64,000 nucleotides of DNA, taken from Leuconostoc citreum. GTDB taxonomy: Bacteria; Bacillota; Bacilli; Lactobacillales; Lactobacillaceae. Below the pieces are notes generated by a model. That model was not told the origin of the DNA and made no database searches. It saw only the letters and a list, made by a program, of their open reading frames with translations. The DNA lies in NCBI RefSeq assembly GCF_004354555.1, contig NZ_PUFH01000008.1:1-64000 (forward strand), written 5' to 3'. This document shows, piece by piece, positions 1-64,000 of the stretch (its first letter is position 1; each line of letters begins with the position of its first letter). The translations under genes were made by a program, and so were the position numbers.

Positions 1-26
1 AAATGCTTAGTGGAGTCGAGGGGAGT
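1..26. repeat. attL: duplicated ssrA 3' end
   Basis: This copy is identical to 14987-15012 over at least 26 bp; the match may extend left of the window. It is the displaced 3' terminus of ssrA, separated from the intact gene by the island. The integrase gene lies just inside. Identity stops after position 26, where the intact gene continues into the T-arm and this copy diverges. Confidence 0.9.
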
Positions 27-63
27 TACTACACCCCTGCCACATCAACAATTCTGGCGTTTT

Positions 64-79
64 GTACTATATTTAGTAC
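64..79. repeat. Small inverted repeat between attL and int
   Basis: GTACTA-TATT-TAGTAC is a perfect 6-bp stem with a 4-nt loop directly downstream of the integrase stop codon. No T-run follows it in the direction of int transcription, so it is a poor terminator. The AGTACC core at 75-80 recurs twice near the right end, so this may be part of an integrase arm-binding site. That role is inferred. Confidence 0.4.
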
Positions 80-82
80 CTT

Positions 83-1204
83 TTAATCAATTAAACCCGA
101 CAAAACATTACCTGTATCATCACTGGCTCGTTTTGTAATGTCGCTATACACATCTAAAGTCATAGATACATCCGCATGTCCTAAGTAAGTTTGTACTTGC
201 TTCACGCTTGCGCCCTGATCTAATGCCAATGTCGCCCATGTATGCCTTAACTTGTGCATAGATAACCCAACCGCAACATTATACTTATCACTGACATCAT
301 GTAGCCACTTATTTGGTCTCATGACCTGCAACGTATGCCCATGATTATTGAATACATAATCATCCCCGCTTTTATGGTTACTGACTTCATACCAATTAGA
401 CATCACAACTAACATCTTATTATCAATTTTAAGGGTGCGCCTACTTGTTTGGCTCTTAGGCGCTTTAATATAGGTACTACCATTTAAACCACGCCCCAAC
501 GCTTGCATAATACTTATATATCCATTGTCAAAGTCTATATTTTGCCATTGTAAAGCGAGTAGTTCCTCGGTTCTCATCCCCGTGAATGCACCTAATCTAA
601 GCAACGTATAGGCTTGCTGATTAATGTATTTGTATTGGCTATCTAGTACGTCAACAAACGCCTTGAACTCGTCAACATCCATAAATTGCCTAGGCTTATT
701 GATTGATCTGCGTGCCTTTGGCATATCTACCTTGGTAAATGGGTCTACATCAATCATATCCATACGCACTGCAATATTTAATAGTCTTTTGAAATAACCT
801 GTTATCTTACGATAATGCAATATTTTACCCTGCATTGTGTTAATATATCGTTGTAAGTTCAATGGCTTAATATCAGTTACCAATATATCGCCCCACTCGG
901 GGATGATATGGATGTTAAAAACGTTCATTGTTTTATTGAGCGTACTTTCTTCCACAGTATGCTGATAGGTATCAAGCCACATATTATACAACTCTTCAAC
1001 GGTCATCACGTTTGGGGTTGTTTTTTTGTTGTATTTACTTTGGCCATTATCAAACAAAACACTTTGATTATTAAACCATTGTCTAGCACTTTGTTTGCTT
1101 TCAAATCCTCGTTTCTTTACACGGACTTTTTGACTACTATTAATTAAATACCCATTTACTTCCCAAACTTTCCCTTTTGGTGTGTCAATTTGCTGAAATT
1201 TCAT
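83..1204 (-). CDS. int: Tyrosine site-specific integrase of the island
   Basis: This 373-residue tyrosine recombinase should integrate and excise the island at the ssrA att site. The N-terminal 60 residues are basic and resemble an arm-DNA-binding domain. Residues about 67-150 form a SAM-like core-binding domain. The catalytic domain shows R211 (in GMRTEE), K250, H317-x-x-R320 (in HKLRH), H343 (in LGHAD) and the nucleophile Y353 (in LDVYSD), so all expected active-site residues are present. It lies 57 bp inside attL, the usual place for an island integrase, and reads out toward the att site. It is the last gene of the leftward strand, 124 bp after the excisionase-like gene. Length and motifs are typical of integrases from Gram-positive temperate phages and satellites, and the gene looks intact. 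Confidence 0.96.
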   Translation of the reverse strand: MKFQQIDTPKGKVWEVNGYLINSSQKVRVKKRGFESKQSARQWFNNQSVLFDNGQSKYNKKTTPNVMTVEELYNMWLDTYQHTVEESTLNKTMNVFNIHIIPEWGDILVTDIKPLNLQRYINTMQGKILHYRKITGYFKRLLNIAVRMDMIDVDPFTKVDMPKARRSINKPRQFMDVDEFKAFVDVLDSQYKYINQQAYTLLRLGAFTGMRTEELLALQWQNIDFDNGYISIMQALGRGLNGSTYIKAPKSQTSRRTLKIDNKMLVVMSNWYEVSNHKSGDDYVFNNHGHTLQVMRPNKWLHDVSDKYNVAVGLSMHKLRHTWATLALDQGASVKQVQTYLGHADVSMTLDVYSDITKRASDDTGNVLSGLID

Positions 1205-1328
1205 GTTATACCTCTTTGCTACAAGCGAGTAAGCAGAGATTTAGATAAAATAAAAAAGCATGTTCACACGCTTTCATTATTTCACATTATCATGTTGTCT
1301 TGCCCTTGCTTAACTCTTTTTTAAACTC

Positions 1329-1529
1329 CTAATCATAATAATGGCGTACGGCTTCATCTATTTCATCACGATCATAGCGTAACCCGTGTGCTGTTGGATA
1401 GGCTCTCACTTTACCTGTATTCACATAACGTTTGATAAAAGTATTGTCTGCAACACTAATATATTTGTGCGCTTCATTGCGTTTCATCCACTTTGGCCAT
1501 AACTGGCGATGTTCTGTGTTTGCTGTCAT
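1329..1529 (-). CDS. Excisionase-like small helix-turn-helix protein
   Basis: This 66-residue protein has a MerR/excisionase-type winged-helix pattern: a helix-turn-helix around residues 17-40 (residues WMKRNEAHKYISV), followed by a wing-like segment and a C-terminal segment rich in D and E. The size and position immediately upstream of int suggest a recombination directionality factor, though a small transcription regulator is possible. The start is well supported: AAAGGAGAC overlaps the end of the upstream gene, whose TAG stop abuts this ATG, so the two are translationally coupled. No catalytic residues are expected. Excisionase function is inferred from fold and context only. Confidence 0.65.
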   Translation of the reverse strand: MTANTEHRQLWPKWMKRNEAHKYISVADNTFIKRYVNTGKVRAYPTAHGLRYDRDEIDEAVRHYYD

Positions 1530-1934
1530 CTAGTCTCCTTTCCACAATTCAAGTATTAATTTATTCACGTATCGCTCAATGCCATTAACATTGATATACT
1601 TAACCGCCAATGCTAATGCTAACCTGCCTTTGTAGACTAAGTGTATGCTCATTGACTGTGCGACATAAACATCAAAGCGTTTTGAATACTTGTTTGCATT
1701 CACATTAGCTGTTCGTTTACTCGCCATAGGGTGTGTTTCTTGATAGGCTCTGGTCTTATTGCCGTAAGTTGTATAGCTCAAAACATAGTTTATAGCTCTG
1801 CGATTAGTTAGCTTTCTAGTCATTAACTCATCCATAACGAGGTTGAATACATACACATAAAACATAGTGCTTTCTTTCTCTGCATAGGTTTTTTCTGGTC
1901 TCGGCAACCTATTCATATAATCTTGAATATCCAT
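1530..1934 (-). CDS. Terminase small subunit-like protein (TerS-like)
   Basis: This is a protein of about 134 residues from the chosen ATG; an in-frame TTG at 1961 would add nine residues. The segment GNKTRAYQETHP followed by SKRTANVNANKYSKR (about residues 57-88) resembles the N-terminal DNA-binding helix-turn-helix of phage small terminases (pattern N-T-Q-A-Y...A...TA..N..K.). In phage satellites a TerS homologue replaces the helper phage subunit so that satellite DNA is packaged into helper capsids. No large terminase or portal gene accompanies it, which fits a satellite rather than a prophage. It is unusual in sitting between the replication genes and xis/int; in classic staphylococcal islands terS is at the far end. 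The family call is by eye, and a generic phage HTH protein is the alternative. Confidence 0.5.
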   Translation of the reverse strand: MDIQDYMNRLPRPEKTYAEKESTMFYVYVFNLVMDELMTRKLTNRRAINYVLSYTTYGNKTRAYQETHPMASKRTANVNANKYSKRFDVYVAQSMSIHLVYKGRLALALAVKYINVNGIERYVNKLILELWKGD

Positions 1935-2137
1935 AAAAACTTTCTCACTAGTAAAAGGCAACCTCTACATTTTAATGTTCATAAGCTAAGTCCTTGCAAA
2001 CACTACATTTAAGACAGCCACACTGTATACCTTTTTATATTTTATTCATTAAAACAACCCTCAAAATACCTTTATAACAGTTTTTAAACGTGATTATTGC
2101 TATTTTAAAAGATGTCATTTTGTTCAGTTTTGTCTAC

Positions 2138-2482
2138 CTATTCAATGCCCCTCAATTCTAGCTCGGTCTCAAATTTAATTTGCGCACTGCGTGACTTTTG
2201 TTGTAATTGCAAATACTCTGCCCATATCTCTTGTAACTGCTCTTGTGACGGTTCACTCTTAGTAAAATCACTGGCTTCAAATCGTTCAACGTTGTAACCA
2301 AACATATTTAATGTCAACTCAAGCATTTTTGCTTTGTGTCTAGTGAGTTCTAACTGGTGTGCTGTCATAACGTCGTGTGTCTCTTGATTATGATTAACTT
2401 GTTCAAGAAACTTGATGTGTCTACGCTGTTCAAACAAATAGCCAATCATTGCTATAAATATAAAGCCAACTATATAATTCAT
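2138..2482 (-). CDS. Small membrane-anchored coiled-coil protein, unknown function
   Basis: The 114-residue product begins with a hydrophobic segment (about residues 2-16) that could be a single membrane anchor. It is followed by a basic RR and a long charged, helix-rich region with heptad-like spacing (residues 18-110). I do not recognise the family. It lies on the leftward strand between the helicase gene and the TerS-like gene. The start ATG is preceded by a GGGGATGA motif that also precedes other genes of this element. Membrane location is inferred from the hydrophobic N-terminus. Confidence 0.6.
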   Translation of the reverse strand: MNYIVGFIFIAMIGYLFEQRRHIKFLEQVNHNQETHDVMTAHQLELTRHKAKMLELTLNMFGYNVERFEASDFTKSEPSQEQLQEIWAEYLQLQQKSRSAQIKFETELELRGIE

Positions 2483-2503
2483 TTCATCCCCTTAACGACT
2501 GCG

Positions 2504-2650
2504 TCATATTGTCACACTCAACTTTTCCAGTCCTTGCTTAATTGCTTCAATCTGACAAAATTCGCCAAAACTGATACTAATATCATCTGTCTTATTTTTC
2601 ATTAAATCTTTGTAAGCTGTCATGCAGTTATAATAAAAATCTTTATTCAT
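2504..2650 (-). CDS. Small protein of 48 residues, unknown function
   Basis: This short reading frame encodes MNKDFYYNCMTAYKDLMK followed by 30 further residues ending in LSVTI. It has a clear ribosome binding site (AGAGGA, 5 nt before the ATG) and ends 21 bp before the start of the membrane-anchored protein gene in the same direction. The protein is soluble and mixed-charge with no recognised domain. The ribosome site and operon position are the evidence that it is real. Confidence 0.5.
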   Translation of the reverse strand: MNKDFYYNCMTAYKDLMKNKTDDISISFGEFCQIEAIKQGLEKLSVTI

Positions 2651-2670
2651 AATTCCTCTTTTCCTTATCA

Positions 2671-2924
2671 AATTGACTTTAAAATACTTTCAATTTACCT
2701 ATTATTGACTTTGCTAAAACGCTGTATCTGTTGTGCCACAAACCTTAAACCTAAATAATTGACTTTCTCGACCTTTTCTCGAAGTCCTTATATATACGTA
2801 TATATATTATTTATTCTAGTAACTTCAATAAAAAGTCAATAACATCAATAACCTTTATACACCAACGGTTACAAGCATTTTTTATGTCAATAATAGCTCT
2901 ATAAAACATCTGTTTAACGTCAAT
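2671..2924. other. Candidate iteron-type replication origin of the island
   Basis: Three copies of ATTGACTTT (2672-2680, 2704-2712, 2758-2766) lie on one side of an AT-rich segment containing an 18-bp palindrome (2789-2806, centre TACGTA). An inverted copy, AAAGTCAAT (2832-2840), and two shorter GTCAAT copies (2886-2891, 2919-2924) lie on the other side. The block sits just downstream of the helicase gene. Satellite origins are known to have iterons flanking an AT-rich unwinding region beside the replication gene. The repeats are seen directly; origin function is inferred. Confidence 0.55.
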
Positions 2925-4323
2925 CTATATACTTAATATCCAAAAATCGCTTAGTTGCTTTGCCGTGTTCATCATCTAAACTTGAAATAGTCACACTTTT
3001 TGAACTTTTAATACCTAAATGTTCCATACGACTGTAAAATGTGTTGCGGTTTATCGTTTCTTTCATACCCATATCTTCAACATCTCGACTAAATTGCTGA
3101 TACATATACTTGGCGGTTGGTCGCCTGTCTTTAGCTTCCTCCGTATGTTCATCTAGCCACTGTGAGACAATATCAGCGCTCTTTAGCCATTCTGCTGTCG
3201 CTTTCTGGACGTTTTCGGGGATGTTTAACGTCTTAGCTCGCTCTGCGTCCATAAATAGCTTAATGACCTTACGTGTAAACGCTGGGCGCTCATCTAATAA
3301 CTCGGCTTCATCAAAATAATCACTCTTGCCGTCTTTGGTAGTAAACCCCTTACCTTGCGTTGTGAGTACCAATGGTCTACGATCTAATCCGCTATCTCGT
3401 CTAATGTTGGGTAAGTCATTAGCTGAAAAAAATAGTGTGGCATAATTGACGATACTAAAAGCCTGCACACCCTTAGATTCCACTTCAAATCGTTCTTTAC
3501 CACTCACAGCTAGTTTGAGGTTCTCTGTGTTTGGCATGTAGTTAGCTGGTATATCACTGCCAATGTTTGCATACTTACCCACTAGCCCAACCGTTTTGAA
3601 TTTATCCCCAAATGCTTGTAAACTCAATTCACTGACGTTACCGCTATACAGTTTCTGACCAATATAAGTAAGCGCCGTGCCTTTTCCGTTACCACCTTTA
3701 CCATACAAAATGACAAAGTTTTGAAAGGGCAAGTAATTACGTTTAAAGCCATAACCAATAAACTTGTATAATAGCTCTGCATTTTCATCCCCTAACAGTC
3801 GGGTAAAAAACTCGTCCGTCTTGGGTGTCGGTAAATCTTTATCACTAACTGGATAATCTAACCCACCTAAAGCATGGTACTGTGATGCGTTTGGCTTAAT
3901 TTCTAACGTCCGCATATCCAATGTGCCATTAGTAAAGCTAACCATATAAGGCTTATCAGTAAAATCGATATAATCAGCCACATCTTTTACTGTGATTACT
4001 CGGATTAAGTCCACAATATTTTTGACTTGCTTGGCACTGGTTAGCTTTTTATGCTGTTTTAATAGTGTCGCCACTCTTGAACTTAACGCATTATCTGCCT
4101 GCTTCACATTCTTGTACCGTTTCCAATACTGACCGTTAAACAAATACCCTGCTAGATTATTGTTATCAGTGTAAAAATTAGTCTCTTTCGCCACAAACTC
4201 CGCTAATCGTTCAACATTCACTGTCGTCTTGCTGATTTCGCCTGTCTCGTTGTATTGCACATCCAACCAACTCGGCACTTTGTTCGTAACTTTTGGCATT
4301 GGTGTTGTATCAATCTCTGCCAT
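2920..4323 (-). CDS. Phage/plasmid replicative helicase, D5/P4-like superfamily 3
   Basis: This 467-residue protein matches the C-terminal half of P4/D5-type primase-helicases. The Walker A motif is GKGGNGKGT at residues 208-216. Other conserved elements follow: an acidic segment around IGSDIP (254-259), FSANDLP (299-305, sensor-like) and an arginine-rich SGLDRRPL (311-318). Residues 20-180 match the D5_N region that precedes the ATPase. It should unwind the island origin together with the prim-pol encoded just upstream, whose gene overlaps this one by 14 bp. In many satellites the two activities are fused in one protein; here they are split into adjacent genes. The candidate iteron origin lies immediately downstream. 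Confidence 0.92.
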   Translation of the reverse strand: MAEIDTTPMPKVTNKVPSWLDVQYNETGEISKTTVNVERLAEFVAKETNFYTDNNNLAGYLFNGQYWKRYKNVKQADNALSSRVATLLKQHKKLTSAKQVKNIVDLIRVITVKDVADYIDFTDKPYMVSFTNGTLDMRTLEIKPNASQYHALGGLDYPVSDKDLPTPKTDEFFTRLLGDENAELLYKFIGYGFKRNYLPFQNFVILYGKGGNGKGTALTYIGQKLYSGNVSELSLQAFGDKFKTVGLVGKYANIGSDIPANYMPNTENLKLAVSGKERFEVESKGVQAFSIVNYATLFFSANDLPNIRRDSGLDRRPLVLTTQGKGFTTKDGKSDYFDEAELLDERPAFTRKVIKLFMDAERAKTLNIPENVQKATAEWLKSADIVSQWLDEHTEEAKDRRPTAKYMYQQFSRDVEDMGMKETINRNTFYSRMEHLGIKSSKSVTISSLDDEHGKATKRFLDIKYID

Positions 4324-5134
4324 AGCTATTTATCCTCATTATTTTACGTTCCTCTCGCCTTCTTGCACTCATATACACCTTGCCTAGTTCATCATGGGGT
4401 AATGGTTCGTTACTGCGTTCATTGGTAATTTGTAAAATATCGTAAATGCTTTGTGGCTCAATATTTAAGGCAAACAAATACCCTGCTAAGCTCATCGCTT
4501 GATCGTTGCGTTGTCCTGTCTCAAAGCCATTTTTGACCATTAACCAACGGTCTACATTGCTGTATCTGCTCGTTGATTTTGTCTTTGATGTATTTGTACC
4601 ACCGTGATTATTTGCAAGCTGATACACCCACTCTGGCGCTTGCTGTATCGTCTCAAAAGGGGTAATTGCTCGATATGGTTGCTGATTGATAACACTGGGT
4701 GCAACAATGACCCCATGTTTGTTAGTCAAAAGGTCTACACCTTGCAAGGCGCTGACTTTCTCTGCTGGCTTAGTCTTGCCCTCGGTGATGAGATAAAAAG
4801 CGTGTAGTCCACCACTGGCTGTCCGTTCAACATAAGTGTCTTGGATAGTCTCTGGGTTGATGTCGTGCGACTTAAACCATGCGCTAATGCTTTTCATACC
4901 ATTGTGTTTATGCTTATCAATATCAACCACAATTAAATTACTCCGTGACAAGTCAATTCCCACATTGCCGTCTTGATACTCTGGATGTCCGTTTATCCAG
5001 TGTTTTAAATCATCCCCATTTTTAAAACTGTTATTGTACCCACCGCTGACTGCATTGTGCTTCTGATTAGGTAGCGCCATAAACACATAAGCACCTGTCT
5101 GTTGATATTGTTTGATTTGTTCCCACTTAGCCAC
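4310..5134 (-). CDS. Prim-pol domain protein (bifunctional primase/polymerase)
   Basis: This 274-residue protein has an archaeo-eukaryotic-type prim-pol core. Visible elements are GNVGIDLS, the metal-binding motif VVDIDKH (residues about 69-75), TASGGLHAFY (about 105-114, the conserved sGGxH motif) and VDLLTNKHGVIVAPS (about 133-147). It should synthesise primers, and possibly short DNA, at the island origin. It is followed by the SF3 helicase with a 14-bp overlap, so the pair probably acts as one replisome unit. Residues after about 175 are a linker and a small helical domain. I see nothing broken. The family call is firm; the exact priming activity is inferred. Confidence 0.88.
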   Translation of the reverse strand: MAKWEQIKQYQQTGAYVFMALPNQKHNAVSGGYNNSFKNGDDLKHWINGHPEYQDGNVGIDLSRSNLIVVDIDKHKHNGMKSISAWFKSHDINPETIQDTYVERTASGGLHAFYLITEGKTKPAEKVSALQGVDLLTNKHGVIVAPSVINQQPYRAITPFETIQQAPEWVYQLANNHGGTNTSKTKSTSRYSNVDRWLMVKNGFETGQRNDQAMSLAGYLFALNIEPQSIYDILQITNERSNEPLPHDELGKVYMSARRREERKIMRINSYGRD

Positions 5135-5136
5135 TG

Positions 5137-5319
5137 TTACACCCTGCCTTTAAGCGTTTGCAAACGTGTCTCAACTTCATTAAGGTCAGTCCCTATCCTT
5201 AACACCATGCTAATGAGTTTTTGTGGCTCTTTCTGATACCTAGCTAAATTGACAAGGCTCTTTGCACTCATCACACTTTCTAAGGCGTGATTAACCGCTA
5301 CTCGTTGTGATTGTGTCAT
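5137..5319 (-). CDS. Small helical protein of 60 residues, unknown function
   Basis: This 60-residue protein is predicted to be all helix (MTQSQRVAVNHALES to the end) with regularly spaced leucines and no recognised domain. It lies 2 bp upstream of the prim-pol gene and 2 bp downstream of the winged-helix gene, tightly packed in the same operon. Short helical proteins are common in satellite replication modules. Its role is unknown. Confidence 0.55.
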   Translation of the reverse strand: MTQSQRVAVNHALESVMSAKSLVNLARYQKEPQKLISMVLRIGTDLNEVETRLQTLKGRV

Positions 5320-5321
5320 GC

Positions 5322-5639
5322 TTAAACCCTCGCAAATCTTTCTTCATGCTTCAACAACGCATTAATGATTGTTTGTTGACTATTAACACTCTTTTGTAAG
5401 GTGTTCACTGTTTCCCAAAACTCGTTACTTGTAACAATAAGATACATGCCACCGTGCGCTTGGCGGTTACTCCCGATTAAATACCCACGTTTACGCAAAT
5501 CTGCGACAATATCACTCACACGCTTTTTATTAATCCGCAATAAGTAAGCCAACTTCTCCAATGTAATTGCTTGCGCACGTCCCGCGGGCAATGTATTTAG
5601 TATCTGCTGTTCAATGTTTGATAATGGTGTTTCTGTCAT
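5322..5639 (-). CDS. Winged helix-turn-helix DNA-binding protein
   Basis: From the chosen ATG the protein has about 105 residues. Residues 8-60 read as a winged helix (IEQQILNTLP, then ITLEKLAYLLRINKKRVSDIVADLRKRG, then a GGMYL wing), followed by a C-terminal helix. This pattern is common in phage replication-accessory and regulatory proteins. I chose the ATG at 5639 because it overlaps the upstream stop codon as ATGA and is preceded by GAGGCGA; a longer form starting at 5672 would overlap the upstream gene more. It probably acts on island DNA as a regulator or replication accessory factor. Confidence 0.65.
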   Translation of the reverse strand: MTETPLSNIEQQILNTLPAGRAQAITLEKLAYLLRINKKRVSDIVADLRKRGYLIGSNRQAHGGMYLIVTSNEFWETVNTLQKSVNSQQTIINALLKHEERFARV

Positions 5640-5914
5640 TGTTGGTCGCCTCGCTCGAAACTGTCTAACCAATCGTGAAATCTAATTTCATCTACAGGCT
5701 GAAACGTTTTTTTGTTTAAATCAACGCTGAACATTGGTTCGTTAAATAACGAGTTGATGTAATCAACTTGAGCCAATGTAATATAAAATTTTGTATTTTT
5801 ATCCTTATCCATGTTAAAATGTGTATAGCAAAAGCCATGATATAGGCGTTTGTAGCAAGGCTCATCCGTAAGTTTGGTCGCTCGGGGATGTGCTTTTTTT
5901 GTGCCCTTTTTCAT
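5636..5914 (-). CDS. Island protein of 92 residues, unknown function
   Basis: This basic N-terminus (MKKGTKKAHPRATK) is followed by a cysteine- and aromatic-containing segment (CYKRLYHGFCYTHF) and an acidic C-terminus. I do not recognise the family. The start has a strong ribosome site, AAAGGACGG, 6 nt upstream, and the stop overlaps the next start as ATGA. It is a real member of the early leftward operon, but its function cannot be deduced. Confidence 0.6.
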   Translation of the reverse strand: MKKGTKKAHPRATKLTDEPCYKRLYHGFCYTHFNMDKDKNTKFYITLAQVDYINSLFNEPMFSVDLNKKTFQPVDEIRFHDWLDSFERGDQQ

Positions 5915-5929
5915 GCTTTGCCGTCCTTT

Positions 5930-6163
5930 CTATTTAGTTACTTGAAATAATTCACGTTCAATGGCTTTAATATCATAGATCACTACTTTGTCATGTTTAT
6001 AACCTGTGATAAGTCCTTGTCGTTTCCAGCTTTTAACCGTTCCCAAACTCACATCAAAATGTTCCGCCACTTTCTCAGCTCGTTTCCAGACATGCGTATT
6101 TTGTCTGAACTGAAATGCCAGTTCTGCTAGTTCTTCCATTAGATCATCATTACTTACTGCCAT
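5930..6163 (-). CDS. Small helix-turn-helix protein of the early operon
   Basis: This 77-residue protein has a helix-turn-helix at residues about 28-55 (AEKVAEHFDVSLGTVKSWKRQG) followed by a short strand pair, the layout of MerR-like or phage-type DNA-binding proteins. It could be an excisionase- or AlpA-like regulator of the island. It lies downstream of the 53-residue gene on the same strand and follows a GGGGATGAT ribosome-site variant. Function is inferred from the fold only. Confidence 0.65.
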   Translation of the reverse strand: MAVSNDDLMEELAELAFQFRQNTHVWKRAEKVAEHFDVSLGTVKSWKRQGLITGYKHDKVVIYDIKAIERELFQVTK

Positions 6164-6164
6164 A

Positions 6165-6326
6165 TCATCCCCTAATAATCAATCGTGTGGTGGCTCTGTC
6201 TAACAACTCATAAGCTTGCATGATTTCAAACTGTGCTTGTTCGTTACCTGCTACCCTGTCACTGTTAGCAATGTCAACCAAGGGCTTATACATGCGCTCT
6301 AACGTTCTCACATACACATTGCTCAT
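6165..6326 (-). CDS. Small protein of 53 residues, unknown function
   Basis: This reading frame (starting MSNVYVRTLERMYKPLVD, ending TTRLIIRG) has a near-perfect ribosome site, AAAGGAGGAAC, 7 nt before the ATG. Its start overlaps the stop of the preceding 35-residue frame as ATGA and its stop overlaps the next start. It is soluble and mostly helical, with no recognised domain. Coupling on both sides supports a real gene. Confidence 0.6.
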   Translation of the reverse strand: MSNVYVRTLERMYKPLVDIANSDRVAGNEQAQFEIMQAYELLDRATTRLIIRG

Positions 6327-6430
6327 GCTTTGCGTTCCTCCTTTAGACTATCTCCAACAACCACACCCATAATAAAGGCGCTACCTACTACAAATACAAG
6401 CCCGATAACTTGTGCTAACCATAATGTCAT
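6323..6430 (-). CDS. Single-pass membrane peptide of 35 residues
   Basis: The product is a hydrophobic helix (MTLWLAQVIGLVFVV and on to GVVVGD) followed by a charged tail, SLKEERKA, giving one predicted membrane span. The ATG follows AGGACTAAGA. The stop overlaps the start of the 53-residue gene as ATGA, and the ribosome site of that gene lies inside this one. Small membrane peptides are common in early operons of phages and satellites. Function is unknown. Confidence 0.5.
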   Translation of the reverse strand: MTLWLAQVIGLVFVVGSAFIMGVVVGDSLKEERKA

Positions 6431-6432
6431 TC

Positions 6433-6690
6433 TTAGTCCTCCTTTTCTGTTTGTGCTTGATTTTCTAAACCGCCTTGCACATTCTCGTTATCTTCCATAC
6501 GGTCATAATATTTGAGTTGCATGTCTTCCAAATCTTTCAACATGTTAATGACTGTTGGCGTTGTGATATGGTCGCCTGCTTTCAAGCTATCAACCAATGT
6601 GAGCGCTAATGTTTCTTGTACATCCTCAAGCGCGCTGTTCGTGTCCTTGATAACTTCTGCTTCATTAAATAGTGCGTTTGATACTGCCAT
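6433..6690 (-). CDS. First gene of the leftward operon, unknown function
   Basis: This is an 85-residue acidic, helix-rich protein beginning MAVSNALFNEAEVIKD. I chose the ATG at 6690 because AGGAGA lies 8 nt upstream; a longer frame from 6729 lacks one. It is the first gene after the divergent control region and so should be the gene most directly controlled by the repressor. No domain is recognised. By position it could be an early regulator or replication modulator, but that is a guess. Confidence 0.6.
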   Translation of the reverse strand: MAVSNALFNEAEVIKDTNSALEDVQETLALTLVDSLKAGDHITTPTVINMLKDLEDMQLKYYDRMEDNENVQGGLENQAQTEKED

Positions 6691-6794
6691 GATAATTTCT
6701 CCTGTCTCGTTGCTTTTATAGTGATTCACTCTTGCACTTAATATCCTTACTTGCCTTTAAATGACCTTGCTTGTCTGGTATGATTAGTGTATAT

Positions 6795-6872
6795 GTAACC
6801 AACTGAACATTATAAACGTAACCTTAGGTACGTATCGTTATTTATAATTTACACTTTGATACCTTAGGTTAC
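6795..6872. promoter_or_regulatory. Divergent control region with paired operators
   Basis: Two near-identical sites, GTAACCTTAGGTAC (6818-6831) and ATACCTTAGGTTAC (6859-6872), share the core ACCTTAGGT and are close to inverted copies of each other. A further GTAACC half-site lies at 6795-6800. A leftward -10 TATAAT maps to 6808-6813, so the first site would cover the promoter spacer. The region separates the leftward replication operon from the rightward repressor gene and should be the repressor-bound lysis/lysogeny-style switch of the island. Operators are seen; which protein binds them is inferred. Confidence 0.6.
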
Positions 6873-6953
6873 AACGAGCTTTATTGTTTCTTAACTTAGT
6901 TTTATTTTTAGTTAACACCTTTATTTTTTCTTAATATTTAAGCGAGGTACATT

Positions 6954-7322
6954 ATGTCTGTGACTGCTAACCGTATAAAAGAATTACGTACACAAAAAAA
7001 GCTCACCCAAAGTGAACTTGCTGAAATAATCAACACATCCCGTGTAACCATTTCACGTATTGAGAGTGAGGCACGCCAGCCCTCTTTTGCCATGCTCTCA
7101 TTGATTGCTAACGCTTTAGATACAACTATGGACTATTTACAGGGCAAAACAGATAATGTGCTTAAAACGTCTCAAACTAGCTCTGATGACGGGGATGATA
7201 AGCCACTTACTCCCAACCAACGGCGCATAGCATATAGTATTGACCCCTCTGTGTCTGACGAGGAACGCGAAGACATTATAAAAATGGTTCATCTCGCTAT
7301 GAAACACCGCAGACGCATTTAA
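6954..7322 (+). CDS. XRE-family repressor of the island (CI/Stl/ImmR-like)
   Basis: This 122-residue protein has a classical HTH_XRE domain at residues 7-62 (RIKELRTQKKLTQSELAE, then SRVTISRIESEARQPSF). A C-terminal tail of about 50 residues is probably for oligomerisation. It is transcribed away from the replication operon and is followed 15 bp later by an ImmA-like metallopeptidase, the arrangement seen in ICEBs1 (ImmR/ImmA) and in several satellites and prophages. It should hold the leftward operon silent by binding the ACCTTAGGT sites. What relieves repression, either the partner protease or a helper-phage protein, cannot be told from the sequence. Confidence 0.85.
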   Translation: MSVTANRIKELRTQKKLTQSELAEIINTSRVTISRIESEARQPSFAMLSLIANALDTTMDYLQGKTDNVLKTSQTSSDDGDDKPLTPNQRRIAYSIDPSVSDEEREDIIKMVHLAMKHRRRI

Positions 7323-7337
7323 TTCGAGGTTACGCCT

Positions 7338-7646
7338 ATGACTAACCTTGAATACGTATTAAATTTATTGCCTGATTATGCTTTTTACTTTATTGACGTG
7401 TCATCCCCGAACTTTCATGGCTGTATCGACTATGACAGCAAAGCCATATATCTTAATGAGAATGACAACGATTATGTACAGCTTATGACAGCCCTACATG
7501 AGTATGGTCATGCTGACGATAAGCCCTCTGATTATTCAAGCAAGAGGCATTACAACACGCTATTAGCTGAAAAACAAGCCAATATAACGGCAAAACGGTT
7601 ACTAGCTGACTTATTTCCAACCAAAAAAGCTACCTACTATCAGTAA
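7338..7646 (+). CDS. ImmA/IrrE-type metallopeptidase
   Basis: This 102-residue protein contains LHEYGHAD, with zinc ligands in HEYGH (residues 54-58) and a downstream E78 in LLAEKQAN, the ImmA/IrrE (DUF955) pattern. Proteins of this family cleave or inactivate the adjacent XRE repressor after a stress or induction signal. The gene follows the repressor by 15 bp. At about 100 residues it is near the short end for the family but keeps all the metal ligands. A decayed second copy of its 3' half lies directly downstream at 7672-7740. Confidence 0.85.
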   Translation: MTNLEYVLNLLPDYAFYFIDVSSPNFHGCIDYDSKAIYLNENDNDYVQLMTALHEYGHADDKPSDYSSKRHYNTLLAEKQANITAKRLLADLFPTKKATYYQ

Positions 7647-7671
7647 GTGACTTGAACTGTTATATAAAAAT

Positions 7672-7740
7672 GACATCTCCTCTGATTATTCAAACAGGAA
7701 AACATATAAAACACGACCTGCTGAAAATCAGGATTATTAG
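7672..7740 (+). pseudogene. Remnant of a second immA 3' half
   Basis: The 15-nt string CCTCTGATTATTCAA occurs at 7525-7539 inside immA and again at 7679-7693. Translating from 7672 gives DISSDYSNRKTYKTRPAENQDY then stop in two adjoining parts, aligned with DKPSDYSSKRHYNTLLAEKQAN of the intact gene. The copy has no start and diverges, so it is a scar of recombination or tandem duplication. It marks the junction where the AT-rich cargo begins. Confidence 0.6.
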
Positions 7741-7854
7741 GCAATAAAACATTCTAAATTAGACTCTGTTAATGAATGTATCGAAATTTTCAACTTCATT
7801 TAATAAATTTATGTTATGAATTTTTGTATAAAATTACTGTAGAGAGTATTGAAT

Positions 7855-8325
7855 ATGGACATTAAAGTAAAAAAAATGTTTGAACATTATAAAATAAAAT
7901 ATTGTTTGTACAAACATTCTCCTATATACACGATTGCAGACGCTCAACAACTTCCTTTCATTTCTGATATTTATGAGGTTAAAAATCTGTTTTTAAGAAA
8001 TCAAAAAAAAACTGCCTATTATTTGTTTAGTCTACCAGTAAATAGTTCTTTAACGCTTAAAGACATTGCCTATATTACAATGAATAAAAAAGTTAGTTTT
8101 GCCTCTGACCAAGATTTAATGAATATACTATCAGTATCTTCAGGTAGCGTGTCCATATTAAATGCACTAAATGATGATAATAAATCAGTTGAATATTATA
8201 TTTCTAATGATATTTTAACAGAAAACAACGTGGCATATCATCCAAACCAAAATAATGAAACAGTTGTTTTCAATGGCTCAGAAATTACAAAGATTTTAGA
8301 TGGTTATAAATTACACGTACTATAA
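7855..8325 (+). CDS. YbaK/PrdX-like aminoacyl-tRNA deacylase domain protein
   Basis: This protein of about 156 residues resembles the stand-alone YbaK/ProX editing family. Such proteins hydrolyse mischarged tRNA, typically Ala-tRNA(Pro) or Cys-tRNA(Pro). Matching features are VKNLFLRNQKKTAYYLFSL (about residues 39-57), then VSFASDQDLMNIL (about 80-92), SSGSVSILNALND and a late HPN segment. A TTG at 7849 would add two residues, but I prefer the ATG at 7855. It is AT-rich and unlike its chromosomal surroundings. It starts the cargo block with DUF1275 and DUF1304 genes. Deacylase activity is inferred from family resemblance. Confidence 0.75.
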   Translation: MDIKVKKMFEHYKIKYCLYKHSPIYTIADAQQLPFISDIYEVKNLFLRNQKKTAYYLFSLPVNSSLTLKDIAYITMNKKVSFASDQDLMNILSVSSGSVSILNALNDDNKSVEYYISNDILTENNVAYHPNQNNETVVFNGSEITKILDGYKLHVL

Positions 8326-8383
8326 TCTGGGTATTGATTGTCTAAACAATATAAGCTCCATACTATTAAAAAAGGTTTCATAA

Positions 8384-9073
8384 ATGAATACATATCTTCC
8401 AAAACGTATTGTCGTAAATTCTAATAATAGTCGTTTTTTTGCTATACTAATGGCTTTTTCCGGTGGCGTATCAGATGTTTACTGCCATATATACTTTCAT
8501 GGTCTAGTTGCAACTCAAACTGGAAACGTGATTTTATTAGCTTCTGATTTATCTCAAAAAAATTGGTCTCAAGTAATCCCTAAACTATTGTCGATACTTA
8601 CATTTTCGCTCGGATTTCTCGCAGGAATTTGGATCAAAGAAAAAAACGATCATTATTTATATTGGCGGAGTTACACAATGATTCCTGTTGTAATTGCTAG
8701 CCTACTAATTCCCTTTGCACCATATGACTTCCATCTACTTAAACTATGCTCGTTGGCATTTGGAACGGGTCTCCTAATGTTAACCTTCACAGGAGTTAGA
8801 GTTGAAAAAAATCAATACACAATAATGATGACTTCTGGTAATTATCGTAGAATGTTAACAGAATGGTATTACTATCTCACATCAAAAAATAAATCAGCCA
8901 TTTTAAAACGTAATGCTGAAAATTACACTATAGTTGTCATCTCTTTTCTAACTGGTGCCTGTCTTCTAGCTATTGTAAACCTTTTCTGGGGTCCATATAC
9001 TATTTGGCTAGCATCTATAACGTTCTTTTTAGCATTTATGATCGAATTTTCCCAAGCTTCGCGAAATAATTAG
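8384..9073 (+). CDS. DUF1275 (YoaK-like) membrane protein
   Basis: This 229-residue protein has about six predicted membrane segments. The N-terminal signature AFSGGVSDVYCHIYFHGL followed by ATQTGNVILLA (about residues 23-55) is typical of the DUF1275/YoaK family, whose function is not established. Transport or a membrane regulatory role has been suggested. It lies 58 bp after the deacylase-like gene and before the DUF1304 gene, and is AT-rich like them. It probably arrived as part of a cargo block. Confidence 0.85.
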   Translation: MNTYLPKRIVVNSNNSRFFAILMAFSGGVSDVYCHIYFHGLVATQTGNVILLASDLSQKNWSQVIPKLLSILTFSLGFLAGIWIKEKNDHYLYWRSYTMIPVVIASLLIPFAPYDFHLLKLCSLAFGTGLLMLTFTGVRVEKNQYTIMMTSGNYRRMLTEWYYYLTSKNKSAILKRNAENYTIVVISFLTGACLLAIVNLFWGPYTIWLASITFFLAFMIEFSQASRNN

Positions 9074-9142
9074 TTAATCAATACAGAATGGTAAATAAAA
9101 ATACGTGCCAGAACCACGTTAAAAGCAAATGGAAGAGAAAAA

Positions 9143-9508
9143 ATGAATTTAGTAATTACTATTATTAGCCTTTTAGTCGCCGTAGAATTTCTATACATTA
9201 TGTATTTAGAAACTTTTGCTACAACATCCCCAAATACAGCCAAGACATTTAACATGTCGGAAACTGATTTACAAAGTAAAAAAATACAGACTTTGTTAAA
9301 AAATCAAGGTGTTTACAACGGTTTGATTGCAGTGGGTATAATTTATTCACTATTCTTCACACACAACTACCACAACAGCTTACTTGCTATTATGATCTAT
9401 ATTATTTTAGTAGCTTTGTATGGTAGTTTCTCATCTGGAAATAAATCTATATTTTTCAAGCAAGGCACACTGGCTGTCATTGTAGCAATTTTATTATTGA
9501 TTAGTTAA
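9143..9508 (+). CDS. DUF1304 family small membrane protein
   Basis: This 121-residue protein has four predicted membrane helices. The motif LKNQGVYNGLIAVG (about residues 52-65), followed by an ALYGSF segment, matches DUF1304 proteins, which have no firm function. The ATG follows GAGAAAAA with moderate spacing. It is the third gene of the AT-rich cargo set on the plus strand, after DUF1275. It looks intact. Confidence 0.85.
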   Translation: MNLVITIISLLVAVEFLYIMYLETFATTSPNTAKTFNMSETDLQSKKIQTLLKNQGVYNGLIAVGIIYSLFFTHNYHNSLLAIMIYIILVALYGSFSSGNKSIFFKQGTLAVIVAILLLIS

Positions 9509-9618
9509 TTTTATAAGCACTCACAGAGTGCGTACATACGTGCCAAGCGTTCACGTTAAAAAGTTAAAAATAACAAGAATGCAATGTTTGAATACGAAAT
9601 CTAAAAAAGAAGACATCA

Positions 9619-10518
9619 ATGAGTAGAAAAGACAAACCAAAATTAAATACCCTTTCACTAATTAATCACATGAAATCGAAGGGAATAACTTTTTCATTAA
9701 TTTCAGAAGCCGAAGCAGAGCAATTTTTAGATACCAAAAATTACTATTTTAAAGCAACATCTTATCGCTCTAATTTCCCAAAAACAAATAGCAAATATGT
9801 AAATCTCGATTTCGCATATTTAGTAGAACTCGCAGCAATAGATGTACAGCTTAGACGATACCTTTTTGAAGTCGCTATGAATGTTGAACATGGGCTCAAA
9901 GTCAAAATGCTTGCAATCATTAACAATAATGACCAAGAAGACGGATACACAATAGTTGATGAATTTAAAAGTAGATATCAGAGTTACTATAACACTACTA
10001 TTGATTACATGAAAAAGAGTAAATATTCTCAGGATTTATACGCAAAACATAGCAAAGATCTTTCCGTCTGGGTTTTACTTGAAACAATGTCATTCGGAGC
10101 ACTCACAAAATTTATTGAATTTTACGCTAAAAAATACCCAAGTAAACAATTAAATACATTTGTAAATACAATGCGCTACGCAAAAAATATTCGTAATGCT
10201 GTAGCTCATTCATCTCCAATATTGATTAATTTGTTTACTTCGAAAGAATTTGTTCCAAAACCCTCAGCTGTGGTATCAAACTTTTCCCGGATTCATGGAA
10301 TTCAGAGACAATTTATTCAAGACATGAAAGTACATGATTTGGTAGCATTGTTTTATTTGAATAGACAACTTTCGAGTGAGCGCGCTAGATATCATACAGA
10401 GAAAAATGGTCGCGAAACACTAAATCGTCTGACACGACACAAGGAGTATTTCCAAGGGTTGCCATCTCTTCAACAATTTGAAATCGTATTCTCTCAAATT
10501 CTTGACACTCAAATCTAG
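9619..10518 (+). CDS. Abi_2 family abortive-infection protein (AbiD/AbiF-like)
   Basis: This 299-residue protein belongs by sequence to the Abi_2 (PF07751) group of lactococcal-type phage-resistance proteins. The N-terminal part (LSLINHMKSKGITF, then NYYFKATSYRSNF) and the helical core (EVAMNVEHGLKVKML) fit the family. The late motif IRNAVAHSSP gives R192-N-x3-H197, the RNase-type HEPN signature. It probably kills or arrests cells during phage infection, so the satellite may defend its host against phages that do not help it. The gene is monocistronic in appearance and is followed by a strong terminator. Its phage target cannot be read from the sequence. Confidence 0.88.
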   Translation: MSRKDKPKLNTLSLINHMKSKGITFSLISEAEAEQFLDTKNYYFKATSYRSNFPKTNSKYVNLDFAYLVELAAIDVQLRRYLFEVAMNVEHGLKVKMLAIINNNDQEDGYTIVDEFKSRYQSYYNTTIDYMKKSKYSQDLYAKHSKDLSVWVLLETMSFGALTKFIEFYAKKYPSKQLNTFVNTMRYAKNIRNAVAHSSPILINLFTSKEFVPKPSAVVSNFSRIHGIQRQFIQDMKVHDLVALFYLNRQLSSERARYHTEKNGRETLNRLTRHKEYFQGLPSLQQFEIVFSQILDTQI

Positions 10519-10596
10519 ATATAGTATTATTAATTTACGGAAACATTGGTAAGCCCGATGGCTTGTGAGATGGTATCAAAATTCAAGTTGTACATA

Positions 10597-10635
10597 AAAA
10601 AGCAAATTCTAAAATCTCATTAGAATTTGCTTTTT
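10597..10635 (+). terminator. Strong intrinsic terminator after the Abi gene
   Basis: A perfect 15-bp stem (10597-10611 with 10621-10635) closes a 9-nt loop. One arm ends in five T and the other begins with five A, so it can act in both directions. It lies 78 bp after the Abi_2 stop codon. Confidence 0.85.
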
Positions 10636-10764
10636 CTTTATATATTTTAAATTGCTCAACATTTTTCTAGTATAGATCACTTCAGAAAGTGTGACCTTGT
10701 GACCAGCAAAATGTAACCTTTTTGTAACCTGTGACAACGTTTGCGACGCCTTGTATAGCCCTTT

Positions 10765-10796
10765 ATAGCAACGATTAAACGCGTGTTAATGTAGGT
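10765..10796. repeat. 32-nt direct repeat, left copy
   Basis: This copy matches 11852-11883 at 29 of 32 positions; the differences fall in a short central block. The two copies bracket the iteron-like array and the YciI-like gene, a segment of about 1.1 kb. They may mark an insertion or recombination module. Confidence 0.7.
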
Positions 10797-10812
10797 ATTT
10801 GTTGGTATTACC

Positions 10813-10948
10813 ATGCTAGAAAATACTAGAATTCATGTTGGAAAATACTGGAGTTACATGTTAGGTTTTGTTAGAGTTTTTGTAACCTTGCATGCTAACA
10901 TTTTTGTAACCTTATATGCTTGCATGTTTGTAACATTTGATATTGTCA
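10813..10948. repeat. Degenerate tandem array of 22-24-bp units with GTAACC cores
   Basis: Two related units start at 10813 and 10835 (both contain GAAAATACT). Units of exactly 24 bp follow, in which GTAACC or GTAACA begins at 10882, 10906 and 10930, each preceded by a T-run. GTAACC is also the half-site of the control-region operators. The array could bind the repressor or a replication protein, or be a relic of a plasmid origin. The periodicity is seen; the role is inferred. Confidence 0.55.
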
Positions 10949-10968
10949 ATTCATCCCCATATATAATA

Positions 10969-11008
10969 AAAAGCCACGCTCTAGGTTTGATCTAGGTCGT
11001 GGTTTTAT
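10969..11008. terminator. Bidirectional terminator-like hairpin
   Basis: An outer stem of CCACG with CGTGG is flanked by A- and T-runs, and an inner stem pairs two CTAG blocks around a GTTTGAT loop. It can terminate in either direction. No gene ends immediately before it, so it may insulate the cargo from the array. Confidence 0.6.
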
Positions 11009-11490
11009 TATGTCTATTTTAAAGCAATATAAGCTGTTTTAAGCGTTGTTAATCGTTTATAGTATAATTTACACCATTTTATATTTAAGACGCTTATTCA
11101 ACGTTATTATCGACTGATTACGTAAATCTCACCCCTTTTATGCGTCGTCAAGTTCTGGGTATTCGGATATAATCTGATTTTTTATGGTTCGTCTAATTCT
11201 TTTTATTTGGGGATGTCCCTTTTTATGGTGTCCAAAATGTACAGATAATTTGCATATCTCATTCTCGAAATTAATTTACATTTGTAGTCTTACACAATTT
11301 ACACCCCGCCCTCGTGTATCAGAATAGAGAGCGCTCACATATCGTCATCTTGTAAAAATGTTCAATTTTCAAAAGTTTTTTTCTGTTAATTATGGGTGCC
11401 TGATTTACTGTTACATTAGCATTCTTTGTTGTAAAAAGTACCCGCTAAACCGACCCTATTTTACTTTCCTTTATTAGCGGGCGCGTCCGA

Positions 11491-11519
11491 TTGACAAGAA
11501 AAAAACACTTTAGTAGTAT
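11491..11519 (+). promoter_or_regulatory. Promoter of the YciI-like gene
   Basis: A perfect -35 TTGACA (11491-11496) is separated by 17 bp from TAGTAT (11514-11519). The AGGAGA ribosome site (11539-11544) and the ATG at 11551 follow. An 8-bp inverted repeat (CCCGCTAA and TTAGCGGG) lies just upstream of the -35 and could bind a regulator. Confidence 0.65.
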
Positions 11520-11550
11520 TTAATTCATAAATATTACTAGGAGAAAAAAC

Positions 11551-11838
11551 ATGTTTATAATTGAATTAACTTACATCAAACCGATTGCTGAAGTTGAACA
11601 TTTTTTGCCAGCTCATATTGAATACTTAGATAAGTACTATAAATCAGGGCATTTTATTATGTCTGGTAGAAAAGAACCACGAACAGGTGGCATGATTGTG
11701 GCTCAGGCCGAATCTTTGGAAGAGCTAACACAAATCTATAATACCGACCCATTTTTTATAAACAATATTGCTTCCTTTAATATAACTTACTTTGTTCCTT
11801 CAAAATGGGCAGAACAAATGAATAGCTATTTGTCATAG
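11551..11838 (+). CDS. YciI-like (YCII-related) protein
   Basis: This 95-residue protein shows the YCII pattern: MFIIELTYIKP at the start, the conserved His in LPAHIEYLDKYY (H22), then SGRKEPRTGG, and the DPF motif (about residues 71-73). YCII proteins are small ferredoxin-like folds, some with hydrolase or dehalogenase-type activity, and most are of unknown role. The gene has its own near-consensus promoter and stands alone between two copies of a 32-nt direct repeat, so it looks like a single-gene cargo module. Confidence 0.85.
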   Translation: MFIIELTYIKPIAEVEHFLPAHIEYLDKYYKSGHFIMSGRKEPRTGGMIVAQAESLEELTQIYNTDPFFINNIASFNITYFVPSKWAEQMNSYLS

Positions 11839-11851
11839 TTTGTAACGCATG

Positions 11852-11883
11852 ATAGCAACGATTAAATGTCTGTTAATGTAGGT
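11852..11883. repeat. 32-nt direct repeat, right copy
   Basis: This is the right-hand partner of the repeat at 10765-10796, 13 bp after the YciI-like stop codon. A GTAAC element precedes it, as at the left copy. Matching flanks on both sides of one cargo gene suggest duplication during insertion or recombination. Confidence 0.7.
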
Positions 11884-12031
11884 GTGTCACATATGTAAAA
11901 CAGGTCACTATCACTCTGAGTGATAGCGGATTCAATGTAATTGATAACGGCTAATTTATTGATTAGTTTTTCTGTAAACATTTTTTAAAACCAAAAGACA
12001 AGCCATAATGTAATGTGCGCTCGTCTACTGT

Positions 12032-12445
12032 TTATCCAACAAGATTCATCTTTAATTGCTGTACCAATATCCTAACTTCATCACGTGTCTTTCTAAACTG
12101 ATTTTGAATAACCTCTTCTGGTCCTGTGGTGCTAGCCGGGTCAGTTAACGGCCAATGCAACCTTTTAATATTGGCTGGAGTAACAGGGCATTTATCATTG
12201 GCATCTCCACACAACGTAATAATATAGTCACAGTTAAATAAAAAATCGTTATCAATTAAATCGGACGTATGATTAGATATATCAACTCCCACTTCTGCCA
12301 TAACACTTACAGCTCTTTGATTTAATCCATGTTGTTCAATACCTGCACTCTTAATTATCCAGTTCTTAGGCATAATATCTTTCGCAAACCCTTCTGCTAT
12401 CTGACTACGGCAGGAATTTCCTGTACACAAAAAGTAAATTTTCAT
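12032..12445 (-). CDS. arsC: Thioredoxin-coupled arsenate reductase-type protein
   Basis: This 137-residue protein has the low-molecular-weight phosphatase-like P-loop CTGNSCRS (C7 to R13), and the two further redox cysteines C79 and C86 in LCGDANDKCP. This is the pattern of staphylococcal pI258-type ArsC, which reduces arsenate to arsenite using thioredoxin. No arsR, arsB or acr3 is visible nearby, so the arsenite would have to leave by a pump encoded elsewhere. A -10-like TATAAT (12488-12493) and a 10-bp palindrome GTTGTACAAC (12476-12485) lie upstream. It is probably cargo of the island. All catalytic residues look intact. Confidence 0.92.
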   Translation of the reverse strand: MKIYFLCTGNSCRSQIAEGFAKDIMPKNWIIKSAGIEQHGLNQRAVSVMAEVGVDISNHTSDLIDNDFLFNCDYIITLCGDANDKCPVTPANIKRLHWPLTDPASTTGPEEVIQNQFRKTRDEVRILVQQLKMNLVG

Positions 12446-13185
12446 TAATCTATTCCTTTAAATTTATAAAATACTGTTGTACAACTAATTATACCTGATA
12501 CTAAATAAATCCATATTAATAAACCTATTTTGGGTTAATAACTTAAAACTTATAACGTGTAGCCCCAACCAGCGGGTTCCTATTTACGTCTTTTGTAATG
12601 TACATATAGCATGTCTTACAACAAAACATGCTAATAACCATAAATGTTTGTGCTACCCCTAAACGCCTATTTTTAGTTAGAAATGCCTTTATATCAGCAT
12701 TCTATATGAAAAAATCACCTTTAAAAAATTTTTGATTTCTGCATTCGTAAGATTTCAGGACGCCACCTTGTGACGCTCCCCTCCAACAACCCCACCCCGG
12801 GTTTTTTTATAAAAACCAATATTAAGGGCATATGTACCTGATTTTTTAGTAATATGTCATACTTTTTTAGTGAACTGGTCAACTAATTGAACATACCTAT
12901 AAATCCTAACGGCATTGGTAATTGCTTTATGTGAACCAAAAATTTCTACATTTTCACGAATCACTTATTGAATTTCAAATTATTTTTTTGTTTAGTTCTT
13001 TGAATTTGACAACAATCAATCTTCTTCCAATCATTCATCACGTTTCTTTATTACAAACAAAAAGCACTGCTTTTACTGCAATGCACAATATCTTAAATGA
13101 TTAAAACTCACAGTTATGTGTTAGAGTCTTTAAAATGATGATGCCATTCCATTAATTTTACTCTTGGTCCTTATAAATTAGTATA
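12446..13185. other. Gene-free 740-bp stretch between arsC and the antiporter
   Basis: I see no supported gene. It contains the likely arsC promoter, a 7-bp inverted repeat (AGCATGT with ACATGCT, near 12609-12633), and a C-rich patch ending in CCCGGGTTTTTTT (about 12790-12808) that could be part of a terminator. A 60-codon plus-strand frame at 12922-13104 lacks a ribosome site and looks random. The AT-rich composition fits decayed cargo DNA. Confidence 0.5.
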
Positions 13186-14148
13186 TCAGACCTTTTTAAA
13201 TAATGGTTTCATAATTATGGGTGCTAGTATCGTTGAAACAATTACGGCAACAACAAATTCTGCTGACGTATCATCATTAATAATCTGTGATGATATACCT
13301 ATTTGAATAATTACAAGAGCCATCTCACCTCTAGAAATCATCCCCGCTCCTATTGCGTTTGCAACATTAACATTTAAACCTGAAAGTCTTGCTCCCCATA
13401 AAGACCCGATAAATTTGGTTGTAACAGCCAACACACTAAATATTATAATAGCTGTTAGCTTGTTCCCTAGTCCTTGAATCGCAACTTCAAGACCAATAGA
13501 TCCAAAGAATACTGGATAGAAAAACCAATTACCAATTTTTGTACTTAAAGCACCTACCTTATCAGAAAAATTAAATTTTCTCAATACTATTCCTAAGGCA
13601 AAAGCAAATAAGGGCAATAGACTATTTATCCCTAAGGCGCCTCCGCCTACAAAAACAGAGAATAACGTCACAGCAACCAAAGCAATTATATCATCCAACA
13701 CAGCTGCTGAAAGTATAATTGCCCCCATTGAAGTCGCTAATTTCTTTTGTTCGGCTAGTACAGCTAATGTGATTGAAATAGACGTTGCAGAGAAAACAAC
13801 CCCCGCAAATATAGCAGTTTGCATATTATATCCAAGCAATAGAAATGCAATCGGGAAAGCAATTACTGGTAATAGCACTCCCATGATTGCAATAAGCGAA
13901 GAGGCCTTAATATATTTTTTCATTTCTTTTACATCAGACTCTAGACCCGAATTTAACATTAACAAAAAAATACCTGTCTCAGCAAACAAGTGAATTAAAT
14001 AGCCTGGTTCTACTACATTCAACAAACTAGTTCCTAAAATGATACCTGACAATAGTTGTCCAACAACTTCAGACAACCCAAACCAAGTGCCTATTTTCCC
14101 AAGTACAACAGTAACTATAACTAGCAACAAAATTAATAGATATTCCAT
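13186..14148 (-). CDS. CPA2-family Na+/H+ (or K+/H+) antiporter
   Basis: This 320-residue membrane protein has about ten hydrophobic segments and the CPA2 signature, including GLSEVVGQLLSGIILG near the N-terminus and the ion-binding pair in AAVLDDIIALV (about residues 147-157). It belongs to the NapA/KefB-like exchangers that remove Na+ or K+ in return for protons. I place the start at the ATG at 14148, since AGGAGA lies 6 nt upstream and inside a longer frame. The protein is shorter than many relatives (380-400 residues), mainly at the C-terminus, with no TrkA domain. A structured leader lies upstream. It is likely cargo for salt or pH stress. Confidence 0.88.
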   Translation of the reverse strand: MEYLLILLLVIVTVVLGKIGTWFGLSEVVGQLLSGIILGTSLLNVVEPGYLIHLFAETGIFLLMLNSGLESDVKEMKKYIKASSLIAIMGVLLPVIAFPIAFLLLGYNMQTAIFAGVVFSATSISITLAVLAEQKKLATSMGAIILSAAVLDDIIALVAVTLFSVFVGGGALGINSLLPLFAFALGIVLRKFNFSDKVGALSTKIGNWFFYPVFFGSIGLEVAIQGLGNKLTAIIIFSVLAVTTKFIGSLWGARLSGLNVNVANAIGAGMISRGEMALVIIQIGISSQIINDDTSAEFVVAVIVSTILAPIIMKPLFKKV

Positions 14149-14232
14149 TATTTCTCCTAACATTTAAAAAGCCCCAAAAACAGCTAGTTCCCCGACTAAC
14201 CATTCTTGAAGCTTACGCCCAACCGTTCAAAT
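14149..14232 (-). promoter_or_regulatory. Structured leader of the antiporter gene
   Basis: The transcript would contain a stem pairing 14195-14201 with 14182-14188 (7 bp including two G-U pairs) around a CGGGGA loop. Flanking G-rich blocks, GGTTGGGCG and GGGGC, are followed by a T-run just before the start. Antiporter genes are often under ion or c-di-AMP riboswitches. I cannot match this to a named class. Confidence 0.35.
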
Positions 14233-14360
14233 TTAATTACGTTTACTATATCATAGTTTTGATGTTCAAATCAAATTTGATCATCTAGTTACATTTTTTT
14301 ATTCCTGCAATTAATTTTTGTGATGTTCTAGCACAACTGAATTCATACTACTTTGTCGGC

Positions 14361-14702
14361 TCACTCATTATACAATCTTGCCCGTGGTCGCTCTATCTTG
14401 CTGACAATGGCGTTTAATTCATTATTTAGTGCCACAATATAGCTAGTTGGTGCTACGATATTATAGAACTCTCCAAACGCTCTATTTTCGCGATATTTGA
14501 GCTTGTACATGTCTTTTAACTCTGGTGTAAGCTTGAGACTAAACTCGTCTAAAACACGCTTAATTTCACGTATAAACGGCTCGTTGTCTCGTCTATATTG
14601 ATTATCACTATCTGGGTACTTATCTATGTACTCAATCTGTAAATCTATCATCCCCATAAAATAACTTCTCAATATTTCACGATTAGTCCATTGGTTTGTC
14701 AT
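14361..14702 (-). CDS. ArpU/RinA-like phage regulator (tentative)
   Basis: This 113-residue charged, helix-rich protein contains LKLTPELKDMYKLKYREN (about residues 56-73) followed by a possible helix-turn-helix. That layout recalls ArpU/RinA-type late-gene activators of Gram-positive phages (pattern L..L...L..KY). It has its own upstream region with a TGTATATATACA palindrome (14744-14755). It is the gene closest to attR. In a satellite, such a protein could tie cargo or packaging expression to a helper phage. I am not certain of the family; a hypothetical protein of unknown role is the alternative. Confidence 0.45.
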   Translation of the reverse strand: MTNQWTNREILRSYFMGMIDLQIEYIDKYPDSDNQYRRDNEPFIREIKRVLDEFSLKLTPELKDMYKLKYRENRAFGEFYNIVAPTSYIVALNNELNAIVSKIERPRARLYNE

Positions 14703-14743
14703 AGTTACCTCTTTAATGAGTTGGTATTATATGAATATTATAC

Positions 14744-14755
14744 TGTATATATACA
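14744..14755. promoter_or_regulatory. Palindromic operator candidate
   Basis: TGTATATATACA is a perfect 12-bp palindrome in the promoter region of the ArpU-like gene, and TATAAT-like elements lie beside it. It may be a repressor site or simply AT-rich promoter sequence. Confidence 0.35.
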
Positions 14756-14832
14756 ATTTATTTTAGTATATATGCTGATTATGTACCACATCCTGCTGAT
14801 GTGCTAAATATTTCCCATTTAGACAAATAAAA

Positions 14833-14850
14833 AACGGCTTAAATGCCGTT
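14833..14850 (-). terminator. Island-supplied terminator for ssrA
   Basis: AACGGC pairs with GCCGTT around a 6-nt loop, and on the minus strand a run of six T follows. The first gene upstream in this direction is ssrA, 147 bp away. Because integration displaced the original downstream DNA, the island provides the end of the ssrA transcript. Confidence 0.65.
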
Positions 14851-14873
14851 ACACTGCCTACTCGCTCGGTTAT

Positions 14874-14897
14874 AAAAAGTACCTAAAAAAGTACCTA
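14874..14897. repeat. Tandem 12-bp repeats near attR (integrase arm-site candidates)
   Basis: AAAAAGTACCTA occurs twice in perfect tandem (14874-14885 and 14886-14897), about 90 bp inside attR. AGTACC also occurs 75-80 bp from the left end, in the same orientation. Repeats shared by both ends of an element are expected for integrase arm-type binding sites. The function is inferred. Confidence 0.5.
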
Positions 14898-14986
14898 AAT
14901 GTGTGAAATGCTATGAAATACAGTGCAACGTTTTTCATAAGAAAAGGCGCTACATCAAGGTTTTTGAAACCTTATGCAACGCCATG

Positions 14987-15012
14987 AAATGCTTAGTGGA
15001 GTCGAGGGGAGT
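14987..15012. repeat. attR: ssrA 3' end joined to the intact gene
   Basis: This 26-bp segment is identical to positions 1-26 and forms the 3' end of the intact tmRNA gene. Integration therefore left ssrA functional on this side and placed the duplicate at the far end. Confidence 0.9.
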
Positions 15013-15352
15013 CGAACCCCTGTCCAAGCCACCCGGTACATCAACATCTACGCTTATAGTCTTGTCATTTAATTTTCATGCCCTGTAACGCCACAAAACG
15101 AGGCTCACACAAGACACTAACCTGATTCATTTAATTCATGTACTCCAGATGTAAATACACAAACGATCTGACCTTCTATGACCTGACTTCAGACGCCAGC
15201 AACCAAAGCCAAGTTACGCTTCACTGTGTTTTAAGCAGCGATTGCGAAAGAGTTTTCATTTTTTGCAGTTAAAATATCTGCCCGTTTTTACGCCCGGATG
15301 GCGAAACGCAGTCAATGCCCTAAATAGCCTGTCGAATTCCAAAAACGACCCC
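14997..15352 (-). ncRNA. ssrA: tmRNA (ssrA)
   Basis: The gene starts with GGGGTCG (ending at 15352) and ends with the pairing arm CGACTCC plus the discriminator A at 14997. The T-arm, GGGGTTCGACTCCCC, is intact. The tag frame at 15231-15266 (minus) encodes AKNENSFAIAA followed by TAA; the resume codon is GCA. The RNA rescues stalled ribosomes and tags the nascent chain for proteolysis. The CCA tail does not appear to be encoded (CTA follows the discriminator), so it would be added after processing. This is the integration target of the island. The tag sequence supports a Leuconostoc-like host. Confidence 0.95.
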
Positions 15353-15363
15353 AAAATATAAAT

Positions 15364-15398
15364 AGTTACCGACAATAATGTCCGTAACTATTATACCA
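15364..15398 (-). promoter_or_regulatory. ssrA extended -10 promoter and upstream hairpin
   Basis: An extended -10, TGGTATAAT, lies at 15390-15398, in the gap after accA, with no good -35. An 11-bp stem with one mismatch (15364-15389) lies between it and the mature tmRNA 5' end. The same hairpin could end the acc transcript. Confidence 0.5.
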
Positions 15399-15400
15399 TA

Positions 15401-16201
15401 CTAGAAAGCTCTGAAGCGCGCCCGTCGCTGTGCAATTAATTCATCAGGCGTTAATTCATTTAATCGTGTAAATTCATCATCCAGACGCTTACGAATTAAG
15501 TTAAAGACGCGGGGATGGTTACGTGATTCAGGAATAATGTATTCAATCACGTTTTTGTTCAGTAAATCCTTAGGCGTCAATCCCATCACACCAGCTGCTT
15601 CGTCAGAACGCTTACTATCTTTCCACAATATTGAGGCAAATCCTTCTGGTGATAAAATTGAATATGTCGCGTTTTGGAACATCCAGACTTGATCACTCGT
15701 TGCTAAAGCCAATGCGCCACCTGAGCCACCTTCACCATAGATAATTGCAATCATAGGGACTGTGAGTTTCATTGACTCTAAAATCGACTTAGCGATAGCT
15801 TCTCCTTGTCCTTGTGCTTCGGCTGTTTTACCAGGGAAAGCACCAGGTGTATTGATAAAAGTAACAATTGGTCGGTGAAATTTGTTAGCTTGTTGCATCA
15901 AACGCTGTGCCTTACGGTAACCCCAAGGTTCAGGTGAGCCATTTCTTTTGCTCAACTTATCATTGATATCAATACCTTTATCAATGGCAATAATAGTTAC
16001 TGGCTTACCATTCAATGCGGCAATACCACCAATAACTGACATGTCATCACCACTTTGGCGATCGCCATGAAATTCAATGAAATCAGTGAAAATACCATCA
16101 ATAATTTCTCTTGCAAAGAAACGATCTTCACGTGATTTTTTGACAACTTCAGCAGGTGTCAGTTCATGTCTAAATAAATTCAATCCAATATTAACTGCCA
16201 T
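15401..16201 (-). CDS. accA: Acetyl-CoA carboxylase carboxyltransferase subunit alpha
   Basis: This 266-residue subunit pairs with AccD to transfer the carboxyl group from carboxybiotin on AccB to acetyl-CoA, giving malonyl-CoA for fatty-acid synthesis. Crotonase-fold motifs are visible: TFINTPGAFPGKTAE (about residues 113-127) and IYGEGGSGGALALA (about 153-166). It is the last gene of the fab/acc operon and starts 2 bp after accD ends. Length is normal for Lactobacillales. The ssrA promoter lies just past its stop codon. Confidence 0.97.
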   Translation of the reverse strand: MAVNIGLNLFRHELTPAEVVKKSREDRFFAREIIDGIFTDFIEFHGDRQSGDDMSVIGGIAALNGKPVTIIAIDKGIDINDKLSKRNGSPEPWGYRKAQRLMQQANKFHRPIVTFINTPGAFPGKTAEAQGQGEAIAKSILESMKLTVPMIAIIYGEGGSGGALALATSDQVWMFQNATYSILSPEGFASILWKDSKRSDEAAGVMGLTPKDLLNKNVIEYIIPESRNHPRVFNLIRKRLDDEFTRLNELTPDELIAQRRARFRAF

Positions 16202-16202
16202 A

Positions 16203-17042
16203 TTAAATCTCCGTCCTGTGGTGTAACTTTACTATTTTGGCGATAATTTGACCCAATTCTGCACGTGGTACAATTTTGTCAACAAAACCATTCTCAAGCA
16301 ATGTTTCTACACGTTGAAAGTCTTTTGGTAGCTTTTCATGAATCGTTGATTCAATGACACGTGCACCAGCAAAACCGACCAAAGCGTGTGGCTCAGCCAG
16401 AGTAACATCTCCCTGCATTGCAAAACTGGCAGTTACACCGCCAGTGGTTGGATCAGTCAAAACAACCAAATACAACAGACCGGCTTCTTGATGTGCAGCA
16501 ACTGCAGCGGATACTTTAGCCATCTGCATCAATGAATTAATACCCTCTTGCATACGTGCACCACCTGAAGCAGTGAACAAAACAACCGGTAATTGATGTG
16601 CCGTGGCGTACTCAAACAGGCGTGTAATTTTTTCCCCCGTCATTGAACCCAGTGATCCCATCATGAAGTATGAATCCATCACACCCAATGCCACTTGCTC
16701 GCCTTCAATATTTGCAACACCTGTCAATACAGATTCACCCAAGTCAGTTTGTGACTTAGCTCGTGCTAACTTTTCCGCATAACCAGGAAAATCTGGCGTT
16801 GTCATTTCAATATCAGCATCCATCTCTTCAAAGTTATCTGTCAGGAGAGCCACACGTTCACGTGCCTGTAAACGGAAACCATAGCCACATTTAGCGCAAA
16901 CGCGATAGTCGCCCAACTGCTTATTGTACATTTGTGTACCACAGTAAGGACAAGCTAAAAATAGCCCATCGGGAATGCGATCGTTAACTGAGGCATCTCG
17001 TTTAATTTTTGATGTTGATCGTTGATTTTCATATAAATCCAT
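16203..17042 (-). CDS. accD: Acetyl-CoA carboxylase carboxyltransferase subunit beta
   Basis: This 279-residue subunit carries the zinc ribbon CPYC (C31, C34) and CAKC (C49, C52), then a crotonase-fold domain with TASGGARMQEG and LTDPTTGGVTASFAM. It partners AccA in cytoplasmic malonyl-CoA synthesis. Its ATG has no clear ribosome site. A perfect AGGAGG lies 48 nt upstream, where the only nearby frames are short or overlapping, so the start or its translation mechanism deserves checking. A hairpin (17145-17173) lies in the 137-bp gap to accC. Confidence 0.95.
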   Translation of the reverse strand: MDLYENQRSTSKIKRDASVNDRIPDGLFLACPYCGTQMYNKQLGDYRVCAKCGYGFRLQARERVALLTDNFEEMDADIEMTTPDFPGYAEKLARAKSQTDLGESVLTGVANIEGEQVALGVMDSYFMMGSLGSMTGEKITRLFEYATAHQLPVVLFTASGGARMQEGINSLMQMAKVSAAVAAHQEAGLLYLVVLTDPTTGGVTASFAMQGDVTLAEPHALVGFAGARVIESTIHEKLPKDFQRVETLLENGFVDKIVPRAELGQIIAKIVKLHHRTEI

Positions 17043-17144
17043 ATTAGCTTTGTGTATTCACCAATTGCCAATAACTGATGAATACACATCCTCCTATTCG
17101 TTCTGATAAAACAAAAGACACAATCCTTTAAGGTTGATACAACA

Positions 17145-17173
17145 ATACCGCATATGGTGACCATACGCGGTAT
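17145..17173 (-). other. Intercistronic hairpin between accC and accD
   Basis: ATACCGC pairs with GCGGTAT, and an inner TATGG pairs with CCATA with a small bulge. The transcript has no proper U-run after it, so an mRNA processing or attenuation element is more likely than a terminator. Confidence 0.45.
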
Positions 17174-17179
17174 GTCTGT

Positions 17180-18556
17180 TTATTCGCTATCTGATAAAGT
17201 TGCCATCCATTGTGGCAAAAATTCATTTTCTAAATAGCGCGTATCAAAGTCACCACTTTGTACATGTGGATCATCTAGCAAAGCTTTTTGGAAGTCGCGA
17301 CTGGTTTCGACACCTTGAATGACGATTTCATCGACAACACGACGCATTTTAATCAGTGCTTCCTCACGTGTTTTACCCTTAACAATTAATTTACCAATCA
17401 TAGAATCGTAGAATGGCTGTACTTTGTAGCCATCATAAAGTGGTGCGTCAAGACGAATACCAGGACCACCTGTTGGTAAGAAGACAAAATCAATGGTTCC
17501 CGCACTCGGTGCAAAGTGCTTAGCAGGCTGTTCAGCCGTCAAACGTACTTCGATAGAATGTCCGTCAACCTCAACTTCATCTTGTGTCAGTGGCAAATCG
17601 TAACCGGCCGCTACCATGACTTGCAGCTTAATCAAATCAAGGTTAGTAACCATCTCTGTCACTGGATGTTCAACTTGCAGACGTGTGTTCATTTCCATAA
17701 AATAGAAATTGCCATCTTTGTCTTGCAAAAATTCGATTGTTCCAGTATTTTCGTAGGTAATTGCTTGAGCAGCTTTAGTCACAATCTCACCCAAGTGCTC
17801 ACGCATGGCTGGTGTCATACCAGTTGCTGGTGATTCCTCAATGACTTTTTGGTTATTACGTTGCAATGAGCAGTTACGTTCTGGGAAATAAATGACATGG
17901 CCATTATCATCACGGATTAACTGCATTTCGATATGACGCACATTTTCCATGACTTTTTCCACATACATGTGATCATCGCCAACTGCGCCACGTGCTTCAT
18001 TTTGAGCAGAGTCAAACTTTTCAGATAACTCATCTTCATGATACACAAACCGCATGCCTTTACCACCACCACCACCGGCAGCTTTCAGTAATAGCGGATA
18101 ACCAATTTTATCAGCCACAGCTTTTGCTTCATCAAAATCACGAATAAAGCCATCCGATCCTGGAATAATGGGGACACCAGCTTGTCGCATTTCTTCACGC
18201 GCATTTGACTTATTGCCCATTAAATCAATAGTTTCAGGTCGAGGGCCAATCCATTTAATACCAACTTCACCAACCATTTCTGCAAACAAAGCGTTTTCAG
18301 ATAAGAAACCATAACCAGGGTGAATAGCCTCAGCGCCTGTCAAAAGTGCAGCAGTCAAAATATTTTTCATATGTAAATATGAATCTTTTGGCTTTGGACC
18401 ACCAACTGCAATAGCTTCGTCGGCTAACTGCACATGTAGACTGTCTTTATCGGCCGTAGAATAAATCGCAACTGAAGCGATACCCATTTCTTTTAACGTT
18501 CTGATAATACGCACCGCAATTTCGCCACGGTTTGCAACCAATACTTTTTTAAACAC
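17180..18556 (-). CDS. accC: Biotin carboxylase subunit of acetyl-CoA carboxylase
   Basis: This 458-residue ATP-grasp enzyme carboxylates biotin on AccB using ATP and bicarbonate. Visible motifs are the glycine-rich loop AAGGGGGKGMR (about residues 159-169), HIEMQLIRDD and EMNTRLQVEHPVTE (about 291-304). Length and motifs are normal. It starts 2 bp after fabZ2 ends and is followed by a 137-bp gap with a hairpin before accD. Confidence 0.97.
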   Translation of the reverse strand: MFKKVLVANRGEIAVRIIRTLKEMGIASVAIYSTADKDSLHVQLADEAIAVGGPKPKDSYLHMKNILTAALLTGAEAIHPGYGFLSENALFAEMVGEVGIKWIGPRPETIDLMGNKSNAREEMRQAGVPIIPGSDGFIRDFDEAKAVADKIGYPLLLKAAGGGGGKGMRFVYHEDELSEKFDSAQNEARGAVGDDHMYVEKVMENVRHIEMQLIRDDNGHVIYFPERNCSLQRNNQKVIEESPATGMTPAMREHLGEIVTKAAQAITYENTGTIEFLQDKDGNFYFMEMNTRLQVEHPVTEMVTNLDLIKLQVMVAAGYDLPLTQDEVEVDGHSIEVRLTAEQPAKHFAPSAGTIDFVFLPTGGPGIRLDAPLYDGYKVQPFYDSMIGKLIVKGKTREEALIKMRRVVDEIVIQGVETSRDFQKALLDDPHVQSGDFDTRYLENEFLPQWMATLSDSE

Positions 18557-18558
18557 AA

Positions 18559-18990
18559 TTAATCTCCAATGATGAATGTTAGTTCTGCCGTCGTCGCCTT
18601 TTTGTCATTAATCCAAACAATACCTTTACCAGTACCAATTGGACCACGTAGACGTTCAATATTCACTTCTAACTTCAAGCGGTCTCCTGGACGTACCATT
18701 TGACGGTAACGGGCCTTTTTAATACCACCAAAGTATGCCGTCTTACCTTTATATTCAGGCATTGATAATAAAGCAACAGCACCTGCCTGTGCTAATGCTT
18801 CGACAGTTAATGCGCCGGGAAAAGTTGGATTTCCTGGAAAGTGGCCTTGGAAAATTTCTTCGTTAATTGATATATTTTTGTAGGCAACAACGCGTTCCCC
18901 AGGTACAAGTTCTTCAACTGTATCCAACATTAACATAGGATAACGATGAGGAATAATTTCCATAATTTGTTGGGTATTTAATAAGCTCAT
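18559..18990 (-). CDS. fabZ: 3-hydroxyacyl-ACP dehydratase, second FabZ
   Basis: This 143-residue hot-dog-fold dehydratase has the FabZ active-site segment GHFPGNPTFPG with the catalytic His, and the helix TVEALAQAGAVALL with the catalytic Glu. It removes water from 3-hydroxyacyl-ACP in elongation. The operon carries another FabZ at its head; of the pair one may act as the dehydratase-isomerase for unsaturated acids (as FabN does in enterococci) and one as the ordinary dehydratase. Which does which cannot be told by eye. An extra AGGAGG lies about 56 nt before its start. Confidence 0.95.
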   Translation of the reverse strand: MSLLNTQQIMEIIPHRYPMLMLDTVEELVPGERVVAYKNISINEEIFQGHFPGNPTFPGALTVEALAQAGAVALLSMPEYKGKTAYFGGIKKARYRQMVRPGDRLKLEVNIERLRGPIGTGKGIVWINDKKATTAELTFIIGD

Positions 18991-19079
18991 TTGTCTTTCT
19001 AACGTATCATTTATCTGTGTAACAAAATGATAACGCCTTTCCTCCTATTCAGGTATGTACGCGGTTAAAACCGCTTTGA

Positions 19080-19544
19080 TTAATCTTCTGTCACAACATA
19101 GAGTGGCTTATTATAATCAACCACTTCTTCGTTTTCAACAAGAATATCAGAAATAGTCCCAGAAACTTCACTGTGAATTTCTGTCATCAATTTCATAGCT
19201 TCAATAATTGCAACGGTTTCACCAACCGCAACTTTATCGCCAACTTTCTTGAACATAGGTGCGTCTGGCTTAGGTTGTAGATAAACTGTACCGACCATAG
19301 GTGCAACAATTTTAGTACCAGCCTGTTCAGGAGCAGCTACTGGTTGCGTAGCAGCTTGTTCAGCTACCGCTGCTACTGGGGCAGCTGCCACAGGTGCTGG
19401 TGCTGCAACTGGGCTAACAGGTGCAACATTTTCATTCTTTGACAGGTGTAAATTAAAATCACCATCAGAAACTTGGAATTCACGTAGTGAACTGTTTTCT
19501 AAATCCGCTATTAAACTACGAATTTCCTCGATTGTTAAACTCAT
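19080..19544 (-). CDS. accB: Biotin carboxyl carrier protein
   Basis: This 154-residue protein has an N-terminal helical region, a proline/alanine linker (about residues 41-76) and a C-terminal biotinyl domain with EAMKLMTE, where K118 is biotinylated by BirA (encoded at 28237-29220). It carries the carboxyl group between AccC and AccA/AccD. It lies 3 bp after fabF ends and 89 bp before fabZ2. Confidence 0.97.
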   Translation of the reverse strand: MSLTIEEIRSLIADLENSSLREFQVSDGDFNLHLSKNENVAPVSPVAAPAPVAAAPVAAVAEQAATQPVAAPEQAGTKIVAPMVGTVYLQPKPDAPMFKKVGDKVAVGETVAIIEAMKLMTEIHSEVSGTISDILVENEEVVDYNKPLYVVTED

Positions 19545-19547
19545 GAA

Positions 19548-20810
19548 TTACGCCTCTTCATACCATTTTTTGAAAATTATAACTGCATTATGACCACCAA
19601 AGCCATAGTTCGCGCTCATAACATATTCAGGTGCTTGGTTTTGTGTTGCTTTTGTTACTAAGTTAACGACTTTAGTATCATCATCTTGTTCATCAACACC
19701 AACGTTAACAGGCAATTGGCCACGATCAATAGCGCCAACCGAAATCAATGCTTCAATAGCACCTGCAGCACCTAGTAAGTGTCCTGTCATACCCTTTGTT
19801 GAAGAAACAGGCACAGTATTTTCACCAAAGACTGTCGCAATGGCATGTGCTTCACCAGAATCATTAGCACCTGTCGCTGTACCATGAGCATTGATATATG
19901 AAATTTGGTTTGGTTCAAGTGATGCATCACGTAGTGCATCGTTGATGGCACGTGCTGCACCTTCACCATCAGGCGATGGTGAAGTCATATGGTATGCATC
20001 TGAAGATGCACCGTAACCAACCAATTCAGCTAAAATATTTGCGCCACGAGCTTGAGCATGTTCAAGGCTTTCAATCACCAAAATACCAGAACCTTCACCT
20101 AATACGAAGCCATGACGGTTCTTATCAAATGGTTTTGATGCTTCAGTTGGATCTGTTTCTGTTGACAAAGCAGTCAAAGCTGCGAAACCAGCAATACCAA
20201 TTTCGTTGACAGTGGCTTCAGACCCACCAGTCAACATGACATCAGCCTTGCCTGATTGTACACGCCAGAACGCCTCACCAATGGCATTAGTAGCCGAAGC
20301 ACAAGCAGTGACGACTGTATAATTCACACCCTTGGCACCAAAACGTAATGATACGTTACCAGATACCATGTTTGGAATAGATTCAGGCACGAATAGTGGG
20401 CTAACACGTTGTGGCCCTTTGTCGTGCATTTTAATCACTTGTTCTTGGATAGTCGTCAAACCACCAATACCATTTCCTAAAATAACACCAAAACGTGTTG
20501 GATCTTTAACTGTTGTTGGATTTTCAGAACCTTCAGGGGATTTCAATCCAGCATTTTCCAAAGCTTGATCGGCTGCATCAATTGCGTATTGTGAAAATAA
20601 ATCCAACTTACGTGCATCACGTTTACCAACACGTTGTGCTGGATCAAACCCATCAACTTGACCTGCTACTGTGATTCCTGTCTCGCTTGCATCAAACTTT
20701 GTAATTGGCTTAATACCAATTTCTTCGTTGAAGATACCATTTAAAAACGTTTCTGTATCGTTTCCAAGTGGTGTTACTGCACCAAGACCAGTAATTACTA
20801 CTCGTGACAT
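19548..20810 (-). CDS. fabF: Beta-ketoacyl-ACP synthase II
   Basis: This 420-residue condensing enzyme has the catalytic triad of the family: Cys170 in VVTACASATN and His in NAHGTATGAND and GMTGHLLGAAG. It elongates acyl-ACP with malonyl-ACP. I chose the ATG at 20810 because AGGAGAG lies 6 nt upstream; a longer frame adds five residues and lacks a site. It lies 18 bp after fabG. Confidence 0.97.
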   Translation of the reverse strand: MSRVVITGLGAVTPLGNDTETFLNGIFNEEIGIKPITKFDASETGITVAGQVDGFDPAQRVGKRDARKLDLFSQYAIDAADQALENAGLKSPEGSENPTTVKDPTRFGVILGNGIGGLTTIQEQVIKMHDKGPQRVSPLFVPESIPNMVSGNVSLRFGAKGVNYTVVTACASATNAIGEAFWRVQSGKADVMLTGGSEATVNEIGIAGFAALTALSTETDPTEASKPFDKNRHGFVLGEGSGILVIESLEHAQARGANILAELVGYGASSDAYHMTSPSPDGEGAARAINDALRDASLEPNQISYINAHGTATGANDSGEAHAIATVFGENTVPVSSTKGMTGHLLGAAGAIEALISVGAIDRGQLPVNVGVDEQDDDTKVVNLVTKATQNQAPEYVMSANYGFGGHNAVIIFKKWYEEA

Positions 20811-20828
20811 GTTACTCTCCTTCATTAA

Positions 20829-21560
20829 TTAAATATACAATCCACCATCAACTGTCAATGTTTGCCCAGTAATGTATGTGTTGCTTGCCAAGAACAAAGC
20901 GACATCTGCTACTTCAGAAGCCTCACCAAATCGAGACAAAGGAATATTTTTCAATATTTCAGCCTGTGTCTCTTCAGGTAGCACTGCTGTCATATCTGAC
21001 ACAATCATGCCTGGCGCAATCGCATTGACACGAATACCACGCCGCGCACCTTCTTTGGCTAATGACTTTGTAAAGCCAATAATACCAGCCTTTGAAGCAG
21101 CATAATTAATTTGGCCCATGTTGCCCATGAGTCCCACAACAGAACTTAAGTTAATAATAGCCCCATGCTTTTGACGAATCATTTTTTTGAAAATGGGTTG
21201 TGTGACATTAAAGGTACCATTCAAATTGACATTAACGACATTAGCAAAGTCAGCTGGTGCCATTGCCATAGCAAGTTGATCTTTAGTAATCCCAGCGTTA
21301 TTGACCAAAACGTCGATACCTTCAAAGCCCTCTTGCTTATAAAGTGCTTTGATACTTGCTTCCGCAGCTTCTGCATCGGCAATATCAAATTGCAATGTCT
21401 GTGGCTTTTGCTTAAATTCAGCTAACACTTCTGGCTTAATTTCTGAACGTGCATGTAAAATTAATTGCGCACCAGCGGCATCAAAAGCTTTGGCAATTGC
21501 CAAACCAATACCACGTGATGATCCTGTAACTAAGACTGTTTGGTTAGTAAAATCTGTCAT
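20829..21560 (-). CDS. fabG: 3-oxoacyl-ACP reductase
   Basis: This 243-residue short-chain dehydrogenase has the NADPH motif TGSSRGIG (residues 12-19), NNAG (about 87-90), the catalytic Ser in NLSSVVG and Tyr/Lys in YAASK (about 153-157). It reduces 3-oxoacyl-ACP. Its start overlaps the end of fabD by 4 bp. Confidence 0.97.
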   Translation of the reverse strand: MTDFTNQTVLVTGSSRGIGLAIAKAFDAAGAQLILHARSEIKPEVLAEFKQKPQTLQFDIADAEAAEASIKALYKQEGFEGIDVLVNNAGITKDQLAMAMAPADFANVVNVNLNGTFNVTQPIFKKMIRQKHGAIINLSSVVGLMGNMGQINYAASKAGIIGFTKSLAKEGARRGIRVNAIAPGMIVSDMTAVLPEETQAEILKNIPLSRFGEASEVADVALFLASNTYITGQTLTVDGGLYI

Positions 21561-22507
21561 GCTTGTGATTGCTCCTTTTCGGCTAATAGCATATCGCGGA
21601 CATCATTGAAGCTTGCCAAATCTGTTATCGCATAGCGCTTGACGTCCTTTGGCGCGATTTTCTTTGCAAATTTAATTAAAGTGTCAGATGGGCCAACTTC
21701 TATGAAGGTATCAACGCCATCATCCAACATACGTTGTAGTGCTTGTGCAAAGTAGGTTGGTGAAATAATTTGCTTCGTTAATGTATCAAATAAGGTGTCC
21801 GTTGAAAATGCTTCACCGGTTGTATTTGAGTAAACGGGGTAATTAAATGGGGCGAACGTTTCATTAGTTAGACGCTCAGTTAACTGCGTTGCTGCTTGAG
21901 TCAACAATGGTGTATGAAATGCACCAGATACCGGTAATTCAACCATACGCTGAATGCCTGCTTCAGTTAATGCTGTCATTGCTACATCAACATCAGCCGC
22001 CACACCACCAATGACCAACTGTGCAAAGGTATTGTAATTAGCCGGATAAACGCGCTTACCCTCTGACTGTAATTTTGCCAGCACATCTTTAACTAATTGT
22101 TGATTGTCTCCCATCACAGCGACCATTTTACCAGGATTAGCTTCACCAGCAGTCTGCATATAAATGCCCCGGTCTTTGATAATAGCAACTGCTTGGTCAA
22201 ACGATAATGCACCAGCAGCTGTCAAAGCCGAATATTCTCCCAAACTTAATCCCAATCCCGCAAGTGGTGTTGGTAACGCGTCGCCCAAAGCATTTACAAT
22301 CGCCGTACTCATTGCAAGAATAGCAGGTTGTGCATATGCTGTTTGAGAAATTTTACTATCATCATTAGCAACTGATTGTAAATCATAACCCAATATATTC
22401 GATGCGCGATCAATCGTTTCTTGATAACCTGGTAGTGCGTCATACAAGTCAGAACCCATACCGGCTTTCTGTGCCCCTTGACCACTAAATAAAATACCTA
22501 ATTTCAT
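21557..22507 (-). CDS. fabD: Malonyl-CoA:ACP transacylase
   Basis: This 316-residue enzyme moves malonyl from CoA to ACP. The nucleophile Ser lies in GLSLGEYSAL (about residues 86-95), with GQGAQKAGMG near the N-terminus and the catalytic His in SGAFHTPL. It overlaps fabG by 4 bp and follows fabK by 49 bp. Confidence 0.97.
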   Translation of the reverse strand: MKLGILFSGQGAQKAGMGSDLYDALPGYQETIDRASNILGYDLQSVANDDSKISQTAYAQPAILAMSTAIVNALGDALPTPLAGLGLSLGEYSALTAAGALSFDQAVAIIKDRGIYMQTAGEANPGKMVAVMGDNQQLVKDVLAKLQSEGKRVYPANYNTFAQLVIGGVAADVDVAMTALTEAGIQRMVELPVSGAFHTPLLTQAATQLTERLTNETFAPFNYPVYSNTTGEAFSTDTLFDTLTKQIISPTYFAQALQRMLDDGVDTFIEVGPSDTLIKFAKKIAPKDVKRYAITDLASFNDVRDMLLAEKEQSQA

Positions 22508-22556
22508 GTTTAACCCCGTATACTATCTATTTACGAAGACTGTACGCCTTCTAAAC

Positions 22557-23525
22557 TTATGATAGTGTTTTATTCTCAATACCCATTACACCGGTAGCCT
22601 GTGTCCAAATATCAGACAAAATATCAGCAGCCGGCTTTTCATCTTTAATTAAGCCTGAAATTTGGCCGGCCATAAAGGCTCCGCCTTCCTTATCGCCTTC
22701 TTGCACTGCGCAACGCAGTGTGCCTGATTCCAATTTTTCGATAGCAGCAGCGTCTGGCTTTTCTTTTTGTAATTCGTTAACTTCATTTTTAACGAAGTTT
22801 TTAGCCATTTTATTTTTCAAGACACGTGCACGATTACCTAATAAGTTACCAGTTACAATCGTATCAATATCTTTAGCTTTCAAAATTTTCGCTTTAAAGT
22901 TAGGATGAATTTCTGATTCAGTTGCTGTTAGGAAGCGTGTTCCCATTTGTGCTCCGGCAGCACCTAGCATGAAGGCAGCCGCAACACCACGACCATCCCC
23001 AATACCACCAGCTGCAATCACTGGAATATCAACGGCGTCAACAACCTGAGGCACCAAAGCCATTGTTGTCAACATACCAATATGACCACCAGACTCCATA
23101 CCTTCTGCAATAACAGCGTCAACACCCTTTTTCTCCATCATTTTGGCGAGAGAAACAGACGGTACAACAGGCATAACAATGATCCCAGCAGCATGCAATT
23201 CATCTAAGAAAGGTGATGGATCACCTGCACCTGTTGCCACAACTTTAACGCCTTCTTCGATGATAACATCAAATACTTCACGGATATGACGACTCAACAA
23301 CATCACATTAACGCCAAAAGGCTTATCTGTCAATGATTTCACACGCTTAATTTCTCGGCGTACATCTTCGCCGTGCCAATAACCAGTACCAATAAATCCA
23401 AGGCCACCAGCTTCAGAAATTGCTGCTGCTAATGCACCTGTTCCGGCCCACGTCATCCCGCCTTCTACAATTGGGTATTTCATGCCTAACTTTTTAAAAA
23501 TTGGGTTGTCTACGTTTACTACCAT
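22557..23525 (-). CDS. fabK: Enoyl-ACP reductase II (FMN type)
   Basis: This 322-residue TIM-barrel flavoprotein of the nitronate monooxygenase/FabK family carries PIVEGGMTWAGTGALAAAISEAGG-type N-terminal sequence, in which a Met-Thr-Trp segment is seen, and the FMN phosphate-binding AAGGIGDGRG (about residues 172-181). FabK completes the elongation cycle in streptococci and their relatives, which fits the absence of fabI here. It is flanked by acpP and fabD. Confidence 0.95.
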   Translation of the reverse strand: MVVNVDNPIFKKLGMKYPIVEGGMTWAGTGALAAAISEAGGLGFIGTGYWHGEDVRREIKRVKSLTDKPFGVNVMLLSRHIREVFDVIIEEGVKVVATGAGDPSPFLDELHAAGIIVMPVVPSVSLAKMMEKKGVDAVIAEGMESGGHIGMLTTMALVPQVVDAVDIPVIAAGGIGDGRGVAAAFMLGAAGAQMGTRFLTATESEIHPNFKAKILKAKDIDTIVTGNLLGNRARVLKNKMAKNFVKNEVNELQKEKPDAAAIEKLESGTLRCAVQEGDKEGGAFMAGQISGLIKDEKPAADILSDIWTQATGVMGIENKTLS

Positions 23526-23580
23526 TATGTTTTCCTTTGAATATAATTATGTACGTGACCATAGCTGATCACTTGATACA

Positions 23581-23820
23581 TTAAGCTGCCAATTGTTCCT
23601 TAACCTTGTCAACCAAATCTTGGGTTGTCTTGATATCTTCGGCAACAGCCAACTTAATGTCGAAATCATCTTCAACACGGTTCAACACTTCAAACAAGTC
23701 CAATGAATCGGCATCGATATCATTTGTCAAATCTGTTGTAAGCGTTACTTCGTCTTCTTCCAAATCAAATTGGTCAACCAAGATTTCCTTAACCTTGTCA
23801 AAAATTTCTGCATCTGTCAT
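23581..23820 (-). CDS. acpP: Acyl carrier protein
   Basis: This acidic 79-residue protein has the phosphopantetheine attachment motif DADSLDL with Ser39. It carries growing acyl chains as thioesters. I chose the ATG at 23820, since TAGGAGA lies 8 nt upstream; longer frames add an unrelated N-terminus. It lies between fabH and fabK. Confidence 0.96.
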   Translation of the reverse strand: MTDAEIFDKVKEILVDQFDLEEDEVTLTTDLTNDIDADSLDLFEVLNRVEDDFDIKLAVAEDIKTTQDLVDKVKEQLAA

Positions 23821-23893
23821 TATAAGTCTCCTAATATTCGTTTTATGTATTGTCGTTAGATTTTTACGGTGCAGCCGATCTACACCGATTATT

Positions 23894-24862
23894 TTAGATT
23901 TTCCAAATTTGAGCGCCAACTGTTAAGCCACCGCCAAAGCCAACAAAGGCAATTGTTTGGCCAGGATGAATAATTCCAGCTTCTCTTAACTCATCTAATA
24001 AAATACCAATACTTGCTGCACTCGTATTACCATTGGTTCCCATATTCATCGGGAATTTGTCAATTGGTTGTCCAAAGCGCTTAGCAATAGATGACACAAT
24101 TCTTGCATTTGCTTGATGTAATAAGTAGAAATCAACATCATCAGCAGCCACTTTCGCCTTTTTCAAAGCACTTTCTAACGCTTCAGGCACTTCACGCGTG
24201 GCAAAATTATAAACTTCTCGACCATTCTGGTGAAAATATGGATCTAAACTAGATATTTCACCAGAGAAAGGGTTACTGTTGCCAAATTGTCCGGCAACTA
24301 AATTTTCCCCTTTATCACCAAAAGTACGTAGTTCTTCACCAGCTAGGCCAATTGCATCTGATGTGCGTTCAATCATTACACCAGCAGCGCCATCGCCGAA
24401 TAATACAGCCGTTGTTCGGTCATGCCAATCGACTAATTTTGATAACACTTCGGCACCAATTACAATACCGCGTCGATAACGCGTTAATAAACTTGTGGCA
24501 ACACTCAAACCATAAACTAATCCGGAGCAAGCCGCACTCAAATCAAAAGCAAACGCCTGATTGGCGCCGATTGCGCCTTGAACAATCGCTGCAGTACTAG
24601 GTGACAAGGCGTCTGGTGACATTGTACTGACAATAATAAAATCGATACTCTCTGCCGTCGTCCCTGTCTGCTCAAGCAGCTTTTCTGCCACTTTCGTAGC
24701 TAAATCACTGGTGTTTTCAGTGACAACAACATTACGTTGATGAATGCCAGTTCTACTGTGTATCCATTCATCATTTGTGTCCATCATCGTGCTCAACTCG
24801 TCATTAGTCACCTGTCGACTTGGAATTTGCCTTGCTGATGCCACAATTTTTAGGTGTTCCAT
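23894..24862 (-). CDS. fabH: Beta-ketoacyl-ACP synthase III
   Basis: This 322-residue enzyme starts fatty-acid synthesis by condensing acetyl-CoA with malonyl-ACP. The triad is visible: Cys112 in SAACSGLVYG, His in LLHQANARI and Asn in MGTNGNTSAAS. It follows fabT by 12 bp and precedes acpP. Confidence 0.97.
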   Translation of the reverse strand: MEHLKIVASARQIPSRQVTNDELSTMMDTNDEWIHSRTGIHQRNVVVTENTSDLATKVAEKLLEQTGTTAESIDFIIVSTMSPDALSPSTAAIVQGAIGANQAFAFDLSAACSGLVYGLSVATSLLTRYRRGIVIGAEVLSKLVDWHDRTTAVLFGDGAAGVMIERTSDAIGLAGEELRTFGDKGENLVAGQFGNSNPFSGEISSLDPYFHQNGREVYNFATREVPEALESALKKAKVAADDVDFYLLHQANARIVSSIAKRFGQPIDKFPMNMGTNGNTSAASIGILLDELREAGIIHPGQTIAFVGFGGGLTVGAQIWKI

Positions 24863-24874
24863 GGCTTCCCCTAT

Positions 24875-25333
24875 TTAATGTTTAATAACATTTGCTAAAT
24901 AACATACCAAATTATGGATGGCTCGTTGGACAATAACGGTCTCTTGCGGTGCCATGTCTTTTAACAAATTATGTGTTAAATCACGATGAAATCCTTGATG
25001 TGCACGATAAACCACTCGTCCCTTGTGTGTTAACCCCAAACGAACAACGCGACGATCTTTGTTAGATCGTCGTCGCTCAATATAACCTTTATCGACTAAT
25101 TTATCGATGGCAGTCGTCATCGCACTGGGTGTTAAGTGTACAATCTTTGCTACCTGTGATGCACTTTTCTCCGAGTACATCGAAACAGCATCAATGGTGT
25201 GCATATCTTTCAAAGTAATATCTGAAAAATCACTCTGCTTTAAGGCAGCTTCTTCAATCCACATCACATTATTGAAAACATCAACTAATTCACCGTTTAA
25301 CGATTCAAAATTTACTGGTACTGTTTCATTCAT
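24875..25333 (-). CDS. fabT: MarR-family fatty-acid repressor FabT
   Basis: This winged-helix MarR protein of about 152 residues has its recognition region around KSASQVAKIVHLTPSAMTTA and a wing with RRRSNKDRRVVRLGLT. FabT represses the fab operon and binds DNA more strongly with acyl-ACP. FabT-type boxes with TTTGACTATCGAAA and TTCGATAATCGAA cores lie upstream of the first operon gene. Its start overlaps the stop of fabZ1; a longer form from 25342 is possible. None of the starts has a strong ribosome site, so translational coupling is likely. Confidence 0.93.
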   Translation of the reverse strand: MNETVPVNFESLNGELVDVFNNVMWIEEAALKQSDFSDITLKDMHTIDAVSMYSEKSASQVAKIVHLTPSAMTTAIDKLVDKGYIERRRSNKDRRVVRLGLTHKGRVVYRAHQGFHRDLTHNLLKDMAPQETVIVQRAIHNLVCYLANVIKH

Positions 25334-25772
25334 TAGTTTCATCTGGTGCAACAACGAACATCAGCTCTGCCGATGTTGCTGTCTTCCCGTCAACTTTTGC
25401 TTCCACAATCACGCTCCCCATATTTGCGCGAAGCTTACCAAAAGTAACATGCAACTTCAAAACATCACCAGGTACAACCATTTTCTTGAACTTGGCGTCA
25501 TCAATACCTGTCATATAAGCTGTCTTACCTTTAAATTGGGGTGAAGACAAAATCAAGATTGAGGCGGCTTGGGCAAGTGATTCAATAATTAGAACACCTG
25601 GCATTACTGGATTGCCTGGAAAATGACCTTGGAAAAATTGTTCATTAATTGTGACGTTTTTAACCGCTACAATTGATTCGTCTGGTACCATCTCCTCAAC
25701 GTAATCCATATAGAGAATGGGATAACGATTGGGAATAAGATCCATAATTTCTGTTGTTGTAAGAACTGGCAT
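25326..25772 (-). CDS. fabZ: 3-hydroxyacyl-ACP dehydratase, first FabZ (FabZ1/FabN-like)
   Basis: This 148-residue protein opens the fab operon. It has the active-site segment GHFPGNPVMPG and the catalytic Glu in IIESLAQAA. In enterococci and lactococci the first FabZ-type gene before fabT can encode a dehydratase with isomerase activity that makes cis-unsaturated chains. That role here is a suggestion by position and by the presence of a second FabZ downstream. It overlaps fabT. Confidence 0.93.
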   Translation of the reverse strand: MPVLTTTEIMDLIPNRYPILYMDYVEEMVPDESIVAVKNVTINEQFFQGHFPGNPVMPGVLIIESLAQAASILILSSPQFKGKTAYMTGIDDAKFKKMVVPGDVLKLHVTFGKLRANMGSVIVEAKVDGKTATSAELMFVVAPDETNE

Positions 25773-25834
25773 AATTCACTAGCATGATTTGACTAAAAAA
25801 GCACTTAGCCAAAACACATTTCCTTTCGTCAAAT

Positions 25835-25896
25835 ACTTCGATAATCGAAATATATAATAGTCAAATTATCTCATGATTTATTTCGATAGTCAAACT
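25835..25896 (-). promoter_or_regulatory. fab operon promoter with FabT boxes
   Basis: On the minus strand the -35 TTGACT (25888-25893) and the -10 GATAAT (25865-25870) are 17 bp apart. One FabT-type box (25880-25896) covers the -35, and a second (25835-25851, with TTCGATAATCGAA) lies downstream of the -10. This arrangement would let FabT block the promoter when acyl-ACP is abundant. Confidence 0.8.
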
Positions 25897-25934
25897 AATT
25901 TTTAAGAATTAATAAAAGCACCCGCTATAGGTGC

Positions 25935-26744
25935 TTAAAAATTAAGAATAATTAATCGTTGCTGCCACTCAGAAATAAAATCATCTGATGCCCATTCATG
26001 AACACGCGATGTGTTATAGCCAACAGCAACATTGTAATAAACATTATTGCCAACTTTTAATGGGGCGGGGTGTAAGTGCAGATGGCCGGTAATTGTATTA
26101 ATCGTATATGATTTATCTAAGATATGGCCGACCTGTTCACTTCCCAGTAGCGCGTTAGCCATATCTAGTCGCGTATTACCGTTTGGAAAACGTTTAATGT
26201 AGTCACGTCGGGGAACAAAATGTGACACAACGACAGTTTGCTTCTGCCCTGCAGCTTTTAACTGTTCTGACAACTGTGACATATTACGATTAAAGCGCTC
26301 TTTATCTGAAACAGGTTGTTTAATTCGGCGATCATACCAGAACGCCGCCTTAAATTGTGCAATCTGCTCTTCTGTGTAATCATCACCAACAAAATCATAA
26401 TTGTACCAACCGTTATTGCCAATCAAGCGAACTTCTGGTGTTAAATCAATGAACTTATTATGAAAGTACAAGGGATCAATATCACTTTCTAACTCTTCGT
26501 AAGTCACTCCATAACCCATATCATGATTGCCGGCAATAAATCGAATCAACATTTTATCACCCAGGGCTTCTTGCATGTCGCGCGCAAATTTTAACGATTG
26601 GTTAAAATCATTAAATAAATCACCGGCAATCACATAAATATCTACCGCATGATTCAACAAATATAATGCTTGAATGTGCATCATCCGCTGGACATCCAAC
26701 TTATTGAGATCAAAATGATTATCTGATGAAAACGCAACTTTCAC
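25935..26744 (-). CDS. Metallophosphoesterase family protein
   Basis: This protein of about 269 residues has the calcineurin-like metal motifs: SSDNHFD (about residues 6-12), VIAGDLFND (about 43-51), FIAGNHDMG (about 76-84) and VVSHF with a later GHLHLHP. It probably hydrolyses phosphoesters; the substrate is unknown. The start is the GTG at 26744, with AAAGAGG 8 nt upstream; the longer frame would translate a terminator. It is transcribed toward the fab operon. Confidence 0.9.
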   Translation of the reverse strand: MKVAFSSDNHFDLNKLDVQRMMHIQALYLLNHAVDIYVIAGDLFNDFNQSLKFARDMQEALGDKMLIRFIAGNHDMGYGVTYEELESDIDPLYFHNKFIDLTPEVRLIGNNGWYNYDFVGDDYTEEQIAQFKAAFWYDRRIKQPVSDKERFNRNMSQLSEQLKAAGQKQTVVVSHFVPRRDYIKRFPNGNTRLDMANALLGSEQVGHILDKSYTINTITGHLHLHPAPLKVGNNVYYNVAVGYNTSRVHEWASDDFISEWQQRLIILNF

Positions 26745-26816
26745 AAACAAAACCTCTTTCAAATAGCTGAATAAAGTATAGCATAGATTGGTAAAAAATA
26801 CCGACACAACACAAAA

Positions 26817-26838
26817 AAGACCTACACAAGTAGGTCTT
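26817..26838 (-). terminator. Terminator after gap
   Basis: A 9-bp stem, AAGACCTAC with GTAGGTCTT, with a 4-nt loop is followed on the minus strand by a T-run. It lies 26 bp after the gap stop codon. Confidence 0.8.
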
Positions 26839-26863
26839 CTTTTAATGAAACGAAACAATCAAA

Positions 26864-27883
26864 TTACAATGTAGCGAAGTGCAACAATGTACGGATCATG
26901 TTTGAAGTGAAGCCGTATTCGTTATCATACCATGCAGCAACCTTAACAAGTTGTGCATCTTCACCTGAAACGATTTCAGTTTGTGTAGGATCAAATACTG
27001 TACCGTGTGTGTCGCCGATGATGTCTGTTGATACCAAACCATCACCATTGTAACCGTATGAATCTGATTCATACTTCTTCATAGCTGCGTTAACTTCTTC
27101 TACAGTTACTTCTTTTTCCAAAATAACTGACAATTCAGTGATTGAACCTGCAGGAACAGGAACACGAATAGCTGAACCAGTCAACTTACCATCCAATTCA
27201 GGCACAACAAGACCGATAGCCTTGGCAGCACCTGATGAGTGTGGCAATGAGTTTGAAGCAGCATCGCGGTTAGCTTGACGCTTTGCAAAGTTTGAGCTCT
27301 TAGGACCATCTTGCAAGCTTTGTGAAGCAGTGTATGCGTGCACTGTCAACATCAAACCAGTCTTAACACCGAATTCCTTTGACAAAGCATTTGCCATTGG
27401 AGCCAATGATTGCGTTGTGCATGAACCAGCAGAAACAATCTTGTCTTCTGCCTTCAAAATGTCTTGGTTAACGCCGTAAACAACTGTTGGCACCTTACCT
27501 GCTGGTGCAGAAATCAAAACTTTCTTGGCACCGGCATCCAAGTGAGCTTGTGCTTTTTCGGCTGATGTATAGAAACCAGTAGCTTCCAGTACATATTCAA
27601 CGCCATCATTTTGAACCCACTTTAGGTCAGCAGCATTACGTTCTGCGTAAACTGTGTAGTGCTTACCATCAACGATGATACCTGTTTCATCTGATGAAAC
27701 TTCTGCCTTCAACACACCATGAATTGAGTCATACTTCAACAAGTATGCCAACATTTCGGGTGAAGTTAAATCGTTAATTGCAACCACTTCAATATCTGAA
27801 GCTGTATCTGACAATTCAAGGATACGACGGAAAGCCAAACGGCCAATACGTCCAAATCCGTTAATACCAATCTTAACAGTCAT
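26864..27883 (-). CDS. gap: Glyceraldehyde-3-phosphate dehydrogenase, type I
   Basis: This 339-residue glycolytic enzyme has the NAD-binding [14 protein letters not shown] (residues 7-20) and the catalytic Cys155 in [10 protein letters not shown], with the partner His in TVHAYTASQ. It makes 1,3-bisphosphoglycerate. It appears to be a single-gene transcript: a TATAAT-like element (27928-27933) lies upstream and an intrinsic terminator directly downstream. The upstream ribosome site is GGAGGATC. Confidence 0.97.
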
Positions 27884-28236
27884 GTGTTTAGATCCTCCAA
27901 AAATTTTTGACTTATGTCAACACCAATATTATAGCACAAAGTTAGCGATTGAGCGAACGAAAGCACAACACAAACGATTGCCACCGTTCGTTATACGACA
28001 ACATGAAATAGCATGATAATTAACACGCCACCAGATTTTCCATCGTCAAAAGCTAGCGCGCACAAGTACTTTTACCTCGATGATTCACAAACAAAAAATA
28101 TAGTCAAATGATAAAATAGCCTGTATCTTGTCACATCAATAGCCGTAAAAAACAACTCTCAATCACAACATTGTGATTGAGTGAACTTTAAAAGATAAAC
28201 CTACACTTTTCCTTAGTCATAAGAGGAAAATACTGT
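27884..28236. other. Intergenic stretch between gap and birA
   Basis: No gene is seen. It holds the gap promoter region, with a TTGACTTATGTCAA inverted repeat (about 27907-27921) in the gap leader, and the birA terminator (28158-28181). The middle part, 27935-28150, shows nothing I can name. Confidence 0.6.
28158..28181 (-). terminator. Terminator of birA
   Basis: CTCAATCACAA and TTGTGATTGAG form a perfect 11-bp stem with a 2-nt loop, followed on the minus strand by TTGTTTTTT. It lies 56 bp after the birA stop codon. Confidence 0.75.
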
Positions 28237-29220
28237 TTAGCCTTTATACCCGTTGTTTGGCAACATTAACTTAGTAATTTCACCAGAATTAATATATGCT
28301 AACCCTGTTTCAGTATCTACTACCAAACGCCCGTCTTCATCAATCTCTTTAATAACACCATTAATGTGTGTCTGGCCACGTTGTACTTCCACTTGTTGCC
28401 CAATCCCAACCACACGTTGGCGATACTGGTCGATATACCGACCATCTTGATAGTCAGCATACATATCAAAAAAATAATTAATTAGCGTGGCAACGACTTG
28501 GTTTCGCGACACAGTTAATTTGTCGACTAACGCCCCAGCCTTTTGACTGATTGTTTCGGGGAAACCTGTTGCCGGAACAGCCAAGTTCATCCCAACACCA
28601 ACAGCTAAAGACGAAAATTGTTGGCTTTCAATATCGATGGTGCCCTCAGTTAAAATACCACCAACCTTACGGTTATGGTAAATCAAATCATTAACCCACT
28701 TGAATTCTAGGTCGATATTAAACAATTCTTTTACCATTTTTGATGTTGCGACCGCTGTGCTTGTTGTTAATCGCCCAGGATTGACCGCACTATGTGAATC
28801 TAATGGTAACGCAAATGTGACATATAATCCTGTATCTTTGGGTGAAAAAAATTGCCTACCTAAACGGCCAACACCGCCTGTTTGTTGTTCAGCCACCAGT
28901 ACTGTGGTCTCGTTAATTTCACGTGAACCAAGCTTTTCCTTGGCGTAGATATTTGTTGAATCAATGGTATCAAAAACTTCCAGATTCACATGTTGTTTGA
29001 GATATTTTTCTATACCAGCAACTGATATTTTAGCCCCTTCAACATAACGATAACCCTGCCCGCGGACACTTTCTATCGTGTGCCCTTGTGCTTCTAATTT
29101 TTGTACAGACTTCCATATAGATGTACGTGTCATACCAAGACTTTGGGCAATCAATTCCCCCGATACCCAGCCGTCGGCCTGAATTAACAAGTATAGTAAC
29201 TTATCTGCTGTATTCATCAC
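28237..29220 (-). CDS. birA: Bifunctional biotin-protein ligase/repressor
   Basis: This 327-residue protein has an N-terminal winged helix (residues 1-60, GMTRTSIWKSVQKLEAQG) and a catalytic biotin ligase domain with QQTGGVGRLGRQFFSP (about residues 131-146) and KWVNDLIY (about 193-200). It attaches biotin to AccB K118 and may repress biotin-uptake genes. No bio operon is seen here. It sits between metG and gap. Confidence 0.95.
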   Translation of the reverse strand: MMNTADKLLYLLIQADGWVSGELIAQSLGMTRTSIWKSVQKLEAQGHTIESVRGQGYRYVEGAKISVAGIEKYLKQHVNLEVFDTIDSTNIYAKEKLGSREINETTVLVAEQQTGGVGRLGRQFFSPKDTGLYVTFALPLDSHSAVNPGRLTTSTAVATSKMVKELFNIDLEFKWVNDLIYHNRKVGGILTEGTIDIESQQFSSLAVGVGMNLAVPATGFPETISQKAGALVDKLTVSRNQVVATLINYFFDMYADYQDGRYIDQYRQRVVGIGQQVEVQRGQTHINGVIKEIDEDGRLVVDTETGLAYINSGEITKLMLPNNGYKG

Positions 29221-29247
29221 ATCTCCTATTTGCTACTCAGCATAAAA

Positions 29248-29283
29248 TTTATGCCAAGATGCGTCAAAACATCTTGGCATAAA
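29248..29283 (-). terminator. Terminator of metG
   Basis: A 14-bp perfect stem (29248-29261 with 29270-29283) with an 8-nt loop lies 5 bp after the metG stop codon. The sequence after it on the minus strand begins with TTTTATG. Confidence 0.8.
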
Positions 29284-29288
29284 TGCTA

Positions 29289-31406
29289 TTATTCAATTCC
29301 AGAACCAGCCACAATCGTGTCGGGTAATATTGTCACAGTAACAATGTCATTCTTTTCGGCTGATAGAATCATACCTTCTGACACCTCACCCGCCATTTTA
29401 CGTGGCTTCATATTAGCAACAATGGCAACTGTCTTGCCGACGAGCACTTCTGGATTAGGGTACCATTTGCGAATACCTGATAAAATTTGACGTGGCTTGC
29501 CAGAACCATCATCAAGTGTAAACTTCAATAACTTTTCTGACTTGTCAACAAGTTCTCCGGCAACAATTTTAGCGGCTAAAATTTCCACTTTGGCAAAATC
29601 ATCATAAGTAATCAAATCCCGTTTAGGTTCTTGCGGTGCCTCATTGGCTGCCTGCTTGGCCGCTTCCTTGGCAGCACGGCCTTTGCCTTTGGTATCTTTT
29701 GATACTAAGCCGGAAATGAAGGCAACTTCTTCCGTTACATCTTGGCGTGGGAAAATTGGTTCGCCCTTTTTGACCACTGTGCCACCCGTTGGTAATTTAC
29801 CGAAAGTTAAGCCAGCAATACGTACGCCATTTTCTGGATAAGTGAATCCAAGCTGTTCATAAATTTTCTTTGGTGCTTGTGTTAATACAGGCTGTAACAA
29901 TACAGCAACAACTCGCAAGGCTGCGGCAAGATGTGCCATGACATTAGACAAAACGACCTTTTGCGTATCATCTTTAGCTAATACCCACGGTTGCGTTTCA
30001 TCAATATACTTATTTGCCCGGCGAATAATCGTCCAAACGCTCTCTAGTGCATCAGCTGTACGCATGTCTTGGAAATATCTATTGTAGTCTGCAATAGCAT
30101 CTTCAACTGTACGTACAAGATCTTCATCAAAGTCCGTTTTACCGGTGTGCAATTCTGGCACAACACCATGTTCATATTTATTAATCATAGCAACTGTACG
30201 GTTCAACAAATTACCAAGATCGTTAGCTAAATCAAAATTGACTCGGGCCACAAAGTCTTCTGGTGTAAAGACACCATCATTTCCAAAAGGCATGGCGCGT
30301 AGCAGATAGTAACGGACAGCGTCCAGACCATAACGTGCCTCAAGCACTTCCGGATAGATTACGTTTCCCTTGGACTTTGACATCTTGCCATCTTTCATAA
30401 CCAACCAACCATGTCCAATCACTGACTTTGGTAATTCCAATCCAAGGGCATGCAACATAATCGGCCAATAAATGGTATGGAAACGAACGATTTCTTTACC
30501 AACAAGCTGCACATTTGCTGGCCAAAACTTATCAAATAAGTCTGTATTATCAGAATCATATCCTAAAGCTGTAATATAGTTTGACAAAGCATCGATCCAA
30601 ACGTAGATAACATGCTTTTCATCCCCTGGTACTGGAATACCCCAGTCAACAGCTGTACGTGTCACAGCCAAATCTTCAAGACCCGGTGCAATAAAGTTGT
30701 TGATCATCTCGTTCATGCGCGCTTCTGGTTGGATGAATTCAGGATGTGTCTTATAATAATCTAACAGCCAATCAGCGTACTTGCTCATTTTGAAGAAATA
30801 AGCTTCTTCTTTAACTAACTCTACTTCGTGACCTGAAGGTGCTTTACCACCAATCATTTTCCCAGCATCATCGTGATATACTTCTGCTAATTGTGATTCA
30901 GTAAAGTATTCCTCATCAGAAACAGAGTACCAGCCTTCGTACTCCCCTTTGTAAATGTCGCCCTTTTCAAACAATGTATTAAAGATTTTTTGGACGGCCT
31001 TCTCGTGACGTTCTTCCGTGGTCCGAATGAAATCATCATATGAAATGTCCATCAGTTGCCACAAGTCTTTAATTTGCTTAGCCATACCATCAAGATAAGC
31101 AATCTCAGACGTGCCAGCTGCCTCTGCCTTTTGCTGGATTTTGAGGCCGTGCTCATCCGTTCCGGTCAAAAAATGCACCTGTTCACCAAGCAAACGATGA
31201 TAGCGCGCTGCAGCATCAGCCAATACAGTAGTATAGGTATTCCCTAATTGTAACTTTCCGGATGGGTAATAAATTGGTGTCGTAATATAGAAAGTCTTGT
31301 CTTTTTGCACAGAAAACTGTTGTTCTGCCTTCGAAAACTTATCGTAAATGACAGCTGAATCTGTTAGATTAGCTGTATTAAAAAGAACATTATTTGGTTC
31401 TGACAT
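29289..31406 (-). CDS. metG: Methionyl-tRNA synthetase
   Basis: This 705-residue class I synthetase charges tRNA-Met. KMSKS is at residues 341-345, TGTDEHG at 81-87, and a C-terminal EMAP/Trbp-like tRNA-binding domain occupies about 600-705. The HIGH region reads PSGKLQLGNTY (residues 48-58), so the first His is replaced by Gln and the second by Asn. Asn at the last position is common in Firmicutes; Gln at the first is unusual. There is an N-terminal extension of about 37 residues before the catalytic core, and no zinc-knuckle cysteines are seen. The gene otherwise looks intact. Confidence 0.95.
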   Translation of the reverse strand: MSEPNNVLFNTANLTDSAVIYDKFSKAEQQFSVQKDKTFYITTPIYYPSGKLQLGNTYTTVLADAAARYHRLLGEQVHFLTGTDEHGLKIQQKAEAAGTSEIAYLDGMAKQIKDLWQLMDISYDDFIRTTEERHEKAVQKIFNTLFEKGDIYKGEYEGWYSVSDEEYFTESQLAEVYHDDAGKMIGGKAPSGHEVELVKEEAYFFKMSKYADWLLDYYKTHPEFIQPEARMNEMINNFIAPGLEDLAVTRTAVDWGIPVPGDEKHVIYVWIDALSNYITALGYDSDNTDLFDKFWPANVQLVGKEIVRFHTIYWPIMLHALGLELPKSVIGHGWLVMKDGKMSKSKGNVIYPEVLEARYGLDAVRYYLLRAMPFGNDGVFTPEDFVARVNFDLANDLGNLLNRTVAMINKYEHGVVPELHTGKTDFDEDLVRTVEDAIADYNRYFQDMRTADALESVWTIIRRANKYIDETQPWVLAKDDTQKVVLSNVMAHLAAALRVVAVLLQPVLTQAPKKIYEQLGFTYPENGVRIAGLTFGKLPTGGTVVKKGEPIFPRQDVTEEVAFISGLVSKDTKGKGRAAKEAAKQAANEAPQEPKRDLITYDDFAKVEILAAKIVAGELVDKSEKLLKFTLDDGSGKPRQILSGIRKWYPNPEVLVGKTVAIVANMKPRKMAGEVSEGMILSAEKNDIVTVTILPDTIVAGSGIE

Positions 31407-31624
31407 ATGAGTCTCTCTTTCTCTAACATGCTAACAAGGGTCTTGTGCATGTTTTTCTGCCGTATGAGGCGTGATTTACTAAGATAATTATAACGAATTT
31501 TATTTATTTTTCATAGTTTTTTTCAGCTCGTGCTGCCGATTTGTGGGAAATATTGCCCCTTTATTACTCGACCAGAAACTGATAAGGTAGAATATACCAC
31601 ATTAATAATTTAAGGGAGCTTGAT

Positions 31625-32281
31625 ATGACGCAACTCGAACAAATTACGCAATACATGCAGACAGCACTCGCTTCAGATAATTCAGGGCACAGTGCCGATC
31701 ACATTGACCGTGTCGTGGCGTTAGCAAACAAAATTCTAATCAATGAACCTATGGCCGACCCTTTTATCGTTCGTGCTGCCGCATTACTGCACGATGTCTA
31801 CGATGATAAATTGTTTAATAATGCATCGGATGTGCAATTAGCAAAATCACATCTTAAAACATTTTTGAGCAATATTTCAGTATCTCAAGACGATATTTCA
31901 CGGATTTTTTACATTATTGATAATATGTCTTGGTCAAAAGGCATTGGTGGTCAAGCTCAACACCTTGATATCAATGGTCAAATCGTGCAAGATGCTGACC
32001 GATTGGAAGCTGTGGGCGCCATTGCCATTACACGTGCCATTACTTATGGTGCCGTGAAAAATCGCATCTTATATGACCCAGCAATTCCACCCCGTATTGC
32101 GCAAAACAAAGCTGAGTACCGGAATGATGATAGTACGACAATTAATCACTTTTATGAAAAATTATTATTGATTAAAGACCGTTTAAATACTGACACTGCA
32201 AAAAAAATTGCAACTAGTCGTCATCAATTCATGCTCGATTTTCTAGCTCAGTTTAAAGCAGAATGGGATTTAACTAAGTAA
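31625..32281 (+). CDS. HD-domain phosphohydrolase
   Basis: This 218-residue protein shows the HD pattern: H in GHSADHIDRV (about residues 22-31), HD in LLHDVYDD (about 58-65), and a later D in QDADRLEAVGA (about 121-131). It is like YedJ-type enzymes that hydrolyse phosphoesters or nucleotides; the substrate is not known. It is transcribed away from metG, with TTAAGGGAGC before its ATG. Confidence 0.9.
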   Translation: MTQLEQITQYMQTALASDNSGHSADHIDRVVALANKILINEPMADPFIVRAAALLHDVYDDKLFNNASDVQLAKSHLKTFLSNISVSQDDISRIFYIIDNMSWSKGIGGQAQHLDINGQIVQDADRLEAVGAIAITRAITYGAVKNRILYDPAIPPRIAQNKAEYRNDDSTTINHFYEKLLLIKDRLNTDTAKKIATSRHQFMLDFLAQFKAEWDLTK

Positions 32282-32286
32282 AAGAT

Positions 32287-32315
32287 TTGACAACGCTATT
32301 AATCCCAGTTAGAAT
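32287..32315 (+). promoter_or_regulatory. Promoter of the ABC-transporter leader
   Basis: TTGACA (32287-32292) is 17 bp from TAGAAT (32310-32315), immediately after the HD-hydrolase stop codon. The leader peptide ATG follows at 32337. Confidence 0.75.
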
Positions 32316-32336
32316 GATATTGTTTTGGAGGATACC

Positions 32337-32390
32337 ATGTTAAAATTACAAGCAGTAATTGCATATTGCTCGAACCGGCGCATTGTTTAG
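32337..32390 (+). CDS. 17-residue leader peptide of the ABC-transporter operon
   Basis: The frame encodes MLKLQAVIAYCSNRRIV with TGGAGG 5 nt before the ATG. Codons for Cys, Asn, Arg and Arg lie next to the stop. The CCGGCGC block in these codons can pair with CCGGT just downstream (32393-32397) or with the GCGCC of the terminator stem (32441-32445). That is the design of ribosome-mediated attenuation. The single Cys codon before the Arg pair suggests sensing of Cys or Arg supply, and a cystine-type transporter would fit Cys. Confidence 0.65.
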   Translation: MLKLQAVIAYCSNRRIV

Positions 32391-32439
32391 CACCGGTATT
32401 TTGACGTTCATTCTATCAAACTATCATACGGACTAACTC

Positions 32440-32474
32440 AGCGCCAACTAGAAATTAACTAGTTGGCGCTTTTT
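32440..32474 (+). terminator. Attenuator terminator before the ABC-transporter genes
   Basis: An 11-bp stem (32441-32451 with 32459-32469) with a 7-nt loop is followed by TTTTTG. It lies between the leader peptide and the transporter, 21 bp before the substrate-binding protein start, so transcription must read through it. Confidence 0.85.
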
Positions 32475-32494
32475 GTTTGCACAGGAGAAAAAAC

Positions 32495-33289
32495 ATGAAG
32501 AAAATCACTATCGCCGTCATCACTATCGTCATTATATTAGCCGCTGCTATTGGATTGGCTAGACAGCAAGCGCATCATAAACAAGCGTCAGCTGATACCA
32601 TATCGCCTAATACACTAACCATTGGATTAGAAGGCACATTTGCGCCATTCTCATATCGACAAGACGGTAAACTGACTGGCTTTGAAGTCGATTTATCTAC
32701 TGCTATTGCCAAAAAACTTGATTTAAAGCCCAAATACGTCCAGACAAAATGGGATTCTTTGATTGCCGGTTTGGGTTCTAAACGTTACGATGTGATTTTT
32801 AACGACGTTGGTGTGACCCCAGAAAGACAGCAAGCTTACCGTTTTTCCACGCCTTATTTATATGCCAAAACAGTCTTAATTAAGCGTAAAAACAATACGC
32901 AACTCAATTCTCTAGCAGATCTCAAAGGTAAGAAAATGGCACAATCAACCACATCAAATTTTGGTGTGCTAGCCAAAAAAAATGGTGCTGAAATCGTTGC
33001 TGTCCCTGGTATGACTGAAGCCATGAATATGGTGACAACACAGCGCGCTGATGGTGCACTCAACGATCTTGGTGCCTATGCTACCTGGCAAAAAGCCAAC
33101 CCTGATGCTGATACGACAGCCATTGATTTGAGTAAAGAAAGCCCCGCAGCACCGGCAGCACCATTGTTAGCGAAAAATAATAAAAAATTACAGCAACGTA
33201 TTGATCAAGCTATTGCAGATTTGAAACAAGATGGCACACTTCAAAAATTGTCATTAACTTACTTCAACGCTGACTTAACAAAGAAATGA
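32495..33289 (+). CDS. Amino-acid ABC transporter substrate-binding protein
   Basis: This protein of about 264 residues has an N-terminal hydrophobic helix without a lipobox Cys, so it is probably membrane-anchored or secreted. The SBP_bac_3 fold is shown by IGLEGTFAPFSYRQDGKLTG, split around APFSY, and by FEVDLSTAIAKKL and DVIFNDVGVTPERQQ. The last is typical of cystine-type binding proteins (TcyA-like). It precedes the permease and ATPase genes. I place the start at 32495, where AGGAGA lies 8 nt upstream. Confidence 0.9.
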   Translation: MKKITIAVITIVIILAAAIGLARQQAHHKQASADTISPNTLTIGLEGTFAPFSYRQDGKLTGFEVDLSTAIAKKLDLKPKYVQTKWDSLIAGLGSKRYDVIFNDVGVTPERQQAYRFSTPYLYAKTVLIKRKNNTQLNSLADLKGKKMAQSTTSNFGVLAKKNGAEIVAVPGMTEAMNMVTTQRADGALNDLGAYATWQKANPDADTTAIDLSKESPAAPAAPLLAKNNKKLQQRIDQAIADLKQDGTLQKLSLTYFNADLTKK

Positions 33290-33348
33290 TTACACGGTAA
33301 AAATCAGTGATTTCGATTTTGACCCACACTAAAAACTGAGGATATCAC

Positions 33349-34047
33349 ATGTCAGATTTTATCAATTTAGCTATCAAATATTTACCAGAGATTTTGCGTG
33401 CGGCATTGTTTTACACGATACCATTAACTATCATTTCTTTTACGTTGGCGATTATTTTTGCCGTTATCACGGCAGTCATTCGCATCATGAAATTACCAAA
33501 GTCACCAATCATACGTTTGTTAACTCTTATCATTAAAAGTATGGCCAGCTTTTATGTTTGGTTATTTCGGTCGACGCCTATGATAGTACAATTATTTATT
33601 GTTTTTTATGGCCTGCCTAATGCACATATCACGCTTTTTGCAAATGCTTGGGTTGCCGCCATTACAGTTTTCTCCTTAAACACAGGTGCTTATGCTGCTG
33701 AAAGTATCCGTGCCGCAATAACTTCTGTCCCAGCCGTACAAAAAGAGGCAGCCGAATCATTAGGCATGTCACCTTTTCAGGTTTATCGTCATATTATTTT
33801 GCCACAAGCAGCGCGCATTTCAATTCCACCACTAAGTAATTCGCTCATTAGCTTGCTAAAAGATACTTCATTGGCTAGCGTGATTACGATTGTCGAGATG
33901 TTTTACCTTAGTCAACAAATTGCAGCTGAAAACTATAAAATTCTATCCATGTATCTACTTGTTGCCCTAGTTTATGCTGCCATGACAACTATTTTGTCTA
34001 TCGGTCAGCATTACTTAGAACGTTATACATCGAGGTTTATCCAATGA
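33349..34047 (+). CDS. Amino-acid ABC transporter permease
   Basis: This 232-residue protein has about five membrane helices and the ABC permease EAA loop EAAESLGMSPFQVYRHIILPQA (split in the protein around GMSPFQ; about residues 133-155). It forms the channel for the substrate-binding protein encoded upstream. Its stop overlaps the ATPase start by 4 bp. Cystine is the most likely substrate by similarity of the binding protein. Confidence 0.93.
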   Translation: MSDFINLAIKYLPEILRAALFYTIPLTIISFTLAIIFAVITAVIRIMKLPKSPIIRLLTLIIKSMASFYVWLFRSTPMIVQLFIVFYGLPNAHITLFANAWVAAITVFSLNTGAYAAESIRAAITSVPAVQKEAAESLGMSPFQVYRHIILPQAARISIPPLSNSLISLLKDTSLASVITIVEMFYLSQQIAAENYKILSMYLLVALVYAAMTTILSIGQHYLERYTSRFIQ

Positions 34048-34781
34048 TTCGTATTAATAATTTAGTCCAGCAATACAATGATAAATTAGCCCTTGATCAC
34101 GTATCGGCTACGTTTCCAGAACATCAAACCACCGCGATTTTAGGACCTTCTGGTTCAGGTAAATCGACTTTGTTACGGGCATTAAATTTGTTAGAAATGC
34201 CAAGCAAAGGCACGTTAAAGATAGGTAATGATACAGCGATTGACTTTGATCAACCACTAACCATGCCCCAAATATTAGCAACACGACAGCAGTTTGGCAT
34301 GGTTTTTCAAGAAAAAGCACTGTTTACACATCTAACTGTCCGAAAAAACCTAACTGAGGGTCCGATTAAAGTCAAAAAAATGTCTATCAAACATGCCAAT
34401 TTAACAGCAGATCGTCTCCTGCAACAGTTTAATATGACAGATTTAGCTGAACGTTATCCCTATCAACTATCAGGCGGTCAGCAACAGCGAGTAGCGATTT
34501 TGCGTGCACTAGCGATGCAGCCTAAGTATTTATTGCTAGATGAACCAACAAGTGCTTTAGATCCAGAATTAGAAGCACAAGTTCTACGCATCTTACGTGA
34601 TTTGGCATCACAAAAAACGTCGATGATTATCGTGACACATAATATGCAGTTTGCCAAACGTGTTGCTGATCAAGTACTCTTTTTAGAAGCTGGGCAAATC
34701 ACTTACGCAGGTGCAGCCCATGAATTTTTCGAAGCCCCGAATCCCCGCATTCAAAATTTTTTAAGTGCCATGCAATTTTAA
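34044..34781 (+). CDS. Amino-acid ABC transporter ATPase
   Basis: This 245-residue ATPase has Walker A GPSGSGKST (about residues 34-42), the ABC signature LSGGQQQRVAI (about 141-151), Walker B LLLDEPTSALD (about 163-173) and the H-loop His in VTHNM. It powers the adjacent permease. It overlaps the permease gene by 4 bp. Confidence 0.95.
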   Translation: MIRINNLVQQYNDKLALDHVSATFPEHQTTAILGPSGSGKSTLLRALNLLEMPSKGTLKIGNDTAIDFDQPLTMPQILATRQQFGMVFQEKALFTHLTVRKNLTEGPIKVKKMSIKHANLTADRLLQQFNMTDLAERYPYQLSGGQQQRVAILRALAMQPKYLLLDEPTSALDPELEAQVLRILRDLASQKTSMIIVTHNMQFAKRVADQVLFLEAGQITYAGAAHEFFEAPNPRIQNFLSAMQF

Positions 34782-34847
34782 ACGAAATCAACAAACTTTT
34801 ATATGTTAAAATAGTATGATTTCATGACACAAATTAGGGAGTATGAT

Positions 34848-35729
34848 ATGGCTAGAAAGCGCACGTATAACCGTCGAAACCAATCACAAAATAAAATATT
34901 ATCAGTGCTCATTTTAGTTGCTGTGATTGGTTTTTATCTCTGGCAAAACAACCAAGCCTCCCATTCTAATCAAGGTGCAACAAGCACTAAACCGTTTTCG
35001 AGTGCTGTGGCTGCTGATAATCAAGCCTTACTTAATTTAAAATGGGACGGCACACTTGATGGTGATGTGGTTCATATTAATAGCGATAAAGCAACCTTTA
35101 CAAATGTTGAAATGGGGGAAACTTTCCCCTCACAAGGGTCTAAGCTCCGCCCTGTCGATGGTTTGAGTTTATCACCGCTGGATAATCTAGGTCGTTCACA
35201 ACAAGGTAATTTTATTGCTAGTCGTTCAGCGATGGACAAAGTTACCAAACGTCCAGATCGTATTGGTTACGATGTACGCCCTTCTGGCTGGTTCATTGAT
35301 GACCGCTTTGATGGCACAAAGTGGGTTGGTGGCTACCATAATAACCCAAATGTTAAATTAGGTAATAGCAAACAGGCACTATGGAACAAGTCGCATATTG
35401 TGGGTTATCAATTTTTTGGTATGCCAACCATGGTCACAGAAAACATGACCACTGGTACGCGCGTCGAAAATGCGTACCCTGGACAGCTTGTGGCCGAAGA
35501 TGACATCCGCAACGCAATTAAAAAGCATCCAAATATCATGATTAGAGGCCAAGTTACACCGCTATATATTGGTACTGAACGCTTACCACGCGGCGTACAC
35601 TACATGGCTAAATCCATTCAAGATAATGGTAAAATATTAAACTTAAATTATTGGATTTTTAATGTTCAACCTGGCATTACTATTGATTATCAAACTGGTA
35701 AAGCAACCATACAAAATAGTGCAAAATAA
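34848..35729 (+). CDS. DNA/RNA non-specific endonuclease, competence EndA-like
   Basis: This 293-residue protein has an N-terminal membrane anchor (about residues 15-32) and a bba-Me nuclease domain. The catalytic segment is WNKSHIVGYQF, with the His in SHIVG, followed by EN in a conserved Asn/Glu segment, NMTTGTRVENAYPG. Such nucleases are extracellular and in streptococci degrade one strand during DNA uptake. The comG operon in this window fits that role. I chose the ATG at 34848 with GGGAG upstream. Confidence 0.88.
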   Translation: MARKRTYNRRNQSQNKILSVLILVAVIGFYLWQNNQASHSNQGATSTKPFSSAVAADNQALLNLKWDGTLDGDVVHINSDKATFTNVEMGETFPSQGSKLRPVDGLSLSPLDNLGRSQQGNFIASRSAMDKVTKRPDRIGYDVRPSGWFIDDRFDGTKWVGGYHNNPNVKLGNSKQALWNKSHIVGYQFFGMPTMVTENMTTGTRVENAYPGQLVAEDDIRNAIKKHPNIMIRGQVTPLYIGTERLPRGVHYMAKSIQDNGKILNLNYWIFNVQPGITIDYQTGKATIQNSAK

Positions 35730-35763
35730 AAAGCCAATCGAATCAAGACGATTGGCTTTTTTA
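35728..35763. terminator. Bidirectional terminator between convergent genes
   Basis: AAGCCAATCG pairs with CGATTGGCTT around an 8-nt loop, flanked by A- and T-runs. It lies between the EndA-like gene and the flavoprotein gene, which face each other. Confidence 0.85.
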
Positions 35764-35776
35764 GCATAATCACTTA

Positions 35777-36796
35777 TTAGTCGTTTCTTACGATTGTATC
35801 TTTTAACACCATCGAACTTGAGTGTCCTGGTCCCCCACGATTAGGATCAAAACAACGAATAGCAGCATTCACTGCACTTGGCGCTTCGCCTAGACCAATT
35901 GCAATTAAGTCTGCTTTGCCAATATAATGACTAGCATCACCAATGGCAAAAAGCCCTGGTACGTTTGTCTCTAGCGTCTGATTTACCGCAAAGACTTGCC
36001 CAGCTAACTTTGGCTGAACTGCCCAAGCTTGGATAGTTTTGTTTTCAGAAATGAAGCCATAGTTAATAATTAAGTCATTAACTATGATGTCGTTAACTTG
36101 TTGATTATCTTTAACGTGTGCTAAACGTAATTTCAGACGCCCATCGGGTTGCTTTGAAACTGATAATATTTTTTTAGGCGTTTCTCGAATAACCTTAGAT
36201 GCCATCAACGTTTTAACACTTTGTTCCATTGCTCTAAAATTATCGCGTCGATGAATTAAAGTTGTTTCTGCTGCAATATGGCTTAACATCGTTGCCATAT
36301 CGACGGCTGAGTCACCACCACCCGCAATCGCAATATGATGATTATCAAAGTCGTGCTTATTTTTTATAAAATAATGCACCCCTTGACCCACTAAATTATC
36401 AACACCGGCAACTTGAATTTTACGTGGTTCAAAAGCACCTTTACCCGTTGCGACAATAACTGTTTTAGCTTGAATAGACGTGCCATTATTTGTTATTACT
36501 GTGAATAAATTGCCGCTTTTTTCTAAGTTAACCACTGTTGTCTGCGTTCTAATATCGACTGGAAAACGCTGTAATTGCTGTGATAGTGCAGCAATAAAAT
36601 CGGTTCCTTTAGTTGCTGAAAAACCAGCAACATCCAAAATTGTTTTTTCCGGATAAAGCGATGTAACTTGCCCACCAAGGGTTGCTAGGCTTTCTAAGAG
36701 TATCACCTTTGTATCACGCAAACCAGCATAAAATGCTGCAAACATGCCGACTGGGCCACCACCAATGATAGCAATATCATAAATTTCTTGTGCCAT
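35777..36796 (-). CDS. Ferredoxin-NADP reductase-like flavoprotein (YumC type)
   Basis: From the chosen ATG the protein has 339 residues. It has the FAD motif IIGGGPVGMFAAFYAG near the N-terminus and the NADPH motif AGGGDSAVDMA in the middle, but no thioredoxin-reductase Cys pair, so it is of the YumC/ferredoxin-NADP reductase 2 type. A FAIGDASHY-type C-terminal FAD motif is present. It transfers electrons between NADPH and ferredoxin or flavodoxin. GAAGG lies 4 nt upstream of the ATG at 36796; the longer frame overlaps the divergent nucleoside hydrolase gene. Confidence 0.92.
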   Translation of the reverse strand: MAQEIYDIAIIGGGPVGMFAAFYAGLRDTKVILLESLATLGGQVTSLYPEKTILDVAGFSATKGTDFIAALSQQLQRFPVDIRTQTTVVNLEKSGNLFTVITNNGTSIQAKTVIVATGKGAFEPRKIQVAGVDNLVGQGVHYFIKNKHDFDNHHIAIAGGGDSAVDMATMLSHIAAETTLIHRRDNFRAMEQSVKTLMASKVIRETPKKILSVSKQPDGRLKLRLAHVKDNQQVNDIIVNDLIINYGFISENKTIQAWAVQPKLAGQVFAVNQTLETNVPGLFAIGDASHYIGKADLIAIGLGEAPSAVNAAIRCFDPNRGGPGHSSSMVLKDTIVRND

Positions 36797-36940
36797 ATTA
36801 CCTTCAATAAACCCAATTTTTTGGGCAACCGTCCTTTCAAATAAAAATTCTACTCCCATTATTATACCTATTATGACATCTTTTAACGCACTTTTTTTCG
36901 ACAGTCGGTATAATAGAGATATTAATGACTTGGAGGATAG

Positions 36941-37933
36941 ATGTGTTGCATCATTAGCGACAACACAAAAAAAATTATGGCTCAAAAAAAGATGATTCTT
37001 GACCTTGATACTGGCATTGACGATGCCCTCGCTCTGGCTTATGCTGTTGGCAATCCAAACGTTGACTTGATTGGCGTTATCGCAAGTTACGGTAATACTT
37101 ATGTTGAAACGGCTGCACAAAATTCGTTGAATCTATTGCACCTACTTGGCGCCGATGAAGTGCCTGTCTTTTTGGGAGAAAGCCACGCCTCAACAGCTGA
37201 CCATTTTGATGTTATGCCAATTTCTCAGTTAATTCATGGTAAAAATGGTGTCGGTGAGGTACCCTTAGATGTCGCCCCACGTGGTGTTGAGAAACAATCT
37301 GGCGTTGATTTTTTGATTGCATCAGCTCATCAATATGCTGAGGATTTAATTTTCATTCCAACCGGCCCGTTGACAAATTTGGCTACAGCAATTAAAAAAG
37401 ACGCTGAAGTTGCTCACTTAATTGGCAACACCACCTTAATGGGTGGTGCACTGACAGTGCCTGGCAATGTATCGCCATTTACCGAGGCCAATATTCACCA
37501 AGACCCTGAAGATGCTGACTACGCTTTTACTCGCCAAAAGAACCTGACAATGGTGGGATTAGACGTGACATTGCGGACACTGCTGACAAAAACAGAAACC
37601 GCCGCTTGGCGTGCTTTAGGCACCTTAGCGGGTGAAAAATATGCCGACTTGATGGATTTCTACATTGATGCTTACTACAATTTAGATATCGACAAAAAAG
37701 GCGCAGCGCTACATGATCCATTAGCTGTAGCTGTTGGTATTGATCCAACTTATGTGACAACAATGCCTTTAGCTATGCATGTTACCTATGATCGTGATAG
37801 TGGTGATTATGGTCGTACTATTGGTGATAAAGAAAAATTGCTTGAACCAACAACAACTAAAGCAGCTATTTTAGTTGACACTACTCGTTTTGTCTCTGAT
37901 TTTCAAAAGATGATGCTGACTGTTCTAGCTTAA
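36941..37933 (+). CDS. Inosine-uridine-preferring nucleoside hydrolase
   Basis: The calcium-binding signature DLDTGIDDALALAYA is at residues about 20-34, with a later FIPTGPLTNLA and a final-third His. It releases bases from nucleosides. The start has two candidates: the ATG at 36941, which follows TTGGAGGATAG, giving MCCIISDNTKKIMAQ, and the ATG at 36977, which begins MAQKKMILDL and fits relatives better but lacks a ribosome site. I use the first because of its site. The N-terminal Cys pair of the long form is odd. Confidence 0.9.
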   Translation: MCCIISDNTKKIMAQKKMILDLDTGIDDALALAYAVGNPNVDLIGVIASYGNTYVETAAQNSLNLLHLLGADEVPVFLGESHASTADHFDVMPISQLIHGKNGVGEVPLDVAPRGVEKQSGVDFLIASAHQYAEDLIFIPTGPLTNLATAIKKDAEVAHLIGNTTLMGGALTVPGNVSPFTEANIHQDPEDADYAFTRQKNLTMVGLDVTLRTLLTKTETAAWRALGTLAGEKYADLMDFYIDAYYNLDIDKKGAALHDPLAVAVGIDPTYVTTMPLAMHVTYDRDSGDYGRTIGDKEKLLEPTTTKAAILVDTTRFVSDFQKMMLTVLA

Positions 37934-37934
37934 T

Positions 37935-37974
37935 AAAAAAGTGTTGCAACGCGATAACGTTGCAACACTTTTTT
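37935..37974. terminator. Bidirectional terminator between convergent genes
   Basis: A stem of about 17 bp with a 6-nt loop and A/T-runs on both sides (GTGTTGCAACG with CGTTGCAACAC) separates the nucleoside hydrolase and proA. Confidence 0.85.
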
Positions 37975-39220
37975 ATTCACGTATTTGGCCTTGACCAAAG
38001 ACTTCGTATTTAATTGTTGTCAATGCTGGTAAGCCCATCGGCCCACGCGCATGTAACTTTTGGGTTGAAATACCAATTTCAGCGCCAAAACCAAATTCAA
38101 AACCATCAGTAAAGCGACTTGATGCATTTTGATACACTACAGCAGCATCTACTTGATTCATAAATTGTGCGACATTTTCAGAAGACTTACTGATAATCGT
38201 TTCTGAATGATGTGTTGTATGGTTATTTATCCAATCAATCGCATCATTGGTATCAGAAACAATTTTAATCCCCATAATCAAATCATTATACTCAGTATCC
38301 CAATCTTGTTCTGATGCCAAGCTAATCCGTGGGTCTAGCTGGTGGCTGGCTTGATCCCCACGCAATTCAACATGTGCACGGACCAATTTTTCGGTAATCT
38401 TAGGTATAAATTCAGCCGCAATAGCCACATCAACCAATAACTTTTCTGCTGCATTACAGACAGCAGGTTTTTGTGTCTTAGCATTGTGAATAATTGCAAT
38501 AGCTTGCTCTTGATCTGCTGATTGATCCACGAAAATGTGGGTATTTCCGGCCCCAGTCTCTATCACAGGTACTGTCGCATTAGCCACAACAAAGTCAATG
38601 AATTTTGCTGAACCTCGTGGAATTAGGACATCAACGTAGTCTCGCATATTTAGCAAGACATTCACTGACTCGTGAGATGTATCCGTAATCAATTGGATAA
38701 TATCTGGATTCAGCGCATTATCTCTCAAAACATCACGCAAAATATTTGCTAACACGGTATTGCTATGAATGGCTTCTTTCCCACCACGCAAAATAACAGC
38801 GTTTCCTGATTTCAAAGTTAATGCTGCTGCATCGATTGTGACATTCGGACGTGCTTCATAAATCATAGCCACCACGCCTAATGGCACCACTCTTTTAACA
38901 ATTTTCAAATCAACATGTGTTTGCCAAGTATCAAAAGGCCCTGCTAATGGGTCGGGTAATGCAACAACTGCCAATAACGATGTCGCAATAGCTTTAATGG
39001 TTGGTTGGTCCAGAGTCAATCGCTTAATCATCGGTTGACTTAAAGTATTCGCATAAGCCGCTATATCTTCCTTATTAGCTGCCATAATGGCCGACTGGTT
39101 ATCTAACAATGCCTGACTCATTTGACGTAATAAATCATTTCGTGTTGTTATTGTTAGTCCCGCGACATCAGTCGCTGCTGTCTTAGCGCGCTGTCCAATT
39201 TCTTGTACGCTTACTACCAT
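37973..39220 (-). CDS. proA: Gamma-glutamyl phosphate reductase
   Basis: This 415-residue enzyme reduces gamma-glutamyl phosphate to glutamate semialdehyde in proline synthesis. The catalytic Cys is in TQKPAVCNAAEKLL-type sequence (about residues 250-262). An AIGISTQKLHARGPMGL-type C-terminus is typical, here with IGISTQKLHARGPM. The ATG at 39220 follows AAAGGAG. It starts 1 bp after proB ends, so the two form a proBA operon. Confidence 0.97.
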   Translation of the reverse strand: MVVSVQEIGQRAKTAATDVAGLTITTRNDLLRQMSQALLDNQSAIMAANKEDIAAYANTLSQPMIKRLTLDQPTIKAIATSLLAVVALPDPLAGPFDTWQTHVDLKIVKRVVPLGVVAMIYEARPNVTIDAAALTLKSGNAVILRGGKEAIHSNTVLANILRDVLRDNALNPDIIQLITDTSHESVNVLLNMRDYVDVLIPRGSAKFIDFVVANATVPVIETGAGNTHIFVDQSADQEQAIAIIHNAKTQKPAVCNAAEKLLVDVAIAAEFIPKITEKLVRAHVELRGDQASHQLDPRISLASEQDWDTEYNDLIMGIKIVSDTNDAIDWINNHTTHHSETIISKSSENVAQFMNQVDAAVVYQNASSRFTDGFEFGFGAEIGISTQKLHARGPMGLPALTTIKYEVFGQGQIRE

Positions 39221-39221
39221 A

Positions 39222-40037
39222 TTAAACTCCTTTAAATAAAGTACCAACTTGTTTTCCGTTAACTACATCTAATATTGTAGCGGGATTTTCGCCATTAATT
39301 AATACCATTTGGCGTGCTCGTTTTAATAAATAATCGGCTGCATACAATTTAGTGGCCATTCCACCCGTTCCTAGTGTTGATGAGCCATTAGCACCAGCCA
39401 ACAATTCAGCTGTCACTTCAGACACTAGTGGGATTGCCTGTGCATTTGGGTTGACGTGTGGATTAGCTGTGTATAACGCATCAATATCGCTTAGGACCAC
39501 AAGACTATCAGCAGATGTCTCATGTGTCACAATTGCTGCTAGGCGATCATTATCACCAAAAGAGTGTTGGTGGTCTAACTCATCAACCGCAATAACATCA
39601 TTCTCATTAATAATCGGAATAACATTTTGACGCAACATAGCCTCAATGGCATCGATTGTATGACGTAACATTTGCTTATTGTTGAAAACATCATAGGTTA
39701 AAAGTACCTGTCCAACATGTTGTTGATAAAAAGCAAAACTCTGATTATAAATTGCCATTAAATAGCTTTGCCCAATAGCTGCAAGTGCTTGTTGCGCAGG
39801 AATGTCAGTTGGCCGTGTGCGACTATTCATCTGATTTAATGCAACGCCAATGGCACCGGAAGTAACTAAAATAACATCATAATTTGATTTTTGTAGCTGT
39901 GTGAGTGTTTGTGCTAAACGATTAATTACTGGATACTTAATATCGCCAGTAGCATCAACAATAGTACTGGTACCAACTTTAACGACAATGCGTCGCCACG
40001 CTTTATCAGATTGAATGTCTGACCGTGATAATTGCAT
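39222..40037 (-). CDS. proB: Glutamate 5-kinase
   Basis: This 271-residue amino-acid kinase phosphorylates glutamate to start proline synthesis. Motifs are VVKVGTSTIVD, VTSGAIGVALNQM, FGDNDRLAAIV and GTGGMATKLYAA. The C-terminal PUA domain of longer homologues is absent, as in several lactic acid bacteria. I use the ATG at 40037, which has an AAAGGACG site upstream; 33 nt of extra frame lack one. Confidence 0.96.
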   Translation of the reverse strand: MQLSRSDIQSDKAWRRIVVKVGTSTIVDATGDIKYPVINRLAQTLTQLQKSNYDVILVTSGAIGVALNQMNSRTRPTDIPAQQALAAIGQSYLMAIYNQSFAFYQQHVGQVLLTYDVFNNKQMLRHTIDAIEAMLRQNVIPIINENDVIAVDELDHQHSFGDNDRLAAIVTHETSADSLVVLSDIDALYTANPHVNPNAQAIPLVSEVTAELLAGANGSSTLGTGGMATKLYAADYLLKRARQMVLINGENPATILDVVNGKQVGTLFKGV

Positions 40038-40167
40038 GATAATTGCGTCCTTTTTTACTTGCATGTTCATGGTTGTTAGCTATGTCTGACACAGGTAATA
40101 ACGCACGGTATAATGATTTTCTCATTTAACATTTATCATTATATCATGAATAGACAGGTATAAAAAA

Positions 40168-40200
40168 ATAAAAACATGATGCGACTCATGTTTTTATTTT
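40168..40200. terminator. Terminator-like hairpin between proB and the alpha/beta hydrolase
   Basis: A stem AAAAACATGA with TCATGTTTTT and long flanking A/T-runs lies just after the alpha/beta hydrolase stop codon, so it should end that leftward transcript. Confidence 0.75.
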
Positions 40201-41130
40201 TTAGCGATCATATTCTGATAAAAACTTTTCAATCTTGTCACGATAAAGTACTGGGTGGTCATGAAAACTCTGAACATGCTTTGAGCCTTGACTAACCCAC
40301 AATAATTTTGGTGCTTTTAAAGCTCGATATAATGGATAAACCATCTTGGTTGGTACAAAATCATCGGCACTGCCATGTATAAAGAAGGTTGGTAATGAAC
40401 TTTTAGACACTTGTTTTAAGGGACTCACTTCGCCGTAAAAGTAACCAGCACGAATTTTTGAAATGCCGGAAACAACATTAACAAACGGAAAACTTGGCAA
40501 ATGATACATTGCTTTCGCTTGATATTTTGTTTCGTCTGCTAAATTTGTATAGGCAGAATCTGCAATAACTGCTTTAACTTGATGTGGTAAGTCAGGCTCA
40601 CCAGAGACTTGCAGTACCGTTGCTGCACCCATACTCATACCGTACATAATAATATCGGTATCCTGACCCTGGTATTTAATAATTTGATTCAACCATTGAA
40701 TATAGTCACGGCGATCAAGCCAACCATAGCCAATGATTTTTCCTTGAGAATCACCATGTGCACGATTATCAGGAATCAAAACATTGTACCCTAATTCATG
40801 AAATAGTTCACCATAAATTGCCATGGTTGTTTTATTATTGTGCCAACCGTGAGCGAGTATCGCTGTTTTGTTGGTTTTTTTATCGGCTGGTACGTACCAG
40901 GCATCTAATTTTAAGCCATCACGCGTTGTTTCATGCCAAATTTGCTTGTGACGTGCCAGAAATGTATTTTCATATCGGTAAAGTGAGTTATCTTTTGAGC
41001 GCAAGATATCTGGTTGGTTTGACTTTGGATTACGTACTTGCGCGACATGAAAAAAATACATACCTGATAGCAGCAAGATAATGACAATCACAACCACAAA
41101 CCCGATCAGCCATTTGACTAAGTTGTGCAT
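40201..41130 (-). CDS. Membrane-anchored alpha/beta hydrolase
   Basis: This 309-residue protein has an N-terminal membrane helix (about residues 7-27) and an alpha/beta-hydrolase domain with ILAHGWHNNK (oxyanion region), the nucleophile in YGMSMGAATV (Ser about residue 170), an acid in HGSADDFVP and the His in SKHVQSF. It resembles YqkD/DUF-type family hydrolases whose substrates are unknown. The catalytic triad is complete. Confidence 0.9.
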   Translation of the reverse strand: MHNLVKWLIGFVVVIVIILLLSGMYFFHVAQVRNPKSNQPDILRSKDNSLYRYENTFLARHKQIWHETTRDGLKLDAWYVPADKKTNKTAILAHGWHNNKTTMAIYGELFHELGYNVLIPDNRAHGDSQGKIIGYGWLDRRDYIQWLNQIIKYQGQDTDIIMYGMSMGAATVLQVSGEPDLPHQVKAVIADSAYTNLADETKYQAKAMYHLPSFPFVNVVSGISKIRAGYFYGEVSPLKQVSKSSLPTFFIHGSADDFVPTKMVYPLYRALKAPKLLWVSQGSKHVQSFHDHPVLYRDKIEKFLSEYDR

Positions 41131-41299
41131 ATTTGTTTACCCCTTAAAGTAATTATTGTACACCCCTATCATCTTTCTCGCAATTAAGGGCACTTATTCT
41201 GAGCAATCACTTACTGATATGATAATAAATTCATTTACTTGCAATATACTCATCATGAAAAATGGTATACTAAAAAGAAAGTCAAAAAGAGGTATAAAC

Positions 41300-43099
41300 A
41301 TGGGTTACTCACAGACCTGGGATTTAGAAAGTATCTATCCCGGCGGCATCAGTTCACCAGCTTTAGAGGCAAAATATCAAGCAGTAGCACAGGATATTAA
41401 ATTGTTTGAGCAGGACCTCACATCAGCAGAAACTTCAGCTGATAGCCTTGCCGATTTATCTGATTTAGCACAAAAAATTGGTTCTGGGTTGGGCACAATC
41501 AGTATTTTCATTAATGGTTGGGCTTCAGTTGATTATGGCAACAGTATTTATGGCCCTCATTTTGCTAAACTGGGTCAACTGTTTGCTGATTTTGCTACAC
41601 CCATGAACAAATTCAAAAAATTATTGTTAAGCTTGAACGAATCAGCGTTTAGAGATGTACTAAAAACACCTCGCTTAGAACCAATCGCTTTTTACCTTAG
41701 CGAATTGCGAACTGATGCAAAGCGACTACTCGATGACCAAACTGAAACATTAATCAACCAATTTGATTTAGACGGTCAGCAAGCTTGGTCACAGCACTAT
41801 GATACAATTTCATCCGGCTTATCGATGACTTATACAGATGACAATGACGGCAAAACACGTCGCATTTCTGCAGGACAAGCACTCAATATGTTAGATGGCG
41901 AACCCGATAACAAAACGCGTGCCAACATTATGACAAATTATGAGAAAATGTGGGGCAATGCTGAAAACTTAACTGCTGATACACTCAATCATTTGGCAGG
42001 TTTTCGTTTAACTAATCAAAAGGCACATGGTCGTCAATCACACTTAGAACAGCCATTAGAAATGAATCGTATGTCCCAAGCAACACTAGATGCCATGTGG
42101 TCGGTTGTTGATAATAATAAAGCCATGTTCAAGCCTTATTTTGAACGTAAAAAACAACTGCTCGGTTTAACGCAACTTGGCTGGCAAGATCAAGTTGCGC
42201 CACTGACATCCATTGGTAATTATCAACCCGCCGAAGTGTCTTATGACGATGCAGCAGATTTTATTGTGACACAGTTTGGCAAATTTTCTCCTAAAATGGC
42301 TAGTTTTGCTAAAATGGCATTTGAAAAGCGTTGGATAGAATCTGAAAATCGTCCTGGCAAGCAACCAGGTGGTTATATGGAATCTGTTCCTGATTTGCAT
42401 GAATCCCGTATTTTCCTGACTTACACTGGCTCTGTCAATGATGCAGCAACAATTGCACACGAATTAGGACACGCTTTTCATTCTGCACAGCTAACGGATT
42501 TACCTCTTTGGCGTGATGCCTATGCGATGAATGTGGCTGAAACAGCCTCAACATTCGCTGAGTTAATTGTTAACGATGCAAATGTTAAGGCAGCAACTTC
42601 TGATGCCGAAAAGCTCGTGCTGCTTGATGCGAAAATGACAAACCCTATTGCCATGTTTTTAAATATTCATGCACGCTTTTTATTTGAGGATGCTTTTTAT
42701 AAAGAACGTCAGCATGGCGTCGTTACACCGCAAAAACTTAATGCACTGATGGATGAGGCTCAAATTTCGGCGTTTGATGGCATCCTAGATATACGCCATC
42801 CACATTTTTGGTCCTCAAAACTACATTTCTTTATCGATTCCGTGCCATTTTATAATTTTCCGTATACCTTTGGTTATTTATTCTCAGCTGGCATTTATGC
42901 TGAAGCCCAAAAAGATCCTAATGGATTTGAAGATAAGTATATTGCGCTGCTTCGCGACACAGCTAACATGACTTCAGAAGCACTGGCACAAAAACATCTT
43001 GGTGTTGATTTAACGCAACCTGATTTCTGGCAAGCAGGTGCTGACCTGATTCAACAAGACATCAACGACTTTTTGAGATTGTCGGAACAATTTATTTAA
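41300..43099 (+). CDS. pepF: Oligoendopeptidase F family protein (M3)
   Basis: This 599-residue M3 metallopeptidase cuts oligopeptides in the cytoplasm. The zinc site HELGH is at residues 387-391, and a downstream Glu ligand is in NVAETASTFAE (about 412-422). An N-terminal helical domain precedes it. AAAGAGG lies 7 nt before the ATG at 41300; the longer frame from 41156 lacks a site. It ends before a strong terminator (43102-43130). Confidence 0.95.
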   Translation: MGYSQTWDLESIYPGGISSPALEAKYQAVAQDIKLFEQDLTSAETSADSLADLSDLAQKIGSGLGTISIFINGWASVDYGNSIYGPHFAKLGQLFADFATPMNKFKKLLLSLNESAFRDVLKTPRLEPIAFYLSELRTDAKRLLDDQTETLINQFDLDGQQAWSQHYDTISSGLSMTYTDDNDGKTRRISAGQALNMLDGEPDNKTRANIMTNYEKMWGNAENLTADTLNHLAGFRLTNQKAHGRQSHLEQPLEMNRMSQATLDAMWSVVDNNKAMFKPYFERKKQLLGLTQLGWQDQVAPLTSIGNYQPAEVSYDDAADFIVTQFGKFSPKMASFAKMAFEKRWIESENRPGKQPGGYMESVPDLHESRIFLTYTGSVNDAATIAHELGHAFHSAQLTDLPLWRDAYAMNVAETASTFAELIVNDANVKAATSDAEKLVLLDAKMTNPIAMFLNIHARFLFEDAFYKERQHGVVTPQKLNALMDEAQISAFDGILDIRHPHFWSSKLHFFIDSVPFYNFPYTFGYLFSAGIYAEAQKDPNGFEDKYIALLRDTANMTSEALAQKHLGVDLTQPDFWQAGADLIQQDINDFLRLSEQFI

Positions 43100-43101
43100 A
43101 C

Positions 43102-43130
43102 AAAAAGCCAAGCACAATGCTTGGCTTTTT
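43102..43130. terminator. Bidirectional terminator between pepF and the DUF368 gene
   Basis: AAAAAGCCAAGCA and TGCTTGGCTTTTT form a 13-bp stem with a 3-nt loop, with A- and T-runs at the base. Confidence 0.9.
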
Positions 43131-43132
43131 GT

Positions 43133-43969
43133 TTATTTATATTTTTCTTCCAACTGACTCATCCATAGGCCTATACTAGTACCTATCAAGAATAATAACG
43201 CACTAGCAATGCCACTGACCAGATTAAAACCACTATAATCGGCAACTGGTGGCACAATAATTAATACAGTTGAGACAATAACAATTCCTAAAATCACATG
43301 ATACACTTTCGCATGATACTGTCTAATCAAAAAATGCATAATCTTTGATAGTAAAAGAAGTGTCACTAAACCACCTAGTGTGATGGGGATGAAAACCCCC
43401 GGATCAGCACGCTTAAAACCCTGAATCATTGGCTTAAACAACCCGAGATACAGCAGAAAATTAGAAGGGCTTAAACCAGGTACAATGACCCCTAATGCAA
43501 TTAAGCCGCCAGCAAGTAACCAAGAAAAGAAATTAACTGGTAATTGGCCAACTAGTCCTGCGACATTATATAAGAACACACCACCAATAATAATTGTGGC
43601 AAACAATACCAACCAATCAGACCAATGACGACCTGTCTTGCTACTTTCTTTAAACAAAGTTGGTAAAGTCCCCACAATTGCCCCAGCAAATCCCCACAAA
43701 ACAACTGCCTTATAAGTCGTCAACAAGTAGGACAACGGATTGCTAAGCAAAATAATACCTACAATGCCACCAAGACCAACCGGCAAGAAATACCAAAAGT
43801 CACGCTTAAAATTTTGACGTACATGAGCCATAAAATCTAACATACGTTCATACAAACCAAGTATTGCTGCGAGTACACCACCTGATACGCCTGGTAAGAT
43901 AAAACCAAGTGCGATAAATATACCCTTAACAAAACGGCTAATCCAATTTTTAATGATTTGATTTTCCAT
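43133..43969 (-). CDS. DUF368 membrane protein (PopT-type polyprenyl-phosphate transporter family)
   Basis: This 278-residue protein has about eight membrane helices. The N-terminal GIFIALGFILPGVSGGVLA (residues 16-34) and a central ALGVIVPGLSPSNFLLYLG (about 158-176) are the paired signatures of DUF368. Members of this family have been reported to return undecaprenyl phosphate across the membrane for cell-envelope synthesis. It is a single gene next to the thi operon, with no shared function evident. The assignment to the family is firm; activity is inferred. Confidence 0.88.
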   Translation of the reverse strand: MENQIIKNWISRFVKGIFIALGFILPGVSGGVLAAILGLYERMLDFMAHVRQNFKRDFWYFLPVGLGGIVGIILLSNPLSYLLTTYKAVVLWGFAGAIVGTLPTLFKESSKTGRHWSDWLVLFATIIIGGVFLYNVAGLVGQLPVNFFSWLLAGGLIALGVIVPGLSPSNFLLYLGLFKPMIQGFKRADPGVFIPITLGGLVTLLLLSKIMHFLIRQYHAKVYHVILGIVIVSTVLIIVPPVADYSGFNLVSGIASALLFLIGTSIGLWMSQLEEKYK

Positions 43970-44022
43970 AATAATAGCCTAACATATTTTTAGAATATAC
44001 TCATTAAATATGTTTTTTCTCA

Positions 44023-44661
44023 TTATGTCCTGTTGCGCCAATCTGCTAATGTTTTTTGGATATCTTCACTTTGACTAATCATGCTAATCACCGCTGCCCC
44101 GTCTACGCCCGTTGATAAAACCTTCGATAAATTATCACGTTGAATCCCACCAATAGCTACAATTGGGTGATGCGCGATGCGAATCAATTGGCTGAGTCCA
44201 GATATGCCAATTGGCGGTTTGGCATCTGACTTACTCGTTGTTGCAAATATTGGGCCGACACCTATATGGTCAATACCCGCTACATGAGCAATTCGCTGGT
44301 ATTCTTGCTGGTTAGACACGGAAACACCGACAAACAAATTGCCAGATTGTTTAATATTATCAACTGGCCGACCATCATCCTGACCAAAATGAATACCATC
44401 AGCAGCAATGGCGTGTGCTAATGCCATATCATCATCGATTACCAGAGGGACATGATATTGCGCTGTTAGTGCGCGTACTTGCTTTGCTAATTGTAACTTT
44501 TTTTGCCCAACTAACGCACCTTGCCCTTTTTCACGATACTGAAATAGGGTAATTCCACTTCGCAATGCCTTATTTAAGATTCTTAAAAATTCTGCTTCGT
44601 CAGCAACATCTTGTGTGCCCATAATGAAATACCGAGCTAACATCGTCTTATCAAATATCAT
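44023..44661 (-). CDS. thiE: Thiamine-phosphate synthase
   Basis: This 212-residue TIM-barrel enzyme joins the thiazole and pyrimidine phosphates. Motifs are FQYREKG (about residues 37-43), DGIHFGQDDGRP and GVGPIFATTSKSDAK with GGI late. It overlaps thiD by 11 bp, with GAGGTG before its ATG. It is the last gene of the riboswitch-controlled salvage operon. Confidence 0.96.
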   Translation of the reverse strand: MIFDKTMLARYFIMGTQDVADEAEFLRILNKALRSGITLFQYREKGQGALVGQKKLQLAKQVRALTAQYHVPLVIDDDMALAHAIAADGIHFGQDDGRPVDNIKQSGNLFVGVSVSNQQEYQRIAHVAGIDHIGVGPIFATTSKSDAKPPIGISGLSQLIRIAHHPIVAIGGIQRDNLSKVLSTGVDGAAVISMISQSEDIQKTLADWRNRT

Positions 44662-45481
44662 AAATCACCTCTGGTTGGTTTTTTATTGTACTTTGGGCTA
44701 GGTGATTTAACGGCCCATAGCGATGACCAACCAAAATACCATCACGAATAGTTGCATCAACATATGTCTTGGCAGCAATAATGGCAGTTTCTAAATCATG
44801 TCCTAGTGCGAGTTGTGCTGTAATCGCAGCGGAAATTGTATCGCCAGTACCATGCGTCCGTGCTGTGTTAAAGCGCTTTGTCCTTAGCCAAAAATGACGA
44901 CCATCTGCCAACAAAATATAATCTAAAACAATTGGTGCATCCCCGTGGCCGCCCTTTAGTAGCACATTTTTTGCGCCCAACGTCTGTAACTGTTGTGCAG
45001 CCAGCATGATATCATCTGTGGTTTTAATTGATAGATGAGTTAATACTTCTGCTTCAGGTAGATTCGGTGTCACTAGTGTTGCCAAAGGCATCAACAGTGT
45101 TTTCACTGCTGAAACAGCCTCATCAGTTAATAGCTGTGCGCCACCTTTAGCAACCATAACAGGGTCTAAAATTAACGGCCCAAAGTTAAATTTAGTCATT
45201 GCTTTTGCCACCGTTTCAACCGTGGCCGTATCGCCTAACATGCCCGTTTTCACCGCACGAATTTTCAAATCATCAGCAACAGCTGACAATTGTGCCATAA
45301 TCATATCTGGTGTAATCATTTGGACTTTTTGAACACCACAAGTATTTTGTGCCGTCACCGACACCACAATATTTGCCCCATAAACACCTTGAGCTGAAAA
45401 TGTATTTAAGTCTGCCGTCATACCTGCGCCACCACTTGAATCTGTGCCAGCTATTGTCATAGCTTGCGGTGTATCATTCAT
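44651..45481 (-). CDS. thiD: Hydroxymethylpyrimidine (phosphate) kinase
   Basis: This 276-residue ribokinase-fold enzyme phosphorylates HMP twice. Motifs are GTDSSGGAGMTADL (residues 12-25), TPNLPEAEVL and THGTGDTISAAI (about 212-223). It overlaps thiM by 8 bp, with AGGAGGTG 7 nt before its start. Confidence 0.96.
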   Translation of the reverse strand: MNDTPQAMTIAGTDSSGGAGMTADLNTFSAQGVYGANIVVSVTAQNTCGVQKVQMITPDMIMAQLSAVADDLKIRAVKTGMLGDTATVETVAKAMTKFNFGPLILDPVMVAKGGAQLLTDEAVSAVKTLLMPLATLVTPNLPEAEVLTHLSIKTTDDIMLAAQQLQTLGAKNVLLKGGHGDAPIVLDYILLADGRHFWLRTKRFNTARTHGTGDTISAAITAQLALGHDLETAIIAAKTYVDATIRDGILVGHRYGPLNHLAQSTIKNQPEVIYDI

Positions 45482-46253
45482 ATTTTTTCACCTCCTTTGC
45501 AATAAATGTTTCAAGCTTGCTTTCTGATAATAAGTATAATTCATCTAATACCTGATTAGCAAAGTAACCAGGTGTGGTTACTTTGTGGCTTGCTGTTAAA
45601 CCAGCTAATTTCATCATAGCCATAGCACGAACAGTGTTGTCCATAGAAATTTCATCACCGTTGAATGCTCCGATTATAGCTGATAATGCATCACCCGTAC
45701 CAACATTGCTAGCTAGTAATGGTACGTTAACTGGTAGCACACGCGTTGTTTTACCGTCAGAAATAACATCGCTAGGGCCACTCATTGCAATAATTGCGCC
45801 GGTTTTATTCGCAGCTAACTGTGCAATCTGCTCTATATTTCCTGATCCAACGGCATCAATACCATGACTGGCAAAATCGATGCCAGCAAACCAGGCAATT
45901 TCGGCAGCATTACCACGAATAATATCAACTTTACTATTTGTGAGCAACTCTTGAACAGGAACGCTTCTAGACGGTATACCTACCGCAACAGGATCCAAAA
46001 CCACTACTGTCTTTGTTTGATTGGCAATTTGTATCAGCTTTACTGTCTCAAGCAGCTCTGCTCGTCGCCAGGTACCAGTATTAACTACCACGGCATCACT
46101 GACAGCAACGAGATCCGAAAACTCTGCCACTTCTCGTGCCATAATTGGCGAGCCACCAATAACATTAACAGCATTTGCAACAAACTGCGGTGTCACATAG
46201 TTAGCATAATTAAATACTAAAGGTGTTGTTTCTTTTAATGTTGATAACTTCAT
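45474..46253 (-). CDS. thiM: Hydroxyethylthiazole kinase
   Basis: This 259-residue kinase salvages thiazole. Motifs are NYVTPQFVANAVNVIGGSP (about residues 17-35; N-terminal Asn-rich segment), VVLDPVAVG and GTGDALSA with an Asp late (about 197-204). It overlaps thiW by 4 bp. Confidence 0.95.
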   Translation of the reverse strand: MKLSTLKETTPLVFNYANYVTPQFVANAVNVIGGSPIMAREVAEFSDLVAVSDAVVVNTGTWRRAELLETVKLIQIANQTKTVVVLDPVAVGIPSRSVPVQELLTNSKVDIIRGNAAEIAWFAGIDFASHGIDAVGSGNIEQIAQLAANKTGAIIAMSGPSDVISDGKTTRVLPVNVPLLASNVGTGDALSAIIGAFNGDEISMDNTVRAMAMMKLAGLTASHKVTTPGYFANQVLDELYLLSESKLETFIAKEVKKYE

Positions 46254-46774
46254 ATTTTTAATTCTCCAATCAATTGCGACAAAATTTTTGTGCCCGCCAC
46301 AGCTTTTAAAAACAAATAAGCTAGTATGGCACCAAAAACCGATGCTGGCAGAAAAAACGGTATATAAAAATAAAAATGTGGTACTTTAACATGATAAAGC
46401 CAAGTCATTATTGGCGCGGAAACAATAGCTGAAATAATGCCTGTTCCAACGATTTCACCCAGAACCGCGGCTAGGTAGTTGTCCGTTAGACGATATAATA
46501 GACCAGCTAGCGCTGCACCAAAAACCGCGCCTGTAATAGCTAAAATTGGGCGTCCTTCTAATACCATCCGCAAGCCACCTGTTAAAAAGGCAACACCAAT
46601 TGCATACCAGGGTCCTAATAGTACAGCTGTAATAACGTTAAAAAAATGTTGAAAAGGGGCCATATTAGGTAATACAACAATACTAGACGTTGCAAACGAT
46701 AGTGCGGTTAACACACCAGCTATGCTGATTTGACGTAATGTTTTATGGCTACCCGATTTTACTGTTATCTCCAA
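46250..46774 (-). CDS. thiW: ThiW, thiazole-specific ECF S-component
   Basis: This 174-residue membrane protein with five or six helices resembles ThiW, the substrate-binding part of a thiazole ECF transporter, which uses a shared EcfAAT module encoded elsewhere. Its start is probably the TTG at 46774, with AAAGGAG 6 nt before it. It is the first gene after the TPP riboswitch and is followed by thiM, which uses its substrate. Confidence 0.92.
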   Translation of the reverse strand: MEITVKSGSHKTLRQISIAGVLTALSFATSSIVVLPNMAPFQHFFNVITAVLLGPWYAIGVAFLTGGLRMVLEGRPILAITGAVFGAALAGLLYRLTDNYLAAVLGEIVGTGIISAIVSAPIMTWLYHVKVPHFYFYIPFFLPASVFGAILAYLFLKAVAGTKILSQLIGELKI

Positions 46775-46819
46775 AACATACTCCTTTTACCTATTAGCAT
46801 GCCACCATATGAGCAATCA

Positions 46820-46860
46820 AAAAGCCGCTACTTATTTACGCTGGAAATAAGTAACGGCTA
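46820..46860 (-). terminator. Expression-platform terminator of the TPP riboswitch
   Basis: A 15-bp stem (46823-46837 with 46845-46859) with a 7-nt loop, one G-U mismatch position and a following TTTTTG on the minus strand lies between the riboswitch and thiW. It should form when TPP is bound. Confidence 0.85.
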
Positions 46861-46893
46861 CCAAAAAAACGTGCTTTATTAGTACCATTAGTG

Positions 46894-46972
46894 TATCTCC
46901 CTTCGCGCGCATGACCACGATCAGGTTCAATGGGTATTTCTCAGCCAATAAAGGCACCCCAGATAGGTTTAT
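46894..46972 (-). promoter_or_regulatory. TPP riboswitch
   Basis: On the minus strand, GGGGTGCC, GGCTGAGA, ATACCC, TTGAACCTGATC and the final GCGCGAAGGGA are all present in order. These are the THI-box core motifs. The riboswitch and its terminator precede thiWMDE, so the operon should be on only when TPP is low. Confidence 0.95.
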
Positions 46973-47031
46973 TTAGTTTATGGCATAATTGTAACCTAGC
47001 TTAACACGATATGCAAGATTCAATTTAAGGC

Positions 47032-47535
47032 TTACCATGTTTTATCATCAAAATCACGCATTTGCTGCGTCAATGATAATTGTGATTCAGAGGTCACCCG
47101 ACTATAACTTGTAGTATATGGGTTTTTCATTAAGTGTTTCATTTGTGCAAATAAATCACTGGCTAAAAAATCAGCTAGTGCATCGTGATCCGGCCAAAAA
47201 GTCCATAGCATGAAGTCAGCTTTACCATTACTATTTTGCGCTAAAATTGCGTGGTTCGGCACGAGTTGCTTGATTAATTCATCGTTATGTTCTTTGCTTT
47301 GAAAAGCAATTTGATGTACCACATCGCCAACTATGGGCGACTTAACGATGCGACTATCAAAAGACATTGGTCTCTGAAATTTCGCAACCAAGTCAGGAGC
47401 GTCCAACAACAAGACGTTTGTTCCAGCTAGTTGTGACTCTTTACCCAAATAAAAAAAGTTGTCTGCATGTTGCGCTTGCATTGCAAGTAATGTTGCAGGT
47501 TCTTGTTCCGGTGTTAAAATTAAATTGATTTTCAT
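47032..47535 (-). CDS. Protein of unknown function in the MoxR/VWA cluster
   Basis: This 167-residue soluble protein has no clear family. The middle (residues about 80-150) alternates strands and helices in a way that recalls small antibiotic-biosynthesis monooxygenase-like dimers (FMLWTFWPDHDALADFL), but I see no conserved catalytic residues. It overlaps the upstream small gene by 4 bp and so is the last gene of the cluster. Confidence 0.6.
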   Translation of the reverse strand: MKINLILTPEQEPATLLAMQAQHADNFFYLGKESQLAGTNVLLLDAPDLVAKFQRPMSFDSRIVKSPIVGDVVHQIAFQSKEHNDELIKQLVPNHAILAQNSNGKADFMLWTFWPDHDALADFLASDLFAQMKHLMKNPYTTSYSRVTSESQLSLTQQMRDFDDKTW

Positions 47536-47828
47536 AAGAATGGCTCCTTTAACGCATTCACGACATTTGATGATAAACGTGCTTGATGAGATAAAATAAA
47601 GTGTTGTACACCAGAAAAAGTTGTCAAATCAACCTCAGGTTTAATAACATGGGCAGCAGCAAGCTTTTTCGCAAAGGTTATATCAGCCTGCGTCATCATA
47701 CTAACGCCCCATGAATCATTTAATAAAAGTGACTCCCATTGATTTGTCAATATTGCCTCGGCGCGTCTGAAACGACTGTCTTTATCAATAAAGCTACGTA
47801 AATCCATCGGCTCTAATTTTTTATCCAT
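47532..47828 (-). CDS. Small protein of the MoxR/VWA cluster, unknown function
   Basis: From the chosen ATG the protein has about 98 residues and is helix-rich and charged. A GTG start at 47852 is possible; a strong AGGAGGTG lies there but overlaps that GTG, while the ATG is about 20 nt further, so the true start is uncertain. It lies between the VWA protein and the 167-residue protein and is translationally linked to both. Its role is unknown. Confidence 0.6.
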   Translation of the reverse strand: MDKKLEPMDLRSFIDKDSRFRRAEAILTNQWESLLLNDSWGVSMMTQADITFAKKLAAAHVIKPEVDLTTFSGVQHFILSHQARLSSNVVNALKEPFL

Positions 47829-47855
47829 ATGTTCGCTTAAAATTTTCCTCACCTC

Positions 47856-49025
47856 CTATGCCAAATCAATTGGTATCATTTTTCCAAATGGTTGCTTAAT
47901 ACTTAAGCGCTTTCCACGAGGTAATAGCCAATATACTTGATGAAAATTTGTTGATAAAGCAGTGTGCTCACCATCACCATCGGTTAAAATAACGATAACG
48001 GTCCGCATTGGCTCATAGTGTTTTGCTACAAGCATATCAAAGATACATTGAAATGATGTACCCCCACCTGCATGTCTGACCCATTGTTTAATACGCTTAA
48101 CAACATGCACTGTTGTATCAAAAGAAAATATTTGTATATTTGCATCGAACTGCTTCGTAATCTGTGCCACTTGCGCCAACATCATACTCACTTGGTGATT
48201 AGATATCGAAGCAGAATTATCAACAAAAATTATCAATTGTAATGCATAAGTACTGAGTTCTCCTGGCAAATCTAAACGATAGGCTTGACGTCGGTTAAAT
48301 CGTGCACGTGTTGTTTTACGGCGATTAGGTATAGCACTTAATCCTGCACGTAAAATCGCTCGCCAATGACGTTTGGGTACCATAATTTCATCAATCCGTT
48401 GCTGGATACTTCCCGGCAACTGTCCTCGACCGGAACGTTGTGCATCTTTTTGTGCCTGTCTGATGACTGTCTCTAATGCTGCCTCGGCTTCATCTAATGA
48501 TACACCAGCACTTTGCCATTCTTCATGGCCTGAATAATTGCCAGCATATTGTGGTAATAACTTATCATCGAGTTCCGCCAGTTGTGCAATATACTGCGCA
48601 GAATCTTGATATGGTGGTAACAGCTTACCATAAATCCCCAAGATGGTCTGTAACGTGATGGCCTCTGGCAGGTCACCTAAATGTGATGGCAAATATTGAT
48701 TGACTGCTATATCCGTTCCTAAATTAACCAATTGACGACGTTGCTTTCTATCAAAAGCATAGCGAGTTGGATGAGCCCAAACAATATGTAATGCCTCATG
48801 AGCCAATGCTAATGCAACTTGATTATGATTACTAAATTGACGGTTAAATCGGGTTGGATTCACAATCAAAAACCAACGATGTGCTTGCCATCTCAGCTGC
48901 AAGGCCGTCAATGCTTTTTCGTCATCATCGCGTGCTAAATTCATCACAATATTACCATACAGCGGTGAAACATCTAAAAGTGTTTTGATGCCATCAACAA
49001 TCAGATTGTTATTTAAATTTGTCAT
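47856..49025 (-). CDS. Metallopeptidase-like/VWA domain protein (DUF2201 type)
   Basis: This 389-residue protein has an N-terminal zinc-peptidase-like segment, ALAHEALHIVWAHP (HEALH, about residues 74-78), and a C-terminal von Willebrand A domain with a MIDAS-like DNSAS (about residues 268-272) and a conserved DGDGEH. Proteins of this kind pair with MoxR-type AAA ATPases and are thought to act in protein-complex assembly or metal insertion. It overlaps the ATPase gene by 4 bp, which supports a joint function. Its substrates are unknown. Confidence 0.85.
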   Translation of the reverse strand: MTNLNNNLIVDGIKTLLDVSPLYGNIVMNLARDDDEKALTALQLRWQAHRWFLIVNPTRFNRQFSNHNQVALALAHEALHIVWAHPTRYAFDRKQRRQLVNLGTDIAVNQYLPSHLGDLPEAITLQTILGIYGKLLPPYQDSAQYIAQLAELDDKLLPQYAGNYSGHEEWQSAGVSLDEAEAALETVIRQAQKDAQRSGRGQLPGSIQQRIDEIMVPKRHWRAILRAGLSAIPNRRKTTRARFNRRQAYRLDLPGELSTYALQLIIFVDNSASISNHQVSMMLAQVAQITKQFDANIQIFSFDTTVHVVKRIKQWVRHAGGGTSFQCIFDMLVAKHYEPMRTVIVILTDGDGEHTALSTNFHQVYWLLPRGKRLSIKQPFGKMIPIDLA

Positions 49026-50179
49026 CGTGTCGCAATATCCATAATTTGCTGATACAAAACATTGGCATAATGCGCATCAGAAGCATACAAATCATCTAAA
49101 ATCGGGGCACTTGTCATTTGCTTAACTAAAGCATATTGCCCATCTGGTGATACCAAACCTAATAATTCACTAAATCGCCCAGCGTTATTATCAGTAGTCA
49201 TATTAGCTGTTAATAATAATGTCTTCATAACGCTTAATTTTTGAATATCGGAAAGTTTTTCAAACGTTAATCGAATTGTCTTAGGTAACTGCGGTCCCAC
49301 CGGTTCTGTCTCAAAAACATCTGCTGCCGTTAGACTAGGTGTCTGTTCACGAACAAACGTCACAAATTGCGTAGCAACTTGATGGCCTAAATCACCAGCC
49401 ACAATATCAAATAGCAGTTGGTCTTGCATAGGCGTTGCTAGTTGTCGTAACTCGTACAAATTATCAGATACACGTTGCCATGCGCGCGGCGTTGGGTTCA
49501 AGTCAATTTGTCTGACTTCTGGATATAAGAGCGTGGCGTGCTGCGAAATAAATTGTCTTACCAGTGGATGAATGTGCTCTCGATGCTGAGTTTGTTCTTG
49601 CTTAGCCCAATCTAACCAATCAGTCACTGAAACCGACATAACCAAACGCGTGGTACGATCTTTAATGGCAGCATCGGAAGTCTGCACAGCATATTCTGAG
49701 TCTTCAAACCCAGTCATCGAATCATCTGGGTTTTCTGCTAGAACTAATTTGACATTTTGGGGTAAAATCAAATCATTTATCTGACGCTGTAAAACCAAAT
49801 TCATGAGCTCACCTTGCACAGCTTGTGACCCACGATTGAATTCATCTAGAAACCAAATGATGGGTTTTTCTGGGTTGGCCTCAGCTTGTTGAATAATTTG
49901 AATCAACGTATGGGTATAACCAAATTGAACATCCGCTAAACGACCATAATTTTTCGTCGTTATAAAAGCTGCATCAGTTAATGGTGGTATAGGTATCGCT
50001 AAATCCCCTTTTTCAGATAGTGATACCACTGTTGTAAATAGTGTTGCATTTAAACGCTTAGCAACAGTTTGTACAAGTGCTGATTTCCCAATCCCCGCTT
50101 CGCCAACAATTGTTGGCACATTGCCACCCTTTAAGATCAAAGGCACAGCTGTTAATAGTTGTTGAAATGATAATGCCAT
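49022..50179 (-). CDS. MoxR-type AAA+ ATPase
   Basis: This 385-residue ATPase has Walker A GEAGIGKSA (residues 24-32), Walker B IIWFLDEFNRG (about 105-115), LAENPDD (sensor 1) and a C-terminal lid. MoxR ATPases work with VWA partners as chaperones in complex assembly; the next gene encodes such a partner. The start is at 50179. The cluster faces away from the NAD(P)-binding gene. Confidence 0.9.
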   Translation of the reverse strand: MALSFQQLLTAVPLILKGGNVPTIVGEAGIGKSALVQTVAKRLNATLFTTVVSLSEKGDLAIPIPPLTDAAFITTKNYGRLADVQFGYTHTLIQIIQQAEANPEKPIIWFLDEFNRGSQAVQGELMNLVLQRQINDLILPQNVKLVLAENPDDSMTGFEDSEYAVQTSDAAIKDRTTRLVMSVSVTDWLDWAKQEQTQHREHIHPLVRQFISQHATLLYPEVRQIDLNPTPRAWQRVSDNLYELRQLATPMQDQLLFDIVAGDLGHQVATQFVTFVREQTPSLTAADVFETEPVGPQLPKTIRLTFEKLSDIQKLSVMKTLLLTANMTTDNNAGRFSELLGLVSPDGQYALVKQMTSAPILDDLYASDAHYANVLYQQIMDIATR

Positions 50180-50243
50180 ATTTTGCCCTCTTTTACTTAA
50201 CTCAATTTTACCGCTAATTTGTTTTTCATGCTAAAATAAAGAC

Positions 50244-50861
50244 ATGACAAAACTACTTATTCTCGGTGCTAACGGTCAGATTGCTAAACTCGTCGTCCCT
50301 ATGTTAGCTAATACCGATGTACAATCTACTTTAACTTCATTACATGGACGTTCTGACAAGAATATTCAAACACTTGACGCTGTCAATGAAACGCAGTTAG
50401 TCTCTATGTTAAAAGATATTGATATCGTTTATGCAAATATCGGTGCAGAAGGACGACAAAAAACAGCCGCTAACAGTGTTGTTAATGCTATGCATCTAGC
50501 TGGCGTGCGCCGCTTAATTTGGGTTGCCACGGTTGGTGTTCATGATGAATTACCTCAAAAACAAAGTGATTTATGGGCAAATATACTCGGCACAACAGAT
50601 AATGAAAATACCTACATGGGTGATCAGGCCGCAGCTGTGAAAAGGATTATGACTTCTGGTTTAGACTATACAGTTATTCGTCCAAATGAATTAATTGATG
50701 ATAATATCATGCAACAGTTAACTATTCAAACGGATCCAAAAGAAATAATTCAAGGTGGTCCGGTTACCCGAGTAAGTGTTGCTGAATTTATTACGCAAAT
50801 TATTTTAAATCCGACAACCTACAATAGCATGTCTGTTGCTATTTCTAATAAAACAAATTAA
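50244..50861 (+). CDS. NAD(P)-binding protein, NmrA/SDR-like
   Basis: This 205-residue protein has an N-terminal Rossmann motif, LILGANGQIAKLV (residues 4-16), a VYANIGAEGR segment and a late tyrosine-rich region. It resembles atypical short-chain dehydrogenases such as YwnB, which act as quinone or NADPH sensors; no clear catalytic Tyr-x3-Lys is seen. It may be a redox sensor rather than an enzyme. It is transcribed away from the MoxR gene. Confidence 0.85.
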   Translation: MTKLLILGANGQIAKLVVPMLANTDVQSTLTSLHGRSDKNIQTLDAVNETQLVSMLKDIDIVYANIGAEGRQKTAANSVVNAMHLAGVRRLIWVATVGVHDELPQKQSDLWANILGTTDNENTYMGDQAAAVKRIMTSGLDYTVIRPNELIDDNIMQQLTIQTDPKEIIQGGPVTRVSVAEFITQIILNPTTYNSMSVAISNKTN

Positions 50862-50892
50862 AACACGAGCCACTAAAGTGGCTCGTGTTTTA
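50860..50892. terminator. Bidirectional terminator between convergent genes
   Basis: A 14-bp stem (CACGAGCCAC with GTGGCTCGTG plus A/T base) with a 4-nt TAAA loop and flanking A/T-runs separates the NAD(P)-binding gene from the PBP gene. Confidence 0.9.
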
Positions 50893-50895
50893 ATT

Positions 50896-52944
50896 TTACT
50901 TTGGTTTTTCGGCAACATATTTCCAATAAGCATCAATAATTTTAGCTGATATCTTACCGTTAGTACCATCTAAGTAGTTATTCATACCCGGAATGGCCAT
51001 TGCAACAGCAAATGGTTGGCCTGGTACGTAAGCTACCATTGATTCAGTATACGTATCATGTCCATTAGTTTTGGTTTCCGCAGTTCCTGTTTTTGCGTAA
51101 ACATGGGGCTGTAATTTGTGCATATCGCTACCACCCGTGTTCCAAGGATCGGAACCATTGGCTACACGTTCCATACCATTTTTAATGACTTGCCATTCAT
51201 CAGCGGTAAGATTAACTTGGCCTTGAATATTTGGTGTTGCGGTCCAAACAGTTTTTTGCGTATCGCTATTTGGCATGCTTTGCTGGACAGCTCCAACGAC
51301 ATGTGGCGCTACAAGATAACCACCATTAGCAATTGTTGATACATAACGCGCTAATTGTAAAGTCGTATAAGAATCATATTGTCCAAACGAGGCATACAAA
51401 TACTTTCCACGTGCCTCACCGGTCGTTGGTCCGCGATAACCAGCGGTCTCACCAGAAATATCAATTCCAGTCTTAGTACCTAGTCCAAACTGACCAAACC
51501 CATTGCGTAATGTTTGAAAGGCATCTGGTTGCAAAGCTAATGGTGATCCTGGACTATAGGTTTGACCACCAATTTTCATACCTAACTGTACAAAATAAGT
51601 GTTGGAAGAACGCTCAAATGCGGTTCCAGCATCAATAGGCACTGGTGCTCCGGATTTGTTCCAGTAAGAGGTAATTTCAGGTGTCCCAGCAATTTTAATC
51701 GCTTGATCATTTAGCACTGTGTTACTAGGTGATATAACCCCTTTTTGAAAGGCTGTTGCCATCACTGCTGGCTTAACAACAGATCCCATCACAATTGCAT
51801 GATTCATATTACCTAATGGGTCAGCCGTTTTTTGACCCGTTTCGTAATTGCGATCAACACCTGCCATTGCATAAATACCGCCAGTGAAAGGATTAATGAC
51901 TGTCGCATAAGCGCCTTCCACATCACCGCCAGGCACATTGTCTTCCAAAATCTTTTGAACCTCACTTTGGAAACGTGCGTTGATTGTCAATTTTACATTA
52001 TCACCGGCTTGCCCGTTATATTTAATTTGTGATGATTTAACCTGACCATTACTGCCAGTTGTCACTAGGGTTTGAGATGCTGAGCCTTTCAAAATTGATT
52101 CATAGCCCATTTCTAAACTAGAATTACCAACCGGCTCATTTTGTGAGTAGCCTTGTGCCAAAAGTGTGTGTAACTTACTTTCTGGCAAACCTGTCGCCTC
52201 ATTGGTTACTGTACCAACCAAGGCTTTAAATTCATCCCCCTCAGGATATTGGCGTGACCAGCTTGTTCCAAGCTTCACACCAGGAAAGTCACTTAATCGC
52301 TCGCCAACTTCAGCTAACTCTGTGTTCGTTACCCCTGATTCTTTAATAAAAGTAGTTGATAATGTGTAAGCGCCACTCATGCGCTGGAAAATCATGGCAG
52401 CATTGCTATCAACGTTATCAGCTAAGTGATTTTGCTGTACATAAGCCACCATATATTTATTAATTTGGTCTGGCGTCAGCGTACTCTTCTGTTTCTGATA
52501 TTTTTTGACCATAATGGCCGATAATTTTGTATTATTTTTGTTATCGGCTAAATAAAAGTCAACTTTAGCCCGCTCACTTAGCCGCTGTGTATCAACTGCT
52601 ACTATTTTCCCAAGCTTAATAGCCGTTTGCCGCATTGTTGGTGCTGTCACTGCCGTCCCACGTGTAAACGTAATAGCAGCCTGTGCCTTGTTACCAACAA
52701 TAACTTTTCCAGTTGCATCATAGAACATACCGCGCGGAACGTTACCCTTTTCAATGGTTTCATCACTACGGTTTACTTCTCCCTGATAATATGCACCTTG
52801 TTTGATTGTCAGAAATGCTAACTGAATAATGAGTGCTATCATTAAGGTGAGTGAAATACCCAATAATATGTTTAAACGTACGGGTAGATTACCACTAGCA
52901 CTATTTTTTTTATCACGATCTTCTAAGTAAGGATTACGCTTCAT
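50896..52944 (-). CDS. Class B penicillin-binding protein (PBP2b/PbpA-like transpeptidase)
   Basis: This 682-residue protein has a membrane anchor (about residues 25-47), a dimerisation domain (about 60-300) and a transpeptidase domain with SVVK (S388 to K391), SSN (446-448) and KTG (618-620). It cross-links peptidoglycan. I prefer the ATG at 52944, after GGGGTC, over a TTG start at 52956. It is a single-gene unit with a terminator at its end. It could be the elongation-type PBP2b; a monofunctional transpeptidase role is certain from the motifs. Confidence 0.93.
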   Translation of the reverse strand: MKRNPYLEDRDKKNSASGNLPVRLNILLGISLTLMIALIIQLAFLTIKQGAYYQGEVNRSDETIEKGNVPRGMFYDATGKVIVGNKAQAAITFTRGTAVTAPTMRQTAIKLGKIVAVDTQRLSERAKVDFYLADNKNNTKLSAIMVKKYQKQKSTLTPDQINKYMVAYVQQNHLADNVDSNAAMIFQRMSGAYTLSTTFIKESGVTNTELAEVGERLSDFPGVKLGTSWSRQYPEGDEFKALVGTVTNEATGLPESKLHTLLAQGYSQNEPVGNSSLEMGYESILKGSASQTLVTTGSNGQVKSSQIKYNGQAGDNVKLTINARFQSEVQKILEDNVPGGDVEGAYATVINPFTGGIYAMAGVDRNYETGQKTADPLGNMNHAIVMGSVVKPAVMATAFQKGVISPSNTVLNDQAIKIAGTPEITSYWNKSGAPVPIDAGTAFERSSNTYFVQLGMKIGGQTYSPGSPLALQPDAFQTLRNGFGQFGLGTKTGIDISGETAGYRGPTTGEARGKYLYASFGQYDSYTTLQLARYVSTIANGGYLVAPHVVGAVQQSMPNSDTQKTVWTATPNIQGQVNLTADEWQVIKNGMERVANGSDPWNTGGSDMHKLQPHVYAKTGTAETKTNGHDTYTESMVAYVPGQPFAVAMAIPGMNNYLDGTNGKISAKIIDAYWKYVAEKPK

Positions 52945-53039
52945 ATTTGACCCCAATTTATCAATAAGTTACTTAAACTAGATTACCACAAATCCTGTTT
53001 TCGCGCTAAAAAAGACTAAAAATTTGGTATATTAGTAAC

Positions 53040-55649
53040 ATGAATAAAAAACACTACTTTATTTCACCATTAGCACTTAGCTTTTGGCTCCCAGCTTTAG
53101 TAATACTGGGTTATTTTGTTTATCGGGGTATGGCGCCATTTGGACCAAACTCTATTTTAACAGTTGATCTAGGCCAACAATATATTGACCAATTTGCTGC
53201 TTTCAAACACACATTTTTATCCCATCCTACAAGTTTTTTCTATTCATTTAGTAATGCGCTAGGTGGTGATATGCTCGGCGAATGGGCTTACTACCTTATG
53301 AGCCCATTTAATGTCATCTATTTATTCACGCCAATTGTGCACTTACCCTCTGCCATATTATTTGTTACCGTACTGAAATTTGGTAGCGCTGGCTTAAGTA
53401 TGGCTTGGCTTTTAAAACAACTACAGTTGCAACGCGGTTACTACATCACATTATTTGCCGTTAATTATGCTTTATCTGGGTGGTTTATCGCCAACGATTT
53501 AAACCTGCTCTGGTTAGATGCTGCCATATTACTCCCAATACTGATTGTACAAATCGAGGCTCTTTTCAAACAAAATAATTGGTGGCGCTATGCCCTAATT
53601 TTAAGTCTAACCATTACCAGTAACTATTACATTGGCTACATGATTACATTATTTGTTATATTGTATTTTATTTGGCGTTTAACTTGGCCAAACCAAATTA
53701 AGCAGCGCTGGCAAGTAATCAAACATTTTGTTTACGGTAGCTTACTTGCTGGTGCTTTAAGTGCTTGGCTGATATTACCCACATATTATCAATTACGACT
53801 AGGTAAGGCCCAATACAATACGAATTGGTCTTTCAAATTTGACAATGATCCCGTTAAATTAATCCTGAAACTAATTCCAGGTAGTTTCGATTTCAATCAA
53901 ATGCAAAGTGGACAAGCTAATTTTTTCGTCTCTGCTTTTATATTGTTTACAGTCATTGGCTTTTTTGTTGTCAAAACGGTTCATTGGCGCATTAAAATAG
54001 GCGCACTATTGCTTCTTGGTATTCTATTAATCGCAACAACCTGGGCCCCTTTAACAATTATATTCCACGGTATGCAATATCCTGTCTGGTATCCCTATCG
54101 TTTTAGTTTTCTAATTAGCTTCATGTTCATTTATTTAGGCGCGTTGGCTTGGCAACCAAATCAACCATTAAATCTTATGAGTAGCTCATTAAGTCTCGTA
54201 TGTATCATTACTATCACTTTTTACGCTTATCAACAAAGTCATCATCTCAGCTACATCGATCAACGTAGTATATCGTTATTTGCGATTTTAGCTATGCTTA
54301 TACTTGCGCAACTGATGTTTCCATCACATCATCGCTATCAGTGGTTATTGCTCTCTTTTACCGTTCTCATGCTAGTCGTCAACGTTTTGCTAACACTCAA
54401 CCGTTTTTCCTACCTCACAAACACTGAATATCAAAGAACAATTAAATCACTTACACCTGCCATCAAAAAAATTAAAACAGATCGAACTTTTTATCGGATA
54501 GCACAAACCTTTCAACGTACACGCGGCGATAGTATGATGCTAGATTTTTATGGTGGTTCACATTTCAGTTCAACGCTACCAAAGGCAACACCTACTTTCT
54601 TTGGTAATATAGGTCAACCAGATGGTGATAACTACGTTGCTTATAGTAATGGTAGTTTATTATCGGATGCCTTGTTAGATATGAAATACATTGTGGCCCC
54701 AAATAATCAAGATAAACACTTGCCCGGTGATCCAAGTACACATTTGATTGGTTATCGGCCTGATACATCAAAGTATCATCTTAAAGCAGTAACAGACAAA
54801 ACAAGTGTATGGGAAAATCCATACGCGCTGCCACTGGCTTTTGCAGCTAGCGATACTGTACTCAAAACAGCAATGCTACTAAATAACCCTATGCAGAACC
54901 AAAATAATATCTGGCAAGGACTAAACGCTCAAAAAGCACCCTTAGTGACGGCAGAAAATTTCAGCCAAGCCGTTGGCCATAACGTCAATACGCCAGCTAC
55001 AATTACGGATGCATTATTGGTAAAAAACAAACCCAACGAGCCAGCTAGCCTTGACCTCACGTTTAATCCAAAAACCAATGATAGCTATTATTTAACACTT
55101 GGTAGTGGCTTACCGATTAAAGATTTTGATTTACTCATTAATGGCCAAGTGATTACACAGTTTAATTCTTACCGCCATACTGTCATTATTAATTTGGCCT
55201 CACAGGTTAAAAATAAACCACAAACTGTTACCATACGTTTTAAACAAACTCGCTCGTTGTTATTAAACAATGTTACCTTATACCGCATATCGCAAGATAA
55301 TTTCCAGCAACAAGTTAATCAGTTAAAAGCACATCCCCTAACTATCGATGAATATCGCGACAATAAGATTACTGGCAATATCACGACAACTAAGCAACAA
55401 CCCCTACTTATGACAACTATTCCTAGCACACCTGGCTGGCAAGTGCTGGTTGATGGAAAACGTGTCAAAACAGAAAAAGTGGCCAATTACTTTATCGCTG
55501 TGCGAACCGCCCCTGGAAAGCATCATGTCACCTTTAAATATACACCACCTTTTTTCTGGCTAGGTGTCATGTTAACAGGCACTGCTGTCCTGATTTTAGG
55601 CATATTCCAGTTTTATTATAAAATGCTTGCAAGAAAACGCTCTGCATGA
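53040..55649 (+). CDS. YfhO-family membrane protein (glycosyltransferase-like)
   Basis: This 869-residue protein has about twelve predicted membrane helices (residues 8-470) and a large extracytoplasmic C-terminal domain with a final membrane helix. The N-terminal [17 protein letters not shown] (about residues 43-59) matches the YfhO family, which is linked to glycosylation of lipoteichoic acid and other envelope polymers. Members use lipid-linked sugars. It is followed by greA within the same transcript direction. Confidence 0.88.
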
Positions 55650-55705
55650 TATGCTCGTCTTGCTATTATTTGCGAGAAATACGCAAAATTGAAAGGAATC
55701 TTTTT

Positions 55706-56188
55706 ATGTCAGAAGAAAAAGTATTTCCAATGACAGCTGAAGGACGCGATAAGCTCCAAGCTGAATTGGAAGATCTCATTACACGTCAACGCCCAGAAAT
55801 TACAAATCGCATTCAAATTGCACGTTCATACGGTGATTTATCTGAAAACTCTGAATATCAATCTGCTAAAGATGAACAAGCTTTCGTTGAAGGTCGCATT
55901 CTCACATTGAAAAAAATGATTGAAAATGCCGAAATTATTGACCCAAACGCAACAGCTGCAGATGTTGTGTCCCTCGGTAAGACTGTCACATTCAAGGAAC
56001 TACCCGATGAAGAACCTGAAACGTATGCAATTGTTGGTTCAACTGAGTCTGATCCGTTGGCTGGTAAAATTTCTAATGAATCAGCTATGGCAGTTGCACT
56101 ACTTGATAAAAAAGTTGGCGACAAAGTCTCTGTTCCGCTACCAAGTGGTGAAAGTATTGACGTTGAAATTCTAAAAGTTGAAAAGTAA
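55706..56188 (+). CDS. greA: Transcription elongation factor GreA
   Basis: This 160-residue factor reactivates backtracked RNA polymerase. It has the N-terminal coiled coil with the acidic tip ([14 protein letters not shown], about residues 48-61) and a C-terminal FKBP-like domain ending in [13 protein letters not shown] use the ATG at 55706, with GAAAGGA 8 nt upstream; an earlier frame overlaps the YfhO-family gene. A strong terminator follows. Confidence 0.96.
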
Positions 56189-56189
56189 T

Positions 56190-56220
56190 AAAAAGGACTT
56201 GCTGTTAGCAAGTCCTTTTT
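56190..56220. terminator. Bidirectional terminator between greA and the sugar permease
   Basis: AAGGACTTGCT pairs with AGCAAGTCCTT around a 3-nt loop with A/T-runs. It lies 2 bp after the greA stop and serves the convergent permease as well. Confidence 0.9.
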
Positions 56221-56229
56221 ATTACTTCT

Positions 56230-57186
56230 TTATGCAAACTGATTAATATTTCCAATAATAATTGCACCGACAACAACTAGTATTGTGCCAATAATTATTA
56301 ACTTCATTTGGTAATTAGACTTCTTTTCGCCTAATAGATAAATACCGCCAAATGTTGCCACAATGATACCTAATTGTGAGAACGTCGTTGCAATTGTTTG
56401 ACCGATGGCTGGGTTAGCGGCTGAAATAAACATAAATATATTACCAGTCGCCCAAACTAACCCAGTCAAAATGTTTTTCCATGTTGGTTTGTTAAACATT
56501 TTATCCGCTTCTTTTAACACAAAGATAACAATCAAAAATGCACCAATTACTTGTCCAATCGCTTGAGGCCCAACGATTGCAGTCATATAGTCAACACCAT
56601 TATTCTTAGCTTTAATGGTATCAGAAATATAGCCAATTTTATTCAAAAAATTAGGTAATACGAAATAAAACATATACCCAACAGTCGAGATAGCTAGATA
56701 CACTAACCCTTTAGTCATACTTTTCGCTTGGCTTTCAATGCCTGAATTTAATGCCTTATCACGCGCAGAAATAAGTGTTGCACCAATAACAATGGCAATA
56801 ATCGATATCACACCGATAGCCCACATCTTCCCTGTTTTCCAATCGCCAAGCACCACTGCTGCCATTAAAGCATTTGTAACAATTTGACCAGCAGTAGACA
56901 ATGGAATAGCCAAGGACACACCTAAATCTTTAATTGCCAAGAATTGGCCGGCAGTACCAACTGCCCACACAAGACCAGATGCGACGCCCACTGTCCAAAT
57001 TTCTTTTCCTAAATAGGCATGGTGTGGCATCACATAGAAAAACATAGTGGCTAGTCCGAATAATAGCGCACCAAATGTCATGCCTAATGTCTGTTGCCCA
57101 GCTGAGCCACCCATTTTTGTATTGACGAGACCAACTGATCCCCAAGCTAATGCAGGCACAAGTGCCAACAAAATTGCTGCATTCAT
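56230..57186 (-). CDS. Glucose/ribose permease of the GRP family
   Basis: This 318-residue protein has about ten membrane helices. The N-terminal ALVPALAWGSVGLVNTKMGG-type sequence, where LAWGS is seen, and the two halves with similar layout fit the GlcU/RbsU-type drug/metabolite superfamily permeases. It should import a sugar with a proton. GAAGGAG precedes the ATG at 57186. Two cre-like sites lie upstream, so carbon catabolite control is likely. Confidence 0.9.
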   Translation of the reverse strand: MNAAILLALVPALAWGSVGLVNTKMGGSAGQQTLGMTFGALLFGLATMFFYVMPHHAYLGKEIWTVGVASGLVWAVGTAGQFLAIKDLGVSLAIPLSTAGQIVTNALMAAVVLGDWKTGKMWAIGVISIIAIVIGATLISARDKALNSGIESQAKSMTKGLVYLAISTVGYMFYFVLPNFLNKIGYISDTIKAKNNGVDYMTAIVGPQAIGQVIGAFLIVIFVLKEADKMFNKPTWKNILTGLVWATGNIFMFISAANPAIGQTIATTFSQLGIIVATFGGIYLLGEKKSNYQMKLIIIGTILVVVGAIIIGNINQFA

Positions 57187-57239
57187 TATATCTAATACTC
57201 CTTCATCGTGTTTGATTAACAAAAACTATTTTACACGAA

Positions 57240-57287
57240 TGAAAACGTTTACACAAGTCTTTTTAGGAAATTTTGTAAACGTTTTCA
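57240..57287 (-). promoter_or_regulatory. Twin cre-like sites
   Basis: TGAAAACGTTTACA (57240-57253) and TGTAAACGTTTTCA (57274-57287) each match the cre consensus and are exact reverse complements of each other, 20 bp apart. CcpA or a LacI-family regulator such as RbsR would bind here, and the pair could also fold as a hairpin. They lie 54-100 bp upstream of the permease start. Confidence 0.75.
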
Positions 57288-57404
57288 TCATTATTCTTGT
57301 AACTTACATCACAATCTCTCTATATATTAAAATGAGATACAAGCTGATAGCTGCTTTAACTTGATTATCGCGTATTTTTTATGAAAAAACTCATGATGAT
57401 CTAT

Positions 57405-57450
57405 TAAAAATAGGCTGACGAGTGTGACTTCACTCATCAGCCTATTTTAT
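57405..57450 (-). terminator. Terminator of the MltG-like/glucosaminidase gene
   Basis: AAATAGGCTGA pairs with TCAGCCTATTT, with an inner GAGTG-CACTC stem. T-runs follow on the minus strand. It lies directly after the gene stop codon at 57451. Confidence 0.8.
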
Positions 57451-58773
57451 TTATTTATCATATTTTTGCATGTTCCAAGTTTCAATTACATTAATGAGTA
57501 ATTTAGTATAGTTAACATCTGTTGCATAATGATCATCGTAGAGCGCCTTAGCTGCCTGTTTATAATTTTTAGCTGATAAAACGTCCTTAAATTGATTAGG
57601 GTTCCAAGAATTACCATTCACAATTGTTTCAGCATGCTCCCGCATACTGTCCTTCCAACTATCATAGACAGCAAAACGTGCCTGTTGTGTTTCAGGTTTG
57701 CCGTCCACATATTCTGTAGTGTCTAGAACAACTGACTTACCTGGTGTGGTATCTTGTGTTTTAACACCATAAAAGTTATTATACTTTGATGACAACTTAG
57801 AGTTATCCCAATTCGATTCATGGGCTGCTTGTGCAATAGAAACTGAAGCTAAGATCCCATACTTTTTGGACAACTCTTGTGCATAAGGAGCAATTTTTTT
57901 AACAAAAGCTAAGCGTCGTTCAAATTCCGATTTACCAGAAGTAGCAATCAATGCCATAACATTTGGCGTTGCCAAACCATTGCTTTTTAACGTTTTATAA
58001 TATGGTTGCATTGTTGTATCAGAAGTTTTTAACATTGTTTCAACAACATCACTAGCATTTTTAGCATTTGTTAAATTAAAGGCTTGTGGATAAATATAGT
58101 CTAATAATTTGGCATCCTGCGTATCTGATTGATTAACACCTCGCAACAAATCTGGATACTTCTGATACATCTTAGCGATTAATTTTTTATCATTAAGTGC
58201 TGTTAAGACAGACTGTTCTGAGACATTCTTGACCTTATCAGAAACATTTTTAGCAACTTGACTAGCAGATTGTCCAACGCTGACCATGACATACCCCTTT
58301 GGTAGACTCGGTTCAGCTGTCGGACCACTCACCATCTGTTGATAAATTAACTGTATCGTTTGTGAAGGTGATAGATGATACGTTCCGGCTTGTAACTTTT
58401 CTGCTCCTTGAGACATAGCATACTTGTAAAACGCTTTGGCGCTCTTAATAATTTTTTTATTTTCTAGTGTTTGACCCATTTGCATGGCCGTGGAACCATC
58501 ATTAATTTTGACAGTTTTAAAAGTGGTATCCTGTGGGTTTAAAGCAGCATTGTTATCCGTAAAAAGTGCCTTAATAACTAGTACAAAGCCCACAACAACA
58601 ATAACGGCCAAAAATGCCGTTAGCCATTTAGACTTTTTAGATCGCTTTTTGTGTGGCCCACGGCCACCGCCTATTGGTCCAGCAAATGGATTATTTGATG
58701 TACTATTTTGTGTGGCATCTAAAGCTTCTGCTGCTTTTATTTCATGTTGATGCCGTTGTTTTCGAGATTCCAT
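57451..58773 (-). CDS. MltG-like domain fused to a GH73 glucosaminidase
   Basis: This 440-residue protein has a basic cytoplasmic tail, a membrane helix (about residues 50-70) and an MltG-like region (about 85-290; DGSTAMQMGQTLENKKIIKS followed by QAGTYHLSP). It ends in a GH73 domain (about 295-440) with the catalytic Glu319 in AAHESNWD. GH73 enzymes cut between GlcNAc and MurNAc. In the MltG-like part the segment that should carry the catalytic Glu (ASIVEKE in MltG) reads ALIATSGKSE, so the transglycosylase site seems lost. A chain-length or targeting role for that part is possible. It has its own promoter and a leader hairpin. Confidence 0.8.
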   Translation of the reverse strand: MESRKQRHQHEIKAAEALDATQNSTSNNPFAGPIGGGRGPHKKRSKKSKWLTAFLAVIVVVGFVLVIKALFTDNNAALNPQDTTFKTVKINDGSTAMQMGQTLENKKIIKSAKAFYKYAMSQGAEKLQAGTYHLSPSQTIQLIYQQMVSGPTAEPSLPKGYVMVSVGQSASQVAKNVSDKVKNVSEQSVLTALNDKKLIAKMYQKYPDLLRGVNQSDTQDAKLLDYIYPQAFNLTNAKNASDVVETMLKTSDTTMQPYYKTLKSNGLATPNVMALIATSGKSEFERRLAFVKKIAPYAQELSKKYGILASVSIAQAAHESNWDNSKLSSKYNNFYGVKTQDTTPGKSVVLDTTEYVDGKPETQQARFAVYDSWKDSMREHAETIVNGNSWNPNQFKDVLSAKNYKQAAKALYDDHYATDVNYTKLLINVIETWNMQKYDK

Positions 58774-58812
58774 AGTTTATCCTCTAAAATAAATTATCAT
58801 AATAATGAAAGC

Positions 58813-58838
58813 GACCAGTATCATTAATACTAGTCGAC
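58813..58838 (-). other. Leader hairpin of the MltG-like/glucosaminidase gene
   Basis: CGACCAGTAT pairs with ATACTAGTCG, with one G-U position, around a 5-6 nt loop, in the 5' region of the transcript. It has no T-run and lies between a TAAAATATA-type -10 and the GAGGATAA ribosome site. Function is unknown. Confidence 0.4.
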
Positions 58839-58884
58839 TTGTTATATTTTAGCATATTTTTTTATGGGATAGATTAAGAGAAGA

Positions 58885-60141
58885 TTACTTTAACGCTTCT
58901 ACATCGCGTGCAATCATTAGTTCTTCATTAGTTGGTATTAATAGCGCCTTGACCTGTGAGTCCTTTGTTGAGATTTCAATTTCTTCACCACGCTTCTCAT
59001 TAGCTACTGAATCTAATTGTATACCAAAATAAGCTAAACGATCGATAATTCTTTTTCTAATTGGAGATGAATTTTCACCAATACCAGCTGTGAATACCAA
59101 CGCATCTACGCCACCCATTTCGGCAATATATTGCCCCACATACTTAACAATACGATTGACAAAAATATCGACAGCCAACCGCGCATGATCATTCGTGTCC
59201 TGAACGTCTAATAAATCACGCATATCAGATGAGATTGTTGATAAACCTAATAAACCTGATTTTTTATTCAAAATAGTCAGCATCTCGTCATTTGATAAGC
59301 CCTCTCGTTCTTGAATATAATAAACTAGTGATGTATCAACATCTCCAGATCGCGTAGCCATTGCTACGCCAGCTAGCGGTGAAAAGCCCATAGATGTATC
59401 TAATGACTTACCATCCTTAATAGCAGTAATAGATACACCGGCACCTAAATGTAATGTGATGAGTTTAAGTGATTCTAACGGCTGCTTAAGCATAGTTGCC
59501 GCACGAGAGGCCACATAGCGATGCGAGGTACCATGAGCACCATACTTACGTGCCCCATAGCGCGTATAGTATTCATAAGGCAACGGATAGAGATAGTTTT
59601 CTTCGGGCATCGTCTGATGAAATGATGTATCGAATACGGCAACAGATAGCGCATTGGGTAAAAGCTTCTGAAAGGCACGAATTCCCATGGCATTAGCTGG
59701 ATTGTGCAAGGGTGCATAATCGGCAAGACGATCAATTTTTTCTAAAACGGCATCGGTCACAACAACAGAATGATTAAACCATTCACCACCAGCTACGACA
59801 CGGTGTCCAACACCTGTAATTTCATTAAAATCTTCAATAATGCCTAAATCTGTTAACTTTTGAAGCATGAAATTAATGGCCTGCTGATGATCTTTAATCG
59901 CCAGCACATTTTCATACTTGTGCCCCTTACCGTCTTTTAAAATAACAATATGGTCATCATCTTCAGAGTTACCAATTAAACGTTCACCCTGCACTTCTGA
60001 ACCGTACTTAATTGTCACAATAGCGTCATCCATCCCAATTCGCTCGATAACACCTTGTGCAATTACTTGTTCTGCTGGCATCTCTAATAATTGAAACTTT
60101 AGCGAAGAACTGCCGGCGTTAACAGCCATTGTTTTAGCCAT
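58885..60141 (-). CDS. ackA: Acetate kinase
   Basis: This enzyme of about 418 residues makes ATP from acetyl phosphate, central in heterolactic fermentation. Motifs are VNAGSSSLKFQLL near the N-terminus, HRVVAGGEWF, FDTSFHQTMP, THLGAGVSITA-type sequence with HLGAGVS, and FTAGIGENSSP. I use the ATG at 60141; a frame from 60231 adds 30 residues without family match. It is somewhat longer than the usual 396-400 residues. Confidence 0.96.
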   Translation of the reverse strand: MAKTMAVNAGSSSLKFQLLEMPAEQVIAQGVIERIGMDDAIVTIKYGSEVQGERLIGNSEDDDHIVILKDGKGHKYENVLAIKDHQQAINFMLQKLTDLGIIEDFNEITGVGHRVVAGGEWFNHSVVVTDAVLEKIDRLADYAPLHNPANAMGIRAFQKLLPNALSVAVFDTSFHQTMPEENYLYPLPYEYYTRYGARKYGAHGTSHRYVASRAATMLKQPLESLKLITLHLGAGVSITAIKDGKSLDTSMGFSPLAGVAMATRSGDVDTSLVYYIQEREGLSNDEMLTILNKKSGLLGLSTISSDMRDLLDVQDTNDHARLAVDIFVNRIVKYVGQYIAEMGGVDALVFTAGIGENSSPIRKRIIDRLAYFGIQLDSVANEKRGEEIEISTKDSQVKALLIPTNEELMIARDVEALK

Positions 60142-60254
60142 AATATGATTTTTACCTGTCTTTCTTAAACGTTTCTTGACTGGACGCATGTTGAAAATAT
60201 AAGACAAAAATAATTCAGTAGACTTTGCCATACATTTAGGCGATGTTTACAATC

Positions 60255-61265
60255 TCACGCTTCATTCTTTTCTCTATCCAGTTTAACCCAAGCCTTGATA
60301 TCTTGCAAAAATTTTTTTAAATTATCCACATCTTTCAGTGGTGGATATTGTCCCATTAAAATGTCACCAGTATTCTCTGCCTGCTTTTTTCTAATCACTA
60401 AAATAGCTTTCGCAGCACTCTGGTTTTGAAAAAAATTGTTCGGTAATTGTAAAAATGCTTTAATTTGTGCCTTTGCTGTAAGCATGCCTAACAATTTTTT
60501 TGAATCAGTTCCCGATAGTACATCCGCTGGAACAAGCAAATATGCCCAACCATCAGGCGTTAAAAAGTCTAGACTCTTTTCTATTAATAGTTGATGTACC
60601 ATTGACTGTCCATTGGCTAGCTGTGTGGCATAATAACTCGGTGCTGCCATTGGATAATAGCCTACTGGTAAATCAGCTATAACAACCTTAGCCTTTGGTG
60701 TGTCTTCTAATTGAACGACATCTGCCTCATAAAAACTAGTTGTTCTATCGTTAATCAAGCCATCAACCGCTGAAGCTAACGCTAACTGCCTACTATCATT
60801 ATCAATCCCTATTCGAGCAACTGTAATGCCGTTATCTACTAACAAATTGTTAACTGTGTTGAGTAAGTTTCCTGTACCAACATTAAAGTCTATTAGGGTA
60901 TCACCCGTTTTGAGTGCCGCAGTTTGTAATAGAAAATCCGATAACAAATAACCAATACCATCGGGTGTAATTTGAGAATTGGCGGGTACTTTATCTTCAC
61001 GATGAACTTTGAGCGTAACAAGTTGTAATAGTTTACGCAAATCATCAGCTGACAGTTTATCTTGCCTGAGCGATTGTGTTAACGTTTGTATTTGCTCAAC
61101 TATAACTGAATTAGGTTTATTAGCATCGACATGAACAGATCCATCATTGATGTCTTCAAGTATTTCAACAAGTGCATCTGTAAAATTCATGTCAACATCT
61201 TTAGAAAAATCAGTCGTTATTGCCGTTAAATTATCAAAGTATTGTGCTATTTTTTCTTGTGTCAT
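60255..61265 (-). CDS. Class I SAM-dependent methyltransferase, YtxK-like
   Basis: This 336-residue protein resembles the N6-adenine-type methyltransferases found after comG operons (YtxK). The SAM motif is IDFNVGTGNLLNT (about residues 141-153). The catalytic-like tetrapeptide is ADLPVGYY (about 198-205) rather than NPPY. Its target is unknown. It follows comGG by 31 bp and probably belongs to the competence transcript. Confidence 0.9.
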   Translation of the reverse strand: MTQEKIAQYFDNLTAITTDFSKDVDMNFTDALVEILEDINDGSVHVDANKPNSVIVEQIQTLTQSLRQDKLSADDLRKLLQLVTLKVHREDKVPANSQITPDGIGYLLSDFLLQTAALKTGDTLIDFNVGTGNLLNTVNNLLVDNGITVARIGIDNDSRQLALASAVDGLINDRTTSFYEADVVQLEDTPKAKVVIADLPVGYYPMAAPSYYATQLANGQSMVHQLLIEKSLDFLTPDGWAYLLVPADVLSGTDSKKLLGMLTAKAQIKAFLQLPNNFFQNQSAAKAILVIRKKQAENTGDILMGQYPPLKDVDNLKKFLQDIKAWVKLDREKNEA

Positions 61266-61296
61266 AGCTTAATTTTAGCGTCTTTCACCTGTGTTT

Positions 61297-61593
61297 TCAA
61301 GAAGATGTCACTGCCAATAAATCTCTATTGTGATAGCGTGACCCTATTTTGATAGTTATCTTTTGCCCATCTATCATAATGTCATGCTGATCAATTTTTT
61401 GGTGACGGTGCCCAGACTTTGCAAACTCAAGACTTGCTTCTAATTGAAGCCGATCTAATTCGACTGCCAAAATCATTTGTCGGCGATTAGATAGTTGCGC
61501 ATTAAACGCATTGTTTTGTAATAGTAAACCAAAGCTCAACATTGCTAACATTATGACCGTTGTGACAGTAATTGTTGCTTCTACACGTATCAT
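61297..61593 (-). CDS. comGG: ComGG-like pseudopilus protein
   Basis: This 98-residue protein begins with a hydrophobic helix (about residues 7-26) and has a long charged tail, as in ComGG-like minor pseudopilins. It lacks an FTLIE-type processing site. It overlaps comGF by 4 bp (ATGA). The assignment rests mainly on operon position. Confidence 0.75.
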   Translation of the reverse strand: MIRVEATITVTTVIMLAMLSFGLLLQNNAFNAQLSNRRQMILAVELDRLQLEASLEFAKSGHRHQKIDQHDIMIDGQKITIKIGSRYHNRDLLAVTSS

Positions 61594-62009
61594 TTGGCCG
61601 CTTTACTTTCTTTTAAAAAGAGTATATCTGTTGCTACCTGTCCCTTGTTGTTTACCACAGTTATGTCTGTGTATCCTTGATGACGAACTATCTTCATTTT
61701 ATTGATATTATTCATCAAAATAATTTGACCAGCACCCTCGCCTAGTAACTTAAGTTTTTGATTGTCTACTTTTAATATCATTTTTTTACCTTCACTATTT
61801 TCTAATATTATCTGGTCTGGGAATCTATCAGCAAGCAAGTATTTTTGCGCTGCTAGTTGATGCACAATTATGTTTAATGTCATATCTGAAGACAACTCAC
61901 TTCTATACTTAAACATTGGCAACACCAACTGCATTGTGAGTAAGAGCAATGCTATAATACCAAACGATAATAGGGATTCAATTAAAGTGAAACCTTTTCT
62001 ATCGCCCAC
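61590..62009 (-). CDS. comGF: ComGF-like pseudopilin
   Basis: This protein of about 139 residues has the type IV prepilin site GFTLIESLLSFG near its N-terminus, for cleavage by ComC, followed by a hydrophobic helix. I place the start at the GTG at 62009, after GGCGAGA; a longer frame from 62066 would overlap comGE heavily. It should be a minor pseudopilin of the DNA-uptake pilus. Confidence 0.82.
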   Translation of the reverse strand: MGDRKGFTLIESLLSFGIIALLLLTMQLVLPMFKYRSELSSDMTLNIIVHQLAAQKYLLADRFPDQIILENSEGKKMILKVDNQKLKLLGEGAGQIILMNNINKMKIVRHQGYTDITVVNNKGQVATDILFLKESKAAK

Positions 62010-62202
62010 TAATATAATCTCGCCATTTTTTTGCTGAAATAACACGAAATTTAGTAGCATCCTCATATTGCGCTTTTAATTTCGTTTCTTGCTGTTTAAA
62101 GTTAGCAATTTGCTGATATTCAAATATGCGCAATCCCGTCACCAAGAATAATGATAATAATGCCTCCGTCAAGATAAAGGCAGATCTACGATTTTTCCAC
62201 AC
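61999..62202 (-). CDS. comGE: ComGE-like pseudopilin
   Basis: This small protein of about 67 residues has a processing-like segment, AFILTEALLSLFLV, and a short tail. The GTG at 62202 follows GGAGGAG by 6 nt, so it is the likely start. It overlaps comGF by 11 bp and comGD by 17 bp. It is short even for ComGE; the assignment is by position and N-terminus. Confidence 0.72.
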   Translation of the reverse strand: MWKNRRSAFILTEALLSLFLVTGLRIFEYQQIANFKQQETKLKAQYEDATKFRVISAKKWRDYISGR

Positions 62203-62581
62203 GATATTCTCCTCCACCAAAACTAAAAATAATTTTTATGTATGCTGACCCATTAGTTAATGTTACAGTAGTCGGTGCGACATAGCCTGTGGGTAAAATA
62301 TCTAATTGTTGCTGTCCTTTGTGGCGATACCCCTTAGGATAAATCAAATTAGCATGAGCCATTGCAACAGATTTTTCTTTAAAACAAACATAGCATTTTT
62401 GCTGCTTTTGTTGCGCAGTAAGACGAACATGTTGCCAATTCGAGTGAAAAGCCGTTTCCCAATGGTTAATATTTGATGTTTGTGGTAGCGAATTCTGTAC
62501 GCCAAAAGTAATCACCCCCGCAATAATACCTAATACAATCAGCGATTCAATTAACGTATATCCTTTATCTATGTGCTTCAT
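62186..62581 (-). CDS. comGD: ComGD-like pseudopilin
   Basis: This 131-residue protein has the prepilin site GYTLIESLIVLG at its N-terminus and a hydrophobic helix. It is a minor pseudopilin of the competence pilus. I use the ATG at 62581, which overlaps the end of comGC. Confidence 0.85.
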   Translation of the reverse strand: MKHIDKGYTLIESLIVLGIIAGVITFGVQNSLPQTSNINHWETAFHSNWQHVRLTAQQKQQKCYVCFKEKSVAMAHANLIYPKGYRHKGQQQLDILPTGYVAPTTVTLTNGSAYIKIIFSFGGGEYRVEKS

Positions 62582-62888
62582 TATTAGCAATTACTATCTT
62601 TAACTCTTTAGCCTTTTGTGCCTGTTTTGACGTCAAGTAACCGGCTGATTTCAATTCCTCGATTGTGACATTTTTCTTGTCTGGATGGTCATTAATATAT
62701 AAATCAATTTGTGTCTGAATAGTCGATACCATTGCTACCTGATGTGTTTCGACAGCCTTTTGGCGTTGTGTGTTTAGATTGGGTAAAATTAACAACATTA
62801 AGAGACTGATGATAAACAGTACAATAGCTGATTCAATTAGTGTGAATCCAGATGATAAATGCTTGCATTGTAATCTTTTAAAATTCAT
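62565..62888 (-). CDS. comGC: ComGC major competence pilin
   Basis: This 107-residue protein has the classical prepilin site GFTLIESAIVLF (about residues 14-25) and a hydrophobic helix, then a soluble tail ending in KELKIVIANNEAHR. It should be the major subunit of the transformation pilus. The ATG at 62888 follows GGAAGG. It overlaps the last 4 bp of comGB. Confidence 0.9.
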   Translation of the reverse strand: MNFKRLQCKHLSSGFTLIESAIVLFIISLLMLLILPNLNTQRQKAVETHQVAMVSTIQTQIDLYINDHPDKKNVTIEELKSAGYLTSKQAQKAKELKIVIANNEAHR

Positions 62889-63901
62889 TGATACAACCTT
62901 CCTATAGATTGGTACATGGGTAACAACATAGACATATAGACACCGATGATTGACAGCCCAATTACACCAAAACAAATCGGTTGTATCGTGTTAATGAGTC
63001 GATCAATTTGTCTCATAGCCATTTCAAATTGAGTTTTAGCATAATATGATAGATGCTTTGCAATAATTTTAGGTGCTTGTCCACGAGCAAAGTAACCTGC
63101 CAGTGACTCATTAAAATAAGTTTGTCTTAAAATATAGTTTTCAACAGACTCGCCATCTGCCAAATATTGTTTCGCATGAGCAATTATGACTGATGCTGTT
63201 TTTGACAATACTTTGCGCTGAGGAACATCAGATAATGATTCTAATACTTGTGGTAATGTTAAACCATTAGCCAGCAATACCGTCAACTGTTGTGAAACTT
63301 GATACGTTACAATTGTTCTTATAATTGCACCAATAATTGGTAGTTTAACCAAAATAAGCAATTTTTTTCGAGAACTAATTTTAAACCAACATATCATTAC
63401 CATAACACTAACAATTAAAAGTATTGTTGTTACAACAAACGGCATTGAGACAAAAAGTGACTTATTTTCTGACATATCGACATTTTGCCACTGATTCAAT
63501 ATTGGTGAAATAAAATATTTAATGCCTACTAACAGTGCGCCTAAAATAATAAGTAGTATCATAGGATAACGCATAACTTGTTTGATTTTATTCTTTTGTC
63601 GTTGTATTTGCCTTAAATTTTTTCCAATTAGTATTAGGGATTCAGATAAATTGCCATGCTGATCTGCTAATCGGAGCTGTAACAAAATATCTAGGCTAAC
63701 ATATGGTCTAAGACTATCCGAAAATGACTGACCTGCTGCTAAATCTTTCTGGATATCAGATAACCAAGAACGCCATGAATGGTGTGCTAAAAATAGTGTG
63801 TCTAAACTTTGTGCCATATCATACCCAGATTGTAATAAAGCGCCGAGTGATTGAAAAAATACTATTTGCTGCTGTTGTTTAAATCGCTTTGTATGTTTCA
63901 T
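62885..63901 (-). CDS. comGB: ComGB, competence pilus membrane platform protein
   Basis: This 338-residue polytopic protein of the GspF/PilC family has two GspF repeats (about residues 5-125 and 210-330) and three membrane helices. The ATG at 63901 (MKHTKRFKQQQQIVFF) fits homologues; an upstream extension overlaps comGA. It links the ATPase ComGA to pilus assembly. Confidence 0.92.
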   Translation of the reverse strand: MKHTKRFKQQQQIVFFQSLGALLQSGYDMAQSLDTLFLAHHSWRSWLSDIQKDLAAGQSFSDSLRPYVSLDILLQLRLADQHGNLSESLILIGKNLRQIQRQKNKIKQVMRYPMILLIILGALLVGIKYFISPILNQWQNVDMSENKSLFVSMPFVVTTILLIVSVMVMICWFKISSRKKLLILVKLPIIGAIIRTIVTYQVSQQLTVLLANGLTLPQVLESLSDVPQRKVLSKTASVIIAHAKQYLADGESVENYILRQTYFNESLAGYFARGQAPKIIAKHLSYYAKTQFEMAMRQIDRLINTIQPICFGVIGLSIIGVYMSMLLPMYQSIGRLYQ

Positions 63902-64000
63902 AGACCGCCTTGGATATAATATTGTGTTTAAGCGCGTATTGGAGTGTCTCTCGCCACATATTAGAAAATTTTTCAACCGATTCTCCCGCTATAATACGCT
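63879..64000 (-). CDS. comGA: ComGA ATPase, C-terminal end (truncated by the window)
   Basis: The minus-strand frame ends at 63879 and its last residues read RIIAGESVEKFSNMWRET, then LQYALKHNIISKAVYETYKAI. It overlaps the start of comGB by about 23 bp, as in other comG operons, where comGA is upstream. The bulk of the gene, including the Walker motifs, lies beyond the window end. The call is by position and operon order. Confidence 0.7.
   Translation of the reverse strand, partial: RIIAGESVEKFSNMWRETLQYALKHNIISKAVYETYKAI

Follow-up and report, generated by a model that had tools for sequence, protein, structure and literature searches.

The first 15,012 bp of the window, the 64,000-nucleotide stretch of Leuconostoc citreum DNA analysed here (contig NZ_PUFH01000008.1, hereafter C3), very probably constitute a PICI-like integrative phage satellite of Leuconostoc, and comparison with related elements indicates that its cargo cassettes have been exchanged at a short boundary element. 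The satellite reading rests on the combination of att sites with integrase, Xis-like, Prim-Pol, SF3 helicase and XRE/ImmA-like genes, and on the fact that no structural gene was recognised. Features ascribed to PICIs include specific att sites, a conserved origin organization, packaging, phage-dependent induction and helper interference (PMC6092414). The gene set of a PICI, which has integrase, regulator and replication genes but lacks those for capsid, tail and TerL, is found here among the 20 of 23 ORFs taken as genes that were scanned against PHROGs at E 1e-3 (the YCII, ArsC and antiporter genes were omitted). An earlier note on this DNA had proposed a satellite in ssrA of a Leuconostoc and had reported that capsid, tail and large terminase genes are absent; the PHROGs scan, in which no capsid, portal, tail or terminase family reached E 1e-3, agrees with the latter, and a sister element that is circular in a phage record supports the former. 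Three findings go beyond that note: an exact second copy of the element, the cassette arrays, and relatives that share the integrase family yet encode capsids.

The element is bounded by exact 26-bp direct repeats, as the earlier note had claimed: the attL core (1..26, plus strand) repeats the ssrA 3' end exactly, and the attR core (14987..15012, plus strand) belongs to the 3'-terminal part of the tmRNA gene itself (ssrA, 14996..15352, minus strand; tag AKNENSFAIAA), the integration target. In the 1.84-Mb host genome the exact 26-mer occurs at four places, which are both ends of two element copies (E up to 0.001), and it recurs once in the record of Leuconostoc phage LLC-1 and at ssrA of genome G007, matching the 'unique and specific attachment sites' of PICIs. 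An arm-like repeat adjoins attR (14906..14986); together with the core it spans 107 nt that are 90% identical to the sequence at attL on contig C5. The window opens with the first base of attL, since this is where contig C3 itself starts; the left flank is on C5. The element sits at ssrA and not, as helper-embedded PICIs do, in a late gene of a helper prophage.

The core genes are on the minus strand. The tyrosine integrase (83..1204; 373 aa; PF00589, 3.7e-26; phrog_1, 2.7e-65) reads toward attL and is preceded by a 66-aa Xis-like HTH protein (1329..1529; phrog_66 excisionase, 5.6e-4; phrog_668, 1e-6) that is 76-91% identical in LLC-1 and genomes G011, G007 and G005; both genes had been named in the earlier note. 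Homologues of a 114-aa core protein (2138..2482) occupy the same position in these four and are 40-53% identical, and a 55-aa ORF (2504..2671) is 81% identical in LLC-1 and 79% in G011. The split replication module predicted earlier comprises a 467-aa SF3 (D5-like) helicase with D5_N and DUF5906 domains (2920..4323; PF19263, 3.8e-17; PF08706, 3.8e-9) and a 274-aa Prim-Pol primase with PriCT_1 (4310..5134; PF09250, 6.7e-20; PF08708, 1.6e-10); the helicase is 93-95% identical in LLC-1, G011 and G013, and its G007 homologue is split in two pieces (95% and 88%). There follow a 60-aa ORF (5137..5319; 87-92% identity in LLC-1, G011, G013 and G007), a 116-aa winged-helix protein (5322..5672; phrog_2113, 1.3e-12; 97-98% in G007 and LLC-1, 92% in G005, 52% in G011) and small early-operon genes of 92, 77, 53 and 98 aa (5636..6729), whose homologues keep their order in LLC-1, G011, G007 and G005. 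At the opposite end, a 113-aa protein adjoining attR (14361..14702, minus strand) resembles phage DUF722 proteins at its N-terminus, and its gene would come to lie downstream of int only once a circle forms.

Downstream of the helicase gene, the candidate replication origin (2672..2919; 72% A+T) contains over-represented ATTGAC/TATTGA words, which surround a ATATATATACGTATATAT palindrome, in line with the origin proposed earlier. Repeated words lie near the helicase in the window, LLC-1 and G011, and a different word is used in G005, whose helicase differs (the words were chosen after inspection). The arrangement of repeats beside a replication gene corresponds to the conserved origin organization of PICIs; a blind test gave p=0.02 for the window and fell short of significance for the loci of G005 (0.14) and G013 (0.13), and repeated 7-mers after the helicase gene exceeded shuffles at 16 of the 24 helicase loci tested, out of 26 found. 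A divergent control region (6730..6953), with blocks conserved across six aligned elements, separates the early operon from the plus-strand XRE repressor-like gene (6954..7322; PF01381 (HTH_3), 6.6e-17), and this is followed by an M78-like ImmA/IrrE-type metallopeptidase with a HEYGH (HExxH) motif (7338..7646; phrog_87, 4.6e-11; PF06114, 4.5e-4, below the cut-off). The divergent switch recognised in the earlier note is thus present.

Two traces in the records point to excision: contig ends at the att limits, and a sister satellite closed as attP in LLC-1. Exact 15,012-bp copies of the element end contig C5 and begin contig C3. Contig ends may overlap for technical reasons, and the copies could then be an assembly artefact from reads without an att-att junction, an explanation we hold to be unlikely: each contig carries the whole element and breaks off precisely where the maximal att repeat has its limit, as expected at a graph branch created by an att-att junction, whether in a circle or in a tandem. 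Of 18 other genomes of the genus, 8 have the two flanks, an epimerase-like gene and ssrA, as neighbours no more than 10 kb apart; five (G001, G012, G014, G015, G016) have them far from each other on a single contig, four have them on different contigs, and one gave no match. The LLC-1 record (UNVERIFIED) consists of phage sequence (1-38140), 243 N and the sister satellite (38384-50014), which is circularly permuted, with a single att core, the same as that of the window element, at 42609, where the int end meets the far end: a closed attP. The satellite sits between head genes in the record, as if LLC-1 were a true composite genome, a phage with an embedded satellite like the helper-embedded PICIs; this is very improbable, given that the joins fall at the Prim-Pol/helicase boundary, that one of them is the run of 243 N and that the att site is closed inside. 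The record is suggestive of satellite DNA travelling in helper particles. It is a single UNVERIFIED record, and other DNA may have been carried over.

The satellite reading has to be weighed against two further alternatives. Full streptococcal phages, too, can carry D5-like helicases, so the element might be a decayed prophage retaining integration and replication genes, and this is strongly disfavoured, to the point of being barely credible: the core gene order is the same in LLC-1, G011 and G005 (parts lie on contig ends in G007 and G013), inspection of the ORFs listed for these three elements, both ends present, revealed no structural gene, and the 20 scanned ORFs of the window gave no structural match at E 1e-3. 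The earlier note would have taken structural remnants just outside the element as evidence of such decay; inspection by eye of the ORFs listed for positions 20-40 kb of C5 recognised no structural gene. Somewhat less remote, though still improbable, is a plasmid-like or mobilizable integrative element moving without phage help, a notion favoured by the self-contained integration and replication set and by the fact that packaging into particles is only predicted. Against it, Pfam detected no relaxase among the 20 ORFs, the sister element lies in a phage record, related integrases occur in capsid-encoding satellites, and plasmid scans with the 7.7-kb core among the queries gave no match; the plasmid-only occurrence of the TerS-like and helicase genes that the earlier note would have counted against its reading was not encountered. 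Searches of viral contigs yielded no confirmed helicase match and no match to the boundary-element core; the 143-aa form of the conserved core gene discussed below had one partial match (39%, residues 1-52) on a contig resembling another phage.

One element of the earlier description did not find support, namely the TerS-like gene beside xis. This conserved core gene (1530..1937, minus strand; 135 aa from ATG, or 143 aa from TTG, 1530-1961) is 70-86% identical in LLC-1, G011, G007 and G005; the longer ORF matches no Pfam family, has a sole PHROG match at E=0.7 and gave nothing in a profile comparison with local phage TerS proteins, so that a TerS identity is not supported by these sequence tests. 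Weak TerS-family matches, the closest that the PHROGs scan came to a structural or terminase family, were found for the 77-aa HTH gene (5930-6163; phrog_57, E=0.0032; phrog_509, E=0.013), both above E 1e-3. The longest word shared by the LLC-1 phage and satellite measures 18 bp against 14-17 bp in 30 shuffles, and none clearly marks a pac or cos site; for the three pieces of the resident prophage the longest words (14, 15 and 16 bp) are inside the shuffle range. Shared words of at least 13 bp are commoner than in shuffles, with 39 against 19.9 for LLC-1 and 12, 26 and 24 against 8.6, 17.9 and 16.1 for the prophage pieces, an excess that coding composition may explain. The terS gene of the LLC-1 phage has a 17-mer in common with the winged-helix gene of the satellite; 1 of 30 shuffles attained this length, the window shows two differences in it, and it was set aside. 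An LLC-1-like large terminase (threshold E 1e-80, fixed after the search) is present in 3 of 5 carriers versus 3 of 14 non-carriers (Fisher p=0.15), which permits no helper conclusion. The host has no PF04860 match yet carries a complete-looking prophage on contig C6, and a PF04860 test alone would have misled.

The cargo begins on the plus strand with an aminoacyl-tRNA editing domain protein (7849..8325; PF04073, 1.4e-17), a DUF1275 membrane protein (8384..9073; PF06912, 1.2e-28), a DUF1304 protein (9143..9508; PF06993, 9.4e-31), an Abi_2 (AbiD-like) abortive-infection protein (9619..10518; PF07751, 3.3e-22; phrog_2158, 7.3e-45; PADLOC AbiD, 3.3e-21) and a YCII-domain protein (11551..11838; PF03795, 5.1e-14). 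On the minus strand there are a thioredoxin-type arsenate reductase (ArsC, 12032..12445; TIGR02691, 4.2e-59, above the cut-off) and a CPA2-type cation:proton antiporter (13186..14163; TIGR00932, 8.3e-31, below the cut-off), just upstream of which lies a possible Na+ riboswitch (14182..14224, minus strand; RF03071, 25.4 bits, below the gathering score of 40.5).

Comparison of elements shows cassettes to have been exchanged, as judged from their sequences, at a boundary element of ~60 nt with two hairpins, which lies between the stop codon of one gene and the start of the next. In the window it occurs at 9508..9570 (plus strand), with a weak copy at 9080..9133 (plus strand; model R1, E=0.018), and the DUF1304 cassette is shared with G025 as a single block (463 bp, 93.3%). 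Across 16 loci, 42 boundary elements were counted, of which 37 have a gene upstream and 38 a gene downstream; the count comprises 41 of 47 matches (two read from the window instead of its copy L006) and the weak window copy, and leaves out the opposite-strand matches L120 and L124, one match in Convivina, the copy in the LLC-1 phage and the duplicates of C5 in L006. Of 36 cassette gene families, 13 are found at two or more loci, and 3 of 30 ordered neighbour pairs at two, the same cassettes recurring in different orders at tRNA/ssrA sites. Homology-block ends coincide with the boundary element in 94 of 332 cases against a shifted-control mean of 23.6, with none of 2000 shifts as high, although the blocks are not mutually independent.

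Whether these arrays represent a new cassette-exchange system, integron-like in its single-gene cassettes and stocking accessory and defence genes in satellites and remnants of Leuconostoc and near relatives at a ~60-nt element without an integron integrase, is close to an even question, to which we give slightly less than even odds. Scarcely less plausible is that the boundary element is merely a conserved intercistronic regulatory RNA, the apparent shuffling being ordinary gene gain and loss. Its hairpin pairs covary, no shuffle of 500 reaching the level in 51 copies (in an alignment fitted to the structure) and 47 of 500 doing so in 12 elements, a sample too small to judge; 23 of 40 copies with a downstream start stand 9-15 nt ahead of that start codon (51 of 57 matches were used, an opposite-strand match and the five weakest being dropped, and some loci, in G010, G011 and G018, are near-duplicates); and weak copies are also found in phage lysogeny modules. 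What argues against the regulatory RNA is the excess of homology-block starts and stops at the element over those at shifted positions. In integron arrays, single genes in one orientation, each with a short palindromic element, are shuffled between arrays, and in CALINs an integron integrase is not required nearby. The cargo described here shares that organization, but its boundary element is conserved in sequence and appears by eye to lack the attC end motifs R''/R', and the setting is one of Gram-positive satellites. The integron integrase model TIGR02249 gave no match over the cut-off in 19 genomes (best 95 bits versus 265), nor in 14 control genomes, so that the search had no positive control.

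Among known systems, the element resembles the PICIs (SaPIs and the StCIs of Streptococcus thermophilus) in its att direct repeats, integrase, regulatory and DNA-replication genes, size and absence of structural genes, and its Abi_2 gene recalls the abortive-infection or restriction systems described in at least 16 StCIs (PMC13376191). It differs in having no supported TerS and its own 135-aa core gene, in its ssrA/tRNA 3'-end targets (ssrA, tRNA-Glu and tRNA-Ser in relatives, with direct repeats of 26, 14 and 16 bp), in an integrase that ends the early operon and in its cassette-type cargo, the StCIs being compared at the level of their published description. With the Vibrio PICMIs it shares a primase/helicase with DUF5906, no supported TerS and a small gene set without capsid remodelling, whereas PICMIs are described as bounded by fis and having three core proteins (PMC10803314). 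The cf-PICI hallmark, a satellite's own capsid, portal and terminase genes, was not found in the element by Pfam/PHROGs scan, whereas the related element L056 shows it. In G001 and Fructobacillus fructosus there are elements whose integrase is 66-69% and whose Xis-like protein is 78-80% identical to those of the window, but which carry a packaging and capsid block between helicase and xis/int, where the window has the 135-aa gene. Pfam identified TerS (PF05119), portal (PF04860) and capsid (PF05065) in the G001 block; the genes for its 611-aa TerL, its HNH protein and its protease are named by position and eye only, as is everything in the Fructobacillus block. A search by title and abstract, with most subscription papers outside its reach, found no paper describing these elements among those listed.

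In the life cycle that we propose, Int and the Xis-like protein would recombine the two ssrA att sites into a circle, the attP product of which is seen in the sister element. Replication of the circle by Prim-Pol and the SF3 helicase would start at the iterons that follow the helicase gene. The divergent XRE repressor and ImmA-like peptidase are predicted to hold the element silent until a helper phage relieves repression, whereupon its DNA would be carried in helper particles. The cargo zone between the switch and attR contains single-gene cassettes and the abortive-infection gene, and exchange might most readily proceed, as we tentatively suppose, by homologous recombination in shared boundary sequence, perhaps with the help of recombinases from phage or host.

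Leuconostoc, a food and dairy genus, gains a phage-satellite family with sequence traces of excision, and LLC-1 emerges as a candidate helper in a public record that resembles a phage-satellite scaffold. The shared integrase ties satellites without capsid genes to satellites with them. If confirmed, the cassette arrays would reveal how cargo is built up and swapped in a Gram-positive satellite, and would open the exchange of genes between satellites to direct tests.

The window covers bases 1-64000 of C3, one of 10 contigs in a genome of 1.84 Mb. Exact 26-bp repeats at 1-26 and 14987-15012 enclose 15,012 bp, the right repeat lying inside the 3' end of ssrA, and the exact att duplication described there in the earlier note is thus borne out. 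From the left end, the minus strand carries an integrase, an Xis-like HTH protein, a gene of 135-143 aa and two small genes; beyond these the same run continues through an A+T-rich gap into an SF3 helicase, a Prim-Pol and several small early genes. The plus strand follows with a divergent XRE repressor and ImmA-like peptidase, the cargo and, beyond the cargo zone, a 113-aa gene that is the last before attR. The G+C content of the cargo zone (8-15 kb) is 31-34%, that of most of the core 36-42%. The cargo includes an Abi_2 gene, which fits the defence cargo known from other satellites. At three loci (window 14182-14224, 25.4 bits; L053 6042-6080, 18.9; L083 1803-1843, 20.9), the sequence upstream of a CPA2 antiporter gene holds a candidate Na+ riboswitch whose first hairpin is shortened; all three scores are below the gathering score of 40.5. 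The integrase, excisionase-like gene, Prim-Pol, SF3 helicase and divergent XRE/ImmA-like switch previously reported are all present in the element, and the phage-satellite reading is correct as far as sequence can tell.

The TerS-like role that the earlier note gave to the 135-143 aa gene (1530-1961, minus strand) is not supported by profile comparison or by searches of Pfam and PHROGs, and a structure model of the protein is too weak to decide the matter. It is a core gene, whose profile, across 395 genomes of the order, gave matches in four, one of these being weak and in a frame with stops. Weak matches to TerS families (E=0.0032 and 0.013; Phage_Nu1, 0.04) were obtained for a 77-aa HTH protein (5930-6163), and its HTH alone may account for them. 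Capsid-encoding elements were found in the Leuconostoc genome G001 (L056 3368-17944) and in Fructobacillus fructosus (L072 9950-20698), with integrases (66-69% identity) and Xis-like proteins (78-80%) of the same families as in the window. They look like cf-PICIs in that a packaging/capsid block sits between helicase and xis, whereas the window's family carries the 135-143 aa gene at this position; two Convivina elements have neither there. Pfam confirmed TerS (PF05119), portal (PF04860) and capsid (PF05065) in the G001 block, the remaining genes of which, like the whole Fructobacillus block, were named from position and by eye. A 14.5-kb phage record, OP869847 (Lacticaseibacillus phage R23.1), holds a related helicase and, from its size and the arrangement of its genes, may be a capsid-forming satellite.

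Among other Leuconostoc genomes, the layout of the window element recurs in G011 (tRNA-Glu, 14-bp repeat) and G005 (tRNA-Ser(GCT), 16-bp repeat), and parts of such elements lie at contig ends in G007 (ssrA) and G013. The helicase is 93-95% identical to that of the window in G011, G013 and the record of Leuconostoc phage LLC-1, and G007 has it in two pieces (95% and 88%). The G005 helicase is only 24% identical, yet the Prim-Pol (67%), winged-helix protein (92%) and integrase (86%) of the same element stay similar, which argues that replication parts have been swapped. The origin seems to change along with the helicase: the window, LLC-1 and G011 have ATTGAC/TATTGA words in the gap that follows it, and G005 has TTGTGC words there; all of these words were picked post hoc. 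With no word preset, repeated 7-mers after the helicase exceeded shuffles (p <=0.05) at 16 of 24 helicase loci; the G005 (p = 0.14) and G013 (p = 0.13) loci are among the eight that did not.

A second copy of the element offers a possible trace of its excision. The host contig C5 terminates in the identical 15,012 bp, every letter included, and its end is the last base of the repeat, just as C3 begins at the repeat's first base. On C5 an epimerase-like gene lies left of the element, and a search of 18 other Leuconostoc genomes found this gene and ssrA adjacent in eight (<=10 kb, same order and orientation; G003, G004, G005, G006, G008, G010, G011 and G018). In five they are widely separated on a single contig (G001, G012, G014, G015 and G016), in four they lie on separate contigs, and in one the epimerase-like gene had no match. 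Since the flanks adjoin in those eight genomes, the two contig-end copies most likely represent one locus. Such a pattern would be expected of an assembler if some reads also ran across the joined ends of the element, right into left, as they would in a circle or a tandem copy. To the left of attL there is, in addition, an arm-like repeat 90% identical to that at attR, together with a remnant of a related satellite, which argues that islands have accreted at ssrA. This remnant (C5, about 34400-40353) is one of two in the host genome, the other lying at a tRNA-Glu gene (C9, about 310400-314100). An arm-like repeat of ~110 bp (L006 4274-4380, on C5) is dispersed at many places in Leuconostoc genomes, and several copies adjoin tRNA and tmRNA genes, where they probably served or still serve as att arms of islands.

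Among 50,697 phage records the core matched only one, that of LLC-1 (KJ608189, marked UNVERIFIED, partial), for which the annotated host is Lactococcus lactis. A temperate phage, with genes for terminase, head, tail and lysis, occupies positions 1-38140; beyond 243 N (38141-38383) follows a sister satellite (38384-50014; 81% identity over 86% of a 7.7-kb query). This satellite is circularly permuted, opening at the Prim-Pol/helicase boundary, and holds a single 26-bp att core, the same as in the window, flanked by the int end and the far end, i.e. a closed attP. The record looks like a scaffold in which a 38-kb phage and an 11.6-kb circular-form satellite, about 0.3 of the phage part, were joined across the 243 N. 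An attP-form satellite within a phage record is the expected product of co-packaging and suggestive of it, carry-over of other DNA being the alternative. In the likely cycle of the element, a helper phage would trigger derepression, to be followed by excision at ssrA, replication from iterons and passage in phage particles; of this cycle, the excision product alone is observed in sequence. A possible helper is the complete-looking host prophage on C6 (about 35800-82000), in which Pfam identified TerS, and TerL, capsid and tail genes were recognised by eye; no packaging word shared between it and the element was found. A degraded second set of such genes lies near 103-106 kb of the same contig. 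In the integrated state the 113-aa gene stands at the end opposite int, and across attP it comes to lie downstream of int on the same strand; G007 and G005 have homologues at the corresponding position. The N-terminal part of its product is similar to DUF722 proteins of phages (86% probability in a profile comparison; E=0.08 in a single-sequence search). In G011 its position is taken by a DUF722-like gene that scores under the Pfam cut-off, and G007 has a similar gene. We infer that the 113-aa gene is a late regulator expressed following circularization.

The cargo zone is punctuated by a boundary element of ~60 nt with two hairpins, GCACTC-ACA-GAGTGC and ACGTG-loop-CACGT (9508-9570 in the window, where Rfam gave zero families at E <=1). 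The DUF1304 gene is followed by a 51-bp block that recurs identically in LLC-1, there between unrelated genes. The 27-bp core of this block (<=2 mismatches) occurs at 13 places in eight of 150 related genomes, two of these places lying in the two copies of the 15-kb element; the reversed pattern occurs at none. A covariance model (E <=0.001) matches 24 of 60 genomes, namely all 19 Leuconostoc, four others of the family and one of the order, and weaker matches may be due to chance. Two-sided changes affect eight of 11 stem pairs in 51 aligned copies, a count reached in 0 of 500 shuffles, the alignment being fitted to the structure. In 40 of the 51 copies an ORF (>=50 aa) starts <=120 nt downstream, 23 of them at 9-15 nt, and likewise in 40 the stop of a same-strand ORF lies within a stretch running from 80 nt upstream to 12 nt downstream of the first base; controls for these counts gave five of 51 starts in reversed orientation, and 32% and 17.5% at random positions. 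Copies are found in satellites, in remnants and also in the lysogeny modules of some prophages, in places as arrays with one small ORF per interval; phage LLC-1 and the host's prophage carry weak copies in theirs.

Across 16 loci with 42 boundary elements, a gene lies upstream of 37 and downstream of 38; these genes fall into 36 families, 13 of which occur at two or more loci. Three of 30 ordered neighbour pairs are present at two loci, and one 68-aa family is followed by four different genes. The DUF1304 cassette of the window is also found in another genus (G025) as a single 463-bp block (93.3%) with both ends inside the boundary element. Between them, loci of different genomes share 83 homology blocks (same strand, 150-1500 bp), which overlap and are non-independent; of their 332 ends, 94 lie <=15 bp from a boundary element, with both ends there in 18 blocks; shifting the elements by 100-600 bp gave a mean of 23.6, and 0 of 2000 shifts reached 94. 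Each of nine 20-kb array loci, chosen for their arrays, has a tRNA or tmRNA gene oriented as in the satellites. Because cassettes recur shuffled and homology blocks end at the boundary element, the cargo zones appear to be built of exchangeable single-gene units, which may be moved by homologous recombination in the shared boundary element or by an enzyme; a search of 19 genomes, run without a positive control, found no integron integrase above the cut-off (best score 95 bits versus 265). The cassette arrays lay outside the question originally posed and are the most novel part of the findings.
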